From an uncultured Anaeromusa sp. (GTDB lineage Bacteria > Bacillota > Negativicutes > Anaeromusales > Anaeromusaceae): a DNA stretch of 64,000 bases. How positions within the stretch are numbered: position 1 is the first letter of the stretch; each line of letters starts with the position of its first letter. This document shows, piece by piece, positions 1 to 64,000 of the stretch. Below the pieces are notes generated by a model. That model ran no database searches. It was not told the DNA's origin and saw nothing but the letters and a program-made list of their open reading frames with translations. A program made the translations under genes and the position numbers. The DNA lies in NCBI RefSeq assembly GCF_963668665.1, contig NZ_OY764901.1, positions 672,501-736,500 on the forward strand, given 5' to 3'.

Positions 1-511
1 CCGCTGTAACCGCGTCGCCGATAAACATCAATTCCTTCGCCCGATGCATGCCTAAGAGGCGAGGCAACAAATACAAACCGCCGCAATCCGGCACCAGCCC
101 CACTTTAGCAAAGCTCTGCGCAAACTTCGCCGACCGGGACGCAATCACCAAATCACAGGCCAAGGCCAGATTAAAGCCCGCTCCGGCCGCCACGCCATGC
201 ACCTTGGCCAAGACAGGCTTCGGCATTTCCCGAATAATTTTCACCAAATTGCCAACCTCTTCAATAAAAGCCTTCGCCTCCGCTGTCCCGGCAATGGATT
301 CCAAATAGTTCAAATCGCCGCCGGCGCAAAAAGCCCGACCGCTGCCGGTCAAGACCACGACCCTCACCGAAGCGTCGGCTGCCGCCGCCTCCAGAACCTG
401 ACGCAGTTCTTCCGTCATTTCATCATTAAGCGCGTTAAGCGCTTCCGGACGATGCAGCGTCACGGTCAACACTTCCGCCTGCTTTGTTACCATTACTGTT
501 TTTTCACTCAT
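1..511 (-). CDS. Enoyl-CoA hydratase/isomerase (crotonase), 3' end outside window
   Basis: This is a cytoplasmic crotonase-fold enzyme acting on acyl-CoA thioesters; 170 codons are visible and the C-terminal part lies beyond the left edge. The reading starts MSEKTVMVTKQAEVL, after a clear AAGGAGG ribosome site. The two oxyanion-hole stretches are visible as FCAGGDL (about residues 63-69) and GVAAGAGFNLALACD (about 110-124). The segment FAQSFAKVGLVPDCGG carries Asp in a PD-x-GG motif but no Glu at the classical hydratase position (FAQ-SF instead of FAQ-PE). That pattern resembles PaaG-type enoyl-CoA isomerases more than classical hydratases. The substrate cannot be told. It lies 32 bp downstream of fluC on the same strand and could be cotranscribed, although a functional link is not obvious. 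Confidence 0.9.
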   Translation of the reverse strand, partial: MSEKTVMVTKQAEVLTVTLHRPEALNALNDEMTEELRQVLEAAAADASVRVVVLTGSGRAFCAGGDLNYLESIAGTAEAKAFIEEVGNLVKIIREMPKPVLAKVHGVAAGAGFNLALACDLVIASRSAKFAQSFAKVGLVPDCGGLYLLPRLLGMHRAKELMFIGDAVTA

Positions 512-543
512 CTGTTCCGCCTCCTTCTTATTCTCGCCGACCT

Positions 544-927
544 CTACCACAGGCGCGCACAGAAAAAGCCCGCCCAAGTAGACGCCAAGCAAAGTATCAC
601 ATTACTGCCTGCATTGGCGAAGGCTTGACCCATAGCCCCTTCCTGCACCAGATGCAGCGTTTCATAGCTAAACGAAGAAAATGTCGTCAAGCCGCCCAGA
701 AAGCCTACCGCTATAAACAAGCGCCATTGCGGATCCAGCTCCAACCGTTCCAAAAACAAAGTCATAAATAACCCGATAATAAAAGAACCGGCCACATTCA
801 CAAACAAAGTTCCATAAGGAAAAGCGCTGCCAAAACGCTCCGCCGCCCAAATGGTCACCAGGTACCGAGTCACAGCCCCCATCCCGCCGCCAAAGGCGAT
901 AACCGCCAGATCCAAGGCCATGTTCAT
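544..927 (-). CDS. fluC: Fluoride ion channel FluC (CrcB)
   Basis: This inner-membrane fluoride exporter has 127 aa, the usual length, and four hydrophobic segments. Family motifs are seen: GGGMGAVTRYL near the N terminus, the pore motif GTLFVNVAGSFIIG (about residues 40-53), and GFLGGLTTFSSFSYE (about 75-89), which holds the phenylalanine and threonine positions lining the fluoride path. FluC works as an antiparallel dimer; with a single copy here, a homodimer is expected unless a second copy exists elsewhere. Its start overlaps the DUF190 stop by 4 bp (ATGA), so the two are translationally coupled. Confidence 0.96.
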   Translation of the reverse strand: MNMALDLAVIAFGGGMGAVTRYLVTIWAAERFGSAFPYGTLFVNVAGSFIIGLFMTLFLERLELDPQWRLFIAVGFLGGLTTFSSFSYETLHLVQEGAMGQAFANAGSNVILCLASTWAGFFCARLW

Positions 928-1280
928 CGTATTTTCTCCTTGCCGTCGTTGTGGCGATAGTGGACCACTTCGATGTTCTCCAGGGTAACCATACCCTGCC
1001 CTACAGCTTCATCCAAAAAAGGCAGCAGTTTGGCAATGTATTCTTCGCTGTCCACCAGTTCCACCACAATCGGCAAATCACTGGACAGCTCTAAAAGACG
1101 CGATGTATGAATACGGCTGTTGGCGCCGAACCCCTCCAGGCCGCGGAACACGGAAGCGCCCGCCAAATCAAGGGCCTTAGCCTTTGCGACAATCGCATGA
1201 TATACAGGCTGTCCCTGGTACCGGTCCGATTCTCCGACATATACGCGCAAGCGCTGAGCCTGCCCGCTGATTTTTATCAT
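924..1280 (-). CDS. DUF190 family protein, FluC partner
   Basis: This small soluble protein of 118 aa belongs to the DUF190 family, which is often encoded beside crcB/fluC. It has a ferredoxin-like/PII-like pattern: a short strand (LRVYVGE), a helix (GQPVYHAIVAKAKALDLAGASVFRGLEGFG) and further strands (PIVVELVDSEEYI). The molecular role is unknown; by its PII-like fold and its neighbour it may regulate the channel or bind a small ligand (inference). It is the first gene of the fluC pair and shares a 4-bp overlap with it. No fluoride riboswitch was recognised in its leader. Confidence 0.85.
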   Translation of the reverse strand: MIKISGQAQRLRVYVGESDRYQGQPVYHAIVAKAKALDLAGASVFRGLEGFGANSRIHTSRLLELSSDLPIVVELVDSEEYIAKLLPFLDEAVGQGMVTLENIEVVHYRHNDGKEKIR

Positions 1281-1310
1281 GTTCGGCTCACATCCTTAGA
1301 CAGTATTTCT

Positions 1311-1345
1311 TTCTATTTTTCGCCATACAAAAGACTTCTCCCTGC
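1311..1345 (-). promoter_or_regulatory. Recurrent leader motif GCAGGG-N-GCGAAAAATAG (copy 1)
   Basis: Read on the minus strand, GCAGGGAGAAG is followed by seven variable bases, then TATGGCGAAAAATAG, about 30-65 nt upstream of the DUF190 start. It aligns without gaps to a copy at 9243-9275 and resembles looser copies at 46210-46240 and 49011-49038. The function is unknown; a promoter class or regulator site is possible. Confidence 0.4.
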
Positions 1346-1378
1346 TTAGGCGGCAAGAAAAACCGCCGCGAAGAAATG

Positions 1379-1420
1379 AAAAAAGCAGTCTTACCAGCAT
1401 AACCGGCAAGACTGCTTTTC
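1379..1420 (-). terminator. Rho-independent terminator after MFS gene
   Basis: The 12-bp stem AAAAGCAGTCTT / AAGACTGCTTTT is followed on the minus strand by a run of six T. It lies 14 bp past the stop of the MFS gene and closes the diaminopropionate/D-amino-acid operon. Confidence 0.9.
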
Positions 1421-1433
1421 ACTAGAAATCAGC

Positions 1434-2735
1434 TTATGTTGTTTGTGAACGCTCTTGCTGCACTGTTAACGCAACTACAGCCGATGCGACCATCGCAATG
1501 ATTAAAAAGACAAAAGCCGTATCAAAAGAACCTCCGCTGGAATCAATCAAATAGCCCATAACAAACGGTGATATGAATCCGGCTACTTGGCCGCCGAAAT
1601 TTACCGTACCCGAACTGGCTCCCATAATATGGGTCGGAATTGTGTCCATAACCAAGCCCCAAAAAGCTGCCATGGCTAAGAACATAAAGAATGAAGAAAT
1701 GCTTTGATAAACAACCGCCATATCCGCCGACGGAACGGTATAGGTCAAGTACAAAAAGAAGCCGGCTATCAACGCATTAGGCACAAACAGCCATTTCCGC
1801 TGGCCTTTAATACGATCTGACAAATAGCCTCCCACAACCGTGCCCACCGCACCGACAAAGAACGGAATCGAGCCGGTAATGCCGGTTTTAATCAGGGAAA
1901 ACCCGCGTACTTTCATCAAATAAGAAGGCAGCCAAGAAACAAAGCCCCAGAAGGTAATGTCAAAAAGAAACCAGATTAATACCATTTGCCATAAAATAGG
2001 CTTCCTTAAAAATTGCTTGAACGTCAACGACGCCTTGGTCAAAGCGGCAGCGCTGGGATTGGCTTCCACCGCCTGTATTTCCGCCAGTTCCTCCGTCGTC
2101 ATTGCCGGATGATCCTTCGGATTGTCCCGGAAGTATAAGTACATGGCCAACGCAATAAATATGCCAGGAACCCCTAAGGTTACAAACACCGTTCTCCAGC
2201 CAAAAGCGGCTATAATCCCGGCGGCTACCAAGGAGGCTACCGCAGGTCCCAGTGTGTTGACTGTCGATTGAATGGCAGTTGCCGTGCCGCGCTCCTTCGG
2301 CGGAAAATAGGTGGCAATCAGTTTCCAGGACGAGCCGGGAAAACAGCCTTCGCCAACGCCGAACAAACACCGCAAAACCAGTAAAGCCGGATACGAAAAG
2401 ATAAAACCGGTCATACTTGTAAAGATAGACCACCAACCGATGGCCACAGCCATAACTTTGCGGGCGCCAAACTTATCCGCCAACATGCCTCCGGGAATCT
2501 GAAATAAAGCATAGCCGGCAAAAAACGCACTGAGAATACCGCCTTGCATCGTTGCATCAAGCTGCATTTCCTCACCGATAAAAGGCAGCGCTACACTAAT
2601 CACCATCCGGTCTAAAAAGGAAAACAACCAACCAATCCAAATCAGAGATAACACCGAATACCGAACTTTCCACCGAAACCCGCCGCCAGCCTGCCCCTCA
2701 GCAGGATTGGGCTGTACTTTTTGTGTATTCATCAT
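1434..2735 (-). CDS. MFS transporter, anion:cation symporter type
   Basis: This cytoplasmic-membrane secondary carrier of 433 aa shows the 12-helix major facilitator pattern. The N-terminal SFLDRMVISVALPFI and the first cytoplasmic loop GGMLADKFGARKVM match the ACS (anion:cation symporter) branch, whose known members take up organic acids and sugar acids. Two consecutive Met codons follow an AGGAGG site; the second (2732) has the better spacing. It is the last gene of the operon, after ridA (16-bp gap), so it probably imports the diamino acid, dipeptide or N-acyl-D-amino acid degraded by the operon; this is inferred from position only. It is a paralogue of the carrier at 36633-37904. Confidence 0.9.
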   Translation of the reverse strand: MMNTQKVQPNPAEGQAGGGFRWKVRYSVLSLIWIGWLFSFLDRMVISVALPFIGEEMQLDATMQGGILSAFFAGYALFQIPGGMLADKFGARKVMAVAIGWWSIFTSMTGFIFSYPALLVLRCLFGVGEGCFPGSSWKLIATYFPPKERGTATAIQSTVNTLGPAVASLVAAGIIAAFGWRTVFVTLGVPGIFIALAMYLYFRDNPKDHPAMTTEELAEIQAVEANPSAAALTKASLTFKQFLRKPILWQMVLIWFLFDITFWGFVSWLPSYLMKVRGFSLIKTGITGSIPFFVGAVGTVVGGYLSDRIKGQRKWLFVPNALIAGFFLYLTYTVPSADMAVVYQSISSFFMFLAMAAFWGLVMDTIPTHIMGASSGTVNFGGQVAGFISPFVMGYLIDSSGGSFDTAFVFLIIAMVASAVVALTVQQERSQTT

Positions 2736-2758
2736 GTTTCCTCCTGTCCGTTTAAATT

Positions 2759-3142
2759 TTAGGACAAAACCGCCACCACTTCTATTTCCACCACCACGCC
2801 TTTAGGCAATGCAGAAACTTGTACGCACGAGCGAGCCGGAGGCTCATGAGCAAAAGCCTCTCCATAAATCGCATTGACCGTCTGGAAATCTCCCAAATCC
2901 GTTAGAAACACGGTCGTTTTGACTACCGCATCCATGCCGACGCCAGCCTCTGCCAAAACAGCGCGAACATTTGCTAAAACTTGTTTCGTCTGTGCTTCTA
3001 TACCGCCTGCCGCCACTTCGCCTGTTGCTGGATCAACAGGAATTTGGCCGGATGCAAAAAGCAAATTCCCCGTCGTTATAGCTTGTGAATATGGGCCAAT
3101 CGCCGCAGGCGCCTTTGTTGTGAAAACTACTTTTTTATTCAT
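2759..3142 (-). CDS. ridA: RidA family reactive imine/enamine deaminase
   Basis: This cytoplasmic protein of 127 aa has the family's usual length. The conserved N-terminal pattern KAPAAIGPYSQAI is seen, as is the arginine motif PPARSCVQVSALP (about residues 101-113), in which Arg binds the substrate carboxylate. RidA hydrolyses 2-aminoacrylate and related imines to keto acids plus ammonia. Placement directly after diaminopropionate ammonia-lyase and deacylase genes makes sense, because DpaL proceeds through an aminoacrylate intermediate that becomes pyruvate. The start overlaps the preceding deacylase stop by 8 bp, indicating translational coupling. Confidence 0.95.
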   Translation of the reverse strand: MNKKVVFTTKAPAAIGPYSQAITTGNLLFASGQIPVDPATGEVAAGGIEAQTKQVLANVRAVLAEAGVGMDAVVKTTVFLTDLGDFQTVNAIYGEAFAHEPPARSCVQVSALPKGVVVEIEVVAVLS

Positions 3143-4733
3143 GATTTGCCCCCTTTTTTAATACCTGACCGGAAAATACTCCTGTTTCTTTTCCTTCCCA
3201 TACCGCCCAAGCGCCATTGACCATCACCGAGGAAATACCGCGAGGATACTGGACAGGTTCCACAAAAGTTCCCTGGTCTTCAACTTGAGCCGCATCAAAG
3301 ATTACCAAATCCGCCGCCTTGCCTGTATGCAAATAGCCTCTGTCCGTCAAGCCCAGAACATCCGCTGGTTTACCGGTCATTTTGCGCACGGCTGCTTCCA
3401 GTGACAGCGTTCCTTCTTCGCGTACATACTTGCCAAGAACGCGCGGAAAAGCTCCATATACGCGCGGATGCGGCTTGCCAGCGCCCATCAGCCCATCAGA
3501 GCAGACATTTTGCTCCGGACGAGCCAGTAGCTTTTTCACATGCTCCTCGGTCCCGTAAAAATCAACCATACCAACAGCATTTTCTTCTTCATACAGCAAA
3601 TCAAACACAGCCTGATAGGCGTCTTTACCGCGCATAACTCCTAATTCCACTAGATTTTTTCCTACGGCATCCGCATTTTTACTCGTTTTCACGCTGGTTA
3701 CAAAAATCTGATCCATACCGGCAAAATCAATAAAGTTATCCCACCCAGGAATACCCTGCTCTATATCCTGAATCATCCGCTGACGCAGTTCGGGAGAAGC
3801 AAGACGCTCCAACAGCTTATCGGTACCGCCGTCATGAACCCACGGGGGAAGGATAACTCCCAACATGGTACTGCCCGCAACATACGGATATTGATCAAAG
3901 GAAATCCTTACCCCTTCCGCTTGCGCCGCTTCCAATAATTCCAGCATGGGTTCTACTTTATCCCAGTTTTTGCGTCCGCAAACTTTCATATGGGAAATAT
4001 GCAAATGCACGCCTGAAGCTCTGGCTATATCGAGAATTTCTTTTGTTGATGCTAAAATGTCATCGGCTTCACTGCGTTGATGCACTACAAAAAGGCCTCC
4101 AAACTCTGCCGACACCTTGCAAAGTTCGATCAGTTCCTTCGTCTCTGCGTAGGCGCAAGGCATATAAATGAGGCCTGTCGAAATACCGAACGCGCCGGCT
4201 TCCATTTCCCGCCGCAAAATGTCTTTCATCTTTTGAATTTCACTGTCTGTAGCAACTCGCCCGTCCAACCCCATCGCTTCCATGCGAATGTTCCCGTGCG
4301 GCGCCAAATACGCCATATTCGCCGCCGGATGCGCCTCTGCGATGAGTTTTAAATATCCTGCGGTATTGTGGTAATGCCAATTAATGGCCTCGCTGTCGCC
4401 TTCCAGTCCTGCCAGGTTTTTTCTCCAAGGACTGATATACGCTTCTGGCAGCGGCGCCAACGAAATGCCATCTTGCCCCAGCAATTCCGTCGTTACGCCT
4501 TGCCGAATCTTAGGGGACACCTTGGGGTCCGTAAGTACCGATAAATCAGAGTGGCTGTGCGTATCAATGAAACCGGGAGCCACCACTAGCCCTGCTGCGT
4601 CCACGAGCTGCGCATCCGCCGACAAACCTTCTCCGATAGTTGCAATAACGCCGTCCTCGATCAGTAGATCTCCACAAAACGGCTTGCCGCCGCTGCCATC
4701 AATAATCAATCCGTTCCGAATCAGCGTTTTCAT
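3135..4733 (-). CDS. N-acyl-D-amino-acid deacylase (D-aminoacylase family)
   Basis: This amidohydrolase-superfamily enzyme of 532 aa is predicted to hydrolyse N-acyl-D-amino acids to the free D-amino acid. The metal-binding HxH is seen in DTHSHSD (about residues 63-69), and a later His in GLFVVHQRSEAD; the C-terminal composite-domain motif GKAADLVIFD is present. Where characterised D-aminoacylases have a metal-ligand Cys (GNCG), this protein has GQDG, so an Asp may replace it. ATG at 4733 was chosen over an upstream in-frame Met at 4790, because it lies 5 bp past the YgeY stop and starts the family-typical MKTLIRNGLIIDGSG. It is the third gene of the dpaL operon. The acyl and amino-acid specificity cannot be told. 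Confidence 0.9.
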   Translation of the reverse strand: MKTLIRNGLIIDGSGGKPFCGDLLIEDGVIATIGEGLSADAQLVDAAGLVVAPGFIDTHSHSDLSVLTDPKVSPKIRQGVTTELLGQDGISLAPLPEAYISPWRKNLAGLEGDSEAINWHYHNTAGYLKLIAEAHPAANMAYLAPHGNIRMEAMGLDGRVATDSEIQKMKDILRREMEAGAFGISTGLIYMPCAYAETKELIELCKVSAEFGGLFVVHQRSEADDILASTKEILDIARASGVHLHISHMKVCGRKNWDKVEPMLELLEAAQAEGVRISFDQYPYVAGSTMLGVILPPWVHDGGTDKLLERLASPELRQRMIQDIEQGIPGWDNFIDFAGMDQIFVTSVKTSKNADAVGKNLVELGVMRGKDAYQAVFDLLYEEENAVGMVDFYGTEEHVKKLLARPEQNVCSDGLMGAGKPHPRVYGAFPRVLGKYVREEGTLSLEAAVRKMTGKPADVLGLTDRGYLHTGKAADLVIFDAAQVEDQGTFVEPVQYPRGISSVMVNGAWAVWEGKETGVFSGQVLKKGANHE

Positions 4734-4738
4734 CGTCC

Positions 4739-5935
4739 TTACCACCCTTCTTTTTCCAAGGCTGCTTGCAGAATGCCATAATATCCACACACTGCCTGCT
4801 GCAATTGTTCCACTTCAATATGCTCATCAATGGTGTGGGCCAAGTTTTCTCTTGAAGGACCAAAGCCAATGGTGGGAATGCCTGCTTCGCCTGCATAATG
4901 GCTTCCGTTCGTGCAAAAAGAATATTGGGTAAGTGCTGGGTTTAAACCGGCTTGCTTCAGTCCTTGCAACGCCGTCTGCACCCAGGCATGATTCTCCTCC
5001 AACAACCACCCCGGGAAGAAGCGCTCCCCTTCAATGGTAGATCCGGTATAACAACCTTCTTTGCCCTTAGCGTAACTTACTTTAGCGCTTAAGCCATCTT
5101 GCTGCGCATTCCACGCCGTTACCAATTCCTGCAACGGCTGTAGCACCGACTCCGGCGTTTCTCCAACTAAAAGCCTCCGGTCATAGGTTGCGCGGCAATA
5201 CTCCGGCACAACCGAAGCTCCCGGATAGGGAGCTGATTTAATATCCGTAAGCTCTAAGATGCCCTTGCCCAATACTGGGTGCGCCGTCATCGGTAGTTCA
5301 CGAATACGCTCGATCAACTGCGCCATGGCATATACGGCGTTTCGGCCGGCTTCCGGATTGGCGGAATGGGCTGGACGGCCAAAGGTTTCCAACACGATTT
5401 CCGCACGTCCCCGCTGTCCTTTTTTTAAATTCAGTTCCGAACATTCACCAATGATTACACAGTCCGGCTTTAATTGTTGACTAACGCTGCGCGCCGCTAC
5501 GCCTTCAAAGCATTCTTCATGCACCACGCAAGCTACATAAACGCTACCTGAAAAATCCCGCTTTTTATCAGCGCCGAAAAAGCCTACTGCTGCAAGCATA
5601 GCTGCAACAGCGCCTTTCATATCTGATGTGCCCCGCCCGTAAATTCTGCCGTTTTCTAGAATACCGCCAAAAGGATCTTTGCTCCAAACGCTGGCGTCTT
5701 CTACCGGGACCGTATCAATATGTCCATCCAAGACCAGGCGCTTTCCGGGCCGAATTCCCTTTATGCCGCCCGTGACATTCCCATACTCATCGACTCGTAT
5801 ATCATCAAAGCCTAATTTTCCCATGATGCTGCGAATAGCCTGAGCCACATCGCCTTCTTGACCCGAATAGCTTGGAATGCGTACAAGCTCCTGGCATAAG
5901 TGAACAATTTCTTCTTTTCGCTGTTCTGTCAACAT
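4739..5935 (-). CDS. ygeY: YgeY-type M20 peptidase/deacetylase
   Basis: This cytoplasmic metallohydrolase of 398 aa belongs to the ArgE/DapE/M20 family. The metal-binding and catalytic motifs are visible: LDGHIDTVP (about residues 69-77), GRGTSDMKGA (about 99-108) and VVHEECFEG (about 135-143), with a late His in ENLAHTIDEHIEV. The sequence, length and position beside a diaminopropionate ammonia-lyase match the YgeY subfamily, which is often linked to ygeX/dpaL and to selenium or purine catabolic clusters. The reaction of YgeY is not firmly known; a deacylation or dipeptide cleavage feeding diaminopropionate or D-amino acids is likely here (inference). A GGAA-type ribosome site lies between dpaL and this gene (26-bp gap). 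Confidence 0.88.
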   Translation of the reverse strand: MLTEQRKEEIVHLCQELVRIPSYSGQEGDVAQAIRSIMGKLGFDDIRVDEYGNVTGGIKGIRPGKRLVLDGHIDTVPVEDASVWSKDPFGGILENGRIYGRGTSDMKGAVAAMLAAVGFFGADKKRDFSGSVYVACVVHEECFEGVAARSVSQQLKPDCVIIGECSELNLKKGQRGRAEIVLETFGRPAHSANPEAGRNAVYAMAQLIERIRELPMTAHPVLGKGILELTDIKSAPYPGASVVPEYCRATYDRRLLVGETPESVLQPLQELVTAWNAQQDGLSAKVSYAKGKEGCYTGSTIEGERFFPGWLLEENHAWVQTALQGLKQAGLNPALTQYSFCTNGSHYAGEAGIPTIGFGPSRENLAHTIDEHIEVEQLQQAVCGYYGILQAALEKEGW

Positions 5936-5961
5936 GCTTCAAACTTCCTTTCCATCCCCAG

Positions 5962-7182
5962 TTATCGACCGCTGGAATAGCTGCCATCCCAGACAACATC
6001 GCGGTAACGCTGGGGATCCGTATCCCCTTCCGTACTAAACAACAAGATTTGAGATTGCGAAGTAAGGCCCAGCATTTCCTTAGCTTCTCGCCATTCGCTG
6101 CGCTCCAGCAACAACGATAACAGCCCTAGCGGCACCGCTCCGGATTCTCCGGAAATCACCTGTGCATCGCCGCGAAGCGGATTGCCAAGCACGCGCATAC
6201 CGCGCGCCGCTACTTCATCGGAGCAGGAAAAAAAGAATTCCCCGTAATCACGCAGCAATTCCCACCCCATATAATTTGCTTCGCCGCAGGCCAGCCCCGC
6301 CATAATGGTCGTCAAATCGCCTCCAACCGCATGAGGACTGCCGTCATTCGCTACGGCAGAACGATACAAGCAGTCAGCTGGGCGTGCTTCCACCACGGCC
6401 AAACAAGGGCGCTCCTCTCCATAGCGCGCCGCCAGTACGCCTTGCAGCATGCCCGCCAGAGAACCGACACCGGCTTGAATCATCACATGACTAGGCGCCG
6501 TCAAAGCATGGTCTTGTTTTAACTGTTCCAACGCCTCATCCGCCATGGTCGCATATCCTTGCATAATCCAAAGCGGAATTTCTTCATAGCCTTCCCACGC
6601 CGTATCTTGAACAATAACCCAGCCTTCTTCTGCCGCTCGACGGGCTGTATAACGAACCGTATCGTCATAATTCCAGTCCATAATTTCCGCCTCAGCACCT
6701 TCTTGCCGAATCGCTTCTAAACGATATTCCGTCGATCCTTTCGGCATATAGACCACTGCTTTTTGCTGCAGCATCTTCGCCGTCCAAGCTACGCCTCGTC
6801 CGTGATTGCCATCGGTCGTCGTCGCAAAGGTAATATCTCCCAAGCGGGCTTTTACCTCAGCCCCCGTTAATCTCGAAAACGGAAGCTCGCTAATATCCAT
6901 CCCCAAGCGCTCTGCTAAATATTTTCCCATAGCATAGGACCCGCCAAGACCTTTAAACGCATTAAGACCAAATCGGAAGGACTCGTCTTTTACATAAATC
7001 CCCCCGACTCCCAAAAGTTCCGCCAAACGAGGCAACGAACGCAAAGGGGTAGGCTGGTACTGCGGAAAGCTGCTGTGGAAAGCTCGAACTTTTGCAGTCT
7101 CCTCTAAAGAAAATTTTTCCGGAGAGCTCGCTGGATGTTGGTAAAATTTACTAGAACGATTATCTTGCCAACAAATATGCAT
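5962..7182 (-). CDS. dpaL: 2,3-diaminopropionate ammonia-lyase
   Basis: This PLP enzyme of fold type II converts D- and L-2,3-diaminopropionate to pyruvate and ammonia. It has 406 aa from ATG 7182, chosen because AAAGGGGA lies 6 nt upstream; an in-frame Met 21 bp earlier has poorer spacing. The Schiff-base lysine is in GLNAFKGLGGSYA (about residues 69-81), and the glycine-rich phosphate loop is seen in MIQAGVGSLAGML. TTTDGNHGRGVAW is the substrate-side Asn/His motif typical of the YgeX/DpaL family. It is the first gene of a five-gene operon, with a sigma-54 promoter 36-53 nt upstream of its start. Confidence 0.95.
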   Translation of the reverse strand: MHICWQDNRSSKFYQHPASSPEKFSLEETAKVRAFHSSFPQYQPTPLRSLPRLAELLGVGGIYVKDESFRFGLNAFKGLGGSYAMGKYLAERLGMDISELPFSRLTGAEVKARLGDITFATTTDGNHGRGVAWTAKMLQQKAVVYMPKGSTEYRLEAIRQEGAEAEIMDWNYDDTVRYTARRAAEEGWVIVQDTAWEGYEEIPLWIMQGYATMADEALEQLKQDHALTAPSHVMIQAGVGSLAGMLQGVLAARYGEERPCLAVVEARPADCLYRSAVANDGSPHAVGGDLTTIMAGLACGEANYMGWELLRDYGEFFFSCSDEVAARGMRVLGNPLRGDAQVISGESGAVPLGLLSLLLERSEWREAKEMLGLTSQSQILLFSTEGDTDPQRYRDVVWDGSYSSGR

Positions 7183-7217
7183 GTTCAATCCCCTTTCTTT
7201 CAAGCTGCAAATTAAAT

Positions 7218-7235
7218 TAGCAATTCTTATGCCAA
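7218..7235 (-). promoter_or_regulatory. Sigma-54 (-24/-12) promoter of the dpaL operon
   Basis: The minus strand reads TTGGCATAAGAATTGCTA, with the invariant GG and GC separated by exactly 10 nt, as RpoN requires. The predicted transcript start is near 7208, giving a leader of about 26 nt that contains the dpaL ribosome site. It is almost identical to the promoters at 38047-38064 and 41758-41775. Confidence 0.88.
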
Positions 7236-7276
7236 CCTTCTTTTCCTTATACCGTCAATTTGCCATAAAAAATCAT

Positions 7277-7323
7277 AAAAACGGGTACATAAGACTCTGT
7301 TTTTCGTCTTACGCACCCGTTTT
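7277..7323 (-). terminator. Terminator-like hairpin after the sigma-54 regulator gene
   Basis: This is an interrupted inverted repeat: AAAACGGGT / ACCCGTTTT with an inner stem TAAGAC / GTCTTA around a T-rich loop. On the minus strand it ends in TTTT. It separates the regulator transcript from the sigma-54 promoter of dpaL. Confidence 0.7.
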
Positions 7324-7366
7324 CTGAGTTCATTGGCAAGTTTTCACTATACATCTCTCTTCTTTT

Positions 7367-7399
7367 TTATCAAAATGATAATTTTTATCATTTTGATAA
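7367..7399. promoter_or_regulatory. Twin palindromic candidate enhancer sites for the dpaL regulator
   Basis: Two 15-bp dyads, TTATCAAAATGATAA (7367-7381) and TTATCATTTTGATAA (7385-7399), share the form TTATCA-N3-TGATAA and sit 18 bp apart centre to centre. They lie about 140-160 bp upstream of the -24 element, a normal distance for enhancer-binding-protein sites. A third, degenerate copy is at 7450-7464, on the end of the regulator gene. Confidence 0.6.
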
Positions 7400-7449
7400 A
7401 AATTGAATCTTCACTTTCCGCACGCATTTCTTTCGTTGCATTCGCTTTT

Positions 7450-7464
7450 TTCTCATTTTGATAA
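7450..7464. promoter_or_regulatory. Third half-conserved TTATCA-N3-TGATAA site
   Basis: TTCTCATTTTGATAA matches the right half of the two sites at 7367-7399 and overlaps the stop codon of the regulator gene. Its centre is 65 bp from the nearer perfect site, close to six helical turns. It could be an auxiliary site; alternatively it is chance in AT-rich DNA. Confidence 0.35.
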
Positions 7465-9207
7465 AAAGGTGTCGCTGTTTTTTTCCAATTTTCGATATAA
7501 CGTAGCCAAACCAATTCCCAACTGCTGCGCCGCCATTTTTTTCCCCTCTGTAGAGTGACCATAGCGCTTTAAAGCCTGCTGAATCAACTGCTTTTCCATG
7601 ATTTCCAACGTAGGAAATTCGTCTGCAGCACTTGCTACATTTTTTTTGCGCAAAGTCCCCGGCACCAGATCCGCCGTAATCCTTCCGCCGTCTTCAGCCA
7701 TATTAATCATATACTCCAACGTGTTTTCCAACTCGCGAACATTCCCTGGCCAATGATACGCGCGAAACAGCTCCCAAACCGCCTCTTCCATAGGCAACAA
7801 GGTCTTGTCAAAAAGAGACGCATAGCGCCTTACCAACGCCTCCGCCAACTCTCGGATATCCTCAAGACGCTCTCGAAGCGGAGGAATCCGCAAAGGAATC
7901 ACGTTTAAACGATAATACAAGTCTTCTCTAAATTGATTCTCGCGAATTAGTTCCTCTAAATCTTTATTCGTAGCCGCTACAATTCTTACATCTACCGCCA
8001 CTTGCTGGTTAGAGCCAACTCTGCACAAGGTCCGCTCCTGCAGCACCCGCAGCAATTTCACTTGTAAATACAGCGGCATATCGCCGATTTCATCTAAAAA
8101 CAAGGTGCCTTTATGCGCCAATTCAAACTTGCCAATGCGCCCTTTAGGGTCCGCCCCCGTAAAGGCGCCTTTAACATAGCCAAACAATTCGCTTTCCAAC
8201 AAGGGCTCCGGTATTGCACCGCAATTCAGAGCCACAAAGGGCATCTCCGCACGCCGGCTGGCGGCATGTACGGCGCGCGCCACCAGCTCCTTGCCTGTGC
8301 CGCTTTCTCCCGTAATCAACACCGTGGAAGAAAAAGCGGCCACGCGACGAATGCTCTCTCTCAGCTGCATCATCGCTTGGGAGCCGCCTAAGATATTTTC
8401 CACCGTAACTTGTTCGCTAAATTGGCTGTAATGATACACGTCGTCGCGAACCGTTCGCCAATCGCGAATAACCAAAATTCGATCGTATTCCGCTACAGAT
8501 GGAGTTACAGGCAAAATCTCGCTCATGACCCGCAGCGTGCGGCCTCCGGCAGTCAGCCTCGCTTCTTCCCAACCATGGAGACTATCGCCAGTCAGGTGCA
8601 ACGCCACTTCGCAGCCCTGCCATTCTTCTCCTAGCCCCAATTGTTTTTGCGCATGCGCATTTAAATGCACCAAGCGATTCTCTTTATCTAAAATGAGTAC
8701 GCCGCTGCCCATGCGATCTAACACTTGATTCAACAATTCCATTAACTGTCGCTGCCGTTCCGCCTCTCGCTGTTCCGCCGCTTTGCTGCCAATAAATCCT
8801 GCCATTTGCTCTAAAAAAGACTTATACATAGATAATTTATTCCAAACATGCTCTCGTTGCATCTCCGTAAAACAGATCAAACCGATAATTCCTATCGTTT
8901 TATCCTCTAACCGTATAGGCGTACAAATTTCAAGTTTTTCATCACAACGGTGACAATGGGGACAGCCTTGACACAACGGATGCTCGCCCGGATTTTCGAC
9001 AATTTGCGTCACTCCGCTCGATATGGCCGCTTGGTACACAAGGCCTTCCGCCGCCATATCGAGCCCGACGCGTTCCCGATAAATCCCAGTGCCTGCAATG
9101 CGACGAAAGGATTGGTCCATAATTTCCACATCCACGCCAATCACACCAGCCATAACCTCTGCGTAAGCCATCACGTCTTCTTGAATACGTTGCAAAATCA
9201 GTTCCAT
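7453..9207 (-). CDS. Sigma-54-dependent enhancer-binding regulator of the dpaL operon
   Basis: This cytoplasmic bacterial enhancer-binding protein has 584 aa. In order: an N-terminal sensory domain (1-150) with a striking cysteine cluster (C79, C82, C85, C88, C95; CxxCxxCxxC), a PAS-like domain (about 155-260), an AAA+ domain (about 285-515) with Walker A GESGTGKE, the RpoN-contacting GAFTGA loop and FLDEIGDM, and a C-terminal Fis-type helix-turn-helix (KKMAAQQLGIGLATLYRKL). ATG 9207 has AAGGGAG 7 nt upstream and was preferred over a Met 78 bp earlier. Its position before dpaL resembles ygeV next to ygeWXY in enterobacteria. The cluster could hold an Fe-S centre or zinc (inference). Confidence 0.92.
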   Translation of the reverse strand: MELILQRIQEDVMAYAEVMAGVIGVDVEIMDQSFRRIAGTGIYRERVGLDMAAEGLVYQAAISSGVTQIVENPGEHPLCQGCPHCHRCDEKLEICTPIRLEDKTIGIIGLICFTEMQREHVWNKLSMYKSFLEQMAGFIGSKAAEQREAERQRQLMELLNQVLDRMGSGVLILDKENRLVHLNAHAQKQLGLGEEWQGCEVALHLTGDSLHGWEEARLTAGGRTLRVMSEILPVTPSVAEYDRILVIRDWRTVRDDVYHYSQFSEQVTVENILGGSQAMMQLRESIRRVAAFSSTVLITGESGTGKELVARAVHAASRRAEMPFVALNCGAIPEPLLESELFGYVKGAFTGADPKGRIGKFELAHKGTLFLDEIGDMPLYLQVKLLRVLQERTLCRVGSNQQVAVDVRIVAATNKDLEELIRENQFREDLYYRLNVIPLRIPPLRERLEDIRELAEALVRRYASLFDKTLLPMEEAVWELFRAYHWPGNVRELENTLEYMINMAEDGGRITADLVPGTLRKKNVASAADEFPTLEIMEKQLIQQALKRYGHSTEGKKMAAQQLGIGLATLYRKLEKNSDTFLSK

Positions 9208-9242
9208 CTCCAGGCTCCCTTCCCGCCACGATCTACCTTCTG

Positions 9243-9275
9243 CTACTTTTCGGCATCCGTGATTCTTCCCCCTGC
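9243..9275 (-). promoter_or_regulatory. Recurrent leader motif (copy 2), upstream of the sigma-54 regulator
   Basis: The minus strand reads GCAGGGGGAAG, seven variable bases, then GATGCCGAAAAGTAG, 36-68 nt upstream of the regulator start. It aligns without gaps to the copy at 1311-1345. The function is unknown. Confidence 0.4.
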
Positions 9276-9284
9276 CGCCCTGCA

Positions 9285-9329
9285 AAAGAAAAGCAAGCCT
9301 GTATCATTCTCACGACACAGGCTTGCTTT
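9285..9329 (-). terminator. Rho-independent terminator after the 2-hydroxyacid dehydrogenase
   Basis: The 13-bp stem AAAGCAAGCCTGT / ACAGGCTTGCTTT with a 14-nt loop is followed by TTTTCTTTT on the minus strand, 24 bp past the dehydrogenase stop. Confidence 0.88.
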
Positions 9330-9352
9330 ATGAATTACAGCAGCTTCAATCC

Positions 9353-10309
9353 TTATTTGTTTACCACATTGACAGCTTTACCATCAATAAACGCTTTGAT
9401 GTTCGCCGCAATCAGATCTACCAAACGCTGGCGGGATTCGTAGCGACGCCAGCCGATATGCGGCGTCATAATCACATTATCCATCGCAAAGAGAGGATTG
9501 TCGAGCGCCGGCGGTTCCGGGTCCTGCACGTCTAAGGCAGCGCCCGCAAGACGTCCTTGCTGCAACGCTTCGACCAAATCGTCTTCTTTGATCAGCGCGC
9601 CGCGCGAAGTATTGACGATATACGCAGTGGGCTTCATCAGGGCAATACGTTCTTTATTGATGATCTGCCGTGTACTGTCCATCAGCGGGCAATGGAGCGT
9701 AATAAAATCGCTTTGCCGCAATACGTCTTCCAGCGAGGCGTTCTTCACATTGCCTTCAGTCCACTCTTTCGGGAAGGGATCATATACCAGCACGTTCATG
9801 CCCAAAGCAACGCCGATTTTGATCGATTCGCGGCCAATCGCACCCGCACCGATAACCCCAAGCGTTTTGCCGGCCACTTCAAAGTGCGGCACTTGCAAGA
9901 ACTTCGTAAAGTTGGAAAAGTCCTTGCGATCCAGCATGCTTTGCTGCTGTGGCAGCGAAGCGCTGAGATTGAGCACAAAGGTCATCGCCAGCTGCGCTAC
10001 CGCCACCGTGCTGTAGCTGGGAATATTGCAAACGGAAATGCCTTTTTCGCGCGCGGCCACGATATCAATGTTATTATAGCCGGTACCGGCTTCACAAATC
10101 AGCTTAACCGAATCCGGGAACCGGGAAATTACATCTTTTCCCACCGGCATTTCCTTAGTAATGACCACAGTCTGTCCCTGTACCCGTTCTAAAATTTGGT
10201 CATTGCTTGTGTCGTCATAATTGGTCAGCTCCGTTAACGCCTGTACCGATGAAAAATCAAGCTTTTGGTCAAAATCCAATTTAGTTGCATTCAAAAATAC
10301 CGTTTTCAT
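9353..10309 (-). CDS. D-isomer-specific 2-hydroxyacid dehydrogenase
   Basis: This cytoplasmic NAD-dependent oxidoreductase of 318 aa interconverts a 2-hydroxyacid and a 2-keto acid. The Rossmann motif GVIGAGAIGRESI (about residues 150-162) is followed by an acidic residue in VLVYDPFP, which favours NAD. The catalytic Arg lies in NTSRGALIKE (about 233-242), Glu in the DVQDPEPP region (about 262-269) and His in TPHIGWRRYE (about 284-293). The subfamily (D-lactate, glycerate or other) cannot be told. It is a single-gene unit with its own candidate promoter and terminator. Its product could pass between the pyruvate made by DpaL and hydroxyacids, but this is only a suggestion. Confidence 0.9.
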   Translation of the reverse strand: MKTVFLNATKLDFDQKLDFSSVQALTELTNYDDTSNDQILERVQGQTVVITKEMPVGKDVISRFPDSVKLICEAGTGYNNIDIVAAREKGISVCNIPSYSTVAVAQLAMTFVLNLSASLPQQQSMLDRKDFSNFTKFLQVPHFEVAGKTLGVIGAGAIGRESIKIGVALGMNVLVYDPFPKEWTEGNVKNASLEDVLRQSDFITLHCPLMDSTRQIINKERIALMKPTAYIVNTSRGALIKEDDLVEALQQGRLAGAALDVQDPEPPALDNPLFAMDNVIMTPHIGWRRYESRQRLVDLIAANIKAFIDGKAVNVVNK

Positions 10310-10404
10310 AATAACCCTCCTCGTAAAATAAGCGTTTTTCGCTTTTTCCCTCGTTAGGATACTTCCTAATCTGTCATTCCATCTGTATTGTAAGACAATT
10401 TTTT

Positions 10405-10434
10405 ATATAATGGAAATGAATATTTCTTATGCAA
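10405..10434 (-). promoter_or_regulatory. Candidate sigma-70-type promoter of the hydroxyacid dehydrogenase
   Basis: The minus strand has TTGCAT, an 18-nt spacer and TTATAT, about 95 nt upstream of the start. Both boxes deviate from consensus, so this is a modest prediction. Confidence 0.35.
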
Positions 10435-10453
10435 CAAATAACCAAAAGGAATA

Positions 10454-11437
10454 CTAGGCTTTGCGACATACTACGCACTGACCATCCGCCCCGCAGTAGG
10501 CAACACAATTCTTGCTTTGATGCTTCCCTTCATATAAGGCTTGATCCGCTCGTTTGATACTTTCCTCCATGCCTAAGTTCACATCTAGCGCGGCTACGCC
10601 CAGCGTAACCGTTATCTCCAGCTGTGCCCCTTGATAGACAACCGGCTCTTGCGAGATGGTTTCGCGGATGCGCTCGGCAACATGCAACGCTTCCGACAAA
10701 GAAAGTTCCGGCAAAAGAATTAAGAACTCTTCGCCGCCCCAACGGGCAACAATGTCTTCTTCACGCACAGCCGTCTCCATCCGATGCGACACCAGTTGCA
10801 GCACTACATCGCCGGCTTCATGACCGTACGTATCGTTAATGATTTTAAAGGAATCAATATCTGCCAAAAGCAAGCTCCCCGACTCGCCGCGGCGCCGCAT
10901 TCTAGCTAATTCTTCACGCAGGCGTTTCGTAGCGCTGCGACGGTTTTCCAGGCCTGTAAGATAATCGGTGCGGACCGTTTTTTCCATTTTATCCAGCAGC
11001 GTCTGCAAAATCATGTTTTTTTCCTCTAGTTCCGCCGCATACCGCTCCAATTGCTTTTTGGCCTGCCTCAACTCCAGGTGAACTTTCACGCGCGCTCGAA
11101 ACTCATCCGCTTGAAACGGTTTCGTAATATAATCCTGCCCTCCAGCCGCAAACCCTTCAACAATACTCTGAGAATCAGCCAACGCTGTAAGAAACAGTAC
11201 AGGGATTTCCAGCGTCGTTTCGTCTTCCTTGAGAATTTTACAAACCGAAATGCCATCCATCTCCGGCATCAATATATCCAGCAAGATTAAGTCTACGGTG
11301 TCTTTTTTCAACATGTCCAAGGCTTCCGCGCCGCTCGCAGCCAACAACACTTGATACTCTTCTCCGAGGCGTTTGCGAATAATTTTAAGTTCTACCTGAC
11401 TGTCGTCAACTATGAGTATTTTAGGCCTCTCTTCCAT
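10454..11437 (-). CDS. Response regulator with diguanylate cyclase output (REC-GGDEF)
   Basis: This cytoplasmic protein of 327 aa has an N-terminal receiver domain (about 1-125) with phospho-acceptor Asp in DLILLDILMPEMDG and the conserved KPF, a short coiled-coil linker (about 125-160), and a GGDEF domain (about 160-315). The active-site motif is RWGGEEFLILLP, which is catalytically competent, so it should make cyclic di-GMP when phosphorylated. The C terminus ends with a short Cys-rich tail (CVAYCGADGQCVVCRKA) of unknown purpose. The start overlaps the hybrid CheA gene by 17 bp and has a GGAGG site. It is the output of the MCP-CheA unit upstream. Confidence 0.94.
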   Translation of the reverse strand: MEERPKILIVDDSQVELKIIRKRLGEEYQVLLAASGAEALDMLKKDTVDLILLDILMPEMDGISVCKILKEDETTLEIPVLFLTALADSQSIVEGFAAGGQDYITKPFQADEFRARVKVHLELRQAKKQLERYAAELEEKNMILQTLLDKMEKTVRTDYLTGLENRRSATKRLREELARMRRRGESGSLLLADIDSFKIINDTYGHEAGDVVLQLVSHRMETAVREEDIVARWGGEEFLILLPELSLSEALHVAERIRETISQEPVVYQGAQLEITVTLGVAALDVNLGMEESIKRADQALYEGKHQSKNCVAYCGADGQCVVCRKA

Positions 11438-13994
11438 CTTGCACCTCCCTCGCCGACTGTAAGCGTAACTCTTGAAGGGTCTCCAGCAATTCTTTGCGGT
11501 CCAGCTTCACTAAGTAACGGTCAAACCCTGCCTGCAGCGCCTGAGTGCGATGTTCCGCACCAGCCAAAGAAGTCAACGCGATAGCCGGTATGTCTTTGAG
11601 TGTTTCCTGCCTCCGCAATAAAGCAATCAATTCCAGACCGTCCATCTCCGGCATTTCCATGTCGCTAATAAGCATGTCAAAAGGCTCTTCTTGCAAGTAC
11701 GTCCATGCTCTTTTCCCGTTTTCGGCAATCTTCACTACATAACCGGCGCTCGCTAAGCAATTTTGAACCAATCGAGCAAATACCGGAGAGTCTTCCGCCA
11801 ACAAGATTCGTGCTTTCTGGTCCTGCGGTTTATAAAAAACCGCCTCCGGCAACCCTATTCTTTTATTGTATTCCGGCGCCGCATACATAACAAGACTGTG
11901 CAAATCCAATACCGTCACAATGCGTCCGTCGACTTGCGCAGACCCGATTATGCCGTTTCCTTGTACGCCGTGTTCATCCAACACCAACGGCAGGCGAATC
12001 GCGTCATGAATAAAGCTTGCTAAGAAACCGACTTTAGCATGAAGCTTCTTCGTAACAATTACATAAAGCTTATCCTGCACAATCTCTCTATTTGCAAAAG
12101 GCAAATATTCTTCAGGTTGGAAAACACGCAGGGTTTCTCCTTGCAGAAGGGCATACTGCTTTCCTCCTACTTCTTGTAATTGTTCGCGTGAAATCTCTTC
12201 AATCCTCGCCACAAAAGACAAATCCGCCGCCAGCCACTCGGGGCCGGAGCACTGAAAGAGGAGCAAATACGTTTCTTCTTGCTCAGCAAGCTCTGGAGCA
12301 AACGTTTCCGCTGTTACCAGCTTCTTTTCTCCCAAAGCAAGTCCCGCTTCTAAACAAAGCCCCTCCGCATCTAAAATCATCGCGACATTGCCATCACCAA
12401 GTACAGTCAGGCCGGAATAGATCTTTCTGCTTTTCATCACCTCCGGCACCGACTTGACTAGCACTTCTTCCGTATCGTAGACGGAATCTACCGCCAAAGC
12501 GTAGACCTGCGTTCCCGCTTTAACCACTAAAATCCGCACATATTCATCGGCTGAAAGAGTCTCGCCGGCATTGTCCTCTCCTAATAATTCTCTAAGGTAT
12601 AAAAGAGGCATACATTGTCCCCTCAGGCGCAGCACTGGTTTTCCGTTCACTTTTTCCAAACGTTTATCTCGCCCGCTGTCAGGCAAAATCAGGACTAATT
12701 CCCGCACATTCGCTTGGGGAATGGCAAAAGTTTGCCCTTGGGACAACACGATAAAGGCGGATATAATAGCCAGAGTCAACGGCAGCACAAGCCGAAACGT
12801 CGTCCCTTGCCCTTCGCAGGATTCAATTTCGATTTTTCCGCCGATCTTTTCAATATTCGCTTTTACTACATCCAAGCCTACGCCGCGCCCTGATAAGTCA
12901 GTTACCGTTTGCGCCGTAGAAAAAGCAGGATGCAAAACAAAGCGCAGCAATTGTCCAGGGCTTAGCAGCTCCAGTTCTTTTTCTGTCGCAAACCCCTTTT
13001 GCACGGCAGTTTCTTTGATGCGCTTCAGCGAAATGCCCCTGCCGTCGTCACTGACCTCAATCACAACGCGTTCGCTCTCGTGATACGCTCGAATCGCCAA
13101 GGACGCTTGGCTGGATTTTTTCAGTTTCTGCCGCATACTTGGCGCTTCAATACCGTGATCTAGGGCGTTTCGTATCAAGTGATTCATTGGATCCATTAAC
13201 GCTTCAATCATGGAACGATCCAATTCTACTTCCAGCCCCGCAAGATGCAAAGATACTTCTTTGCCCAGTTTGCGAGACAAATCGCGGACAATACGCGGAA
13301 ATTTATTCAAAATCCCGCTCATAGGCTGCATGCGCGTCTGCAATACCTTTTTCTGCAATTGCGTCGTCAACTCGTCAATCCCATTGGAAACCGCTTCTAA
13401 TTGCGGCGATGTCTGCCTTTGCTGCGAAAGCCTGAGCAGTTGATTGCGGCGCAAAACCATTTCGCCTGTCAACGCAAGTAAATCGTTTAAAATCCTCTTA
13501 TTCACACGCACATACTCATCCGAGTTGCTCAAAAGAGACGGGACCTCGCCTAGTATGCCGGCTTCCGCCTTTTCTTCCGCAAATTTTGCCGCATGGAAAG
13601 GCGCTAAAGAAGGCTCAGCCTCCAGTTGTCCATGAAGCTTTTTCAGCGCTTCCTCCATATCCGGGGGCAAAACAATATCAGGCGGCTCTTGAAGAAGCTT
13701 GTGAAGCGCATCCAATACACTCAAAAGCGCATCCATCATCGGAGACGTCACAATGGCCTGCCGCTCTCTGAGGGCTCCCAAAAAAGACTCCAAGCTATGC
13801 GCCACTCGCACCAACGCTTCCATTGAAAAGAAGCCGGCCGTTCCTTTTATACTATGCGCCCCTCGCAAAATAACTCGTACAGCTTCTTCATCGGCGGCAT
13901 GCTTTTCCAGCCTTAATAAGGCTTCTTCCATCGCTGCCAAATGAGCTTTTGCCTCCAGCACGAATTCTCGTCTCAATTCCTCATCGGTTTCCAT
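11421..13994 (-). CDS. Hybrid CheA-type histidine kinase with C-terminal receiver
   Basis: This cytoplasmic chemosensory kinase has 857 aa. Domains in order: Hpt with phospho-His47 in GAHSIKGTAGFF, a dimerisation domain (about 165-225), a HATPase domain (about 230-375; NHLIRNALDHG and GRGVGLDVV), a CheW-like domain (about 375-515), a second CheW-like region (about 555-700), and a receiver (about 735-850) with Asp in DMLISDMEMPEMDG. No separate CheW is encoded nearby, and its two coupling domains may do that job. ATG 13994 was preferred over 14000 because the AGGTG site is 7 nt away rather than 1. It lies between a chemoreceptor and a REC-GGDEF gene, so it probably drives cyclic di-GMP rather than the flagellar motor (inference). 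Confidence 0.93.
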   Translation of the reverse strand: METDEELRREFVLEAKAHLAAMEEALLRLEKHAADEEAVRVILRGAHSIKGTAGFFSMEALVRVAHSLESFLGALRERQAIVTSPMMDALLSVLDALHKLLQEPPDIVLPPDMEEALKKLHGQLEAEPSLAPFHAAKFAEEKAEAGILGEVPSLLSNSDEYVRVNKRILNDLLALTGEMVLRRNQLLRLSQQRQTSPQLEAVSNGIDELTTQLQKKVLQTRMQPMSGILNKFPRIVRDLSRKLGKEVSLHLAGLEVELDRSMIEALMDPMNHLIRNALDHGIEAPSMRQKLKKSSQASLAIRAYHESERVVIEVSDDGRGISLKRIKETAVQKGFATEKELELLSPGQLLRFVLHPAFSTAQTVTDLSGRGVGLDVVKANIEKIGGKIEIESCEGQGTTFRLVLPLTLAIISAFIVLSQGQTFAIPQANVRELVLILPDSGRDKRLEKVNGKPVLRLRGQCMPLLYLRELLGEDNAGETLSADEYVRILVVKAGTQVYALAVDSVYDTEEVLVKSVPEVMKSRKIYSGLTVLGDGNVAMILDAEGLCLEAGLALGEKKLVTAETFAPELAEQEETYLLLFQCSGPEWLAADLSFVARIEEISREQLQEVGGKQYALLQGETLRVFQPEEYLPFANREIVQDKLYVIVTKKLHAKVGFLASFIHDAIRLPLVLDEHGVQGNGIIGSAQVDGRIVTVLDLHSLVMYAAPEYNKRIGLPEAVFYKPQDQKARILLAEDSPVFARLVQNCLASAGYVVKIAENGKRAWTYLQEEPFDMLISDMEMPEMDGLELIALLRRQETLKDIPAIALTSLAGAEHRTQALQAGFDRYLVKLDRKELLETLQELRLQSAREVQDGREA

Positions 13995-14034
13995 CGTCAT
14001 TCACCTGCTATCCGGCCTCTACAACGGCAAAAAA

Positions 14035-16233
14035 TTAGATCTTAAATCTAGCTACCAATTCCTTCAGCTTGTCTGACATGCCTTCCGTTTCATAGGCGCA
14101 GCCGCTAACCGTGCTCGCCTTGGCGGCTGTATCAACAATGGCTTTTTCCGACTCCTGCAAGCTGCAAGAAATAGCTTGGGTTCCTTTCGCGATCTCATGG
14201 GTCGCTTCCGCCATATTCCGCATCATATGAGCCATTTCTCCCGTACTCTGGGCCACCGCTTCGGCTTGCTGCGCTATCTGCTCATTGGTTTGCGACAGGT
14301 TTTTGACTTCTTGCGCGGCCAATACTGCATTTTCTGTAACATGCGAACTTTTGGCCACAATCAGGGCCATTTCTTGGCGCAGAGTTGTTTCCGGCCGCTC
14401 TTCTTCCGTCAACTCTCGCACATCCTCATCGTTGACAGAGGCTGCAATGGACCGGGTAATTTTTCTCGTTTCCCCAATAACGTCATTTATGTTTTCCACC
14501 GCTTTCACCGCGCTGGCCATATCGTCCTGCATGCTTTCTATTTGCGCCGCAATGCGCCCTGCTTCTTCGGAGGTTCTTCTCGATAGTTCCTTTACCTCTC
14601 TAGCAACTACGGCAAAGCCCTTACCGGCTTCTCCGGCTCCTGCCGCTTCAATGGTCGCGTTCAAAGCCAACATGTTCGTCTGTTCTGCAATCGTTCGAAT
14701 GATGCCGACAATACTATTGATTTGTTTAGAAGAGCCGTTTAACGCGTTCATAATAGCAGTTGTTTCCTGAGAACGCGCCTGCGCCTGCCCTGCAATCTGC
14801 AAAGAATGGCGGCAAGAAACAGAGACTTTTTGCAGCAATAGGCTCATTCTTTGAATGCTTTGAGACATTTCTTCCATCCAGCCGCTAACCTGGGTCACTT
14901 GTTTGGCTACTTCCAGTGAAACGCCGACGCCCTCCGTAGCCGCTCGAAATACTTGGTGCGCTTTTTCATCGACCTTGGCGACATGGTTCTCCACCTGCAC
15001 TACGGAGCTGGCATTTTCTTCCGAGCCGGCGGTAATCTCTTCCACTGCCGCGCTGACTTCGCCCATAGTCGCGCTTAACTCTTGGGTATTCGCCGCTACA
15101 TGTGACGCCGTGTCAACAAGAATATTCGCCTGCGTATGCAGCTCCTCCGTCGCCTTATGAACATCTTTCAACATGCCTTGTAAATCATCCGCCATCTGAT
15201 TGAAGCCCGCCGCTAATTCCGCCACTTCGTCTTCATCGCCGCCTTCTGCTGCCGCGCGAACGCGCAAGTCGCCCTGCGCCAAATTCCCTACCTTGGCATT
15301 GAGCGCTTGCAGCGGTTCAACGATTCGTCCTGCCAGGCGATACGTCACAAACACTACCAAGAAAATAGCGCCTATGGTCAAGGCCGCAAAGAAAAGCAAA
15401 AGCTGCTGCAAGGGCTGATAGACTAAACTTTTTTCCATTTGAAAACACAACACCCACGGTGTTCCTAAAATCGCTCGATATGCCAGTATTCGCTCTACAC
15501 CTTGCTCTTTATAAACAACCTGGCCATTTTCCTGTTGCAACGCAAGTTGCAACGCCGCCGCCAGCTCCGGGTTTGCCTCTGCATTCAGCGCATTCTTGGA
15601 AATCATTTCTTCCGACGGATGCACTCCGATAATGCCTTGGCGGTTTATTAAAAAAGCCTGCCCCTCTCCTTCATAGTGAAGGTCTTTAATAAACTCCGAC
15701 AAGGCCGTCAGGAAAATATCCGCTCCCAAGACACCCTTAACTTGACCGGCTTCGGTAAACACAGGCATTGAGATCGTGGCTGTCAACTTACGAGAGCCTT
15801 CATCTATGTAAAAGTCGCTAAATACCACCTTATTCGCCTTAGACGCCGCTTGATACCAAACCCGTTGGCGTGAATCAAAGCCAGCCGGAGGCGCCCACCC
15901 TTTGGCGCTGACCATTTTCCCTGCGGTATCCGCAAAATACATATCTACAAAGTCTTTATCCATCCCTTGATATACGCCAAGCCACGCGGGAGAAACGGCC
16001 GCGTTGCCCGATAATTTTCGAACCATGTTTCCTGTTAGCTCTACGACGGCTTTTTTCGCATTCAGCCAGCCTTCTATGCGATGCTCTTGAGCCTCAACAG
16101 AGGCTCCCAAGCGTTGCTCGAGCTGCCTTGAAAGCTGCTCTTTAACAAAAAAGTATCCGCCTGCCGAAACAAGCAGCAGTATCAAGGCAAACAAACCTGA
16201 AAAGGACAGAACCATTTTTTTCCGTACACTCAT
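14035..16233 (-). CDS. Methyl-accepting chemotaxis protein of the CheA/GGDEF cascade
   Basis: This membrane chemoreceptor has 732 aa: an N-terminal TM helix (about 7-30), a periplasmic dCache-like sensor (about 35-280, with [15 protein letters not shown] and a [10 protein letters not shown]-like ligand-pocket region), a second TM (about 285-305), HAMP, and a long signalling coiled coil. The hairpin tip is recognisable as [22 protein letters not shown] 16233 follows GGAGGG with 7-nt spacing and was preferred over a Met 15 bp earlier. A charged insertion ([15 protein letters not shown]) interrupts the distal signalling domain. It heads an operon with hybrid CheA and a diguanylate cyclase; no CheR or CheB is encoded with it. 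Confidence 0.93.
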
Positions 16234-16422
16234 TACTGAACCCTCCATATTTCGTCCTGCTATTTAAAAATACATTCGTGTTTATCCGCTCAATTCCTTG
16301 TTTTCTAGCGGATTGAAAGCAAGGAACCACTTTCTTCCTGCTTCAGCAGCAACTAATTACGCTTTTAAAATCATCACTTTAAGGAACGCTTCGCCAGCAT
16401 TTACAATGCTTCAAGGTCTCTC

Positions 16423-16451
16423 TTGCAGTTGCGCCCAAGTCGTGTTATGCT
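16423..16451 (+). promoter_or_regulatory. Candidate promoter of the HEAT-like gene
   Basis: TTGCAG, a 17-nt spacer and TATGCT lie about 85 nt upstream of the gene start. The match is moderate and it overlaps the divergent candidate promoter. Confidence 0.35.
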
Positions 16452-16471
16452 AACTTTATTAATTTCGTCAA
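16443..16471 (-). promoter_or_regulatory. Candidate promoter of the MCP-CheA-GGDEF operon
   Basis: The minus strand has TTGACG, a 17-nt spacer and ATAACA, implying a leader of roughly 200 nt. The -35 box is strong and the -10 box is weak. It overlaps the oppositely oriented candidate at 16423-16451. The rest of the 16249-16536 gap shows no other recognisable feature. Confidence 0.4.
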
Positions 16472-16536
16472 CCGTATCGCCTTAATCCTCTTTTAGTGTA
16501 AAAATTATACAGCCAAGTTATAAGGAGGCTATTATT

Positions 16537-17067
16537 TTGTCAGTGCCATGGGAATTATTTACCGAAAACACCGCAGAAGCGCATGATCTTTTTGAACGGC
16601 TCCCCGAAGTGGCGGCCGCCGATCCCCTTGTTATGGATGAAATCATGCGCGGCTTAACGCATGAAGAAGCGCATATCCGCACGCTGGCCGCAGAGCTCGT
16701 TGATCGCGTTACCCAAGAGCGCCCTCTTTTTCTCTCTCCTTATAAGCGCCTTTTAGTATATGAGCTTTCTAAAATCACCCAACCGACGGTGAGAGCCAAA
16801 ATTGCTCTATTTTACGGCCGTGTTTTCTGGGATGAGTGGGACCTACAGCAGGTAGTGCAGCTCTTAGCAAAATGGGTTCGTCAAGAAGAAGACGTTTTAA
16901 TCGTTGTTCACTCTCTGCTTTCTTTGCATCTTCTGGCTCAGCAAAAAGAGTGGATTGTACCCACGCTGCAAGAAGAAGTCTCCGCTGCCGCCACGCACAA
17001 TCTTGAAGAAGTTCGCGGCTTCGCCGCGCAGCTTCAAGAGGCTTGGACTTTTAAAAGCGAAGCCTAG
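16537..17067 (+). CDS. Unrecognised all-alpha HEAT-repeat-like protein
   Basis: This predicted cytoplasmic protein of 176 aa has no signal peptide or membrane segment. It is almost entirely helical, with repeating helix pairs (for example DEIMRGLTHEEAHIRTLAAEL and VVQLLAKWVRQEEDVLIVVHSLLSL) reminiscent of HEAT or armadillo-like scaffolds. I do not recognise the family and assign no function. The start codon is TTG at 16537, chosen because TAAGGAGG lies 8 nt upstream; the next candidate, GTG at 16543, is too far from the site. It is a single gene, divergent from the MCP operon and followed by a repeat copy and a bidirectional terminator. Confidence 0.72.
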   Translation: MSVPWELFTENTAEAHDLFERLPEVAAADPLVMDEIMRGLTHEEAHIRTLAAELVDRVTQERPLFLSPYKRLLVYELSKITQPTVRAKIALFYGRVFWDEWDLQQVVQLLAKWVRQEEDVLIVVHSLLSLHLLAQQKEWIVPTLQEEVSAAATHNLEEVRGFAAQLQEAWTFKSEA

Positions 17068-17082
17068 GAAAGACAGAATGTT

Positions 17083-17133
17083 AACAGGAGTACAGGGAGT
17101 AATCAGAGGGTACGAATGAGGGCTGCGACGGCG
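17083..17133 (+). repeat. Dispersed intergenic repeat, copy A
   Basis: It begins with AACAGGAG and ends in TGAGGGCTGCGACGGCG; the same start, a shared AGGGT-x-CG core and an identical 17-bp end recur at 46269-46317. The internal spacing differs by 2 bp. It lies downstream of the HEAT-like gene. The function is unknown. Confidence 0.6.
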
Positions 17134-17202
17134 GCTATTATATTTGAGACTTTTATTGAAACAAGACAATCCACAGAAGAAAAAAACACCTACGAAACAA
17201 TC

Positions 17203-17239
17203 AAACCCCGAACTGCTTTAATCAGCTGTTCGGGGTTTT
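17203..17239. terminator. Bidirectional terminator between HEAT-like gene and reductase
   Basis: The inverted repeat AAACCCCGAAC / GTTCGGGGTTTT around a 14-nt loop, with A- and T-runs on both flanks, can stop transcripts from both sides. On the minus strand it ends the 20-kb lipoate/2-oxoacid operon, 19 bp past the reductase stop. Confidence 0.88.
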
Positions 17240-17258
17240 CCATCTTATACGCTGTTTT

Positions 17259-18143
17259 TCATTTTCCTCCGATTTCTACGCCCATATCTCTCTCATAAAT
17301 ACGAGCAATAGCACAATGGTCTTCGTCTACCTTGCCAGCCGCTTCCATTTGGTTCATGTAATCAAGAACCTTCGCCGACAGCGGAATTCCAACCCCTAAC
17401 TGCTCTGCTAAATGCACTGCATTTTTTAAGTCTTTCTGATGTACTGCAATCCGGGCGCTGGCGGAAAAATCTCGGCTGATAATTTTTGGCGCTTTGACAT
17501 TCATCACCGGACTGCCGGCAAAGCCGTTCTTAATCGCCTCGTATAACACGGTTGGATTCAAACCAGCCTTAACGGCAAAAGCAAAGCCTTCCGCCAAGGC
17601 CGCGATATTACAGCCCACAATCATATTGTTAGCCAGTTTAGCCACACAGCCACAGCCGGTATCGCCCATATACGTAGCCGAAGCCCCTACCTGCAGGAGC
17701 AGCGGTTTCACCTCTTCAAATACCGCTTGTTCGCCGCCGCACATCAATACCAATGTGCCCGCAATAGCGCCAGACTCGCCGCCGCTTACAGGGCTGTCCA
17801 AAAGGCTGACTCCTTTCGCTTGCGCCTGGGGATAAAGATCCCGAACCACATCTGGAGAAGTGGAACTGAAATCAACAATGATCACTCCAGGCTTCGCTGC
17901 CGCCAAAATAGCTTGGATGGTCTGACGCACTAAGGCATTCGTAGGTAGACAAAGAAAAATCAAATCGCATTGTGCAAAAATAATCTTCTCGCTTTCCACG
18001 GCCTTGCCGCCTTGCGCCGCAAAGCGCATGCGCTTTTCCTGGGAAATATCAAAGCCTAAAATTTCCTGGCCGCTCTTTTTTACCAAATTAACAGCCATAG
18101 GCAAACCCATAATCCCCATGCCCACAATACCAATTTTCTTCAT
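17259..18143 (-). CDS. 2-hydroxy-3-oxopropionate (tartronate semialdehyde) reductase-like beta-hydroxyacid dehydrogenase
   Basis: This cytoplasmic NAD(P)-dependent enzyme has 294 aa, the usual length of the 3-hydroxyisobutyrate dehydrogenase family. The Rossmann motif GIVGMGIMGLPMA (about residues 5-17), the substrate-binding DSPVSGGESGAIAG (about 116-129) and the catalytic Lys in CVAKLANNMIVG (about 166-177) are all seen. Closest by motif is GarR/GlxR, which reduces tartronate semialdehyde to glycerate; 3-hydroxyisobutyrate or another substrate is possible. It is the last gene of the large operon, 46 bp after a chemoreceptor gene with no terminator between. It may handle a C3-C4 aldehyde acid from the operon's substrate (inference). 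Confidence 0.88.
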   Translation of the reverse strand: MKKIGIVGMGIMGLPMAVNLVKKSGQEILGFDISQEKRMRFAAQGGKAVESEKIIFAQCDLIFLCLPTNALVRQTIQAILAAAKPGVIIVDFSSTSPDVVRDLYPQAQAKGVSLLDSPVSGGESGAIAGTLVLMCGGEQAVFEEVKPLLLQVGASATYMGDTGCGCVAKLANNMIVGCNIAALAEGFAFAVKAGLNPTVLYEAIKNGFAGSPVMNVKAPKIISRDFSASARIAVHQKDLKNAVHLAEQLGVGIPLSAKVLDYMNQMEAAGKVDEDHCAIARIYERDMGVEIGGK

Positions 18144-18189
18144 ATCTTTCCCTCCCCTAGAAGACGGCTTGCAGCCACCTTCTTTTTAC

Positions 18190-20190
18190 TTACAGGCGAA
18201 ATTGCTGCAGTTGATTTTGCAAATCAACCGCCAGCTTGGATAATTGCGCACTGGCAGCGGCAATCTCCTGCATCGAGGCCGTCTGTTCCTCTGTTGCCGC
18301 CGAGACTGTCTGCGCATGCGCTGCTGTATCATTAAGCACTTGCGCAATAGCTCCGGCTTCGCGATCAATTTCATTGCTGGTTCCGGCGACTCGTTCAATC
18401 GTTTTCTCCACTTGCAAACTGCGAGTCCGAACTTCTTCCACAGCCTGCTGAATATCATTGAACCGTCGACCGGCGTTACCGACATTTTCCACACCGGAAT
18501 TAACATCCGCTACCGCTTGCTGTACGGCTTCAACAGCGCCGCCGATATCGCCTCTCGTTTCTCCCAGCAAGGCGACAATTTGCTCCGTAGCATGCTGCGA
18601 CTGCTCCGCCAGTTTTCGCACCTCGTCCGCCACAACCGCAAACCCTCGGCCGTGTTCGCCCGCCCGCGCCGCTTCAATAGCGGCATTGAGCGCCAACAAA
18701 TTCGTCTGGTTGGCAATGCCGGAAATCATACCTACAATATCGCTGATTTTCTGCGAACTATCCGCCAGCTTATTTACCGTTGCATTGACCTTTTCAGCAC
18801 TGACGCCAATATTCGACATCTGGCGCACTACCGCTTCAATCACGGCTACCCCCGCATCCGTCCCGGTCGCCGCTTTATTAGCCAGCGCAGCCATGGCAGC
18901 GGCATTTCCATGTACATCACCAACCTGTTCCTCAAAGGAATCTAGAGCCGTTTTCGTACTTTGCGCCGCTTGTCGGCCACGTACCGTCTCATTAGCTACG
19001 CGCTCTACCGCATCAGCCACCTGAGTCGAAGCTCGCGAAGACTGGTCTGCGCCCTCAGACAGGTGCGCCGCAGAAGAGGCCACTTGATCCGCTGTGGCGG
19101 CGGCATTTTTCACCAAATCAGCCAAACGCTGCCTCATGTGTATTGCCGATTGCTGCAAGCGCCCAATTTCATCACGCCCCGTATAACCAACCGCTTGCAG
19201 ACGTTCTACCGCGCCCTGGCTCAAATCGCCTTGCGCTACTAGTCCCATATAGTCCGCTACCGCTTGCAGCGGCGACACAAGATGTTTAGCCATCAAGCTA
19301 CCCACGCCGCCGATAATAGCCATTCCAAGAAGGAACAGCGCCAACATTAACAGCTTCAGACGCAATAGTGGCGCATAGAGTTCTTCCGTATCAGCTACCA
19401 CAAACACGCCCCAGCAGTCAGAGGTCGGCACATAGGCCACCAGTTTTTCCGCGCCTTCCACTTTTGCTACGCTCACGCCAGCCTTGCCCTGCCGCACCTC
19501 CTGCATAGCTTGCGCCCACACTGGCTCCGGCAATTCTTCCACTTTCTTTTTTAACACCCATTCCTGATTGGGGTGGCTTGTCAAAAGGCCGTTAGGAGAA
19601 ACCAGCGCCGCATAACCAGTTTGTCCGATCTTAGCAGAGGCAATTCCATCAGTAAAGTTTTCTAACGCAATACCTCCCGCCATGGATCCTACTACCTTGC
19701 CATTCGCCGAAATAGGCGCGGCTCCTACTACAATGGCTTTGCCTGTAGCTACAGAAACAATCGGATCATCTAAAAATGCTTTTCCTTGGGGTATCTTTTT
19801 TACATAAGCCAACTTGGATGCATCTACTTGCTTACCTAAGCTTGTAGTAACATTCACGCCGGAAAGATCCGGGAAAAAGCTGACCGGGCTCCACTGTGTG
19901 TATTCGTTGTGCAGTTGCGCGGTAAACGCGAGTTGCGCCGGCACATCAGCCGCCAAAACCGTAAATTGGCGGGCGCCCTGTTTACCAAAGGAATCCATAA
20001 TGGTTTTTTCTCGCTGCATATGCACATCAAAACCATTGGCCAGTTGCTGCGCCTGCAACAAAAATTTTTCTTCCGCATTCTCTCTAAGCAAGTTCGATGT
20101 TTGCCAATAGGCAATTCCCATGACAACCATAAGCACCAACGCCACCGCAGCCATCATAGTCACTAATAATTTAGCCCGGACCGAATTCAT
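18190..20190 (-). CDS. Methyl-accepting chemotaxis protein at the tail of the lipoate operon
   Basis: This membrane chemoreceptor has 666 aa: TM1 (about 8-28), a periplasmic dCache-type sensor (about 30-280), TM2 (about 285-305; [17 protein letters not shown]), HAMP, and a signalling domain with the canonical hairpin [23 protein letters not shown] 20190 follows GGAGG with 7-nt spacing. It starts 39 bp after the second E1 beta gene, with no terminator or recognisable promoter in between, so it is probably cotranscribed. It may steer cells toward the substrate of the operon (inference). Confidence 0.93.
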
Positions 20191-20229
20191 ACATCTTCCT
20201 CCGAAACTGCATTTTTCTGTCTTTATCGA

Positions 20230-21207
20230 TCAGCCTCGCACTAGTTTTAGCGCCGCTTTCAAAACATCTTCTTTCTGGGGTGCTACAAACTGCTCCAACG
20301 GCGGGCTAAAGGGAATAGGCACGTGCTTAAGCCCCAGTCTTGCCGGCGGTGCGTCCAGTTCATCCAAATGATGTTCGCAGACATAGGATACTAATTCGGC
20401 ACCGACGCCCCCCACCTTAGGCGACTCATGCACCACAAGCAAGCGGTGCGTCTTCGCCACCGACGCGGCAATAGTTTCCCGGTCATACGGAAAAACAGTC
20501 CGCAAATCGATGACTTCGGCATCAATGCCTTGCGCCGCCAGCTCTTCCGCCGCCGCCAAGACTTTCGTCATCATAAAGGAATAGGAAATAATCGTAACAT
20601 CCTTGCCTTTTCTGGCAATACGTGCTTTCCCGATAGGAGTGAAATATTCTTCCTCCGGCACTTCGCCACTCATAGAAAACAAGGCTTTATGCTCAAAATA
20701 GAGAACCGGGTCATTGCTGCGAATGGCGCTCTTTAAAAGACCCTTAGCATCAGCAGGATTAGAAGGAATGACGATCTTCAGACCCGGCACATGAAGAAAC
20801 CAAGCTTCTACGCTCTGGCTGTGCTGCGCCGCAGCGGAGCGGATGATACCGTCTGGAGCGCGTAGAACCAACGGCACATCGGTCTGACCGCCGAACATGT
20901 AGCGCACTTTGGCAATCTGGTTAAAAACCTCGTCCATGGCCACGCCGAGAAAATCCGCAAAATGCATGTCAATCACAGGCCTACAGCCATTCAGCGCCGA
21001 TCCTAACCCCGCGCCGACAATAGCGGTTTCCGAAATAGGCGTATCCCGTACACGCTCTAAGCCAAATTCTTGGGGCAAGCCTTTAAACTGACCAAAAATG
21101 CCTCCCTGCCTGGCAATGTCTTCGCCCATGACAAAAACCGTTTCGTCGTGGCGCATTTCTTCACGCATAGCCTCCAAGGTCGCTTCGGAAAAAGAAATTT
21201 TACGCAT
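20230..21207 (-). CDS. acoB: Second 2-oxoacid/acetoin dehydrogenase E1 beta subunit
   Basis: This thiamine-diphosphate-dependent E1 component, beta chain, has 325 aa. The start MRKISFSEATLEAM at 21207 lies 9 nt after GGAGG and mirrors the paralogue at 34069-35049; longer in-frame starts lack support. Family segments are present: GEDIARQGGIFGQFKGL, DTPISETAIVGAGLGSA, the Glu contacting the aminopyrimidine in that ISE motif, and VIDLRTVFPYDRETI. It overlaps the alpha gene by 8 bp. With the alpha chain it should decarboxylate a 2-oxo acid or cleave acetoin and acylate a lipoyl group. The acceptor is unclear, as the only E2 is 11 kb upstream and two GcvH-like carriers are closer. Confidence 0.92.
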   Translation of the reverse strand: MRKISFSEATLEAMREEMRHDETVFVMGEDIARQGGIFGQFKGLPQEFGLERVRDTPISETAIVGAGLGSALNGCRPVIDMHFADFLGVAMDEVFNQIAKVRYMFGGQTDVPLVLRAPDGIIRSAAAQHSQSVEAWFLHVPGLKIVIPSNPADAKGLLKSAIRSNDPVLYFEHKALFSMSGEVPEEEYFTPIGKARIARKGKDVTIISYSFMMTKVLAAAEELAAQGIDAEVIDLRTVFPYDRETIAASVAKTHRLLVVHESPKVGGVGAELVSYVCEHHLDELDAPPARLGLKHVPIPFSPPLEQFVAPQKEDVLKAALKLVRG

Positions 21208-22174
21208 ATTCATCCACCTCCTCCGCAAAGAGATCCTGCAAGGCTTCTTCCGGTTGGGGATAAGGACTTTCTTCGGCAAATTTCAGCGCTGCCGCCAGTT
21301 CCTCCGCCACTACCGTCTCCATCAGATCCATCTCCGCCTGACTCAACCAGCCTTCTTGTTTCACCTTGTCCCGGAAAAAGCGAATCGGACAAAGTTCCTT
21401 TTTGGCATTGACTTCGCTTTTCTCGCGATACAATTCCGGATCACCCACAAAATGGCCTTTGATGCGATACGTGCGCGCTTCAATCATCGTCGGTCCTTCG
21501 CCTGCCCGAGCGCGCGCCACCGCCTCCAGCGCCGCCTGACGGACGGCAAACACATCGTTGCCGTCGACCGTAACACCGGGAATGCCGTATCCTTGGGCCC
21601 GTACCGCCAGGTTTTCCACGCCGCAAGTAGTACGGTAAGGCGTAGTCGAGGCATAGCAGTTCATTTCCAGCACAAAAATGGCCGGCAGTTTCCAAGCAGA
21701 CGCCATATTCACCGCTTCATGAAAGGTCCCTCTGTTGGAAGCACCGTCGCCAAAAAAGCACACCGCCACCTGACCGCTCTTGCGCAACTTGGCCGCCAGC
21801 GCCGCGCCCGTCGCTAGATTGAAGCCGCCGCCAACTACACCGTTAGCGCCCAACATGCCCAAAGAAAAGTCGGCAATATGCATGGAGCCGCCTTTCCCTT
21901 TGCAATAGCCTGTTTTTTTGCCAAAAAGCTCGGCCATCATTTTTTTGACATCCGCGCCTTTGGCGATGCAGTGCCCGTGCCCTCGGTGCGTGCTTGTAAC
22001 CAAGTCCTCGCGGGTCAATACCGAACAAACACCGGTAGCAATGGCTTCTTCTCCTATGTAGAGATGAATGAAGCCAGGCAGCTGTCCACCCAAGAACAAT
22101 TCTTCCGCTTTTTCCTCAAATTTCCTGATTTTTACCATGGTCCGGTACAGAAACGCCAGCAATTCTTTATCCAT
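21200..22174 (-). CDS. acoA: Second 2-oxoacid/acetoin dehydrogenase E1 alpha subunit
   Basis: This is the E1 alpha chain, 324 aa from ATG 22174, which follows GGGAAAGGGGAAGG; the upstream in-frame extension overlaps another gene and has no family similarity. The ThDP motif GDGASN(R) is in CFFGDGASNRGTF with the distal Asn at NCYASTT, and the heterotetramer motif THRGHGHCIAKGAD with KGKGGSMHIAD matches acetoin dehydrogenase AcoA closely. Compared with the paralogue at 35046-36041, the metal-binding region reads GASNRGTFHEAVNMAS instead of GASNQGTFHESINMAS, and the residues after EMNCYASTTPYRTT differ, so a different substrate is plausible. It overlaps the LipS2-like gene by 8 bp. Confidence 0.93.
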   Translation of the reverse strand: MDKELLAFLYRTMVKIRKFEEKAEELFLGGQLPGFIHLYIGEEAIATGVCSVLTREDLVTSTHRGHGHCIAKGADVKKMMAELFGKKTGYCKGKGGSMHIADFSLGMLGANGVVGGGFNLATGAALAAKLRKSGQVAVCFFGDGASNRGTFHEAVNMASAWKLPAIFVLEMNCYASTTPYRTTCGVENLAVRAQGYGIPGVTVDGNDVFAVRQAALEAVARARAGEGPTMIEARTYRIKGHFVGDPELYREKSEVNAKKELCPIRFFRDKVKQEGWLSQAEMDLMETVVAEELAAALKFAEESPYPQPEEALQDLFAEEVDEYA

Positions 22175-23063
22175 GACCTTCCCCTTTCCCGGCCTCGCCC
22201 AGGCCGCAGCACCATGAATGAAAACCACATGTTTGAGCGGTGCGCACCGTTTCCGCCGAAGGAAAGGCCACACCGGAAAAACCTAAAGAAAGCGCTGTTT
22301 CTTCAAGGGCCCGGCCATATTCGCCGCGAGGTCGGGCGCAGCCCAGATAAATCTGTCCTGTGGGCAGTTTTTCCCGGGCGTAATGAAACAGCTTCTGCAC
22401 ACCAGTCAAAGGAGGCGGGCTGCTCAACGCATAGTCCGTACCTGCCAGCGGCGTAAACACCACCAAAACCAGCTTTTCTAAAGCAGCTTCCGCGGCCATA
22501 GCAATCGCCGCTTCTTCTCCCCGCAAAACGCCGCCCTCTAAGCCCAGCACCACATGGGGCGAGACGGCAAGTCCGGCGTTCAATGCTACTTCTAAGCTGC
22601 GCCGATAGTCTGAAGGAGTCAGATTCAAACGATATACTTCTCGAATGGTTTCCGTCGCGCCAATTAGATCAAGGGCTACGGCGTCTACTCGGGCTTGCGC
22701 CAATTCCGCCGCCGTATCCGGTGCCAGAATTCCGGTATGAACAATGACCTTCAGACCTGCTTCTTTGAGAGTCTTCAGTGCCTCTCCATAACCTTTAAGA
22801 GGCACTTGCCCGTCCGGACCAGCGCCGCCGCTGACTAAAACGCCACCGCAGCCGCGTTCTTGTAATGAAGCTGCCAACGCCTCCGCCTGGCTAGGATCTT
22901 CAAAAGGCTCCATGGAGCGCAGCATTTTACCGCCGCAGTGGCGGCAAAGAAGCGCGCAACGCCGCCCTGTTATACTGAGCGACACAAAGCTGTGCGGTTG
23001 ATTGCGCACGCCTTCGATATCGTAATGCTTGCCTCCGGGAATGTAAAAAGCGGTATTATTCAT
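22167..23063 (-). CDS. lipS2: LipS2-like radical SAM lipoyl synthase subunit
   Basis: This radical SAM protein has 298 aa. The 4Fe-4S/SAM motif CALLCRHC (CxxxCxxC) is at about residues 34-41; a GGAGPDG glycine-rich stretch follows, and the C terminus has more cysteines (GCARPRGEYG and TAQTCGFHSWCCGLG) that could hold a second cluster. The partner radical SAM gene, a lipoate ligase and GcvH-like carriers next door match the LipS1/LipS2 lipoyl synthase pair known from archaea and sulfur oxidisers, where both proteins replace LipA in sulfur insertion. Which paralogue is S1 or S2 is assigned by resemblance only. The start at 23063 overlaps the LipS1-like gene by 8 bp. Without the context it would only be called radical SAM. 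Confidence 0.75.
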   Translation of the reverse strand: MNNTAFYIPGGKHYDIEGVRNQPHSFVSLSITGRRCALLCRHCGGKMLRSMEPFEDPSQAEALAASLQERGCGGVLVSGGAGPDGQVPLKGYGEALKTLKEAGLKVIVHTGILAPDTAAELAQARVDAVALDLIGATETIREVYRLNLTPSDYRRSLEVALNAGLAVSPHVVLGLEGGVLRGEEAAIAMAAEAALEKLVLVVFTPLAGTDYALSSPPPLTGVQKLFHYAREKLPTGQIYLGCARPRGEYGRALEETALSLGFSGVAFPSAETVRTAQTCGFHSWCCGLGEAGKGEGHG

Positions 23064-24141
23064 GCCAGATTTGCGCCTCCATGGAAGCCAAGTCCTCCGC
23101 TTGTGGCTGGAAAGGATAGTTGCGCAGCACCTGACCCGGTTTTTCGTTACCATAAGGACGATTACAGGCAGTAGTACAACCGTCGCTGCCCGGACAGCCG
23201 CCGGTCATAAACGGCACGCCCTGCGCCCAGCCTTCGCCAAGGAGTTCTTGCAGGTCAGCGCCAAAAGATACCACTTTTCCGCAAGAGCTGTACGTCAATT
23301 TATCCCAAGGCAGCCTATCGCGATTCGCCAAATACGCCGCCACTTGCATGCGCCGGTACTGTCCCAGGGGCGGCGGCTGCACAGCCTCCATGCCGCTGCC
23401 GTCTTCCGGACAGAAAGAAAACAAGTGAATCTGCGCCCCCGTTTGGCGGACCTGCCTCATGGTACGCACCATCTCTTCTTCCGTTTCTCCCAGTCCAACA
23501 ATCAAGTGCACACTGACAAGACCGTCCGCAAAAACCTCGGTTGCATCCTGCAGCATGTCCCAGTAGCGTTGCCAGCGGTGCGGCCCGGCTACGCCGGCGC
23601 CGCGCCAACGTTCAAAGATCTCCAGCGTCGCCGCATCAACTGCTACGCCTACGCAATCCACTCCTGTGTCGTGCAGTTGCTGCAGATATTCTTTGCCTGC
23701 AGGCAGCGTAGTCGGCGTCAACAGCACGCTGCAAGGCAAATCAGATGCACTATGCAGTTCCTGCACCAGCCTCAGCGTATCCGCCGCCGCCCGAGGATGG
23801 GTAACCATGGAAACACAAATGCGCTGTAGCCCCTGCAAATGGCGATGTCGAAAATCAACTTCATCTCCTTGCAAACGCAGCTTCTCCAAAATGCGCTCTA
23901 CTGAATATAGAGGCCAGCGAACACGGATAAAGGTGCGGCTTTCTTCTTCAATGCGTCGATTCCGCGCTAAACCGCAGTAACCGCAATTGGCCCGACAGCC
24001 GTCTTCATAATGCAAAAGCAAATTCAGACTCCCCGGCGCGCCGCCGCGATAAAAGCCTCCCCGTTTCAAGCCCAGCGCCATGGCCCCTGCCAAGCTGGTC
24101 TGAATCTGTTGCTTTCCCGCTTCCCATGCTGTCTCTTCCAT
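23056..24141 (-). CDS. lipS1: LipS1-like radical SAM lipoyl synthase subunit (biotin-synthase-like)
   Basis: This protein has 361 aa with the radical SAM motif CRANCGYC (about residues 49-56), inside a biotin-synthase-like N-terminal region. A C-terminal cysteine set (GGCPGSDGCTTACNRPYGNE, about 313-332) is suited to an auxiliary Fe-S cluster that could be the sulfur donor. The family name rests on the pairing with the LipS2-like gene, a ligase of the long sLpl type and LipT-like neighbour, as described for the LipS1/LipS2 pathway. It should act on octanoyl groups already bound to a carrier protein. The start overlaps the LipT-like stop (TGATG). Biotin synthase was considered and disfavoured because no bio genes are nearby and the C-terminal Cys set is atypical. 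Confidence 0.75.
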   Translation of the reverse strand: MEETAWEAGKQQIQTSLAGAMALGLKRGGFYRGGAPGSLNLLLHYEDGCRANCGYCGLARNRRIEEESRTFIRVRWPLYSVERILEKLRLQGDEVDFRHRHLQGLQRICVSMVTHPRAAADTLRLVQELHSASDLPCSVLLTPTTLPAGKEYLQQLHDTGVDCVGVAVDAATLEIFERWRGAGVAGPHRWQRYWDMLQDATEVFADGLVSVHLIVGLGETEEEMVRTMRQVRQTGAQIHLFSFCPEDGSGMEAVQPPPLGQYRRMQVAAYLANRDRLPWDKLTYSSCGKVVSFGADLQELLGEGWAQGVPFMTGGCPGSDGCTTACNRPYGNEKPGQVLRNYPFQPQAEDLASMEAQIWHE

Positions 24142-25199
24142 CAGCGCACCTCTTTCATTTCTCGATATTCCGGAAATACCATCCAGCTCTGCCGCACTAC
24201 TTGCGAAAAATCACAGTGACCTTCCTGCTCTCGCCGCCTCTTCCAAGAACCGCTAGCTTTTTGCAAAGGTTGCTGCCATTGACTGCGCAAGTACGCTTCA
24301 TACCAAATCTCCCCTTTGCCGCCTGCTGCCTCTGCAGCCCAGCGCCCGCTAGCCGCCGCAGCATAAATGCCGGCGCCGGACAAAGGATGGGTGCAGCCGG
24401 CTGCGTCGCCGACCAAATATACGCCGCCAGCTGCCAAAACTTTCACCAGCCCCCCCACGGGTATGCTGCCGCCGCTTTTTGCCAGCGGTGCCGCATCGAC
24501 CAGCACGCCTCGCCGTACACATTGAGCAACAAGACCGTTCAGCAGTTGCGGCAACTGCCATACTTCTTCCGACGCCACTGCCAACCCGACATTGGCCTCC
24601 CGCCCTTTCGGAAACAACCAGGCATAACCGCCCGGATACTTACGGGAGAAAAATACATCCAACACTTCCGACGGCGAGTCTAAAGACATCCGGTACTGCA
24701 AAGCGCCGCACCAAGGCACAGGCTCTTCATTCAACCATTGGCGCAGCCGGGAAAAAGGCCCGTCCGCTCCTATCAGATTCCTTGCTGAAATCCGCCTTGG
24801 CAGCTGCCCTTTACGACAAAACACCAGACCATTTTCATACCCTTCTACCCGGCAACCCCGCCAGACCGTGCCTCCAAGCTCCCGCACCTGCTCCTCCAGC
24901 CAAGCTTCCCAGGCTGCCCGATGCAGCATCAAGCCAGGCGCGCGGCTTACATGCTCTTCGCGGTTTTCAATCCACGTCCGCATGCCCTGGATTTCCTGGG
25001 CAACGAACCTCTCCGGCAGCGGCAGCATCTGCCGTACCGCCCGGCTAACAAATTCTGCGCACTGTGCTGTAGCATTCCTTCTTGTCTGCGCTTCCACCAG
25101 CAATACCGACGCCCCTTGACGCAACAAATGCCAAGCAGCACTCAAGCCGGCTACGCCAGCGCCGGCCACAACCACATCCCAAGAAAGGTCGCGCTTCAT
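24141..25199 (-). CDS. lipT: LipT-like FAD-dependent oxidoreductase (geranylgeranyl-reductase superfamily)
   Basis: This FAD protein of 352 aa has the dinucleotide motif GAGVAGLSAAW (about residues 13-23) and the second FAD motif VYLVGDAAGCTHPLSGAGIY (about 269-288), typical of the geranylgeranyl reductase/halogenase group. It lacks the redox CxxxxC of dihydrolipoamide dehydrogenase, so it is not an E3. A FAD protein of this type (LipT) accompanies lipS1, lipS2 and ligase genes in sulfur-oxidiser lipoate clusters, where it is proposed to assist lipoate assembly, perhaps as electron donor. The start overlaps the ligase stop by 4 bp (ATGA). The name is by context and superfamily, so it is moderately secure. 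Confidence 0.68.
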   Translation of the reverse strand: MKRDLSWDVVVAGAGVAGLSAAWHLLRQGASVLLVEAQTRRNATAQCAEFVSRAVRQMLPLPERFVAQEIQGMRTWIENREEHVSRAPGLMLHRAAWEAWLEEQVRELGGTVWRGCRVEGYENGLVFCRKGQLPRRISARNLIGADGPFSRLRQWLNEEPVPWCGALQYRMSLDSPSEVLDVFFSRKYPGGYAWLFPKGREANVGLAVASEEVWQLPQLLNGLVAQCVRRGVLVDAAPLAKSGGSIPVGGLVKVLAAGGVYLVGDAAGCTHPLSGAGIYAAAASGRWAAEAAGGKGEIWYEAYLRSQWQQPLQKASGSWKRRREQEGHCDFSQVVRQSWMVFPEYREMKEVR

Positions 25200-26299
25200 C
25201 CCACAGGCCTCCCTTCCCGGGCCTTCTCCACAGCCAATGCTACCGCCTTTGCAAAATCTCGCGGTTCTACGCCGGGAATTTCTACTTTATGCTCCCAGAA
25301 AAAATCGTCAATCAGCCGCCCCAGTTGCTGCACATCCGCAGGCCGATGCTTGAGATACGCTTCCAAATCACGGATAGCCTTGGCTGGGTAGGCGAAAAAA
25401 TCCCCGCTAATCCAGACAAATTTGAGAAATCTCCGTTTTTCATCCAGCCTGGCCTGCACACGAATCAGCCCCCCTGGAGCCTTATAATTGCCTGTCGCAT
25501 CCACCGTGTCCACCACGCCTTCCTCTGCACCAAAAATCCAGGACTCGGACCGAAAACGAGGCAGTTTTCCGTCCCAGGCCTGCTGCTCCTGACGCTGCAA
25601 AGCTCCCTGCACAAAGGAAAACCCCACGGTTTCCTCCAGCCCATGGAGCACGGCCGCTTTCAAAGCCGCCATATCCGGACGCCTCCCCAGCTCTTTCGTC
25701 ACCGTAGTCATGCGTTCTTCTAAACTGGAAATCCCTTTATCACTCAATTTTTCCGCCGGCAATTTCAGCACCCGCGTCATTTCCCGCACATCTACATCCA
25801 CCAGCAAGCTGCACTGAAAAACAAAAGCGTCTTTGTACTCGCTGCCGCCACTGCCGCAGATTTTACGCCCTCTTACTTCAATATCGTTTACCGGACGATA
25901 GGCGGCTTCAATGCCCAAACGGCCTAGCGCCGCCGCCATTCCTTGACATAGATAGCGGTACAAATCATCCACCCGTCGAGGCAGTCCTGGCGTATGCCGC
26001 GAGGCATACAGTTCCCACCCTAGTTCGCGCGGTCCCCAATACAGGCTGCCGCCTCCGGTGATGCGCCGATTAATCTCCACCCCTTGATGACGGCAATAAT
26101 CCAGGTGCAGCTCCAGTTCCGCCTTCTGGTGCAACCCCAAAAGAGCGCAAGGCTTAAATTGGAGAAAGCGGAAGGTGCTGGGGCTTTGGCCGGAGCCTAC
26201 TGCTTCCAGCAACACTTCATCTAAAGCCATGTGTTCCGCTGCCGTCAGAGGGCCGCTGTCCAAAAGGCGCATTTGCCGCACTCTATCATGGCTGCGCAT
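25196..26299 (-). CDS. Lipoate/octanoate-protein ligase with C-terminal accessory domain (sLpl type)
   Basis: This cytoplasmic ligase has 367 aa from ATG 26299 (GGAGG 12 nt upstream); Met at 26272 fits the family N terminus (MRLLDSGPLTAAEHMALDE) and is a possible alternative. The catalytic fold motifs are INRRITGGGSLYW and the acyl-adenylate Lys motif GRKICGSGGSE. A C-terminal domain of about 90 residues (around 280-367) makes it a fused LplA-LplB form, as in the sLpl(AB) ligases that pair with LipS1/LipS2. It should attach octanoate or lipoate to the GcvH-like carriers encoded beside it. It overlaps the upstream carrier gene by 14 bp. Confidence 0.88.
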   Translation of the reverse strand: MRSHDRVRQMRLLDSGPLTAAEHMALDEVLLEAVGSGQSPSTFRFLQFKPCALLGLHQKAELELHLDYCRHQGVEINRRITGGGSLYWGPRELGWELYASRHTPGLPRRVDDLYRYLCQGMAAALGRLGIEAAYRPVNDIEVRGRKICGSGGSEYKDAFVFQCSLLVDVDVREMTRVLKLPAEKLSDKGISSLEERMTTVTKELGRRPDMAALKAAVLHGLEETVGFSFVQGALQRQEQQAWDGKLPRFRSESWIFGAEEGVVDTVDATGNYKAPGGLIRVQARLDEKRRFLKFVWISGDFFAYPAKAIRDLEAYLKHRPADVQQLGRLIDDFFWEHKVEIPGVEPRDFAKAVALAVEKAREGRPVG

Positions 26300-26696
26300 G
26301 TTCTTCCCACTCCTCCGCCTGTTTTGCCGCCTGCAACGCTGACAAAAGCTGCTGCTGCTCTGCTTCATTCGTCCAAACCACTTCCAGCAGCCAATGTTGA
26401 TACGGCTCGCTATTAATCAGCGCCGGTTGCTGCAACGCCGCTTCATTAACATGAGAAACTGTGCCGCTCAGAGGCGCTTCCAAGCGGCCGATCCATTTGC
26501 CGGCTTCCAAAGAACCCATGGTCTTACCTCTCTCCAGCAGCGTCCCCACCGCCGGCAGGGCCAAATACAATACATCACCGGTCAGCTCTAGAGCATATTC
26601 GGTTAGGCCGATGCGGGCCCTGCCGTTTTGCACTTGTATCCAATGGCGGTTACCGTCGTAAAGCAGTTCTTTCGGAAAAGTCCACGTCTCATTCAT
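26286..26696 (-). CDS. GcvH-like lipoyl carrier protein 1 (LbpA-like)
   Basis: This small lipoyl-domain protein has 136 aa from ATG 26696, 8 nt after GGAGG. The lipoyl-accepting lysine is predicted at K67 in LEAGKWIGRLEAPLSG: the spacing from Lys to the conserved Pro (8 residues) is the same as in GcvH. No gcvT or gcvP is nearby, so glycine cleavage is unlikely. It lies directly between the GlcF/HdrD-like protein and the sLpl-type ligase, so it is probably the ligase substrate and a redox or acyl carrier for the oxidoreductase (inference), like LbpA in sHdr systems. The sequence around the Lys (GKW-x-G) is shared with carrier 2. Confidence 0.88.
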   Translation of the reverse strand: MNETWTFPKELLYDGNRHWIQVQNGRARIGLTEYALELTGDVLYLALPAVGTLLERGKTMGSLEAGKWIGRLEAPLSGTVSHVNEAALQQPALINSEPYQHWLLEVVWTNEAEQQQLLSALQAAKQAEEWEEHAQP

Positions 26697-26716
26697 TTTC
26701 ATTTCCTCCCGCTTTT

Positions 26717-27886
26717 TCAGCCGTCTACAGCCAGCCACAAAATTTCTGCTACATCCAAGATCTGTAAGGGCACCTTTTGGACACGCGCCGCTTTTTCTAG
26801 CATCTGCTCGCATTGCTGGCACGCCGACACCAAATAAGTCGCTCCGGTTTCTTTCGCTTCGTCGATGCGCGCCGCAGCAATGGCTTCCGCCATTTGCGGG
26901 GCTGCTGACTGTAAATTGCCACCACCGCCGCAACAGACAGCATTCGCGCCATATGACGCCATTTCCACCAGCTTCAACCCGGGAATGGCCGCTAAAAGCT
27001 GCCGCGGCGCTTCATATTTGCCGCTGTTGCGACCCAGATCGCAAGGATCGTGGTACGTAACCGTTTCTGCCAGCTCTTCTGGAACGAGCTTACCTTCCTG
27101 CACCAGCTCCAGCAGATACTCTGTGCTGTGAAGCACCCGAAATCCTAATTCCTGACCCAAGCGCTGCGGATATTCATGCGTCCAGGTATGATAACAAGAC
27201 GGACAAGAGGTAAGCAGATTTTTTACGCCCAACGCGCGCACCGCCTCTACATTATGCCGAACAAACTCGTCCATTTCTTCTGCAGCGCCAGCTGCCAACA
27301 ACGGAAAACCGCAGCACCATTCCTCGCCGCCCAAGGTTGTATACGAAACGCCGGCGCGCTCTAAAAGCTGCACCACCGCCACAGGAACCTGCCCGGCACG
27401 GGGAAAGAAGCTGGATACACAACCCACAAAATAAGCGACATCGCTGCCTTCTTGCGCTTCCAAACACTCCGGCACATCATCCAGCTCTTCCGCCCAATCC
27501 AAGCGCGCGGCATTATCAAATTGCGAGATATTCTTCTTTGCAAGCAGGTTTTTCACCAGCAAATCATAGGCCGGCGGCAATTCTCCCTGCTTTTTCAGCT
27601 CGCCGCGTACCTGCTTCCAAACCTGCTGTAAATCAATACGGGCAGCACACTGGGAGGTACAGGAACCGCAGAGGGTGCACTCGCTGATGCGCTTGGCCAG
27701 CAAAGCGCGTTCTTCGCCGCCTTGACTCAGCGCCGCCCGGCGCAGGAGCGTCATTTTACCTCGAGGCGTGGCTGACTCCCAACCTGTCTGGCGGTACGTG
27801 GGACACTCGCCGCGACAGTTGCCGCAGCGGCCGCAAATATCACATTCCGCTTCCCAACCTGTAGAAAAGCTTTTGTTCTCTGTCAT
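26717..27886 (-). CDS. GlcF/HdrD-like iron-sulfur oxidoreductase subunit with two CCG domains
   Basis: This protein has 389 aa. The N terminus has two ferredoxin-type 4Fe-4S motifs (CDICGRCGNCRGECP from C15, and CTLCGSCTSQC). Two complete CCG signatures follow: C-x34-CC-x35-CxxC and C-x35-CC-x36-CxxC (EEWCCGFP, SCPSCY; NAVCCGGGG, ACQQC). In heterodisulfide reductases this signature binds a noncubane cluster that cleaves a disulfide, whereas GlcF of glycolate oxidase transfers electrons from a GlcD flavin. Partnership with the GlcD-like gene (TGATG overlap) and with lipoyl carriers suggests a reaction on the lipoyl disulfide (inference). ATG 27886 was chosen, with GGAGG 9 nt upstream. Confidence 0.9.
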   Translation of the reverse strand: MTENKSFSTGWEAECDICGRCGNCRGECPTYRQTGWESATPRGKMTLLRRAALSQGGEERALLAKRISECTLCGSCTSQCAARIDLQQVWKQVRGELKKQGELPPAYDLLVKNLLAKKNISQFDNAARLDWAEELDDVPECLEAQEGSDVAYFVGCVSSFFPRAGQVPVAVVQLLERAGVSYTTLGGEEWCCGFPLLAAGAAEEMDEFVRHNVEAVRALGVKNLLTSCPSCYHTWTHEYPQRLGQELGFRVLHSTEYLLELVQEGKLVPEELAETVTYHDPCDLGRNSGKYEAPRQLLAAIPGLKLVEMASYGANAVCCGGGGNLQSAAPQMAEAIAAARIDEAKETGATYLVSACQQCEQMLEKAARVQKVPLQILDVAEILWLAVDG

Positions 27887-29337
27887 CACCTGGAACCTCC
27901 CTTGGATGTCATCGCCGCCCCCAGCGCCAACGCGCTCATAGCCAAGGAAAAAAGCGGCGTCTTTAGCTGCAGCGGAGCTTGATAGAGTTTGCCCGGATTG
28001 CAGCATCCCTCAGGATCCAAAAACGCTTTACGGCGTCGCAGCTCGGTAAGCTCTTTTTCCTGATACAGACGCGAAAGATAGGATGTGTTCCACAAGCCCA
28101 CGCCATAAGGAACGCCGCCATGGCTCCAGCCGGCATCCTGCACCTGTGCTACCACCCCCAGGCCGCAAAGCAGCGGCCATAAAGGCTGCGACTCAGCAGG
28201 GAAAGCGGTCATCACTAGCGCATGACTCCTTGACACTACATGACCATAGGTCATCATCTCGCGTCCGAAACGGTTGCCGCAGCGAGCCGCATCCTCTAAA
28301 TATGCTGTCGCCTTTCGCATAGGCAGCCATAGTTCCGCGCCAAGCATGCCCGGAAAGCGCCGTTTCAAGAGCAAGGAGAAAAAGCGATGACTCCACTCCT
28401 CTGCGCCTTCTTCACTCCAGTTTTCACCGCTGTGCAAATAGGCTTCCTTTTCTGCCGCTTCCTGCAAGTGACGCACCTGCGACGCTGTACCCAACGCATC
28501 AACCGCCACGGTATAGTAGTTTCCCGCACGTTCACTGCCCAAACCTGCTAAAAAGCGCTGACGATTGCAGGCGGGATCGCTAAAATGCAAATTAAAGGGC
28601 AAGCTTTCTTCCTTAAGCAGAGTTTCGATGAAGCCCTGCATTTTCCAAGCTTCCGCAAAAGCAAACACACCGTGCCACGCCTCGTCCTCTAGGCGGCGCA
28701 CCTTTAATGAAAGCTGGGTCACAACCCCCAGGGTTCCTTCGGATTCCGCCAACCAATGCACCGGAATCTCTCCCTCTTGCCGCAGCGTCCGCACCGAACC
28801 GCCCGGCAATACAACTTCAGCCGCCTCCACCAACTCTTTCAAAGGTCCTGCCTGTAAGCTTCCTAAGCCATATCCCTTCATAGCAAACCAACCGCCAACG
28901 GTAGCCCCGGGCGCACTGCTCGGGTACGAACAGGCTGCATAGCCCTGCCGCGCCAGTTCTCGCTCCAAACGACTCCAGGTCACGCCGGCGGCAACATCGA
29001 CAACACCGGTAGCGGTGTCAACTTGCCCGACGCCCTGCAGACCATTAAGATCAAGAACTAAACCTCCCTTGACGCAGACAGCGTTAAAATACACGGTGGA
29101 CGCACCTGCCCGGGGCGTCACCGCTAGCTTAGCCTCGCGAGCCATTCGGAAAACATCGCCCACCTCGTCTGCGCTTTGCGGGCGTACTATTCCAAAGGGC
29201 GCTGTCTGCGCCAGCGGCTTGACCAACATATCTGGCAGCCACCCCATGTCTCTCTCGTACAAACTGCATTCGGCCCGATCCGCCGTAAAGAAAGACCCAA
29301 AACGTTCTTTCAGGCGTTCTATTGCCTCGCCATGCAT
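27886..29337 (-). CDS. GlcD-like FAD-linked oxidase subunit
   Basis: This flavoprotein of 483 aa belongs to the vanillyl-alcohol-oxidase/PCMH family. An FAD-binding-4 domain lies at about 45-225 with the phosphate-binding TPRAGASTVYFNAV, GVVDVAAGVTW and PSSAPGATVGGWFAMKGYGLGS, and a C-terminal FAD-oxidase domain ends in FLDPEGCCNPGKLY (about 440-453). The last 25 residues are hydrophobic (LFSLAMSALALGAAM). The phosphate loop differs from the GAGTGL form of standard GlcD. With the HdrD-like partner it should form a flavin/Fe-S module. The substrate could be a hydroxyacid, as in glycolate oxidase, or the pair may work in the opposite sense. It is well supported as a family member but not in function. 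Confidence 0.9.
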   Translation of the reverse strand: MHGEAIERLKERFGSFFTADRAECSLYERDMGWLPDMLVKPLAQTAPFGIVRPQSADEVGDVFRMAREAKLAVTPRAGASTVYFNAVCVKGGLVLDLNGLQGVGQVDTATGVVDVAAGVTWSRLERELARQGYAACSYPSSAPGATVGGWFAMKGYGLGSLQAGPLKELVEAAEVVLPGGSVRTLRQEGEIPVHWLAESEGTLGVVTQLSLKVRRLEDEAWHGVFAFAEAWKMQGFIETLLKEESLPFNLHFSDPACNRQRFLAGLGSERAGNYYTVAVDALGTASQVRHLQEAAEKEAYLHSGENWSEEGAEEWSHRFFSLLLKRRFPGMLGAELWLPMRKATAYLEDAARCGNRFGREMMTYGHVVSRSHALVMTAFPAESQPLWPLLCGLGVVAQVQDAGWSHGGVPYGVGLWNTSYLSRLYQEKELTELRRRKAFLDPEGCCNPGKLYQAPLQLKTPLFSLAMSALALGAAMTSKGGSR

Positions 29338-29364
29338 GCTGCTTCCTCCTCGTATCCTTGGTTT

Positions 29365-29784
29365 CTACTCTTCTTGTGCATGCTTAGCATGCTCTTCCGT
29401 AAAGAAAGCGTCCGCTTCCGGTCCATGGAGCAGTTCCTGCAACATGCCGTCCAAGTCCTCCGGCCGCAAAACGCAAATCCAGCCTTCACCGTAGCAATCG
29501 CTGTTAAGCAGGCCCGGATTCGTCACCAGTGTTGTATTGGCTTCCACCACTTCCACCGCTGCCGGACATTTCACCTTGCCTGCCCATTTTCCCGATTGGA
29601 TGGAAGCCATAGTCGCCCCGGCCACCAAACTTTTGCCCACGCGGGGAGCGCGTATAAAAGTAATTTCTCCTGCCAATTTTTGCATGAAATCGCTCATGCC
29701 CACACGCACCACATCCCCTTCTACCTTCACCCAGGCATGGTCGCGCGTATAATATAAATCCTTAGGAATCACATAATCCGCCAT
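29365..29784 (-). CDS. GcvH-like lipoyl carrier protein 2 (LbpA-like)
   Basis: This lipoyl-domain protein of 139 aa follows a GGAGG site. The predicted modified lysine is K66 in SIQSGKWAGKVKCPAA, with the GcvH-typical 8-residue spacing to Pro and the same GKW-x-G context as carrier 1 (the two proteins are otherwise well diverged). The N terminus (MADYVIPKDLYYTRDHAWVKV) is GcvH-like. It lies between a lipoate ligase and the GlcD-like gene. No glycine cleavage gene is present. A free carrier delivering reducing equivalents or acyl groups between E1, E2 and the oxidoreductase pair is the preferred idea (inference). Confidence 0.88.
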   Translation of the reverse strand: MADYVIPKDLYYTRDHAWVKVEGDVVRVGMSDFMQKLAGEITFIRAPRVGKSLVAGATMASIQSGKWAGKVKCPAAVEVVEANTTLVTNPGLLNSDCYGEGWICVLRPEDLDGMLQELLHGPEADAFFTEEHAKHAQEE

Positions 29785-29815
29785 ATTCTTTCCTCCTCGT
29801 TTTCCACTTATTGTT

Positions 29816-30823
29816 TTAGGGCCAATCGGCTGCCCACAATGTCTTCAATTCCCGTCGGCAAGCTTCCGGTAGGATCCCTTGCCATGCTGCTAAGCTAGCA
29901 ATTCCCTCTTGCCCTAATTGCGCCGCTAATTTTTGTTCTTGGGTTCTACTACAGCCAGGCAGTCCGCCAAACACCAGTTTTTCCGGTTTGCCCCGTCGCA
30001 GCTGCAGCCGCAGCGTCCCGCCCCAAGAGCAGCTGTAGTGACGTAAAAACAAACCTTCTTGGATTTTAATTTGCCGGAACGGATAGCGCCGCCCGGGAAG
30101 CTCCAAAAACTCTCTTGCCGCCAGCTCCTCGCCGCGCCGCCGCGCCGCTTCTCGCAGTTCCGGCGTCAGCACGCCTTCTTCCAGCGCACCCAAGGTGTCT
30201 TGAAACGCCTCCGCGAGCAACGCTTCTACTTCTTCCACCGCTGCGCAAACGCCCAGTTCCCGGAACGTCACTAGCCGCTCCTCCATCGCTTTGGCTACGC
30301 GTTTCTTGAAAACTGCATCAGGCATTTTAAGAGCCTCTACCATCATCTGACGGTCAAAATCGCAGAGCAAGTTGCCGATATAAACAGCGCTTTCCCCAAT
30401 GTCACCGGCGCCGTTTCCAGATATTTTTCGTCCTTTTACAGCCAAATCCGCCGGCGCTACCAATTCTCCAGGCACGCCCAGTTTAGCCAAAACCTGCAAG
30501 GGTGCCTGGAGCACCTTACGAAAGCCTGCTTCGCGCCGCCGGGGTAGTTTCGGATTACGCCTATGCCAAATCACCTGAAAATAAGCTTGTCTCTCATCAA
30601 GAAGCACCAGACCGCCGCCGGCTTCACGCCGGATCAGCCCCAAACCCAAACGCCGGCAGGCGGCTTCGTCCACCTCTTGCTCCCAGTCGTCATGGAAGCC
30701 TAAACAAAGATGGGGGGAATCGGGGTGGCAGAGCACCACCGCCTCTTCCCCCCGCTCGGCCAAGACATGATAAAAGGACTGGCTTTCCCGCCATCCGACA
30801 CGCCCCAACCTATACAGCTTCAT
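29816..30823 (-). CDS. Lipoate-protein ligase A family protein 2
   Basis: This ligase-family protein of 335 aa has a start overlapping the preceding gene by 4 bp (ATGA); a longer in-frame start is unsupported. Family motifs: IRREAGGGLVLLDERQ, where the RR-x-TGGG pattern is slightly changed, and the Lys motif KGRKISGNGAGDIG with IGNLLCDFD. Accessory C-terminal sequence (about 245-335) is present, which is rich in basic residues. It may lipoylate carrier 2 (the next gene) or the E2 and could use a different acyl donor from the ligase at 25196-26299. Transfer of an acyl group from LipB products is also possible. Confidence 0.84.
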   Translation of the reverse strand: MKLYRLGRVGWRESQSFYHVLAERGEEAVVLCHPDSPHLCLGFHDDWEQEVDEAACRRLGLGLIRREAGGGLVLLDERQAYFQVIWHRRNPKLPRRREAGFRKVLQAPLQVLAKLGVPGELVAPADLAVKGRKISGNGAGDIGESAVYIGNLLCDFDRQMMVEALKMPDAVFKKRVAKAMEERLVTFRELGVCAAVEEVEALLAEAFQDTLGALEEGVLTPELREAARRRGEELAAREFLELPGRRYPFRQIKIQEGLFLRHYSCSWGGTLRLQLRRGKPEKLVFGGLPGCSRTQEQKLAAQLGQEGIASLAAWQGILPEACRRELKTLWAADWP

Positions 30824-31161
30824 TCGCAAAAAGCGTCCAGGCATTCTTCGACCAAGGTGGCCGAATACGCCGCCGACGGCGAACCGCCAAAGGCTACAGC
30901 CAAAGTGGCCGCTTCCATGATTTCATCCCGGTTGGCGCCCTCTTCAATGGCTTTGAAAACGTGATAAGCGATGCAATATTCGCAGCGAGTAAACACACCA
31001 ATGGCCAAGGCCATCAACTCTTTATACTTAGCGGGAATTTCCCCCTCCACAAAACAGGCATTGGAAAGCTGCACAAAAGCGGCCGCTACTTCCGGAGCAT
31101 CCTGCCCCAATTTACCCAGCCCTTTTTGGAAATCATTAAGCAATTTTTTAGGATCAGCCAT
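30820..31161 (-). CDS. AhpD-like carboxymuconolactone decarboxylase-family protein
   Basis: This small all-alpha protein of 113 aa carries the AhpD redox motif C60-EYC63-IAYH67 (CxxCxxxH). In AhpD of mycobacteria, this motif accepts electrons from the lipoyl group of SucB and passes them to the peroxidase AhpC. Here it sits inside the lipoate operon, so a direct thiol-disulfide exchange with a lipoyl carrier is reasonable (inference). ATG 31161 has GGAGG 9 nt upstream. It overlaps lipA by 8 bp and the ligase by 4 bp. No ahpC is in the window. Confidence 0.88.
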
Positions 31162-32041
31162 GACACAATTCCTCCTCAAATTCTTTTTTTGTTACTTCAT
31201 CAAAGGTTTCTTTAGCATGATAGGAGCTGCGCACCAAAGGACCCGCTACTACACTGGCAAATCCCAGCCGCGCTCCTTCCTGCCGATAGAATGCAAACTC
31301 TTCCGGTGGCGCATAGCGCACCATAGGCACATGATTCGAGCTGGGCCGCAGATATTGGCCAATGGTTACGATTTCGCAGCCGCTGCGATGCAAATCACTC
31401 AACACAGCCACCACTTCCTCGCGGCTTTCTCCCAACCCCAACATAATACCGGACTTGGTCCGGCTTACACCGGCTTGGGCCGAGCGGGACAGCACTTCTA
31501 ACGAGCGCTCATACTGCGCTTCCGGACGTACTGCAGGATACAGGCGCGGCACGGTTTCAATATTATGGTTGAGCACATCCGGATTCGCCGCCAGCACCTG
31601 TGCCAACGCCGCCGGGTCTCCTCCCAAATCAGGAATCAGCACTTCCACGGACGCTTCTGGGCAATGACGCCGTAGCGCGGTAATCGCTGCCGCGAAATGT
31701 CCTGCGCCGCCATCCGGCAAATCATCCCGCGTTACGGAAGTCACCACCACATGTCGCAGGCCCAGCTTGGCCGCCGCCAGCGCCAGACGTTCCGGTTCGT
31801 TCGGATCCACGTTGGCTACCTGTCCGTCTGGGACGGCGCAAAAACGACAATGCCGCGTGCACACCGACCCAAGAATCATAAAAGTCGCCGTGCGGCTGCC
31901 GAAACATTCGCCGGCATTAGGACACTGCGCTCCTTCACAGACAGTATGCAGCGAGAGTCCGTCAAGCCACCCTTTCATCTGCTGCATGCGCTCTTGGTCA
32001 GGCGCCTTGATCTTTAGCCATTCCGGCCGCTGCTGTCTCAT
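31154..32041 (-). CDS. lipA: Lipoyl synthase
   Basis: This radical SAM enzyme of 295 aa inserts two sulfurs into protein-bound octanoyl groups. Both cluster motifs are seen: the auxiliary one [12 protein letters not shown] (C-x4-C-x5-C, about residues 36-47) and the SAM one CTRHCRFC (CxxxCxxC, about 61-68), plus the conserved C-terminal RSSYHA that supplies a Ser ligand. Start ATG 32041 follows GGAGG with 6-nt spacing. It overlaps lipB by 44 bp, so the pair is tightly coupled. Confidence 0.97.
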
Positions 32042-32696
32042 GAAAGACCTCCTCTTCATAGGTTGCGTCCAATACGTCTGCCAGATTTTGAAGCAGGCAG
32101 TCCTGCACCTCTTCTTCCACGACGCTATCCTGCCACTGCGCCAGCCAATCCACCGGCCGACCGCTTATACCGCAAGGTACAATCATCCGAAAATGATTCA
32201 TATTGGGGCGTACATTCAACGCAATGCCGTGCATACTGACCCAACCCTTTACACCGATGCCGATGGCGGCAATTTTCCCTTTATCGGTCCAGACGCCAGT
32301 CAGCCCTGGTTCCCGCCGCGCCGGCACGCCGAAAACTCCGACGGTACGGATAAGCGCTTCCTCCAGGCTGCGTACATAGGCATGCAAGTCTTGGCCGTAC
32401 TGCCTCAAATCCAAAATAGGATAGACTACAATTTGACCAGGACCATGATAGGTTACATCACCGCCGCGGTCCACTTCCCACACCCGAATGCCTTCGGTTG
32501 CCAATACTTCTTCCGACGCCAGAATGTGCCGGCGGCTGCCTGCTCTGCCAATCGTAAACACCGGCGGATGCCGCACTACCAGCAGCATATCGGAACGCTC
32601 GTTTCTGCGTCGTTCTTGCTGCATCCGTTCCTGCAGATCCCAGGCTGCGTGGTATTCCACACAGCCCAGGTCGCAAAGTGTCCATTCCTGTCTCAT
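31998..32696 (-). CDS. lipB: Octanoyl-[acyl-carrier-protein]:protein octanoyltransferase
   Basis: This enzyme of 232 aa moves octanoate from ACP to lipoyl-domain lysines. The signature [18 protein letters not shown], the catalytic Lys in [17 protein letters not shown] and the catalytic Cys in [12 protein letters not shown] are seen. The C terminus is about 20 residues longer than usual because the reading frame continues into lipA. It lies 4 bp after the E2 gene and with lipA forms the canonical pathway for de novo lipoate. Confidence 0.96.
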
Positions 32697-32700
32697 TCTC

Positions 32701-34029
32701 TTACAAAAGCATGCCCATCGGGTCTTCCAGATAGCCTTTAATGCATTGCAAGAACTGCGCTGCTAAGGCACCGTCAACCAAACGGTGATCAAAGGAAAGA
32801 CTCAATGTCATCATCGAAGCAATAACAATTTCGTCCTTAACAACGACAGGCTTTTTAATAATAGCGCCTACGCCAAGAATGGCGGCTTCCGGTTGATTGA
32901 TGACCGGCGTAAACCCTTCGACGTCATAGCCCCCAAGATTGCTGATGGTAAACGTGCCGCCTTGAAGAGCATCCATGGAAAGCTGGTTGCTCCGGGTCTG
33001 GCTGACCAATTCTTGCGCCGTATTGTGGATAGCCTTGAGTCCTTTGGCGTCCGCTTGTTTCAACACCGGCACCATTAACCCATCATCCAAGGCTACGGCA
33101 ATGCCTACATTGACGTCTTCGTGTGTAATCACATTGCCCTCGATGAGCGACGAATTGATAGCTGGGAAACGGCGCAAGGCCGTAGCTGCCATTTTTACCA
33201 GCAAATCTGTATAGCTGTAACGCACGCCTTCTTCGCGTTTATTGAGTTCTTTACGGAAAGCAATGGTAGCGTCGACGCAAATATCCATAAAGATGGTTAC
33301 ATGAGGAGCCGTATGCTTGCTGGCAGTCATACGCTCGGCAATAATTTTGCGCATACCTTTGAGAGGCTGACCGGCAGCAGCTTTCGCTGGAACCGCCGCA
33401 GCAGCGGCCGGCGCAGGCGCTGCTGGCGGATTAGCTGCGGCTTTGCGCACATCTTCTTCCACAATGCGCCCTTCGGGGCCGGTGGCGACAACAGTCGCCA
33501 GATTAACGCCTAATTCTTCAGCGATTTTCTTGGCATACGGCGAAGCCTTGATCCGTCCGTCCGCGCTAACTGTAGCCGGCGCCGGAGGAGGATTCTTTAA
33601 GTATTTTTCTACGTCGGACGCTTGAATGCGTCCATCCGGGCCAGTACCGACAACCAGACTCAACTCAATTCCTTTTTCCGCGGCCATCCGTTTGGCCGCC
33701 GGTGAAGCTTTGATTTCCTTGGGCGCGGCAGGAGCCGCTACTGCGCCAGCCGCTGCAGCCGGTGCGGCGCCGGGGGCACTAATAGCCTCATCAGCCGTGC
33801 CAATAATGGCCAACAGCCCTTTTACGGGCACTTCGGCGCCTTCTTCAGCGCAAATGACCCGCAGCACCCCTGCTTCCGGCGATTCCACCTCGCTGGTAAT
33901 CTTGTCGGTCATGATTTCTACCAGAGCGTCACCTACCGCCACCGTGTCGCCCACCTGTTTTTTCCACTTGCCGACGGTTCCCTCTGTCATGGTCAGCCCC
34001 AGTTGGGGCATGATGATTTCACTCGCCAT
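32701..34029 (-). CDS. acoC: Dihydrolipoamide acyltransferase E2 with two PSBD domains
   Basis: This E2 core protein has 442 aa. Domains: lipoyl (1-78) with lipoyl-Lys43 in EIMTDKITSEVE, then two peripheral-subunit-binding domains (about 108-145, ASPAAKRMAAEKG; about 161-197, ASPYAKKIAEELG) separated by an Ala/Pro linker, and the catalytic domain (about 220-442) with active-site His in SLSFDHRLVDGALAA. PSBD domains bind E1 and/or E3, so two copies are notable where no E3 gene is present in the window. An alternative GTG start 6 bp upstream is closer to the AGGAG site. It should form the core with the E1 pair encoded just upstream. Confidence 0.93.
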   Translation of the reverse strand: MASEIIMPQLGLTMTEGTVGKWKKQVGDTVAVGDALVEIMTDKITSEVESPEAGVLRVICAEEGAEVPVKGLLAIIGTADEAISAPGAAPAAAAGAVAAPAAPKEIKASPAAKRMAAEKGIELSLVVGTGPDGRIQASDVEKYLKNPPPAPATVSADGRIKASPYAKKIAEELGVNLATVVATGPEGRIVEEDVRKAAANPPAAPAPAAAAAVPAKAAAGQPLKGMRKIIAERMTASKHTAPHVTIFMDICVDATIAFRKELNKREEGVRYSYTDLLVKMAATALRRFPAINSSLIEGNVITHEDVNVGIAVALDDGLMVPVLKQADAKGLKAIHNTAQELVSQTRSNQLSMDALQGGTFTISNLGGYDVEGFTPVINQPEAAILGVGAIIKKPVVVKDEIVIASMMTLSLSFDHRLVDGALAAQFLQCIKGYLEDPMGMLL

Positions 34030-34068
34030 GGTCACCCTATCTCCTTTTCCGTAAAATACGCGCTTTAT

Positions 34069-35049
34069 TCAAGCACGCCCCATTGCCTTTTTAACGCCTT
34101 TGATAATGCATTCCGGCTGTGGATAAATCTGATCTTCCAAAACTGGGCTGAAAGGAGGCACCACATTCATGCCGGCAATCCGTTCCACTGGCGCGTCCAG
34201 TTCATCAAAGAGTTCTTCCATGATCTGCGCGGCAATTTCGCCGCCAAAGCCGCCCCGTTTAGGCGCTTCCTGCACCACAACGGCGCGATGGGTTTTCTTG
34301 ATAGAATCGGCAATGGTTTCCCAATCCAGCGGCACCAAGCTGCGCAAGTCAATAACTTCCACATCAATACCCTCTTTAGCCAGCTCGTCCGCTGCCTGCA
34401 AAGAGAACAACACTTCCCGCGAATAGGTAAGAATGGTCACATCCTTGCCAGGACGTTTGATATCCGCTTGCCCAAAGGGAATGAGGTATTCTTCTTCCGG
34501 CACTTCTCCTTTACCGGCGTAAAGCAGCTTATGCTCCAAAAAGATAACCGGATCGTCGTCGCGAATGGCGGTCTTCAAAAGCCCTTTGGCATCATACGGT
34601 GTGCAAGGAGCCACCACTTTCAAGCCCGGAATGTGGGTAAAAAGGCCTTCCAAGCTCTGGGAATGCTGTCCGGCATTGCGCCGTCCGGCGCCTTGGGGAG
34701 CACGGATAACCATCGGTACCGTAGCCTGGCCGCCAGTCATATAGCGCATCTTTGCCGCCTGATTCATAATGGGATCCATACAGACCCCGGCAAAATCAAC
34801 ATACATCAACTCTACTACCGGACGCAGGCCCCTCATGGCTGCGCCAACAGACATGCCCGTAAAGCCGGACTCCGAAATCGGCGTGTCAATAACGCGATTA
34901 GCGCCGAATTCTTCCATAAACCCTTTGGTCAGGCCAAAGACACTGCCCATAACGCCCATGTCTTCGCCGATAACGAAAACCGACTCATCGCGAACCATTT
35001 CTTCATGCATAGCCTCGCTCAGCGCTTGGCCGTAAGTAATTTTTCTCAC
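34069..35049 (-). CDS. acoB: Acetoin/2-oxoacid dehydrogenase E1 beta subunit
   Basis: This is the E1 beta chain, 326 aa, with a GTG start at 35049 that overlaps the alpha stop (GTGA). Typical segments are GEDMGVMGSVFGLTKGF, DTPISESGFTGMSVGAA, PQGAGRRNAGQHSQSLE and VIDLRSLVPLDWETI. The length and motifs match AcoB and PdhB. Together with the alpha subunit and the E2 next door it should oxidise acetoin or a 2-oxo acid to acyl-CoA. The acetoin label rests on sequence resemblance and on the AcoR-like regulator, so the substrate is not proven. Confidence 0.93.
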   Translation of the reverse strand: MRKITYGQALSEAMHEEMVRDESVFVIGEDMGVMGSVFGLTKGFMEEFGANRVIDTPISESGFTGMSVGAAMRGLRPVVELMYVDFAGVCMDPIMNQAAKMRYMTGGQATVPMVIRAPQGAGRRNAGQHSQSLEGLFTHIPGLKVVAPCTPYDAKGLLKTAIRDDDPVIFLEHKLLYAGKGEVPEEEYLIPFGQADIKRPGKDVTILTYSREVLFSLQAADELAKEGIDVEVIDLRSLVPLDWETIADSIKKTHRAVVVQEAPKRGGFGGEIAAQIMEELFDELDAPVERIAGMNVVPPFSPVLEDQIYPQPECIIKGVKKAMGRA

Positions 35050-36041
35050 CGCAGGACACCCCTTTCGTTGTCGACGGCATACATATCCGTAATTACTTCA
35101 TCCGCTTCCGGGAAAGGAGATTCTTCCGCAAACGCCACTGCCGCTTCGATTTCTTCTTTGACTGCCGTTTCAATCGCGGCAAGCTCCTCTTCGGTAATGC
35201 CGTTTTGTCCCGCTAGCTGCGCGCGCAGACGCACGACCGGATCTTTCTCTTTCCAAGCCTGCATTTCTTCTTTGGTCCGATAGACCATCGGATCTCCTTC
35301 ATAGTGGCCGCGCTGCCGATAGGTTTTGCACTCAATCAGCGTCGGACCATCGCCCTTGCGAGCCCGTTCGGCAGCCGCTGAAACGGCTTCGTATACAGCA
35401 AAGACGTCGTTTCCGTCTACAACCACGCCGGGAATATGGTAGCCCTGCGCCCGGTCAGCAATGTCTTCCGTGTTGGTCACCCGGTCAATACAGACCGAAA
35501 CGCCATACTTGTTGTTTTCACACATATAAATGATGGGCAGCTTCCAAGCCGAAGCCATGTTGATGGACTCATGGAAGGTTCCTTGATTGGATGCGCCGTC
35601 GCCAAAAAAGGCCAAGGTCACATCGTCAGAGCTTTTGATTTTGCTAGCCAGCGCCGAGCCGGTAGCAATGGGAATGCCTGCGCCCACAATGCCGTTAGCG
35701 CCTAAAATCCCCAAGTTTACGTCGGCAATGTGCATGGAACCGCCCTTGCCTTTGCAATAGCCGGTTTTCTTGCCAAAAAGCTCGGCCATCATTTTCTTCG
35801 GGTCCGCTCCTTTGGCAATACAATGACCGTGTCCGCGATGAGTAGCGGTAATAAAATCACTTGGCCACAGCGCCTGGCAAGCGCCTACCGCTGTGGCTTC
35901 CTCACCGACACAGGTATGAATATTTCCGGACATGCGGGCCTGCAGAAACAGTTCTGCCGCCATGGAGTCAAACGAACGTACTTTAAACATTTCCCGGTAA
36001 AAAGAAAGCAATTGCTCTTTCGTGTACTTTTTCGCAGCCAT
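35046..36041 (-). CDS. acoA: Acetoin/2-oxoacid dehydrogenase E1 alpha subunit
   Basis: This is the E1 alpha chain, 331 aa, from ATG 36041, which has GGAGG 7 nt upstream. The ThDP-binding motif is FFGDGASNQGTF with the far Asn in ENNKYGVSV; THRGHGHCIAKGADPKKM and KGKGGSMHIADVNLG are family hallmarks shared with AcoA of Bacillus. It begins 2 bp before the PPC gene ends. It is the first enzyme gene of the operon. The paralogous pair at 20230-22174 has similar lengths but clear divergence near the ThDP pocket. Confidence 0.94.
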   Translation of the reverse strand: MAAKKYTKEQLLSFYREMFKVRSFDSMAAELFLQARMSGNIHTCVGEEATAVGACQALWPSDFITATHRGHGHCIAKGADPKKMMAELFGKKTGYCKGKGGSMHIADVNLGILGANGIVGAGIPIATGSALASKIKSSDDVTLAFFGDGASNQGTFHESINMASAWKLPIIYMCENNKYGVSVCIDRVTNTEDIADRAQGYHIPGVVVDGNDVFAVYEAVSAAAERARKGDGPTLIECKTYRQRGHYEGDPMVYRTKEEMQAWKEKDPVVRLRAQLAGQNGITEEELAAIETAVKEEIEAAVAFAEESPFPEADEVITDMYAVDNERGVLR

Positions 36042-36043
36042 GT

Positions 36044-36535
36044 TCAAACCTCCAATGGTTCCGGGCTGAATTGGACAAAGCCCGTTTCTTCATCAAAGCG
36101 ACGCATCATATTTACGCCGCCAATTTCCTGGATCACCAAGTCCAGTGTAGCCAAAACAATGTTGCCGTTCGTAAAATGGCCGCCCCAAACCCGCAAGTCC
36201 TTGTCGCAAGCAGAGCCGTGAAAATGAATCAGATATTTATCTTCTTCGGACTGACAAATGATCCCCTGTCCGCCCAAAAATTCAATCGGCCCCGTAAGAA
36301 CAACCGGCTCGCCATAAACAATACCGATTTTCGCGCCTTCTTGAGGAACCGGAATCACAAAGGTTGCTTGTTTGAAAGCGCCAACGCTGCAAGAAACAAC
36401 GCCTTGCTTAATGCCGTGTTTGCGGCAGCATTCTTCAATGCCAGGGAGTACGTCCGTCCCCGGCAGCAGCCGAGCTACCACCGTTCGCGCCGCAATTCCT
36501 TCCACTGATTGAATTCGCATAGGATTGTCGCTCAT
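36044..36535 (-). CDS. PPC/DUF296 domain protein
   Basis: This small soluble protein of 163 aa has the plant-and-prokaryote-conserved domain. The hallmark HFHGSACDKDLRVWGGHF-type core with the metal-binding His pair (HFHGS and GGHF) and the trailing VLATLDLVIQEI are seen. Bacterial members form trimers whose biochemical role is not known; a DNA-binding function as in plant AHL proteins needs an AT-hook, which is absent here. Position between the carrier and E1 alpha suggests a part in the same pathway. The ribosome site GGAGG is 8 nt upstream. Confidence 0.82.
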   Translation of the reverse strand: MSDNPMRIQSVEGIAARTVVARLLPGTDVLPGIEECCRKHGIKQGVVSCSVGAFKQATFVIPVPQEGAKIGIVYGEPVVLTGPIEFLGGQGIICQSEEDKYLIHFHGSACDKDLRVWGGHFTNGNIVLATLDLVIQEIGGVNMMRRFDEETGFVQFSPEPLEV

Positions 36536-36579
36536 TCCAATAGCCTCCTCATCGACCTTAAAAATGATAGTTCACCATT

Positions 36580-36621
36580 ACCTGGCCGGAATCTTAGGAA
36601 CTCCAGACCAACCGGCCAGGT
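36580..36621 (-). other. Intercistronic hairpin between MFS and PPC genes
   Basis: This is a perfect 10-bp inverted repeat, ACCTGGCCGG / CCGGCCAGGT, with a 22-nt loop, in the only sizeable gap (97 bp) of the operon's first half. There is no adjacent T-run, so a full terminator is unlikely. It may stabilise or partially attenuate the mRNA between the transporter and the enzymes. Confidence 0.55.
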
Positions 36622-36632
36622 ACAGTCTCTTC

Positions 36633-37904
36633 TTAGCTTTGAGCTTTTTGATTCTGAGGCATCGCGGCCGCAACCGCCCGCTCCGGTTCCTTGACGAAGA
36701 AGATAATGGCCGCAGTAGCCACCAATGCCGCTACCATGAAGGTAAAGGCTGCGTCATAGCCGGAACCGCCAACCAAATACCCGATGGCAATCGGAGCAAA
36801 AATGCCGCCAACATTACCGCCTGTATTCATAACAGCGGAAGAAGTACCCGCAAATTTACGCTTTACACATTCCATCGGCAACGCCCAGAAAGGACCGAAA
36901 GCCAGTCCCAGAACAAAACCGGAACACACCAGCGCCGTCATGGCCATTGCTTCTGTTTGCGCCGTCACCACGCTGAACAATACCGGCGCAGCAATCAATG
37001 TAGATACCATGACCTGGTATTTGCGGTTGCGCCCTTTGAGAATCTTGTCGGAAATATAACCGCCCAGCGGTTGAGCCACACCCAAGGCCAGGAACGGCAG
37101 CCCGGCAAAAATGCCCATTTTAACCATTTCAAAGCCCCGCGCTTTAACCAGATAACTGGGTAGCCACGTCATAAGTCCGTAGAAGGTGCATAAGAAGGTG
37201 AAGTAGGCTAACGCCAACAACCAAGTATTGCGATTCCGGAACACGCTGCTTAGGCCTTCGCCATTATCGTCTTCCTTAACCGCAGCCGTTTCCAGCTGTC
37301 CTTCTTCAATATATTTGAGCTCTTCTTGCGAAATTCGTTCATCCTCTTTCGGCGCATTGCGCACGACCCAAATCCACAAGGGAATGACCAGAAAACCAAG
37401 AATCCCGAAAATATAGAAGATGGAGTGCCAGCCCCAAGCTCCAATGATGGCTACTGCCAGAGGCGGCGCCACAGCTGGGCCTAAGGAGTTCGCCGAAGTA
37501 AAGATGGCGTTGGCTGTTGCCCGTTCCCGATTGGGGAACCAGTTGCTATTTAACTTGAATGCGCAAGGCGGATGCACGCCTTCGCCAATACCAAAGAGAA
37601 TACGCACGATGTACAATTGACTGAAGTTTTTGGTCAAGCCTGTCGCCATCGTCATGATGGACCACCAAACCAAAGCTACAGTCATAACTTTTTTCGGGCC
37701 AATTTTATCGCCCAAAATGCCGCCAGGAACTTGCAGTAACGTGTAGGTGATAAAGAACGCGCTTAAGATCAGACCGGTCTGCTCTGGGGACAGCTGAAAA
37801 TCTTTGGCAATGAGCGGCATTGCCACCGAAAGATTGACACGATCCAGAAATGCGACGAAAAATACGAGCCACGAGGCTCCTAAGAGTAGCCAACGTCTTT
37901 GCAT
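36633..37904 (-). CDS. MFS transporter, anion:cation symporter type, first gene of lipoate operon
   Basis: This cytoplasmic-membrane carrier of 423 aa shows 12 predicted helices. FFVAFLDRVNLSVAMPLIA and the loop GGILGDKIGPKKVMT place it in the ACS branch (organic and sugar acids). GGAGG lies 8 nt before the ATG, and a sigma-54 promoter is 143 nt upstream. As the first gene it probably imports the growth substrate of the operon. ACS carriers favour carboxylates, so the substrate may be an organic acid rather than the neutral compound acetoin (inference). Confidence 0.9.
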   Translation of the reverse strand: MQRRWLLLGASWLVFFVAFLDRVNLSVAMPLIAKDFQLSPEQTGLILSAFFITYTLLQVPGGILGDKIGPKKVMTVALVWWSIMTMATGLTKNFSQLYIVRILFGIGEGVHPPCAFKLNSNWFPNRERATANAIFTSANSLGPAVAPPLAVAIIGAWGWHSIFYIFGILGFLVIPLWIWVVRNAPKEDERISQEELKYIEEGQLETAAVKEDDNGEGLSSVFRNRNTWLLALAYFTFLCTFYGLMTWLPSYLVKARGFEMVKMGIFAGLPFLALGVAQPLGGYISDKILKGRNRKYQVMVSTLIAAPVLFSVVTAQTEAMAMTALVCSGFVLGLAFGPFWALPMECVKRKFAGTSSAVMNTGGNVGGIFAPIAIGYLVGGSGYDAAFTFMVAALVATAAIIFFVKEPERAVAAAMPQNQKAQS

Positions 37905-38046
37905 TGCTTAATCCTCCTCATCATGGTGATGAACACCCGAGGTCACCAATATATTTCGTTCCTGTGCCGCTAGCTGCAGCGGCTGCCGCTGCTCCTCCGA
38001 TTCCATTCCACCCTTCTGTCTAAATTTAACTAGTCGCAAAGAGTTA

Positions 38047-38064
38047 TAGCAAAACCCATGCCAA
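38047..38064 (-). promoter_or_regulatory. Sigma-54 (-24/-12) promoter of the lipoate/2-oxoacid operon
   Basis: The minus strand reads TTGGCATGGGTTTTGCTA with GG-N10-GC. The predicted transcript start is near 38038, giving a leader of about 135 nt to the MFS start. The 347-bp gap 37905-38251 contains this promoter, the regulator's terminator and little else that is recognisable. Confidence 0.9.
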
Positions 38065-38147
38065 CGCAAGCAGCTTACCTGTTTTTTCTCTAAACCCGCC
38101 CATATTGCGTGTTCATTCCCATCATTCTGAATCCTTTGCAAAAACAG

Positions 38148-38214
38148 AAAGCGGCCCTTTGCTTAAAGCTGTTCTTTTTCCGAACAGTTTCGAGCACATA
38201 AGAAGGGCCGCTTT
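38148..38214 (-). terminator. Two-tier hairpin after the AcoR-like regulator
   Basis: The outer stem AAAGCGGCCCTT / AAGGGCCGCTTT encloses an inner dyad CTGTTC / GAACAG; on the minus strand TGTTTTTG follows. It lies 38 bp past the regulator stop. The inner dyad, about 110 bp upstream of the -24 box, could double as an enhancer site (speculative). Confidence 0.75.
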
Positions 38215-38251
38215 AGAAATGACAAGGCTTTATGGTTTTGTGTTCGTTTTT

Positions 38252-40240
38252 TTAACAGTGTTCCATTTCCGCACAGTTCGTTAGTTCTTGTCCTTGAGCA
38301 TCCAAATTATACTCCCGCATTTTAGCATACAGCGTGTTTCTGCCAATCCCCAACTGCCGGGCCGCTTTGGATACATTGCCTTCCCCCCAAAGAAGCGCCG
38401 CTATAATAGCCCTTCGTTCAGTCTCCCGCAATGAAAGAATCCCGCCAGGGGTAGCTTTGCAGTCCCGTTGCTGCTGCAATAAGCGCGGCAAGTGCTCCGG
38501 CCCGATGTCTTCCTCGCCAGACATCCAAAAGGCATGCTCCACTGCATTAGCCAGTTCACGAATATTCCCCGGCCAGCGCCAAGAGCAAAGAAGCGCCTTG
38601 GCTTCAGGCAGTAATTTTTTTTCTTTCCCCTGCGGCAAGGATATCTTTTCTAAGAAATACTGCAGCAAAAGTTCCAGGTCCCCTTCTCGTTCGCGCAAGG
38701 GAGGCAGGTGGATATCCATGACATTGATCCGATAGTACAAATCTTCCCGAAACGCTTTCTCCTGCACCATTTGCCACAAATTACGATTCGTCGCCACAAT
38801 GATGCGCACATCAAGAGGAATCACTTGCGAACCGCCCACGCGAACCAACTTGCGCTGCTGCAATACCCGCAAAAGCTTTACTTGCATATCATAGGGCATG
38901 TCGCCAATTTCATCTAAAAACAACGTACCGCCATGGGCCATCTCAAACTTGCCAGGCCTGCCTCCGTGGCGTGCACCTGTAAAAGCGCCTTCTTCATAGC
39001 CGAAAAGTTCGCTTTCAATCAAGTCACGCGGAATGGCGCCGCAGTTAATAGCGACAAAAGCTCCTTCCTTACGAGCGCTCCAGTTATGAATGGCCTGCGC
39101 CAACACTTCCTTGCCTGTGCCGCTCTCACCAGCAATTAAGACGGTACTGTCGCTGCTAGCCGCCAAGCGTGCCAAGCGCTTAACCTTGTGCATACCTGCG
39201 CTTTCACTGATCAAATCACCCATAGTAAATACGGCCTGAGCGCCAGTCATGCGGTTGACCATGTTGCGGACCCGCTTGATTTCGCGAAACACATCTACTG
39301 CGCCAATCAGCTGCCCATGCTCGTCCCAAAGAGGAATCGCGCTTTTAATAAAATGCAACGTCTGCTTTTTACCTTCTAAGCGAAACTCTTTATCCACATA
39401 ACCCTGTCCTGTTTTGAGAACCCCCAAGATGACAGGGTTAAAATCCACGAGTTCGGAAATATGCTTGCCAATACTTGTCTGCGCGTCCACGCCAAGAATC
39501 TTGCCGCCCATGCGGTTCATAAAGGTAACAAAACCTTTACTGTCTACGGTCAACATGCCGTCTGACATGGATTCTACAATCATGCTTTGAATGCGATTCT
39601 GCCTTTCATATTGGACTTGCGCTTCTTGCATGCGCAGACTGATTTCCAAGGTCCTAGCAGCAATGCTGACGATGCTGATGGCGCATTGACTTTCATCTTC
39701 CACCAGCTCGCTCACTCGTAAAATAGCCAGCAATTCGCCGGCAGAATTGCGGATAGGCGCCGCCGAGCACGCCATTTCGTGATAACAGCGGCAGTAATGC
39801 TCCGGACCGCGCACCCTCGCCGGCTTGCCCGTATCTAGACAGAAAGAAACCGCCGTCGTGCCAATATGCGCTTCATCGCAACGAAAACCCCTGGTATTAT
39901 TCGTCTGAATCAACGGCACCTGCTTGGCTTGAGAGCTCATGGCCGTTCCTAAGATAACCCCTTCCGGATCTAGCAGCGACATCGCAAAATTATCCACTTC
40001 CGCCAATCGTACCGCCTCACGCAAAATAGGCTGCGCCAGCTCCAATAAACGCTGATTTTTCTTTATCCGCGCTTCCAGTTCTTCCGGTTCCACATGATCG
40101 CCAGGCAACTCTTCCAAGGGATTCAGGCCTTGAGCGCGACAGCGCAGCCAAGAGGTCTGCAACGGCGCAGGCACTTCCGCAGAAAGCAATCCTTTGCTTT
40201 GAAAGTCATGCCAATACTTATACAGCATACGTTTTTCCAT
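38252..40240 (-). CDS. acoR: AcoR-like sigma-54-dependent regulator
   Basis: This cytoplasmic enhancer-binding protein has 662 aa from ATG 40240 (AGGAGA 8 nt upstream). Order: a GAF-type N-terminal region (about 60-210) with the AcoR-typical [19 protein letters not shown], a PAS domain (about 215-330), an AAA+ domain (about 350-580) with [19 protein letters not shown] and LFLDEIGDM, and a Fis-type helix-turn-helix ([21 protein letters not shown]). It is encoded immediately upstream of the sigma-54 promoter of the large operon and is the obvious activator of it. Its own gene sits in a two-gene unit with the lipoate-ligase/DUF116 protein, also behind a sigma-54 promoter, so autoactivation is likely. 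The ligand is unknown. Confidence 0.9.
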
Positions 40241-41693
40241 TGTCCCAATCTCCTTCCGCCTGCAACTGCCGTAGCGTCCGCAACAAGCTCGCCTGCATTC
40301 GATCATCCAATTCCGCCTGCGCTTCATACTCTCCTTGATGAGCCTCATCATCGCATCCTTGATCATAACATGCTGAATGGTCCATCATCAGCAGCAAGCC
40401 CGGCAACTTTAGCCTCAAAAAATCAAGATGGTGCTTTTCTGTAAAAAGAGGACAGCATACGCCCAGAAAGAAAGCCGCGCCGCTTTCGCGCAATATTTCA
40501 ACAGACGCCTCCAACTGTTCGTAGTTTTGAATTGTCTTGACCCTCCAGCCCCAAGCCTTAGCTTGACTCCAAAGACGCCCCAGGCCGCAGGCGCCACAAG
40601 CGCCGCAGCCGTCGCGGCGACGCCAGGAACAAGCCGCAGGCTTCGCGCAATAAGGCAATAAAAGAGTGAAGGTTTCCCGACGCAAAGCCGCCAATATCGC
40701 TTCCGGCTTCCAGGCCGCATCTATACCAACCCAGCGAAAATTCGCCGTATGCCAAAGACCTCCCAGACGTAGCCGCCAAACATTCTGCACGGCGCACGCG
40801 CGCATCAAGCCAGCGACTTGCGCCGCTGCAACTCCGCCCCACGATAATTTTGCAGCAGCCGCCCCTTCCAGAAAGGAGGCAACTTCTTTTCCAGACACGT
40901 GAAGCAAACTCTTCTCCAAACACTCTTCTTGCAGCGCACTATCCCAAGAAGCATTGCCGCGCAGCCAAATTTGGGCGATCCTCCCCTGCTCCCAGCTCAC
41001 GCCCAAAGCCAACCACACTCTTCCTTGGCGCAAAGAGGCCAGTTCCTGCGGCGCATCCTGAAAGCGAAATGGCGGAGCGGCAGCAACCTCTGAAAGCGTT
41101 CTTGCCGGTTTAACAGCAAAAGCGGCTTCCAGTCCTCTGCAAAGCAACCTAGCCTGCTTTGCCTCCGTCAAATCCGGCCAAAGACAGCCAAGCTGCTGCT
41201 GCCAAGAATCCTTTTCCCTGCCTAGACGTTTTTCTCGGGGCAAACGAAGATACTGCAGCCACGAAGCTGCGTCCGGCGTACGCCCATAGAAAAGCAGCTG
41301 CACCGTCCAACCGCCCCCTTCCGTCCAACCTAAGCGCCCCACTTCTTTCCCTTGGCAGCATAAAATACCTGCGCCATTCCATTCCTCCCAAACAAAATGC
41401 CAAGCGGCTCCCAGCTCAGCCAAACGTTCTTGCAGCCATACAGACAGACTGGGAGACTTTTTTTTACAATGAAGTTCACAGAAAAAATCGCCTCGCTGCA
41501 AACACATAATATCGCCGCCAGTAATTCGCCTTCCATACGTTACACCTTGCTTGCGACAGCTTTCTTCTTGCAGCTCTTGGCGAATTTCCTGGTGTCGCCC
41601 CGCCCAAAACTGCGGCGCAGTTACAATGCAATACCTCAAGGAATTCAAAGTTGGCACTGTTTCTTCATCATATCGATTTTGAGCTGAATTCAT
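40218..41693 (-). CDS. Lipoate-ligase-like / DUF116 fusion protein
   Basis: This two-domain protein has 491 aa. The N-terminal half (about 1-300) resembles lipoate-protein ligase: [18 protein letters not shown] corresponds to the RR-x-TGGG loop but has GGDIMC in place of GGGxxx, and QGKEVGRLG may be the catalytic Lys motif. The C-terminal half (about 325-470) matches DUF116, with a Cys-rich start ([27 protein letters not shown]) and later Cys ([19 protein letters not shown]) that may bind an Fe-S cluster or zinc. The role of DUF116 is unknown. The end overlaps the regulator start by 23 bp. Its place in a sigma-54 unit with the regulator suggests it helps sense or assemble lipoyl cofactor. Confidence 0.75.
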
Positions 41694-41757
41694 AATTCGC
41701 CTCCAGTATATTGCTTTTTTTAGGGCAAAACAAGAATTTTCCCACTAGTAAGACATC

Positions 41758-41775
41758 TAGCAAGTTTAGTGCCAA
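41758..41775 (-). promoter_or_regulatory. Sigma-54 (-24/-12) promoter of the DUF116-regulator unit
   Basis: The minus strand reads TTGGCACTAAACTTGCTA with GG-N10-GC, the closest to consensus of the three in this window. The predicted transcript start is near 41748, about 55 nt before the start codon. Confidence 0.9.
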
Positions 41776-41820
41776 ACAACGAAAATAAGACAAACAAGAG
41801 TAATGGGAGGGGGACGGCGA

Positions 41821-41871
41821 AAAATAAAAAACAGAGTTTAGCAAAGAACTTTTTATTCTCCACTAAACTCT
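41821..41871 (-). terminator. Rho-independent terminator after rpoN
   Basis: The stem AGAGTTTAG / CTAAACTCT with a 21-nt loop is followed by GTTTTTTATTTTT on the minus strand, 20 bp past the rpoN stop. Confidence 0.8.
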
Positions 41872-41890
41872 ATTACTTTTTGCAAGTTTT

Positions 41891-43231
41891 TTATTTTCTC
41901 TTCCTCTTCGAAGAAGACGGTATATGCATTTCTTCGCGATATTTAGCAACAGTACGGCGGGAAATAGGAATTCCCTCTTCGCTCAGCATTTCGCAAAGCT
42001 TTTGATCGCTCAACGGTTCTCCCTGCGGCTCTTCTTGGATCAAGGCGCGAATGCGCTCCTTGACGCCATCGGCGGCCACATTTTCTCCGCCTACGGCAAA
42101 AGCCGCAGCTGGAAAAAAATCGCGCAACGGCAGCAAGCCATGAGGCGTCAAGGCGTATTTCCCCGCCACCGTCCGGCTGACCGTCGATTCATGCACACCC
42201 AGTTCATCCGCCATCTGGCGCATGGATAGCGGCTTCATATGCCGCCGCCCGCGCAAGAAAAATTCTTCTTGACGCTGCACCAAGATTTCCGCCAACGTTT
42301 GCAGCGTCTGCCGCCGCTGATCCAAGCTCTTCAAAAGCTGCAGCGCCGCATTCAGGCGTCCTTGCACAAATTCCTTAACCGCCGCGCCGCCGCCAGAAAC
42401 CATTTTCCGGTATTCCTGGCTAATGGTCAGCCCTTTCCAAGGCATCGCCACTTCCACCCGAAACTCGTCCCCCTGCCGTTCAATGCGCACATCCGGCAAC
42501 ACATAGACGGTCTCCTCTGTGGCAAAAGCCCGTCCCGGCCGCGGATCCAACGACCGCAAGCGATGCAAGGCCGCATCCAATTCTTCCTGCGTACAGGACA
42601 GGGCCTGCGTCAGCCGCTTCCAACGCCCTTGAGCCACATCATCCAAAAGCTCTTTTTCAATCAACGTAGCAGCCAGCGAGGCGCCCGCTCCTTGACGCTG
42701 CAACTGTAGCAGCAAACAGTGTTCTAACCCGAACGCCCCTACGCCGGCAGGTTCCAGCGACTGCAGCCAAAACAACGATGCCTGTACCTCTTCGGCGTCG
42801 CGCTCCAAACAAGCAATCGCTTCCTCTATACTGACGGTCAAATACCCTCGTTCATCCAGACAGCCGATAAAAAAACGCACTAACGGTTTCAGTTCTTGGG
42901 GGCAACCGCTTTCTACGAGCTGTTTTTCCAGAAAAGCCCCCAAGGTTAGCGCCTGCTCCGCCGCAGCGCGTTCCCAGGGTGGCGGCATTTCCTCGTCATC
43001 CCCGGCTGGCGCCGTTCCCGCCGCCGTTCCGGGAGTATCCAAATAACGAGCCAAAGCCTCATAATCCGGAGGCGCGCCTTCTTCCCACTCCAACAGCGGA
43101 TTTTCTTCCGCCTGCTGCTGTAAATTTTGTTCCAATTCCAGCGCAGCCATCTGCAGCACCGCCAAAGACTGGCACAACGCAGGGGTCAGCGTCAGCTGCT
43201 GTTTTAATTGTGTCGAAAGTTGAAGATTCAT
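41891..43231 (-). CDS. rpoN: RNA polymerase sigma-54 factor
   Basis: This alternative sigma factor has 446 aa. The Gln/Leu-rich region I at the N terminus (MNLQLSTQLKQQLTLTPAL), the core-binding region (about 70-260) and the DNA-binding region III with the helix-turn-helix (ADELGVHESTVSRTVAGKY) and the RpoN box (SRRTVAKYREEM) are all present. ATG 43231 follows GGAG with 8-nt spacing; a GTG 9 bp upstream is possible. It is needed for the three sigma-54 promoters found in the window. It is the last gene of the thiM-sixA-CYTH/CHAD-rpoN group. Confidence 0.97.
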   Translation of the reverse strand: MNLQLSTQLKQQLTLTPALCQSLAVLQMAALELEQNLQQQAEENPLLEWEEGAPPDYEALARYLDTPGTAAGTAPAGDDEEMPPPWERAAAEQALTLGAFLEKQLVESGCPQELKPLVRFFIGCLDERGYLTVSIEEAIACLERDAEEVQASLFWLQSLEPAGVGAFGLEHCLLLQLQRQGAGASLAATLIEKELLDDVAQGRWKRLTQALSCTQEELDAALHRLRSLDPRPGRAFATEETVYVLPDVRIERQGDEFRVEVAMPWKGLTISQEYRKMVSGGGAAVKEFVQGRLNAALQLLKSLDQRRQTLQTLAEILVQRQEEFFLRGRRHMKPLSMRQMADELGVHESTVSRTVAGKYALTPHGLLPLRDFFPAAAFAVGGENVAADGVKERIRALIQEEPQGEPLSDQKLCEMLSEEGIPISRRTVAKYREEMHIPSSSKRKRK

Positions 43232-43249
43232 TTTCGTCACTCCATCTTA

Positions 43250-44740
43250 CTAACCGGCGTGCTCTCGCAGCCACCGTCGGACATAGCGGCGAAAATCCTT
43301 CCGCAGCTTCTTTAGATCCGGCAGCATGCGCCGCCGCTCATGTTCCTGCCAGCCGGCTAAAAAGCCGGCTTCCCATGCCGTCCCCGGAACATCCCGCCAT
43401 TGCATCAACAATTGATGCTGCACTTGAATATCATGGAGTTCTCCTAGGGCATCCTGGATTTCCACCAGCGTTTCAATCATTTCCGGAGCCAGACGCAGCC
43501 GCTGCAACAAGCAGAATTCAAAGGCATACCGCACTTTTTTCCCTTGAATGCGCCAGTCATGCAGTTCATCCTGCAGCGCAAGATCCGCCGCGTCGCCTAC
43601 TTTGCGCAGCTTGATCAGCCACTTTGAAAGGCGCTCTGTCAGCTCGGACGCGGTTGGCTCCACCGCCCAGTCCGGCGACAGCAGCCATTGCCACAGCGCA
43701 AGCACTAACGGCGTTGACCAGCCCTTCGCCAATTCACGAGCCACATCTTCCGCCAGCACCTGCCGACGGGCGGCCAAATCCGTTTCCAACTCCCCTAACA
43801 CTCCGGAGCCGGCATCTAGACCGCTGGCGGCAAGAGTTGCCAAAAGCACATCGGTTTCTCTCACGCCAGCCAGTTGTTCACCCCAATGACGCAGTTCTTC
43901 TTGATAATGCCGGCACGCCTCGGCCTCCAAAAAAGGCCGACAAAAAGAAAGCACCGAGCGCATCCGCCGTAAAGCCACGCGCAGTTGATGGACTGGCCGC
44001 ACTTCCTCAGGACGCTGTAAAAACTGCTCCTGCCAATATATCGCCGTACGCAGCCAATGCAGCATGGCCAAGCGAGTCCCCGCCGCGCAGCTCGGTGAAA
44101 TTTCCTCATTTGCTTCCGCCAAGCCCGCCAGCAACAACCCTCGATGAAACTTGCTGCCGCTGGCCGGCAGAAGCGGAAACCGCCGAGCCAGCTCTTCTCC
44201 CAAAGAAAAGAGAGCCGTTTCCTGACCGGACACCAATTCCAGCTCCAGTTCTAATATCGCAGTCCGACGTCCCGCAGCTAGAATTTTTCCTTTGTCAGCG
44301 GCAATCTCTACACAACTTCCATCTGGAAGATCTACACGCAAAAAAGTGCGTTCAAAGTCCGTTTCCAACAGAGCTTGCCAGGACAGTTCCTGCTCTTCCG
44401 CCTGCAAGGCCGCCTTCAATAATGCCGCCGCTTCCTCATCCTCAAACAAGGCCACGGACGGCGCCTGCTTACGCGGCAACGGCACATTCCATTCCTGCCG
44501 CTGATGCAAGCCGCCCAGACTGGTGCCGCCGCCTTTCAGCGTCGCCATCCAGCTCCCGTTCTCCTGGCGAATACGCAGCGCCATGCGCGCCTTGCGCAAA
44601 GAACCTTTTGGCGTATCGTAATAAATGGCTCGGAAGCGGCCGCTCTGTATTTCACCGCCACCGTCCAGAGTCGGCAAAAAATCCAAAATGGCCTGCCAGC
44701 ACTTTGGTTCCGCCACCTGCAGCTTCAGTTCGGTTTCCAT
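43250..44740 (-). CDS. CYTH-CHAD domain protein
   Basis: This cytoplasmic protein has 496 aa. The N-terminal CYTH domain (1-about 205) starts with the metal/phosphate signature ETELK (ExExK) and contains paired basic and acidic residues of the triphosphate tunnel (RIRQENGSWMATLK, ELELELVSG). The C-terminal CHAD domain (about 225-490) shows the conserved His/Arg helices (VHQLRVALRRMRSVL and LHDWRIQGKKVRYAFE). Such fusions act as inorganic triphosphatases or bind polyphosphate. ATG 44740 follows GGAGG. It lies between sixA and rpoN with 18-bp gaps. Confidence 0.92.
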   Translation of the reverse strand: METELKLQVAEPKCWQAILDFLPTLDGGGEIQSGRFRAIYYDTPKGSLRKARMALRIRQENGSWMATLKGGGTSLGGLHQRQEWNVPLPRKQAPSVALFEDEEAAALLKAALQAEEQELSWQALLETDFERTFLRVDLPDGSCVEIAADKGKILAAGRRTAILELELELVSGQETALFSLGEELARRFPLLPASGSKFHRGLLLAGLAEANEEISPSCAAGTRLAMLHWLRTAIYWQEQFLQRPEEVRPVHQLRVALRRMRSVLSFCRPFLEAEACRHYQEELRHWGEQLAGVRETDVLLATLAASGLDAGSGVLGELETDLAARRQVLAEDVARELAKGWSTPLVLALWQWLLSPDWAVEPTASELTERLSKWLIKLRKVGDAADLALQDELHDWRIQGKKVRYAFEFCLLQRLRLAPEMIETLVEIQDALGELHDIQVQHQLLMQWRDVPGTAWEAGFLAGWQEHERRRMLPDLKKLRKDFRRYVRRWLREHAG

Positions 44741-44758
44741 GAGCGTTCCTCCGGTTCT

Positions 44759-45244
44759 TTATTTCTTGCTCAGACAGCCTAAGATTCCTGCCTGAGCATA
44801 CCAACGCAAGCGCCACCGTTCGCTGCGTCCGGCGCAGGGCGTCAAGCACGCCGCTGTCGCCGGCTTAAATGGCAGAGCTGAACCTGCCAAATGTTCCGTC
44901 CACAGGCTCAAATACGGTTCGTGACCTACAACTAGAACTTGAGCGTCCTCTTCTACTGTTACTAGTTCCTGCAATAGCTCCGGCAGCTTCCCTTCTTCCA
45001 GACAGGGTAAAAGACGCAGTTCCTCCACGCCCAAAACTTCCGCTACAATACTAGCCGTCGATAAGGCGCGGGCCAACGAGCTGGTCCAAATTTGCAGGCG
45101 GCTGGCATCCACCAAGCCTCCGGCCAAGCCTTGGGCCGCTGCAATCACCTTTTCCCTGCCCGGCTCCGTCAAATCCCGTTCTTCATCTTTCATCGGCGGA
45201 ATCGCCGGCTCCGCTTTCCCATGACGCATCAGGATCAATTCCAT
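44759..45244 (-). CDS. sixA: SixA-type phosphohistidine phosphatase
   Basis: This small histidine-phosphatase-family protein of 161 aa has the catalytic LILMRHGKAE motif (RHG, residues about 7-9) and a second His in VLVVGHEPYLSLW. The lack of a large cap domain and the short length match SixA, which removes phosphate from phosphohistidine in phosphorelay or PTS proteins. ATG 45244 follows GGAGG with 7-nt spacing. It starts 2 bp after the thiM stop. Confidence 0.9.
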   Translation of the reverse strand: MELILMRHGKAEPAIPPMKDEERDLTEPGREKVIAAAQGLAGGLVDASRLQIWTSSLARALSTASIVAEVLGVEELRLLPCLEEGKLPELLQELVTVEEDAQVLVVGHEPYLSLWTEHLAGSALPFKPATAACLTPCAGRSERWRLRWYAQAGILGCLSKK

Positions 45245-45246
45245 CT

Positions 45247-46143
45247 TCAATCCTCCATCCATTTTTCGTCGACCGCCGCTTCGCTCTCGTCCGCCTGCGG
45301 TTCCTCTTCTACAGCCGTTTTAGCAGTATCTTCATAGGCAGGCTGCACTTTGCCCGCGCTATAGTGACGGAAATCCTTAAAATCCAAATTATAAAGGGCG
45401 TCAATAAACTTCACGGCAAAGGAGCCGGGCCCCTTGCTCTTCGCGGCCGCTTTTTCCGCCGCTGCGCCATAAAAAGCAATGGCTGCTGTTGCCGCCAGCA
45501 AGGTTTCCTCTTGCGCAACCGCCGTAAAAGCCGCCATCAGGGAGGTCAGCGCACAACCGGCGCCTGTAACGTATTGCAGCCACTCGTGCCCTGTTTCCGA
45601 AGCCAGTAAAAGCTGCCCGTCCGTTACATAATCTTTTTTGCCTGTAGCCGCCACAATGGCGCCGGTATCTACGGAGAATTTCTTGAACGCTTCTAACGGA
45701 AGTTCGGTGCTGGCCGTATCCACGCCGTCCACGATACCGCCGCTGCCGGCCAAATAAGAGATTTCGCCGTAATTTCCCCGAATCAGCGTCAGCTTGAGTT
45801 CCCCCAGCAGTTGCTTGACCGTAATGTCCCGATACGGCGTAGCCCCCACTCCCACCGGATCCAGCACGACTGGCTTGCCATACTCATTGGCGTAGGAACC
45901 CGCTTTCAGAAAATATGTAATCTGTCGGGTATGCAGCGTGCCAATGTTCAGCACCAACGCATCCGCCGCCCTGGCCAACGCCTCCGCTTCTGCAGCCCCT
46001 TCCGACATGATCGGCCTGGCGCCAGCCGCCAGCAAAATATTCGCCGTCACGTTGGTTACAACATTATTTGTCAGATTATACACCAGCGGGCGCTCTTGGC
46101 GCACTTTTTCCCGCAAATCCCAAAGCTGCTGCAACACGACCAT
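45247..46143 (-). CDS. thiM: Hydroxyethylthiazole kinase
   Basis: This ribokinase-like enzyme of 298 aa phosphorylates 4-methyl-5-hydroxyethylthiazole for thiamine salvage. Motifs: LVYNLTNNVVTNVTAN near the N terminus, VLDPVGVGATPYR, RGNYGEISYLAG, and the anion-hole/catalytic Cys loop GAGCALTSL. About 30 acidic residues at the C terminus (EEEPQADESEAAVDEKWMED) are beyond the normal family length. ATG 46143 was chosen; a GTG 6 bp downstream has better spacing from AGGAG. Thiamine diphosphate is the E1 cofactor in the neighbouring operon, but a direct link is not claimed. No thiE or thiD is nearby. Confidence 0.95.
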   Translation of the reverse strand: MVVLQQLWDLREKVRQERPLVYNLTNNVVTNVTANILLAAGARPIMSEGAAEAEALARAADALVLNIGTLHTRQITYFLKAGSYANEYGKPVVLDPVGVGATPYRDITVKQLLGELKLTLIRGNYGEISYLAGSGGIVDGVDTASTELPLEAFKKFSVDTGAIVAATGKKDYVTDGQLLLASETGHEWLQYVTGAGCALTSLMAAFTAVAQEETLLAATAAIAFYGAAAEKAAAKSKGPGSFAVKFIDALYNLDFKDFRHYSAGKVQPAYEDTAKTAVEEEPQADESEAAVDEKWMED

Positions 46144-46209
46144 CACTCCTCATCATTCCACTATGGCTTTCCTGCTTATAACTGCTATTTTTAACAAACA
46201 ATTACCTAA

Positions 46210-46240
46210 TACTATTCGCACCGGTTGGCATTTATCCTGC
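46210..46240 (-). promoter_or_regulatory. Recurrent leader motif (copy 3), upstream of thiM
   Basis: The minus strand shows GCAGGA, 15 nt, then GCGAATAGTA, 67-97 nt before the thiM start. It has the same two-box layout as the copy at 49011-49038 and resembles the GCAGGG copies at 1311 and 9243. Confidence 0.35.
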
Positions 46241-46268
46241 TTGGGATCGCAAGGAACATAAGATTTTG

Positions 46269-46317
46269 AACAGGAGAATCAGAGAACCGGAGGGTGCGCT
46301 TGAGGGCTGCGACGGCG
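46269..46317 (+). repeat. Dispersed intergenic repeat, copy B
   Basis: It starts AACAGGAG and ends TGAGGGCTGCGACGGCG, identical to copy A (17083-17133) over these parts, with a shared AGGGT-x-CG core. Here it lies in the gap between thiM and the sensor diguanylate cyclase. Confidence 0.6.
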
Positions 46318-46323
46318 TCAGCA

Positions 46324-46361
46324 AAAAGAAAACGGGCCAGCCTTAAGGCCGACACCGTTTT
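46324..46361 (-). terminator. Terminator after the double-PBP diguanylate cyclase
   Basis: The stem AAAACGG / CCGTTTT with an inner GCCTTAAGGC palindrome is followed by CTTTTTG on the minus strand, 7 bp past the stop. Confidence 0.75.
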
Positions 46362-46367
46362 CACGTC

Positions 46368-48938
46368 TTACTGAATTCTTGCTATGACTCGTTTATATTC
46401 GCGCTTATTCTCATACATCCGCTGATCCGCCGTATGCACCAGTGTTTCTACCGAAACCGGCTCCTGAGGATTCAGCTCCGCCATCCCTCGGCTGACGCTC
46501 AAAATCATATTCTCCAAGCGTTCGCAATTCTTTTTCCGCAAGGCTTTTTCTACACGCTCCCAAAAAACTTCCGCCTGCTGCAAGGTACATTCTTCCAAAA
46601 TGATCAAAAACTCATCGCCCCCGAACCGACAAAGAACATCATTTTGGCGCAGACAGCTTTTCAGAACCTCGGCAATGGCGATAATAGCCGCATCACCGTC
46701 AGTATGACCGTACTGGTCATTGATCTTCTTTAAATTATTGGCATCCGCAAAGATAATGGTCATCGCCTTAGAGCGTTCCAGGGAACGCGCATAGATCTGC
46801 TTCAACTCTGCTAACCCTCTGCGCCGATTGAACACGCCTGTAAGCTGGTCCGTATCCGCTTGGACCGCCAAACTTTTTTGCACTTTCTTGCGAGTACGAA
46901 TATTGATATATAAAGAAAAAATAACCGCCAGCAAACATGTCAAAACCGCGCTCGTGCCCCAGACCAACTGGCGATGCTGTTCGTAAAACGACTCAGGTCG
47001 ATTAAGAATCACGCTTCCTTGAGGCAAGCGCTCTTTCGCAAGGCCAAATTTCTTCATCACCTGGTAGTCAAAAACATGCCGGCTGGGAGCTTCCCAGAGC
47101 ACCGGAATATCCCGGGGATCTTCACCGCTTAAAACCCGCTTCAGTTGCTGCGCCGTCAATTCTCCATGCTCGCTGCCCCGACTGATTTCACCACCGAGAG
47201 CCCCATAGCCCAGATAAAAATCCCAGGGCGTATAAATAGGCACACTGGACTTCTCCGCCAACAAACGGCAGCTTTCCTCTATGGTAAAGACATTATTCGA
47301 ACGGTCCTGGGTAAAAGTCAGCAGCAGCACCACATCTTCCGGCTTCAAAGCTGCTACACGCTCCTGCAATTCCCACATGTTCAGATCGTCTAAGTATACC
47401 TTTTCCAGACGTCCCGCAAACGTCGGCCACTCCTCTTCCAATTGCTGCCTATGGAGCATGCTTACCGCACTAGTATCCTGGATAACCACAATGCGTTTAG
47501 TTTCCGGCTGTACCGCCATGATGGTTTCCAGGGTACCGCGCAAGTCAATGTTTTCCACTACGCCTGTTACCGGGTCTCCCGGGCGCAAGGCGCGCACTGA
47601 ACCGACGTCATTGACCCCTGCAAAAATAAGAGGCACCCCCGGAAACAGCTCTTGCCGATAGTTCTGCACAAATTGATACGCCGCATCATCCACTGCCACA
47701 ATGGCGTCAAAATGCTTCTGACTGTATTTGGTCCGATACAGCTCATACAAATGCTGCAGGTATTCCGGCATAATATTGCGGCGTACGTCCATATAGTCAT
47801 GAACTAACTTGATCGACTCGTCTCCCGCCAGCTCCTTGCTCAGACCTTCCTCAACATGCTGTTCCCAAATCATATCCGGATCATACGAATACAGCACCAG
47901 AACCTGCTTTTGGTCGCTATAGGAACGATTGACAATTAAACTGCCCGGCGGCAGCTGCTCTTTGGCAATGCCAAAACGCCGCAGTTGCACATCATCAAAT
48001 TGAAAACGATTCATGCTTTCCCGCACAACAGGAATTTTAGCGGGAGATTCTCCCTCTAAAACCCGCACCGCCATCTGCGCCGCCACACGGCCTTGATCAA
48101 AACCGCTAACAAGTTTACCGCCTAAAATTCCATGTCCCAAATAAAAATCCCAAGCCCCGTAGATGGGTACGCTGCTCCGGGCGGACAAGCGCGCAGCCGC
48201 TTCTTGATAGGAAAAAACTTGACCTTGGGCGTCCTCGAAAAAAACCAGCAGCAAAACGATACTGTCCTCGCCTAACACCGAAACCGTTTCTTCCAGCTCC
48301 GCCATCGTTTTGCCTTCTAAGGGGTGGAACTGCAGCTGAGGAAATTGGCGTTGCAGCACTTCCCGTTCTTTCTCAATGGCCTTGCCTGTATTGGTTTGAT
48401 CATTGATAACATATACATGCCGTACCTGCGGCTGCACCTGCAGCGCCGTCTCCAGCGTACTCTTCAAATCACTTACTTCCGCCACGCCTGTATACCATTC
48501 TTCTTGGCCCTGCAGCAGTTCCGGCACATAGTCATTGATGCCGCAAAAGATGACTGGCGTTTGCGGAAACAGCTGCTGTCGATACTGCAGCAAAAATTGC
48601 AGCGCCGTGTCATCAGAAGCAAGAACCAAATCAAAAGGCTTCTGCCTCCATTTATACGCGTACACCTCTTTGAGCAAAGGAAAATAAGCCGGTTCTTTGA
48701 CGTATTTGCTGTCCATGTCTTCTATGGTCAGCTCCATACGCTCCCCTTGTCCCAACAACACCGAAGAGGCTCCGTCCACAATACTGCGCGTCCATTTATA
48801 GCTTTGCCCATAGGAATTTAACACCAGCACCCGTTTTTGTTCTACATTTTCCGCTCGCACAACAACTATTTCTTGCCAAATGGCGAAAGCCGTTAGAATC
48901 AGAACCAAACAGCTAAAAATCTGCCATAATTTCCGCAA
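46368..48938 (-). CDS. Membrane diguanylate cyclase with tandem periplasmic binding domains
   Basis: This inner-membrane protein has 856 aa. After an N-terminal signal-anchor (about 5-25) come two tandem ABC-type substrate-binding domains (about 35-325 and about 345-635), both starting with a VLVL-NSY or -YSY strand; a TM helix (about 655-675); and a GGDEF domain (about 690-850) with the canonical RFGGDEFLIILEE. It should make cyclic di-GMP in response to a small ligand. Start choice: TTG at 48938, 6 nt after GGAGGG; an upstream TTG (48977) has no ribosome site. Confidence 0.9.
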   Translation of the reverse strand: MRKLWQIFSCLVLILTAFAIWQEIVVVRAENVEQKRVLVLNSYGQSYKWTRSIVDGASSVLLGQGERMELTIEDMDSKYVKEPAYFPLLKEVYAYKWRQKPFDLVLASDDTALQFLLQYRQQLFPQTPVIFCGINDYVPELLQGQEEWYTGVAEVSDLKSTLETALQVQPQVRHVYVINDQTNTGKAIEKEREVLQRQFPQLQFHPLEGKTMAELEETVSVLGEDSIVLLLVFFEDAQGQVFSYQEAAARLSARSSVPIYGAWDFYLGHGILGGKLVSGFDQGRVAAQMAVRVLEGESPAKIPVVRESMNRFQFDDVQLRRFGIAKEQLPPGSLIVNRSYSDQKQVLVLYSYDPDMIWEQHVEEGLSKELAGDESIKLVHDYMDVRRNIMPEYLQHLYELYRTKYSQKHFDAIVAVDDAAYQFVQNYRQELFPGVPLIFAGVNDVGSVRALRPGDPVTGVVENIDLRGTLETIMAVQPETKRIVVIQDTSAVSMLHRQQLEEEWPTFAGRLEKVYLDDLNMWELQERVAALKPEDVVLLLTFTQDRSNNVFTIEESCRLLAEKSSVPIYTPWDFYLGYGALGGEISRGSEHGELTAQQLKRVLSGEDPRDIPVLWEAPSRHVFDYQVMKKFGLAKERLPQGSVILNRPESFYEQHRQLVWGTSAVLTCLLAVIFSLYINIRTRKKVQKSLAVQADTDQLTGVFNRRRGLAELKQIYARSLERSKAMTIIFADANNLKKINDQYGHTDGDAAIIAIAEVLKSCLRQNDVLCRFGGDEFLIILEECTLQQAEVFWERVEKALRKKNCERLENMILSVSRGMAELNPQEPVSVETLVHTADQRMYENKREYKRVIARIQ

Positions 48939-49010
48939 TAAACTCCCTCCAAATACGTTTCTTCGGGCGACGTGCAAAAATTATTAAATTAATGTATTTA
49001 TTTTCTTAAA

Positions 49011-49038
49011 ATTCCACAAGTCCCTTCTTTTCTCCTGC
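49011..49038 (-). promoter_or_regulatory. Recurrent leader motif (copy 4), upstream of the sensor cyclase
   Basis: The minus strand shows GCAGGA, 15 nt, then GTGGAAT, 73-100 nt before the start of the sensor cyclase. It shares the two-box layout with the thiM leader copy. Confidence 0.33.
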
Positions 49039-49076
49039 AGTCAGGCTTGCGTTTGAAAAATTCAGCTTCGCTGCAT

Positions 49077-49103
49077 AAAAAAAGAAGCTCCCTAAAGAGC
49101 CCC
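49077..49103 (-). terminator. Rho-independent terminator after the small membrane protein
   Basis: The 7-bp stem GGGGCTC / GAGCTTC (two G-U pairs) is followed by seven T on the minus strand, immediately past the stop of the small membrane protein. Confidence 0.7.
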
Positions 49104-49106
49104 TAT

Positions 49107-49700
49107 TTATAATTGCTGCGGCACATGAAAACAAAGTACCGCCCGCACCGCTTGTTGCGCCTTCACCGAGGCCTCCGCCTTCCAGACCTCGCCCCCCTCC
49201 AGTTTAGGACCGACTGCGGTAACAACGCCCAGCAGTTGCTCCTGCCGATCATAGAGCAAGGCGCGCAGCAGCACTCCCTCTAGCGTTCTGCCAGACTGGT
49301 TGCCAACGTCCACCCGCAAGCTGCGCTCGCTTCCAGTTCCTTCTAGACTATGCCCAGTCAAAAGCAAGAGTCTTCGTCCCGCCGCATCGCACACCATCCC
49401 CTGCTCATCCGGCCGCAAATAGCCAGTTGGAGAGACTGGGTATTTCTTTACCGCCGCCCCCCTTTGAAACATCCGCTTATGCAAATACTGCAAAGCGCGG
49501 ATAACCAGCATCACCACCCCGAAGGGCGCTGCAAAAAGCAGCCACAGCCATTCCACATACTGCAGCCCCACGCGATAAGATAACCAAACTGCCATCACGG
49601 CGGCCATCGTCCAAAGGAGCATCTCCAAAGAGCGCAAAAACATGGCCGCCTCTTCATAGGCAGCCTGCTCTTGGGAATACTCTTTTTGATAACGACGCAT
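49107..49700 (-). CDS. Unrecognised two-TM membrane protein with FxLYD-like C-terminal domain
   Basis: This protein has 197 aa from ATG 49700 (AAGGAGG 8 nt upstream). Two adjacent TM helices (about 25-45 and 50-75) are followed by a soluble beta-rich domain (about 95-195) with the pattern LRVDVGNQSGRTLEGVLLRALLYD, similar to FxLYD or secretion-associated domains that sense or bind partner proteins. I do not recognise the family. It lies 39 bp after the peptidase gene and is likely cotranscribed with it. Confidence 0.7.
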   Translation of the reverse strand: MRRYQKEYSQEQAAYEEAAMFLRSLEMLLWTMAAVMAVWLSYRVGLQYVEWLWLLFAAPFGVVMLVIRALQYLHKRMFQRGAAVKKYPVSPTGYLRPDEQGMVCDAAGRRLLLLTGHSLEGTGSERSLRVDVGNQSGRTLEGVLLRALLYDRQEQLLGVVTAVGPKLEGGEVWKAEASVKAQQAVRAVLCFHVPQQL

Positions 49701-49739
49701 ACCGCAACCTCCTTGCACATCCTGCTGCAGACTCACAGC

Positions 49740-50549
49740 TTACTTACTTCGCCGCAGCGATTCCTCCGCCAGCCAGCGCTCAAAATCATCTTCAAACACC
49801 AGCAAGTCGCTGCCGGTTGCGTTGGCAAAACCAGCTATTTTATCCGACTTGGCGCGCAGCTGCTGATAATACTTTCGCAACGCCCCAGCGCCAGCGTTCT
49901 CCTCCAGCCGCCAAACCGCCAACGCGCTCATTGCATAACATACCGGCGTCCCGTACACCTCCGCGGTGCGACGCCACAAGCCCGGCCGCCGCAGCTGACT
50001 TAAATACGGCAAAACCGGCGCCACCCGCAGCGTTTGTCTCCAAACCTCCGGGCCGTCAGCGCCACTGGCCTGAAAGGCGACCACTTCCGCCAGGCCCTCG
50101 GAAAGCCACAACAGCTCCGCTGCCTGCGCCTCATCCACCAGCGAATATACATACTGGTGAGTCAGCTCATGAATAAAATGTCGCCGCCGCGCCGACGAAG
50201 AAGGAACCCCTTCCACATTAGTCACGACAAAGCGCCCCGCCGTCCAGCCGGCTGTTCTTTGACTCAAGTATAGCGCTTCGCTTTCCGACATGGCAAACTG
50301 CCGCTGTAAGGCGTTCTGATATTTTAGGCGGTTGGGTATCAAACAAAGCGTAACCGTTCGTTCCGCCTCCCAAGCATACACCTGTTGCATGGTCCGATTT
50401 ATCGCCTGTACCGCCTGCTCGACATCCACTGCCGCTTGTTGCGGCGTCCCCTCTTCCAGCGTTGTGATGACCGTAAGTCCTGCGGCCTGACAGGAGGCTG
50501 CACACAGCCAAGCTGCCAAAACTCCGCCCAGGAGCCCAGCTATCCTCAC
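49740..50549 (-). CDS. Secreted gluzincin-type (peptidase MA-like) metallopeptidase
   Basis: This exported protein of 269 aa has an N-terminal signal peptide (MRIAGLLGGVLAAWLCAASC-type). The zinc site HExxH is in HFIHELTHQYVYSL (about 136-149), and the downstream Glu is in WLSEGLAEVVAFQ (about 158-170), as in gluzincins. The substrate is unknown. The start chosen is GTG 50549, 7 nt after GGAGG; ATG 50555 is only 1 nt from the site. It is divergent from the hexokinase gene and followed by a small membrane protein gene. Confidence 0.85.
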   Translation of the reverse strand: MRIAGLLGGVLAAWLCAASCQAAGLTVITTLEEGTPQQAAVDVEQAVQAINRTMQQVYAWEAERTVTLCLIPNRLKYQNALQRQFAMSESEALYLSQRTAGWTAGRFVVTNVEGVPSSSARRRHFIHELTHQYVYSLVDEAQAAELLWLSEGLAEVVAFQASGADGPEVWRQTLRVAPVLPYLSQLRRPGLWRRTAEVYGTPVCYAMSALAVWRLEENAGAGALRKYYQQLRAKSDKIAGFANATGSDLLVFEDDFERWLAEESLRRSK

Positions 50550-50747
50550 AGCCATTCCTCCTCGCAAGCCTAGCTATGTCCATTGTAAAATACCCCCGCG
50601 CCCAACGCAAGAACTCACTCTTGAGCTGGCGCAGCAGTGAACAAATAAATCTGCTTTAACCCTGTAAAAAAGAGGATTCTGCACATAAATAAACGAATGT
50701 ATGGATAATATTATTTCAGCTTTCAAGCACTGGGAGGGTGACCTTCT

Positions 50748-51926
50748 TTGAAACAAAACATACAACTCTGGCAACTGCTTCCCCCTGCTCAAGAAGAAAT
50801 CATCACCGCTTTTCAGGAAGACCTGGCCTCCAAACTGGCTGGCTCCGCCTCTTCCCTATCTTTACTGCCCTCATTTCTGCTTCCTGCTACAGGACAGGAA
50901 GAGGGCGACTTCGTGGCTCTCGATTTTGGCGGCACAAACGCCAGAATGGCCCGCATCCGCCTCGGCGGCCAAGGCCGCCACAAGGTACTAAAGCAGGTCA
51001 GTCGGCCTCTTGGCTTTCATTTGACGGCAGAGGGCCACGCCGAAGGCCTCTTTGATTTTCTCGCTTCGCTGGCTGCGGATATCGTCGAACCGGAAGAACG
51101 GCTGCCGCTGGGCCACACCTTTTCCTTTCCCTGCGAGCAGGCCAATCTGCAGCAAGCGCTGCTGCTGCGCTGGAGCAAAGAAATTGCCACTCCCGGCGTT
51201 ATTGGCCAAGATGTTAATCAGTTATTAAGAGAAGCTTTTTCTCGGGCTGGCCTGCAAATCCAGCCCGTCGCCATTATCAACGACACCATTGCCACGCTTC
51301 TGGCGGGAACCTATCTGCAGCCAGGCACGCAAATCGGCTCTATCCTTGGCACCGGCCATAACACAGCCTACTTCGAGCCCTCCCGCAACATGCTGCTAAA
51401 CCTGGAATCTGGCGCATTTCGCGCCATTCCAGAAAACGAATTTGACGCCGCCCTAGATGCCGCCAGTCTGCATCCAGGCGAACAGCCTTTAGAAAAGCGA
51501 GTCTCCGGACGTTATTTAGGAGAGCTGGTTCGGCTAGCACTGCTCAAAGAGCATCCGCATTGCGGCCTAAAGCAGCCCTACTGCGTCACTCCGTTCCATC
51601 TGGCCGCTTGGCTGCATCCTGGAGAACGCTGTCCCTTTCCCTTGCCGCCGGACGTAGTCGGAACCGCCCGTCAGCTTGCGCAATGGGCCACCTGGCGTTC
51701 CGCCCGCCTGGCCGCCTTAACCTATGTAGCACTGTTCCGTCACCTGGGCTCTAGCGGTCCCATCGCCATCGACGGCTCACTTTATGAACATTTGCCAGGC
51801 TACGCCTCGATGGTGCGCGTCACCTTGGAAGAGCATGGCTACCGCATCCCTGTCCGCCTCCTTAAGGGTGGCAGCGCTCTGGGAGCGGCTCTCGCCGCCT
51901 GCGCTGCTTCAAAAAATCTGTTGTAG
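50748..51926 (+). CDS. Eukaryotic-type hexokinase
   Basis: This cytoplasmic sugar kinase has 392 aa. Unlike the ROK or Glk type usual in bacteria it fits the classical hexokinase family: ATP phosphate-1 LDFGGTNARMARIRL (about residues 58-72), GHTFSFPCEQ (about 121-130), the catalytic Asp in INDTIATLLAG (about 180-190), GTGHNTAYFE (about 204-213), and a C-terminal LLKGGSALGAAL. The start is TTG at 50748, 9 nt after GGAGG. It is followed by a REC-GGDEF gene (45-bp gap). The sugar specificity is not determined. Such hexokinases are unusual in bacteria but known in some clostridial groups. Confidence 0.88.
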   Translation: MKQNIQLWQLLPPAQEEIITAFQEDLASKLAGSASSLSLLPSFLLPATGQEEGDFVALDFGGTNARMARIRLGGQGRHKVLKQVSRPLGFHLTAEGHAEGLFDFLASLAADIVEPEERLPLGHTFSFPCEQANLQQALLLRWSKEIATPGVIGQDVNQLLREAFSRAGLQIQPVAIINDTIATLLAGTYLQPGTQIGSILGTGHNTAYFEPSRNMLLNLESGAFRAIPENEFDAALDAASLHPGEQPLEKRVSGRYLGELVRLALLKEHPHCGLKQPYCVTPFHLAAWLHPGERCPFPLPPDVVGTARQLAQWATWRSARLAALTYVALFRHLGSSGPIAIDGSLYEHLPGYASMVRVTLEEHGYRIPVRLLKGGSALGAALAACAASKNLL

Positions 51927-51971
51927 GGCTGCACGCCTTTTTAACTTGTATTTTGAACAGGAGAGATTACT

Positions 51972-52871
51972 GTGCGCAACCACCCGCTGATTCTCATTGC
52001 AGATGACCAACCCATGCTGCGGCAAATGCTGCGCGATGCTTTGGCTTCAGAAGGCTATGAATTTATCGAAGCCAGTACAGGCCATCAGGCAATTGATCTT
52101 TTTCGCCAGCACAAGCCGGATATCGTCCTCTTAGACGTTATCATGCCTGGCATCGACGGTCCCAATGCCTGTGCCGCCTTGCGCGCCCTTCCAGAGGGCC
52201 ATACGGTACCCATTCTGATGATCACCGGTCGTGATGACGATCAAACGATTAACATCGCTTTTGCCGCCGGCGCGGATGATTATATCACCAAGCCTTGCAA
52301 TATGTTGGTTCTGCGTCATCGGGTCAAGCGCCTTTTAGAAGCAGAACGGCATCGCAAGGTCATCGAGCAAATGGCTATGATCGACGGCCTCACCGGCCTT
52401 TTAAACCGCCGTATGCTTACGCAGAAGCTAACCCAGGCCATGCGCAGCTCTCGCGACTCCAAGAAGCCCTTGAGTTTGATTCTCCTGGACATCGACCACT
52501 TTAAAAAAATAAATGACACCTACGGTCACACCAGCGGCGACCAGGTGCTGCGAACTTTATCCGCACTTTTGCAAAAAGAAGTGGGAAATCAAGGCTTTGT
52601 CGGCCGCTACGGCGGTGAAGAATTTATTATCGTCTTGCCTGACACCGTGGTACATGCCGCCTTTTCTGTGGCTTCCCGGGTGCTCGCCAAGCTTCAAAAG
52701 CTGCCCATCGTTGTCGCTGACGCTCCGCAGCCTCTTTTTATTACCGCCAGCCTTGGCGTTACTCAGCTGCGTTATCAGCCACCAGATACCTTCGACGAAT
52801 TCGTCAAGCGCGCGGATGAAGCTATGTACGAAGCCAAAACCCAAGGCCGCTGCCGCGTCTGCCAGGGCTAA
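51972..52871 (+). CDS. Response regulator with diguanylate cyclase domain (REC-GGDEF)
   Basis: This cytoplasmic protein of 299 aa has a receiver domain (about 5-120) with phospho-Asp in IVLLDVIMPGIDG and the KPC loop in place of the usual KPF, and a GGDEF domain (about 135-298) with active motif RYGGEEFIIVLP. The start is GTG at 51972, 8 nt after AGGAG. It should make cyclic di-GMP when phosphorylated; the partner kinase is not encoded next to it. It sits between hexokinase and a quinone-oxidoreductase-like gene. Confidence 0.93.
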   Translation: MRNHPLILIADDQPMLRQMLRDALASEGYEFIEASTGHQAIDLFRQHKPDIVLLDVIMPGIDGPNACAALRALPEGHTVPILMITGRDDDQTINIAFAAGADDYITKPCNMLVLRHRVKRLLEAERHRKVIEQMAMIDGLTGLLNRRMLTQKLTQAMRSSRDSKKPLSLILLDIDHFKKINDTYGHTSGDQVLRTLSALLQKEVGNQGFVGRYGGEEFIIVLPDTVVHAAFSVASRVLAKLQKLPIVVADAPQPLFITASLGVTQLRYQPPDTFDEFVKRADEAMYEAKTQGRCRVCQG

Positions 52872-52888
52872 GGAAAGGAGCAAGCTTT

Positions 52889-53839
52889 ATGAAAGCTATT
52901 GTTCTGGATCAGTTTGGAGGACCGGAAGTACTGCAGTTGCGTGATATGCCCCTGCCAGAGCCAGGACCTGGGGAAGTTCGCATTGCAGTGTACGCTGCCG
53001 GCGTCAATCCCGTGGACGCCAAAGTGCGCCAAGGAGCGCTTTACAATCGCCCCCAAGGTCAAGTGAAGCACACGATGCCTCTCATTCTCGGCTGGGATGC
53101 TGCCGGTATTATCGACGCCGTAGGCTCTTATACCAGCCACTTCTCGGTAGGCGAGGCGGTATTTGTACGCCCGGACATCCGCCGCAACGGAACTTATGCG
53201 GAATATCTGGTGGTAGAAGAAAATCTTGTCGCCCCCATGCCCAGCAACCTCTCTTTTGTTGAAGCCGCTTCCCTTCCCCTGGTCGGACTCACGGCCTGGC
53301 AGGCCCTTCTAGAAGCAGGCGGACTGCAGGAAGGCTGGAAGGTATTCATTCATGGCGGCAGCGGCGGTGTCGGTTCGCTGGCCATTCAGCTTGCCAAAGC
53401 CTACGGCGCTTGGGTCAGCACGAACGCCAGCCGTGACAATCTCGACTTCGTCCGCTCCCTCGGCGCTGACGAAGCTTTGGATTATGCATCTGACGAAGAA
53501 TCCGCCTATCACGGCTCTTTTGATTTGGTGCTCGATACGCGCGGCGGCGAAGCCGGCCGCAACAGTTATCAAATGCTCCGCCCAGAAGGCATTTTAGTCT
53601 CCCTCATCAGCAAACCGGATGAGCAGCTGATGGAGAAATTTGAGGTCCAGGCTCATTACGTCTTCATGCAGCCCAACGGTGAACAGTTGGCCGCTATCGG
53701 ACGTTTGGCCGAGCAAGGCTTGATCCGCCCCCAAGTCAGTCAGGTCCTCCCCTTGGAGCAAGCGCGAAAAGCCCACGAACAGATCGAAACCGGCCATACG
53801 CGCGGCAAAATTGTCCTGCGGGTACGGGAGAACGAATAA
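52889..53839 (+). CDS. NADPH:quinone oxidoreductase-like medium-chain dehydrogenase
   Basis: This cytoplasmic enzyme of 316 aa is in the MDR family without catalytic zinc. The N-terminal GroES-like domain (about 1-125; VKHTMPLILGWDAAGII), the NADP-binding HGGSGGVGSLAIQLAKAYGA (about 150-169) and the typical LPLVGLTAWQAL are seen. It lacks the Cys/His zinc ligands of alcohol dehydrogenases, so a quinone or enone reductase is likely. The ribosome site AAGGAG lies upstream of ATG 52889, 17 bp after the REC-GGDEF stop. Confidence 0.9.
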   Translation: MKAIVLDQFGGPEVLQLRDMPLPEPGPGEVRIAVYAAGVNPVDAKVRQGALYNRPQGQVKHTMPLILGWDAAGIIDAVGSYTSHFSVGEAVFVRPDIRRNGTYAEYLVVEENLVAPMPSNLSFVEAASLPLVGLTAWQALLEAGGLQEGWKVFIHGGSGGVGSLAIQLAKAYGAWVSTNASRDNLDFVRSLGADEALDYASDEESAYHGSFDLVLDTRGGEAGRNSYQMLRPEGILVSLISKPDEQLMEKFEVQAHYVFMQPNGEQLAAIGRLAEQGLIRPQVSQVLPLEQARKAHEQIETGHTRGKIVLRVRENE

Positions 53840-53858
53840 AACCAGAATTCAAAGTACA

Positions 53859-53908
53859 AAAATAGCAAGCAGGTCTTTTCATAATAGAAAAGACCTGCTT
53901 GCTATTTT
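53859..53908. terminator. Bidirectional terminator between oxidoreductase and FemAB-like gene
   Basis: The 22-bp inverted repeat, including AGCAAGCAGGTCTTTTC / GAAAAGACCTGCTTGCT around a 6-nt loop, has A- and T-rich ends. It serves both convergent genes. Confidence 0.92.
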
Positions 53909-53934
53909 CGTATATTCTGCGCTTCTTCAACACT

Positions 53935-54996
53935 TCAAGCACGATATAAAGGAAAAAAAGCAGCGTTAGCATCAAAGTCCGCCTCACGTTTTTTGCGTAT
54001 TTCCACTAGCGCATTAAAGCATGCTGGCGAAAAAATTCGTCTTCCTACTGCAAATTCCAAATCTGCTTGACGATTAAATGCTTTTTTAAATTTGTACAAG
54101 TCATCTTTGCTACTTCCCAGGCCGCCTCCCAAATGAAAAATACGGCAACCATTTTCCACTCCCCAAAGAGCGATCTCATAAAGAAGAATATTCGTAGGAG
54201 CCGCAAAATTAAATGCAGGATTTGATGCCGACAGGTGATAATGCAGATGCTGGTTAGCAAAAAGAATTAAGGACATAGCTGCAATTTGACCTTGGCAAAG
54301 TGCATAGAAAACCAAAAAATGATATTTCAAGTCTTCCAGAATGCTCTTGTAAAACTCATCTTCAAAATAATAGTACGATGTCGCCTTATCTTTATCCATC
54401 GTATTATTGTACATATGCTGAAACTCCCACAGCAGACTCGCACTGCGCCCCCAGTAAACGGCCACATCGTTTTTTTGGGCTTTGCGAATTTTATTGCGAT
54501 TCGCACTGGAAAAATCAGTCCAGATTTGTTCGGGAGACTGTAAATTCATAGCCACTGTTGCGCCTAACGACTGAATTTGATAAAGGCCATCCAGGTCCCA
54601 GGCGTTTTTCAATAGCGGATGAAAGCGCACAAACTCACTGACAATGCCCTGACTAGCACAATAGGCTTCGTAGCTTTCTTTATATTTTTTTAAAGTGTCT
54701 CCATTTTTTTCTCCTTCAATAAGTCCGCCGCCATAGCCATACGGAGTTACTAGGTCATAATATGTCTTGACGGGAACTTCCCCCTGAAATCGCAAATCAT
54801 CTGCAATATCTCGCTTCATCACTACATTCAGCACCTGAACGGAAGGACTTTCATAAAAAAGAAGCGTAGGTTCGCCATCGCCGTGAATCTGAAAGGCTTT
54901 TACATATTCAGGCAAATAATATATATCCCATTTGGAAAAACGTCGCACCGTTCTTTTCCACTGCTCTTCCTGCTTGAGTGATATAGCTTGCAACAT
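53935..54996 (-). CDS. FemAB/BioF2-like GNAT-family acyl/aminoacyltransferase
   Basis: This protein of 353 aa has two GNAT-like lobes, resembling FemAB or the BioF2-like acetyltransferases of polysaccharide loci. SSANRNKIRKAQKNDV (about 168-183) is the conserved substrate-binding stretch; GGGLGSSKDDLYKFKKAFN (about 299-317) is the C-terminal signature. It may add an amino acid or acyl group to a polymer precursor (inference). ATG 54996 is 6 nt from AAGGGGG. The gene is markedly more AT-rich than those on its left, hinting at transfer, and is divergent from the core-2-type glycosyltransferase. Confidence 0.82.
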   Translation of the reverse strand: MLQAISLKQEEQWKRTVRRFSKWDIYYLPEYVKAFQIHGDGEPTLLFYESPSVQVLNVVMKRDIADDLRFQGEVPVKTYYDLVTPYGYGGGLIEGEKNGDTLKKYKESYEAYCASQGIVSEFVRFHPLLKNAWDLDGLYQIQSLGATVAMNLQSPEQIWTDFSSANRNKIRKAQKNDVAVYWGRSASLLWEFQHMYNNTMDKDKATSYYYFEDEFYKSILEDLKYHFLVFYALCQGQIAAMSLILFANQHLHYHLSASNPAFNFAAPTNILLYEIALWGVENGCRIFHLGGGLGSSKDDLYKFKKAFNRQADLEFAVGRRIFSPACFNALVEIRKKREADFDANAAFFPLYRA

Positions 54997-55135
54997 AGTC
55001 ATCCCCCTTTCTCTACTTGCTTTTTCTTTAAAAACAGGTTTTTCTTGTATACATCATACTTTGCGAAGGACTATTACTTTTTTCACCGAATAGCATGTAC
55101 GATACATTACAAACTTACATAGAGGAGCCCCCCAT

Positions 55136-56008
55136 ATGAACATTGCTTACTGCATTATCTGCCATCGCAATACACCTATCTTGCGAACGTCCATTCAGCT
55201 TCTTAGCCCCAAAAACACCGTTTATCTCCATGTCGATCTCAAGTCTAATTTAGAGGAATTCAAAGAATATCACGATAAAGTTATTTTTATTAAACAACGC
55301 ATCGACGTGCGTTGGGCACGTTTTTCTCAAATCGAGTGTACCCTTGCCTTACTAAACGAAATCGAAAATACATCTTACCACTACATGTGCTTATTATCCG
55401 GAGATGATCTGCCGCTCCAAAGCAATGCTGCCATTAAAGCTTTTTTTCACAAGCACAACGGCACCGAATTTTTAGGCATCCAACCAGATTTTGATTCAAA
55501 AGCATTAATTAGTCGAGTTCAATATCTTCATAGCGAATTCGATTCTAAACGAAATAAAACATTCTGGGAGCATTGCTTCTGGGGTTTCAAGAGGAATTTT
55601 TTAGGGCACAAAAAAAAACCCCTATTCTCCAAACTTCCCCCGCTCCACAAAGGGCCACAATGGTTTTGTCTCAGCCATGACGCCTGTACTTATATTTTAC
55701 GTTATTTGAAGGAAAACCCTTGGTATATGGAGGCTTTTCGCTTTTCTCATTGCAGTGATGAAGTTTTCTTTCATACATTGCTTATGAATTCCAGTTTCAA
55801 AGACCGCCTTTATAAACACAATGAGCTTAGCGATGATAACGCCAAAGCGCTTCGCTATATTGACTGGCGAAGCGGCCCCGACTATCCCAAGGTACTAACA
55901 GAAAATGACTTAACAACGATTCCTGATTCTAATTTTCTCTTCGCGCGAAAATTCAGCGAGCACACGAATTTGAAAGTATATTATGAATGGCTGAAAAGCA
56001 GAAGTTAA
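55136..56008 (+). CDS. Core-2/I-branching beta-1,6-N-acetylglucosaminyltransferase family protein
   Basis: This GT14-type glycosyltransferase has 290 aa. The N terminus MNIAYCIICHRNTPI and YLHVDLKSN, CLLSGDDLPLQ (a DD-type donor motif, about 84-94) and FHTLLMNSSF (about 210-219) match the branching enzyme family. Bacterial members add sugars in capsule or O-antigen synthesis; the substrate is unknown. The gene is AT-rich. It is the only plus-strand gene of the polysaccharide locus. Confidence 0.85.
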   Translation: MNIAYCIICHRNTPILRTSIQLLSPKNTVYLHVDLKSNLEEFKEYHDKVIFIKQRIDVRWARFSQIECTLALLNEIENTSYHYMCLLSGDDLPLQSNAAIKAFFHKHNGTEFLGIQPDFDSKALISRVQYLHSEFDSKRNKTFWEHCFWGFKRNFLGHKKKPLFSKLPPLHKGPQWFCLSHDACTYILRYLKENPWYMEAFRFSHCSDEVFFHTLLMNSSFKDRLYKHNELSDDNAKALRYIDWRSGPDYPKVLTENDLTTIPDSNFLFARKFSEHTNLKVYYEWLKSRS

Positions 56009-56023
56009 TCACTTCTGCTTTTT
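55994..56023. terminator. Shared terminator overlapping two convergent stop codons
   Basis: The stem AAAAGCAGAAGT / ACTTCTGCTTTT with a 5-nt loop has the branching-enzyme stop codon in its loop and the aminotransferase stop at its right edge. It works for both strands. Confidence 0.88.
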
Positions 56024-57179
56024 ATGCTTTATGCAAACACTCCCGTACTACCTCTATCGTTCGCAATTGCTCCGCAAGAGTCATATTTGAGCCTGAAGGC
56101 AAGCAAATTCCATCACGAAACAATACATCCGCCACACTGCTCCCATCATCCGCATTGGAAAAGTAATCATATGCTTCGAACAATGGCTGCAAGTGCATCG
56201 GTTTCCAAATACGGCGAGCTTCAATATTCTCCTCTTCCAGGGCTGCGATAATCTGGTCCGGCTTGATTCCTGTCAATTTTTCATCTACTGTCAACGCTGT
56301 AAGCCAGCGTGTGGAAACGCCCTCTGGAAGTTCAGGCATAAATTCAAGCCCAACTGTTTTAGAAAACGCTTCTGCATAGCGTTCATATACCGCACGACGC
56401 GCTGCCACACGTTTTGGCAATACTTTCAATTGACCTCGTCCAATCCCAGCTAGAATATTACTCATACGGTAATTGTAGCCTATTTCCTGATGATGATAGA
56501 AACCACGCGGCTCCCTCGCCTGAGTTGCATAAAAGCGAGCTTTCGTCAATGCTTCCAAGTCATCCGATATCAACATGCCACCGCCGGAAGTAGTAATAAT
56601 TTTATTTCCATTAAACGAAAAAATGCCAAACTTACCAAAGGTGCCACTAGGCTGACCTTGATATGTTGCGCCCATGGATTCAGCGGCGTCTTCTATTAAA
56701 AGTACGCCATACTCATCGCATAAATACTTAATTTCACTGTACTCGGCGCTTTGACCATACAAATTGACAACAACTGCTGCTTTAGGCAACTTCCCAGCCG
56801 CAGTACGCTTCTCCAAAGCAAGCTTTAAGGCCTCTGGAGACATATTCCATGAAGTTTGGTCTGAATCAACAAACACAGGAATCGCACCTTGATACAAAAT
56901 AGGATTAACACTGGCAATAAAAGTAAGCGTAGAACATAAAACCTCATCTCCCGGACCCACGCCTGCTAATTTTAACGCCAAATGAATAGCCGCTGTACCC
57001 GAAGATACCGCTACGGCGCCGGCGGAATGACAAAACGAGGCTACCTCTCGTTCAAACGCATCTACATGCGGTCCCAAGGGCGCAATCCAATTTGTAGCAA
57101 ATGCCTCTTCAATATACCGTTTTTCCCCACCGCTCATATGCGGCGAGGACAAGTATACTCTCTTGTTTTGCTTAACCAC
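56022..57179 (-). CDS. DegT/DnrJ/EryC1/StrS-family sugar aminotransferase
   Basis: This PLP enzyme of 385 aa transfers an amino group to a nucleotide-linked keto-sugar. The Schiff-base Lys is in FSFNGNKIITTSGGG (about 185-199), the PLP-ring segment LIEDAAESMGATY (about 158-170), and the N-terminal VYLSSPHMSGGEKRYIEEAF is family-typical (PglE/LegC-like). The start is GTG 57179, 9 nt after GGAGG; the ATG 21 bp upstream overlaps the ribosome site. It probably makes an amino sugar for the surface polysaccharide. Confidence 0.92.
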   Translation of the reverse strand: MVKQNKRVYLSSPHMSGGEKRYIEEAFATNWIAPLGPHVDAFEREVASFCHSAGAVAVSSGTAAIHLALKLAGVGPGDEVLCSTLTFIASVNPILYQGAIPVFVDSDQTSWNMSPEALKLALEKRTAAGKLPKAAVVVNLYGQSAEYSEIKYLCDEYGVLLIEDAAESMGATYQGQPSGTFGKFGIFSFNGNKIITTSGGGMLISDDLEALTKARFYATQAREPRGFYHHQEIGYNYRMSNILAGIGRGQLKVLPKRVAARRAVYERYAEAFSKTVGLEFMPELPEGVSTRWLTALTVDEKLTGIKPDQIIAALEEENIEARRIWKPMHLQPLFEAYDYFSNADDGSSVADVLFRDGICLPSGSNMTLAEQLRTIEVVRECLHKA

Positions 57180-57278
57180 AGACCGTCTCCTCCTTTTCAT
57201 TGCAAAAAGACCAATTTTTTTATAATCGAGCTACAACAGCAGCAACAAAACCGCCAATCAATCGCTTGCCAAAGTTAT

Positions 57279-58388
57279 CTACAAAAATCGTTGATAAATC
57301 TTTTTCATTTTTTCCAGTACAGGTTCCAATGCATAAGGCTGAATCGCCGCCCTGCCTTCTTTCCCCATTTGACAGCGAAGCTCCGATTTTTCTGCCAACT
57401 TCTGCATGGCATCCGCCAAGGAAAGCGGATCATTCACTGAAACAAGCAAGCCCGTATGCTCATGCCGGACCAAATCATGATTTCCTCTAATATCAGAAGC
57501 AATAATCGGTTTACCAAGAGCCATAGCTTCCATAATCGCCCGCGGTAGACCTTCCTGCAGGGAAACCAGTATCAAAACATCACTAGATTCTACAAATTCA
57601 CGCACGTCTTGACGATAGCCCCAGAAATAAACATCGGACAAATTTCTTTCTTGCACATATTCCTGTAGGGCCACCTCCATTTCTCCATCCCCCAGCAGCC
57701 AAAGTTCTCCAGCCACGCCTCGCTTCTGTAGTTCTTCCCAAGCCGCAAGAAGTACGCCATGGTTTTTCCTGGGAATCATTTCCGCTACACAGCAAAAAAC
57801 ACACCCACGCACTTCTCGTTGCAGAAAGTTTGTCTTTGGGATTGCTGTGTCCTTCCATTCACGCAGGTCTACGCCTACTCCTTCTACTAAAAAAACATTC
57901 CGATACCAAAGCAACTCTATGGCGTTACGATAATCTTCACGATTGATGACGATGAGCGCACTAGTCCAAAATCGCGCAATAAATTCCGCCGGAAAATAAA
58001 TTAACCAGTTTAACCAAGGAGCGCCTTTGTAAAAATGAAAACCATGAGCCGTATATAGGATAGGCGCTCCAGAGGCAAAAACCGCCACCATTCTCGTTAA
58101 AAAAGATATGATCGGCGTATGCACATGAATCAATGCAAAGTTGTACTGTTGAAAAATTCTTTTTAGTAAATTTCCCGCCTGCCAAATATTCTTAAGGGCA
58201 AACGCGCTTCGCGTTAAAGGTATTTCATGCACCAAAATATCTTTCTCTTCAAAAAGTTCCTTACGACAGTTTAGTTGACAAGCAATATGAACAGTAAAGC
58301 CCTCTTTTTGAAAATAATCCAAGTACGGCATATGGAAATTCCAAATGTGCGTTGCAACCGACGCAACAAACAAAACATGGCGCTTCAT
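57279..58388 (-). CDS. Glycosyltransferase family 4 protein 1
   Basis: This cytoplasmic or membrane-associated GT-B enzyme has 369 aa. The N-terminal half has the acceptor domain (ILYTAHGFHFYKGAPW), and the C-terminal half the donor site with LLGDGEMEVALQEY, SLQEGLPRAIMEAMALGKPIIA-type EGLP-x7-E motif and SDIRGNHDLV. AAGGGAG is 8 nt upstream of ATG 58388. It adds a sugar to a polyprenyl-linked glycan (inference). Confidence 0.92.
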   Translation of the reverse strand: MKRHVLFVASVATHIWNFHMPYLDYFQKEGFTVHIACQLNCRKELFEEKDILVHEIPLTRSAFALKNIWQAGNLLKRIFQQYNFALIHVHTPIISFLTRMVAVFASGAPILYTAHGFHFYKGAPWLNWLIYFPAEFIARFWTSALIVINREDYRNAIELLWYRNVFLVEGVGVDLREWKDTAIPKTNFLQREVRGCVFCCVAEMIPRKNHGVLLAAWEELQKRGVAGELWLLGDGEMEVALQEYVQERNLSDVYFWGYRQDVREFVESSDVLILVSLQEGLPRAIMEAMALGKPIIASDIRGNHDLVRHEHTGLLVSVNDPLSLADAMQKLAEKSELRCQMGKEGRAAIQPYALEPVLEKMKKIYQRFL

Positions 58389-58491
58389 GTACGCGACTCC
58401 CTTCGCAAGACCGGAAATTTATTGTTTTCTTTCCATTCATAGAAAACCATTTTCACCAAACTCTGAATCGCATCTGTTGTGATAAATTCGC

Positions 58492-59907
58492 TTATTGAAT
58501 AACAGCTTTTGCTTCTTCCGAAAGAGGCAACAAACCTATGCTACCAAAATAAGCTGGCTCTACAACGGCTATTTCACGCAGCTTCTTACCAGGTATAGCC
58601 CAGAAATAAAATGCCGCCGCCGTTTTAGGCGCAATTCCTGTGTCCACCAATTGCGGTTGACGAATCCATACGTTGCCAACCGTACTCTGCCAACTATTTA
58701 AGTTGTTTTTAAAATCATATACCGCGATAGCTGCGCCAGTTGTAACATTTTTTTTACCTTCGCGGTTGGCATCGACGATCACGGGATCATTAAGATCAAT
58801 GCGAAAAGATCGATAATCATGCACAAGTACAGCGATACCATTTTTCTTCGCTCCATGCCAGCGAGGCCGTTCAAAGACCAATCTCCCCGGTACAATTTCC
58901 GCGCCGGAAATCATAGCTCCCCGCTCGCTCCCATTGTCTTGATGGGCGGTAATAATAATATCTACTGGTGTTTTCAAACCATCAAGACGCCACAAATTAA
59001 CACTGATACCGGAACCTTGGTTTTCTTCCGTATACGGCTCGATAATACGGATATTTTCAAGAATATCGCTGAGCCGGTTAGGTTCAATATCAATACCAGC
59101 TGCAGGAGGCGTTCCATTCGTATGACGCAACTGCGGTCTGATAATTTCAATATTGCGCCCGCAAATCAACGAAATCCCTTGCCGGCGATTATTGAACGCC
59201 TGTATATCTACCAACCGAATGTCTTCCGCCAGCTTGTTCACCAACTCGGAGCCAATGTAGAAACCATCTCCCCAGCAATCACTCGCCACCGTACCTTGCA
59301 CGTTCACTCGTTGAGCGCCGGTAATCATAACGCCCATTCCCCACTCGCCGCTTTTACCCAAATGACTCTGGCGATCACCACGGACTACCCCTCCGACAAC
59401 AGATACATCATGTACATCGGCGATCTTTAAAACCGCCGACCATTCCGCCGAATTCGGCAGCGCCTGTAAAATCGTCTGCGGTGTCATAAGCAAAGTAACA
59501 CCGCTATTTAAACAAATAGATCGCACAGCATCCACCATATAAGTTCCCGGTGGAATCCATACACGGCCTCCAGAAGCAGGCAAAGAGTCAATAGCCGCCT
59601 GAATGGAGATGGTGTCGTCCTCCCGACCATCACCTTTAGCGCCAAAGGTTCTTACATCAACGGCCCCCTGACTATTTATTGGACCATACTCTTGCACTTT
59701 AGGGACAACTATTTGCAACAAAGCAGGAGGCACCTCACTAGCGGCAGCCGTAGGCATTTGCGCAGTCACATCAAGCCCTGTGATTTTTCCCCAGGCTTTT
59801 TTCATTGTCTTATTCAGCGCTTCTTCAGTCGGTAAAAAACCAGCCTCATTGGCTACTAACAAAGCCACTAGAAGCATGATTACGAAGTGTTTTACATAGC
59901 GCACCAT
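58492..59907 (-). CDS. Exported right-handed beta-helix (pectate lyase superfamily) protein
   Basis: This protein of 471 aa has an N-terminal signal anchor (FVIMLLVALLVANEAG, about 8-23). A pectate-lyase-3-like start (VDVRTFGAKGDGREDDTISIQAAIDSLP, about 82-109; the IPPGTYMV rung) and repeated beta-helix rungs follow. Such proteins bind or cleave polysaccharides; catalytic residues cannot be identified with certainty. Its position between glycosyltransferases and the initiating sugar transferase suggests trimming or modification of the exported polymer. Confidence 0.85.
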   Translation of the reverse strand: MVRYVKHFVIMLLVALLVANEAGFLPTEEALNKTMKKAWGKITGLDVTAQMPTAAASEVPPALLQIVVPKVQEYGPINSQGAVDVRTFGAKGDGREDDTISIQAAIDSLPASGGRVWIPPGTYMVDAVRSICLNSGVTLLMTPQTILQALPNSAEWSAVLKIADVHDVSVVGGVVRGDRQSHLGKSGEWGMGVMITGAQRVNVQGTVASDCWGDGFYIGSELVNKLAEDIRLVDIQAFNNRRQGISLICGRNIEIIRPQLRHTNGTPPAAGIDIEPNRLSDILENIRIIEPYTEENQGSGISVNLWRLDGLKTPVDIIITAHQDNGSERGAMISGAEIVPGRLVFERPRWHGAKKNGIAVLVHDYRSFRIDLNDPVIVDANREGKKNVTTGAAIAVYDFKNNLNSWQSTVGNVWIRQPQLVDTGIAPKTAAAFYFWAIPGKKLREIAVVEPAYFGSIGLLPLSEEAKAVIQ

Positions 59908-59925
59908 AAGCTACCTCCCTTCGCC

Positions 59926-60561
59926 TCAAAGTTCATTTCTTTCCGTATCAGAATTAGATAGCTCCACTGCAGAGCCGCGAAATTTTTCCATGGAAAAAGA
60001 TGCATCATCTTTGTTCACACCTTTTCGTGAAAATACGCGCTGTACGGTTTTAAACAAAATCTTTATATCCAGCCAAAAAGACTGATGCTCCACATACCAA
60101 ACATCTAAAGAAAACTTTTCCTCCCAGGAAATAGCATTTCGACCGCATACTTGAGCCCAACCGGTAATCCCCGGCAATACATCATGACGTCTGGCCTGTT
60201 CAGAAGAATACAAAGGCAGATATTCCATCAGCAACGGCCGCGGCCCTACAAGGCTCATATCTCCCTTTATCACATTAAATAATTGCGGAATTTCATCTAA
60301 ACTTGATTTACGTAACCAATTTCCAAAATAAGTAAGCCTCTTCTCGTCTGGCAACAAGGCGCCCTGTTCATCAACAGCATTGGTCAGGCTACGAAATTTG
60401 TAGATAAAAAATGGCTTACCGTGCAACCCTGGCCGCATCTGCAAAAATAGAACCGGAGAACCTAAATTGACGCGCACAAGGATAGCGACAAGGATGAATA
60501 TCGGAAGAAAAACAAGCACCGCCCCTGAAGCTACAATTATATCCAAGCATCGCTTCGCCAT
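59926..60561 (-). CDS. Initiating polyprenyl-phosphate sugar transferase
   Basis: This membrane phosphoglycosyl transferase of 211 aa (WcaJ/PglC type) has an N-terminal reentrant hydrophobic helix (about 7-32) and the catalytic FFIYKFRSLTNAVDEQG segment. RKSSLDEIPQLFNVIKGDMSLVGPRP (about 84-109) and LPGITGWAQVCGRN are family signatures. It starts glycan assembly on undecaprenyl phosphate. GGAGG is 9 nt upstream of ATG 60561. The compact length is that of monotopic PglC-like enzymes. Confidence 0.94.
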   Translation of the reverse strand: MAKRCLDIIVASGAVLVFLPIFILVAILVRVNLGSPVLFLQMRPGLHGKPFFIYKFRSLTNAVDEQGALLPDEKRLTYFGNWLRKSSLDEIPQLFNVIKGDMSLVGPRPLLMEYLPLYSSEQARRHDVLPGITGWAQVCGRNAISWEEKFSLDVWYVEHQSFWLDIKILFKTVQRVFSRKGVNKDDASFSMEKFRGSAVELSNSDTERNEL

Positions 60562-60567
60562 CTTTCT

Positions 60568-61746
60568 TTACCTCCGTTCCTCACAAGCTCTGCGAAACTC
60601 TTGCCAGAAAGCACCTCGTATAACTTCCACTTTCGCTTCCGCATGTTCAGCCGCTACTGCTAAATTACGCTGTCCTTGCACTTCTCGCCAAGCAGGTTCT
60701 AACAATGCCTGTTTCAACAATCGCGCCAACCCCTCAGCATCACCAGGACGATGCAAGCAAGACGCTTCCAGCAGTTCTGAAATACCGCCGACCTGGGACG
60801 CAATAGCCGGACAGCCGCGGCCCATAGCTTCCAGAAGAGCCCGAGGAAGCCCCTCTGTCAAACTAGGTTGAATATAGATATCCACTTGATCCAACCAGGC
60901 CCCAACTGCATTCTTCGGCAATATTCCATCAAAATAAGTTTCCTGATCAATGCCCTCTTTTACCGCCAACACTTTCCATGGCTTCAAGTCTCCGCCGCCT
61001 AAAATGTGAAATTCAAAATAAAAACCTTTCTCTTTCAATCGCCGCAACGCCGCAAAAGCGGTTTTCAGTCCTTTATAGGCTTGTGTAAGTGAGCCTATCA
61101 TCCCTATACGCAGCACTCTTTTCCCAAGCAATTCCCGTTGCTGTCGCGCCTGTTTATCTATCAAAGTAGAAAAGTCTAACTGCACATCCGAGCAAGCTGC
61201 AGTTTTACCGTTACAAGGATAGCGCTTCTGCAAAAATTGCTGTGTCACATATAGTGCAAAAGGCGCCTCCCGTACCATGCGGCGCATGGCAAACTCCGCC
61301 CATGGAGCATATAGTTTTCCTAATAAAGATCCATGATGCCAAAAGCCATCAAACGCGCTGGAAACCACTTCTACAGCCCATACTTTTTGCAAACGTTGAG
61401 CTACCCCTGCGGCTAAAATCGCCAACTCGCCGTTTCTGACAATCACGCCATCCGCATGCCGTATGATTTTCTCCATTCTCTTTTTCACTTTACGTGAACT
61501 AAACAGGCGTGCGCCAGGGTGCTGCGGCACTGGAATTTCAACAAATTCAACCTTCGGACCGCTAGAGCGATCCAATATTTCCCATGATTCTTCTTCTCGC
61601 AAAGAACGTACCCGGCCCATAACGACAATTTCATCAAAGTATTGTAAATACCGCAACCAGAGTTCATATGGAAATTGTCCATCCGAATAATATGTGCCGG
61701 CCTCGTCGCGACAAAATTTATGGTCGTGTACAAATACAATTTTCAT
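60568..61746 (-). CDS. Glycosyltransferase family 4 protein 2
   Basis: This GT-B enzyme has 392 aa. The donor half includes RIGMIGSLTQAYKGLKTAF (about 207-225), LGGGDLKPWKVLA, and the EGLPRALLEAMGRGCPAIAS motif (about 293-312) with the two Glu of GT4 enzymes. The start overlaps the O-antigen ligase stop by 4 bp (ATGA). It is probably a retaining transferase in the same glycan pathway. Confidence 0.92.
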   Translation of the reverse strand: MKIVFVHDHKFCRDEAGTYYSDGQFPYELWLRYLQYFDEIVVMGRVRSLREEESWEILDRSSGPKVEFVEIPVPQHPGARLFSSRKVKKRMEKIIRHADGVIVRNGELAILAAGVAQRLQKVWAVEVVSSAFDGFWHHGSLLGKLYAPWAEFAMRRMVREAPFALYVTQQFLQKRYPCNGKTAACSDVQLDFSTLIDKQARQQRELLGKRVLRIGMIGSLTQAYKGLKTAFAALRRLKEKGFYFEFHILGGGDLKPWKVLAVKEGIDQETYFDGILPKNAVGAWLDQVDIYIQPSLTEGLPRALLEAMGRGCPAIASQVGGISELLEASCLHRPGDAEGLARLLKQALLEPAWREVQGQRNLAVAAEHAEAKVEVIRGAFWQEFRRACEERR

Positions 61747-62945
61747 GTCTGTTCATCCATAGCTACAGTGCCTGATTTTTTTTGATACAACAATGCCCCA
61801 ATCATCAGCATAAACGACATTTGGATCCCGTCCCCCAAGGTAGATACAATAGCTTCCGCCATGCCCATAACCATATAATTGAGCAAAATTAGAATCGGTC
61901 CTAAAGCATAGCCATCTGCTTTTATGTTACGCCAAGCATATTTAATGGCTGCTACCAACGCCGCCCATTGCGCAGCTGCAAAGAAAACCAAGGCAATAGG
62001 TCCTTTAGATCCTAGCATCCACATATATGTATTGTGAGGATTCACGCCAAATTCATCCATAGCGGTAGTACCTATACCAAAAACTTCAATATGCCGTAAA
62101 ATCATTTGCCAAACTTCATTTCGTCCGGATAACACATCATCGTCCGCTGCTTTATTGGCAAATTTACTCAAAAGACTCCCCAATAAACCTCCGTTTTGTG
62201 CGTCAACATACCCTACCGCCAGCGGCAATGACACAGCAACTCCTGCGACGAGAACGGCACTAAGGACAATCCATGTTCGGTACCGCTTCGCCTCAGCAAA
62301 CAGAGAGAGGAAGAAAACACCGTATAAAATCATACCTGTTAAAAAACTAGTCCGCGAGTTAGATGCCAAAATTAACCCGCCTAAAATCACCAATATACCG
62401 ATTAAAATCATCTTGTATAGTACACTCGACCATAACGCCCTCTGTTCCGCCATCACGCCGCGCAGCCACGCCAATACGGCTGCCGCCATCGTTACAGAAA
62501 TCATGCCCAAAGCATTGGGGTTATCCAAAACTCCCTTGTATGGATATAAAAGTGGATACTTAGAAACAGAAACGATCAAATAAGGCAAAAAACCTAAAAA
62601 AACGCCAAGCAATACTACTTTCACAGCTCGTTCTTTAGCTAGCTGCGGAAATGCGGTAAAAATAACCAAAGGGACCCCCAACAATTGCCAAACTTCCGGT
62701 ACAAGCTCATTGTCATTTAATACAGCTGAGGTTAGTGACATGGTCGAAAATCCGAACCATAAATACATAATTAACAGTCGCCTCCGCGGAAAATCACCCC
62801 ATTCGTATCGAGATAGCACAAGCAACAAACCAGCTAACGCCATCGCGACAATCGGACGGTAAGCAGGAGAATTGGCCGGATCCAACGCAAACAAGTGCAA
62901 TACGCCAATTAACGCAGAAACAATGAGCACCAACAAAGCCGCCAT
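61743..62945 (-). CDS. O-antigen ligase/polymerase family membrane protein
   Basis: This integral membrane protein of 400 aa has about 10-11 predicted TM helices. A large periplasmic loop (about 230-310) carries NEVWQMILRHIEVFGIGT and NPHNTYMWMLGSKGP (HN in PHNTY), the Wzy_C/WaaL signature. It joins or polymerises lipid-linked glycan units on the outer face of the membrane. Ligase and polymerase cannot be told apart from sequence alone. A weak GGAGAG site precedes ATG 62945. Confidence 0.88.
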   Translation of the reverse strand: MAALLVLIVSALIGVLHLFALDPANSPAYRPIVAMALAGLLLVLSRYEWGDFPRRRLLIMYLWFGFSTMSLTSAVLNDNELVPEVWQLLGVPLVIFTAFPQLAKERAVKVVLLGVFLGFLPYLIVSVSKYPLLYPYKGVLDNPNALGMISVTMAAAVLAWLRGVMAEQRALWSSVLYKMILIGILVILGGLILASNSRTSFLTGMILYGVFFLSLFAEAKRYRTWIVLSAVLVAGVAVSLPLAVGYVDAQNGGLLGSLLSKFANKAADDDVLSGRNEVWQMILRHIEVFGIGTTAMDEFGVNPHNTYMWMLGSKGPIALVFFAAAQWAALVAAIKYAWRNIKADGYALGPILILLNYMVMGMAEAIVSTLGDGIQMSFMLMIGALLYQKKSGTVAMDEQT

Positions 62946-62949
62946 GGTC

Positions 62950-63888
62950 TCATACTCTCCTATTCTTCCAAATTTGAATACTGGCTAACAATCGCTTATC
63001 AAGCAATCCCGCCAACAATATCGCCCAGCCGGATACGCACCGTGGATAGTTCCATAAATAAGTCATTCCTTTTTTGAAGCCATTATACCTATCTCCTGAC
63101 AAAAAGAGAAAAAAAACTTCGGCTTTCCGGTACAAACGCCTTCGTTCCGGCGCACAACACTTCAAGGCATCGCCATGACGCTGCAGTAAATTCCCTGTAG
63201 CTGCAGCTTGATCCTTAGCATGGCGGAGTAATTTTTCAATACCGTCTACCATCGAAAGATTACTATCTCTATTGGCGCTATCCGTATGAATTTGCGCCAC
63301 AACATCCGGCACCATGCGCGTTTTGAACAGTTTGGCAAAATCTAGTAAGTAAGAGGCTTCAAACGCCAAACTATCAGGAAAGCGAATTTGCGCAAAAGCT
63401 TCTTTCCTCGTGCAATGGAAAAAATCACTAGGATTCCATACTGCACTCTTTTGCAAGTACGCCTCATATGACAAGATACATTCTTGCGGAGTCGGTTCCG
63501 GCGACAGCCCCCCGTCGTCGCGACAATACAAAAAACCAAGCCGTGCAATATCTTCTGCGCATTCTTGTGCATAGTCGCGAATACGCCCTAATGCATCTGG
63601 CAACAGTTCATCGTCACTATCCAGAAAAAGCACCCATTGACCTCGAACAGCTTCAATACCTGTATTGCGAGCCGGTCCCACACCGCGATTTTGCCTATGC
63701 CGCAACAGTACAATTCTTTCATCCTGTAATCCTTGTACTAGCGAACAGGTGTTATCGGTCGAGGCATCATCTACAACTATCGCTTCCCATGACGAAAACG
63801 ATTGCTTTTGACAACTCCTAAGAGCCCGCAATATTTCACCTTCCCTGTTCCAAACCGGAATAACGATACTAAAGTAAACTTCATTCAT
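62950..63888 (-). CDS. Glycosyltransferase family 2 protein
   Basis: This GT-A enzyme of 312 aa begins MNEVYFSIVIPVWNREGEI, with VVDDASTDNT (about 39-48) and the metal-binding DSDDE in LFLDSDDELLPDALG (about 91-105). ATG 63888 was selected because AGAGG is 7 nt upstream and the family motif starts there. It overlaps the preceding flippase stop by 4 bp. Its glycan substrate is unknown. Confidence 0.93.
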   Translation of the reverse strand: MNEVYFSIVIPVWNREGEILRALRSCQKQSFSSWEAIVVDDASTDNTCSLVQGLQDERIVLLRHRQNRGVGPARNTGIEAVRGQWVLFLDSDDELLPDALGRIRDYAQECAEDIARLGFLYCRDDGGLSPEPTPQECILSYEAYLQKSAVWNPSDFFHCTRKEAFAQIRFPDSLAFEASYLLDFAKLFKTRMVPDVVAQIHTDSANRDSNLSMVDGIEKLLRHAKDQAAATGNLLQRHGDALKCCAPERRRLYRKAEVFFLFLSGDRYNGFKKGMTYLWNYPRCVSGWAILLAGLLDKRLLASIQIWKNRRV

Positions 63889-64000
63889 GATCCAGCCTCT
63901 TCTTTTTTTACCCGCCAAGCCTTCAAAAAAAAAGTTGCAATCATATAGCAACAAAGAGATACTAAATGGGCTGCCACATATGCATAACCAAGTCCTATTG
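63885..64000 (-). CDS. C-terminal end of a membrane protein, probably a polysaccharide flippase
   Basis: An open frame enters from the right edge and ends with a TGA overlapping the next start (ATGA). The visible 37 codons read as a hydrophobic segment (GYAYVAAHLVSLCCYMI) followed by a short basic tail (KAWRVKKEEAGS). The pattern fits the last TM helix of a Wzx-like polysaccharide transporter, expected in this locus, but too little is present to be sure. Confidence 0.55.
   Translation of the reverse strand, partial: IGLGYAYVAAHLVSLCCYMIATFFLKAWRVKKEEAGS

Follow-up and report, generated by a model that had tools for sequence, protein, structure and literature searches.

A GlcD/HdrD-like pair, an AhpD-like protein and free lipoyl carriers as a probable replacement of E3 at E1/E2 loci of Negativicutes

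Lipoyl dehydrogenase complexes are taken to share dihydrolipoamide dehydrogenase (E3) as their final step. In the window analysed here, a stretch of 64,000 nucleotides from an uncultured Anaeromusa sp., an operon with E1 and E2 components was found, and none of the 19 matches to lipoamide dehydrogenase in the genome (E up to 0.001) lies in this window, as the sequence-only reading of the same DNA had stated. How the dihydrolipoyl group of such an E2 could be reoxidised is the question raised by the locus. That reading had proposed that a GlcD-like flavoprotein and an HdrD-like iron-sulfur protein replace E3. The operon consists of 19 tightly packed genes at positions 20230–37904, all on the minus strand, which are in the order from 37904 to 20230:

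36633..37904, minus strand, MFS transporter
36044..36535, minus strand, PCC/DUF296 domain protein
35046..36047, minus strand, E1 alpha
34069..35049, minus strand, E1 beta
32701..34035, minus strand, E2 with a lipoyl domain, two peripheral subunit-binding domains and an acyltransferase domain
31998..32696, minus strand, LipB octanoyltransferase
31154..32059, minus strand, LipA lipoyl synthase
30820..31179, minus strand, AhpD-like (CMD domain) CxxC protein, proposed thiol relay
29816..30844, minus strand, LplA-like transferase/ligase, divergent
29365..29784, minus strand, GcvH-like lipoyl carrier 1 (GcvH1), motif SIQSGKWAGK
27886..29337, minus strand, GlcD-like FAD protein without GDGNxH/EHGxG, with a conserved C-terminal tail
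26717..27889, minus strand, HdrD-like Fe-S protein with two 4Fe-4S and two CCG motifs; open frame to 28006
26286..26702, minus strand, GcvH-like lipoyl carrier 2 (GcvH2), motif SLEAGKWIGR; open frame to 26933
25196..26368, minus strand, lipoate-protein ligase (Lpl) of the LplA-LplB type; true start probably later
24141..25199, minus strand, LipT-like FAD oxidoreductase of the geranylgeranyl reductase family
23056..24141, minus strand, LipS2-like radical SAM protein
22167..23153, minus strand, LipS1-like radical SAM protein
21200..22273, minus strand, E1 alpha, second copy
20230..21279, minus strand, E1 beta, second copy

All the genes that had been named from the letters alone (two E1 pairs, one E2, two GcvH-like carriers, the GlcD-like protein and the CCG iron-sulfur protein) were present on the minus strand. 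Intergenic gaps do not exceed 97 bp and overlaps of open reading frames are numerous, the one between the GlcD-like and HdrD-like genes being 4 bp. The E2 is the sole PF00198 match in the genome, and the E1 alpha/beta subunits form two pairs. The AhpD-like CxxC protein (CMD), LipA/LipB and the LipS1/LipS2/LipT/Lpl set had not been mentioned in the sequence-only reading. The name LipT for the product of 24141..25199 is our assumption from position and analogy. The LipS1-like and LipS2-like proteins scored 210.8 bits (cut-off 230) and 220.5 bits (cut-off 270), respectively, both near full length.

A search of 380 Negativicutes genomes for GlcD orthologues (E up to 1e-40) gave 12 copies in 11 genomes, hereafter the module genomes, with every copy located 0.5–4.0 kb from an E2 gene. 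At E2 loci the module and lpd exclude each other: lpd was found within 10 kb at 0 of the 12 module loci versus at least 38 of the 47 other E2 loci (Fisher p 2.6e-7, kinship ignored). The lpd places of all 11 module genomes are among the matches listed; the lpd of G316 (E 1.8e-82) has no place among them, and its three E2 loci were counted as lpd-less. At most nine E2 loci have neither GlcD nor lpd within 10 kb (G299:C143, G067:C30, G067:C38, G301:C76, three in G316, G346:C8 and G347:C34), several of them being short frames or lying at contig ends. The comparison set consists of 15 loci retrieved and read from among the 47 non-module E2 loci; in L048 and L053 the contig cuts the locus short.

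Comparison of gene order in related genomes, which had been suggested as a check, showed that the order is kept in four genera, with GlcD 47–51% identical outside the window's genus, and the arrangement of the locus is therefore more than chance. In a tree of 27 of the 59 E2s the module E2s fall into two separate clades, and two changes are forced by supported branches. The CMD gene is present in all 12 module loci, versus one distant match (31%) among the 15 comparison loci, and diverges along with E2 between the two types, HdrD and GcvH1 remaining closer. A contig scan gave six loci, from Sporomusa or Pelosinus only; since two strict peptide patterns were used it says little on distant phyla, and tests outside the class are weak. 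GlcD gave no matches (E up to 1e-20) in a search of plasmids.

The smallest module locus (L037) reads Lin0512-E1-E1-AcoX-E2-CMD-GlcD-HdrD; it is devoid of carriers and of matches to lipoylation genes, and the same genome has carriers at its other module locus. This locus bears on the reading in which the GcvH-like proteins form an octanoyl/lipoyl relay for E2 and GlcD/HdrD give electrons for lipoyl synthesis. Such a role would suit the position of the module amid LipA, LipB, Lpl, LipT, LipS1 and LipS2, and passages of PMC10332631 describe a LipL-mediated relay from GcvH to E2 in Firmicutes. We consider it improbable, since L037 keeps GlcD-HdrD without any lipoylation gene match, and since LipA and/or LipB occur in 11 of the 15 comparison loci, yet none of the 15 has a match to GcvH1, GcvH2, LipT, LipS1 or LipS2 (weak Lpl-type matches of 23–26% were seen in one, L050). 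Moreover, the candidate reductase for this function is already LipT in the same passages (PMC10332631).

That the genome as a whole is devoid of E3 was not borne out: the complete-genome search found one bona fide lpd on the genome's other contig (G000:C2:1441947-1443302; 482.6 bits, cut-off 408.8), and lpd is present in 10 of the 11 module genomes. This gene could serve the E2 in trans, with GlcD/HdrD acting in parallel, for example by oxidising an E1/E2-linked metabolite, and in agreement with this all six module E2s examined, of 12, keep the E3/E1-binding domain. These observations, together with the lack of carriers at L037, are counted against a replacement of E3. We nevertheless hold a shared E3 to be unlikely, since it gives no account of the absence of lpd from exactly the module-bearing loci. 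In the window's genus lpd occurs in four of four genomes but E2 and GlcD in two of four, the E2 search having found nothing in the other two congeners. By coordinates, the module genomes contain eight GDC-P places, each with an lpd no more than 4.2 kb away and three of them reading as glycine-cleavage operons, and lpd therefore has another client there; no GDC-P match was obtained in four of the 11 (G000, the window's genome; G003; G300; G303). G303 has only one lpd that exceeds the cut-off, and this one adjoins OsmC and bears a lipoyl-type domain at its N terminus. For the genome matched to the acetogen Sporomusa ovata DSM 2662, which has the complete module, two lpd places are listed. Sporomusa sp. 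KB1 (G300) has E2 and the module, but its best lipoamide dehydrogenase match reaches 135.4 bits against the cut-off of 408.8, both of its Pyr_redox_dim proteins (E up to 1e-8) have rhodanese domains, and it has no GcvH genes beyond the two in the module. The G300 assembly is 100% complete and 10% contaminated in two contigs, and because of the two scaffolds and this contamination an lpd operon could in principle sit in a gap.

The GlcD-like protein has the fold of D-lactate dehydrogenase/ADPS-type flavoproteins, with LctD of the Ldh-Etf complex (7qh2_C) among the fold matches, and shares FAD_binding_4 and FAD-oxidase_C with GlcD/LctD of glycolate and D-lactate oxidation. On this fold rests the alternative, raised already in the sequence-only reading, of a lactate/glycolate-type dehydrogenase merely sharing the operon. 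It is weakened to the point of being very improbable because none of the 12 module copies has the substrate and metal motifs GDGNxH and EHGxG, which the four canonical rows from the same genus all show; an added C-terminal tail is a further difference. The window's protein scored 72.5 bits against the GlcD cut-off of 567.9, and the linkage of all 12 copies to E2 likewise argues against a separate function.

An alignment of 10 of the 12 HdrD-like copies shows no variation in either CCG motif or in either 4Fe-4S motif; CCG motifs are also present in proteins for which no action on disulfides is known. Its best NCBIfam match is TfrB, at 173 bits far under the curated cut-off of 385, and its predicted structure was poor (mean pLDDT 63.5) and was therefore kept out of fold searches. 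The CMD protein matches AhpD in the PDB (E 1.5e-21), and the 10 copies aligned, of 12, all have E54, C66, C69 and H73, with Glu, CxxC and His presumably in the register of M. tuberculosis AhpD. The lipoyl-Lys (K66 of GcvH1) is conserved without exception in the 16 rows aligned, namely eight of 11 GcvH1, seven of 11 GcvH2 and the canonical GcvH of the window's genome; the PDB matches of GcvH1 from the window and GcvH2 from S. ovata are all named glycine-cleavage H proteins.

Taken as a whole, these data are best explained if the GlcD/HdrD-like pair, CMD and the carriers reoxidise E2-bound dihydrolipoyl in the place of E3, a reading to which we give a probability of roughly three in four. The proposed replacement is well supported by comparative genomics: the strict E2 linkage, the exclusion of lpd at the locus, the lack of an lpd match over the cut-off in G300 and the two E2 clades strengthen what had been proposed for the pair, whereas the relay order, the role of the carriers and the final acceptor are inferred. 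The thiamine-dependent E1/E2 would cleave a 2-oxoacid or an acetoin-like ketone and leave dihydrolipoyl on E2, from which the AhpD-like CxxC protein may accept two thiol electrons by disulfide exchange and then reduce with them the lipoyl groups carried by both free GcvH-like proteins. At its CCG sites, of the non-cubane type, the HdrD-like protein would reoxidise these carrier dithiols and reduce the FAD of the GlcD-like protein. From there the electrons may reach a non-NAD+ acceptor, for which menaquinone and an electron-transfer flavoprotein are candidates. LipA/LipB would lipoylate E2, and the Lpl/LipS1/LipS2/LipT set the special carriers. As to the substrate, the term "acetoin-type" used earlier fits the Sporomusa loci, which look acetoin type, and is unproven for the window.

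With pyruvate/acetoin dehydrogenase complexes the module loci have in common E1 alpha/beta and a lipoyl E2 with acyltransferase and subunit-binding domains, and in Sporomusa also an AcoX-like gene, as we presume to call one whose profile reads ATP-NAD kinase domain; instead of E3 they have CMD, free GcvH-like carriers and the GlcD-like and HdrD-like proteins. With sHdr-LbpA sulfur oxidation they share GcvH-like lipoyl carriers, a CCG iron-sulfur protein and a dedicated Lpl/LipS1/LipS2/LipT set, but no HdrA or sHdr B1/B2/C1/C2 set was found among the 19 operon proteins, and E1/E2 and the GlcD-like flavoprotein are linked instead. For bacterial hdr-like clusters a shared E3 is supposed in passages of a 2018 eLife paper (PMC6067878). 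TfrB (thiol:fumarate reductase) and HdrD (CoM/CoB) likewise combine 4Fe-4S and CCG motifs, whereas here the partner is a GlcD-like FAD protein and no CoM/CoB context was seen. In the mycobacterial AhpD-DlaT-Lpd system an AhpD-fold CxxC protein also stands beside a lipoyl E2; electrons flow there to a peroxidase, in contrast to the flow proposed here from E2 to the Fe-S/flavin pair, and no AhpC was found among the 19 operon proteins.

In the literature searched, an E3 replacement of this kind was not described; one paper notes the linkage of lipoate genes in Sporomusa, and the S. ovata locus tags were not found in the papers searched. This group of anaerobic bacteria appears to have swapped E3 for a flavin and Fe-S pair, a small thiol protein and free lipoyl carriers; if experiments bear this out, lipoic acid would be recycled there by a new route. 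A natural replacement of E3 would show an Hdr-type iron-sulfur exit for lipoyl electrons in which NADH is not obligatory. More tentatively, and with prospects slightly worse than even, we propose a class of 2-oxoacid/acetoin dehydrogenases without any E3, in which the AhpD-like relay, the carriers and the CCG/flavin pair would feed the membrane quinone or an electron-transfer flavoprotein; the complex would thereby be uncoupled from NAD+ and energy could be conserved by respiration. With a replacement of E3 as such, estimates of the energy yield of Sporomusa on acetoin or butanediol would change. Since the module is a simpler system in culturable acetogens, it also bears directly on how lipoyl carriers are reoxidised in sHdr-type systems.

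Upstream of the operon the following features were found:

41759..41774, minus strand, sigma-54-type −24/−12 site, exact match, upstream of the Lpl-DUF116 gene
40218..41693, minus strand, Lpl catalytic-like and DUF116 protein (weak matches, above Pfam cut-offs); start codon uncertain
38252..40366, minus strand, sigma-54-dependent activator (below equivalog cut-offs); start codon uncertain
38048..38063, minus strand, sigma-54-type site, one mismatch, upstream of the first operon gene

Sigma-54-type sites with at most one mismatch precede the first gene in 10 of the 12 module loci; in a scan of the whole window their number was not above chance. An E3 elsewhere that is co-regulated with the operon had been named in the sequence-only reading as evidence against a replacement of E3. 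The E3 elsewhere exists, and in the window's genome a sigma-54-like site one mismatch from the consensus lies upstream of lpd; this sign of co-regulation was rejected because the site is not conserved: G003 has the operon but lacks the site, and G002 has the site although the search found no E2 there. Four of four genomes share a sigma-70-like box pair, as assessed by eye on the aligned sequences. LipS1 was rejected as a module-specific marker, being found in 45 of the 380 genomes, and it stands a few genes from lpd in three Sporomusa operons read. In Sporomusa malonica (L032) a fusion related to the Lpl-DUF116 protein directly follows LipS1.

The operon under study proved compact: no inter-gene gap exceeds 97 bp, and many of the genes overlap. 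Its content, in transcription order, is as follows:

20230–37904, minus strand, genes 1–9: MFS transporter, PCC-domain protein, E1 alpha, E1 beta, E2 (lipoyl acyltransferase), LipB, LipA, AhpD-like CMD protein, LplA-like protein
20230–37904, minus strand, genes 10–19: GcvH1, GlcD-like protein, HdrD-like protein, GcvH2, LplA/LplB-type ligase, LipT-like flavoprotein, LipS2, LipS1, second E1 pair

The sequence-only reading had listed its genes correctly and all of them were present, but it left CMD, LipA/LipB and the LipS set unmentioned. A Cache-domain chemoreceptor gene (18190–20190), starting 39 bp past the second E1 beta gene, may also belong to the operon.

Among 380 Negativicutes genomes, 12 copies of GlcD orthologues were found in 11, those outside the window's genus being 47–51% identical, and PF00198 marked 59 E2 places in 43 genomes. 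All 12 GlcD copies lie 0.5–4.0 kb from an E2. Lipoamide dehydrogenase (E3, lpd) was located within 10 kb of none of the 12 GlcD-linked E2 places versus 38 of the 47 others (Fisher p 2.6e-7, kinship ignored). Several of the nine other places without lpd at that distance are short frames or lie at contig ends, and three are E2 loci of one genome (G316), a count made from the lpd places listed and possibly in error.

Reading the gene order of 12 module loci (the window and L029 to L039) showed CMD, GlcD, HdrD and E2 in all of them, and GcvH1, GcvH2, ligase, LipT, LipS1 and LipS2 in 11 each. L037, the second module copy of genome G083, retains Lin0512-E1-E1-AcoX-E2-CMD-GlcD-HdrD but neither lipoylation genes nor carriers, the full set being encoded at that genome's other module locus, L036. 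Among 15 loci fetched from the 47 non-module E2 places, no match was found to GlcD, HdrD, GcvH1, GcvH2, LipT, LipS1 or LipS2, and lpd was present in 12; a distant CMD match (31%) occurred in L044 only and weak Lpl-type matches in L050 only. Another of these loci, L051 (G067, contig C38), carries an acetoin-type operon (Lin0512, E1, E1, AcoX, E2, DUF6506) and, after it, genes for an iron-only hydrogenase and NuoE/NuoF-like subunits; its fetched stretch gave no lpd or GlcD match.

We propose, from gene content and comparison, that GlcD/HdrD stands in for E3, with a probability of roughly three in four. Module GlcD has a D-lactate dehydrogenase/ADPS fold (model pLDDT 72.5), and two motifs present in the genus's four canonical paralogues, GDGNxH and EHGxG, are missing from all 12 of its copies. 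For the HdrD-like protein and for CMD, 10 of 12 copies each were aligned: both CCG motifs and both 4Fe-4S motifs of the former are invariant, as are E54, C66, C69 and H73 of the latter, which matches AhpD in the PDB (E 1.5e-21). The best named family for the HdrD-like protein was TfrB (173 bits versus a cut-off of 385); TfrB-type proteins oxidize thiols to disulfide. GcvH1 and GcvH2 keep the lysine within a GKW motif, as against VKA in the canonical GcvH of the window's genome.

Electrons of E2-bound dihydrolipoyl would pass to CMD, from there to the GcvH-like carriers and the CCG (HdrD-like) protein, and then through the FAD of GlcD to an acceptor, an exact order advanced tentatively. The GlcD C-terminal tail, 33–36 residues past NPGK and moderately hydrophobic with no clear membrane span, could provide membrane contact, making menaquinone the acceptor; by analogy, the resemblance of the fold to LctD (7qh2_C) could mean ETF. 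Quinones are taken to have a potential high enough to accept electrons from lipoamide. Since the lipoamide potential is −0.29 V (excerpt of PMC6067878), such transfer would run downhill.

Against replacement of E3, the subunit-binding domain is kept in all six module E2s examined (of 12), and lpd is present in 10 of 11 module genomes. The window's own genome, with one E2 and three GcvH, carries one lpd above the family cut-off (482.6 versus 408.8 bits) on another contig; thus the operon lacks E3, as the sequence-only reading held, but the genome does not. Within the genus, GlcD and E2 occur together in two of four genomes and neither in the other two, with lpd in all four; GDC-P had no match in the two genomes examined. 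A canonical GcvH (L010:8942–9316) lies near a GGGtGRT-family gene in a genome without a GDC-P match.

In 10 of 12 module loci a −24/−12 site with no more than one mismatch stands ahead of the first gene, against a background of 0.023 per 350 bp, and E1/E2 and the redox module therefore probably share a promoter. Upstream of the operon lies a sigma-54 activator gene and, above it, an Lpl-DUF116 gene preceded by an exact −24/−12 site; directly upstream of both, 41891–43240 encodes sigma-54 (RpoN) with all three domains. A co-regulated E3 elsewhere had been named as counter-evidence to replacement. The lpd of the window's genome is preceded by a one-mismatch sigma-54-like site, but operon-bearing G003 lacks this site, and G002, where the search gave no E2, has it.

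The E2 tree covered 27 of 59 rows (12 module, 15 other). Module E2s formed two clades, and the well-supported part of the tree requires the label to change at least twice; the nearest supported kin of the second clade is the E2 of L051 (neither lpd nor GlcD), followed by the lpd-type E2s of L042 and L049. Under fewest changes, the E2-module link would have formed twice. Between the two types, identities read from four matrix rows were 43–56% for E2 and CMD, 60–76% for HdrD, 65–74% for GcvH1 and 46–64% for GlcD, a pattern consistent with a single redox module having been combined with two different E1/E2/CMD sets, CMD following E2.

No description of an E3-replacing GlcD/HdrD system was found in the literature searched, which held few subscription papers and no preprints. 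Several Sporomusa species have canonical lipoate genes linked to those of the LipS1/S2 type (PMC10332631, in part), and the words GlcD and HdrD are absent from the main text of that paper. Dihydrolipoate was without effect on another Hdr-type complex of S. ovata (excerpt of PMC9430772).

In genome G300, which agrees with Sporomusa sp. KB1 (L033) in its contig coordinates (two contigs; listed completeness 100%, contamination 10%), the best lipoamide-dehydrogenase match, 135.4 bits, was below the 408.8 cut-off. Both of its Pyr_redox_dim proteins bear rhodanese domains, one also TusA and DsrE domains, and hence are not lpd. This genome gave no GDC-P match, and its only two GcvH genes belong to the module. 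In the module genomes, by coordinates, lpd lies within 4.2 kb of all eight GDC-P places. In the three read (L056, L060, L061), lpd is last in a Sporomusa glycine-cleavage operon having its own LipS1, LipS2 and ligase, and this LipS1 outscores that of the module. Genome G303 gave no GDC-P match, and its single lpd above the cut-off bears a lipoyl-type domain at the N-terminus and adjoins OsmC. In both L055 (G303) and L059 (G296), such an lpd has as neighbours an OsmC-type gene (assigned by profile in L055 only), a gene resembling a ligase and one for an MFS transporter, perhaps forming a self-contained lipoyl peroxide-defence unit.
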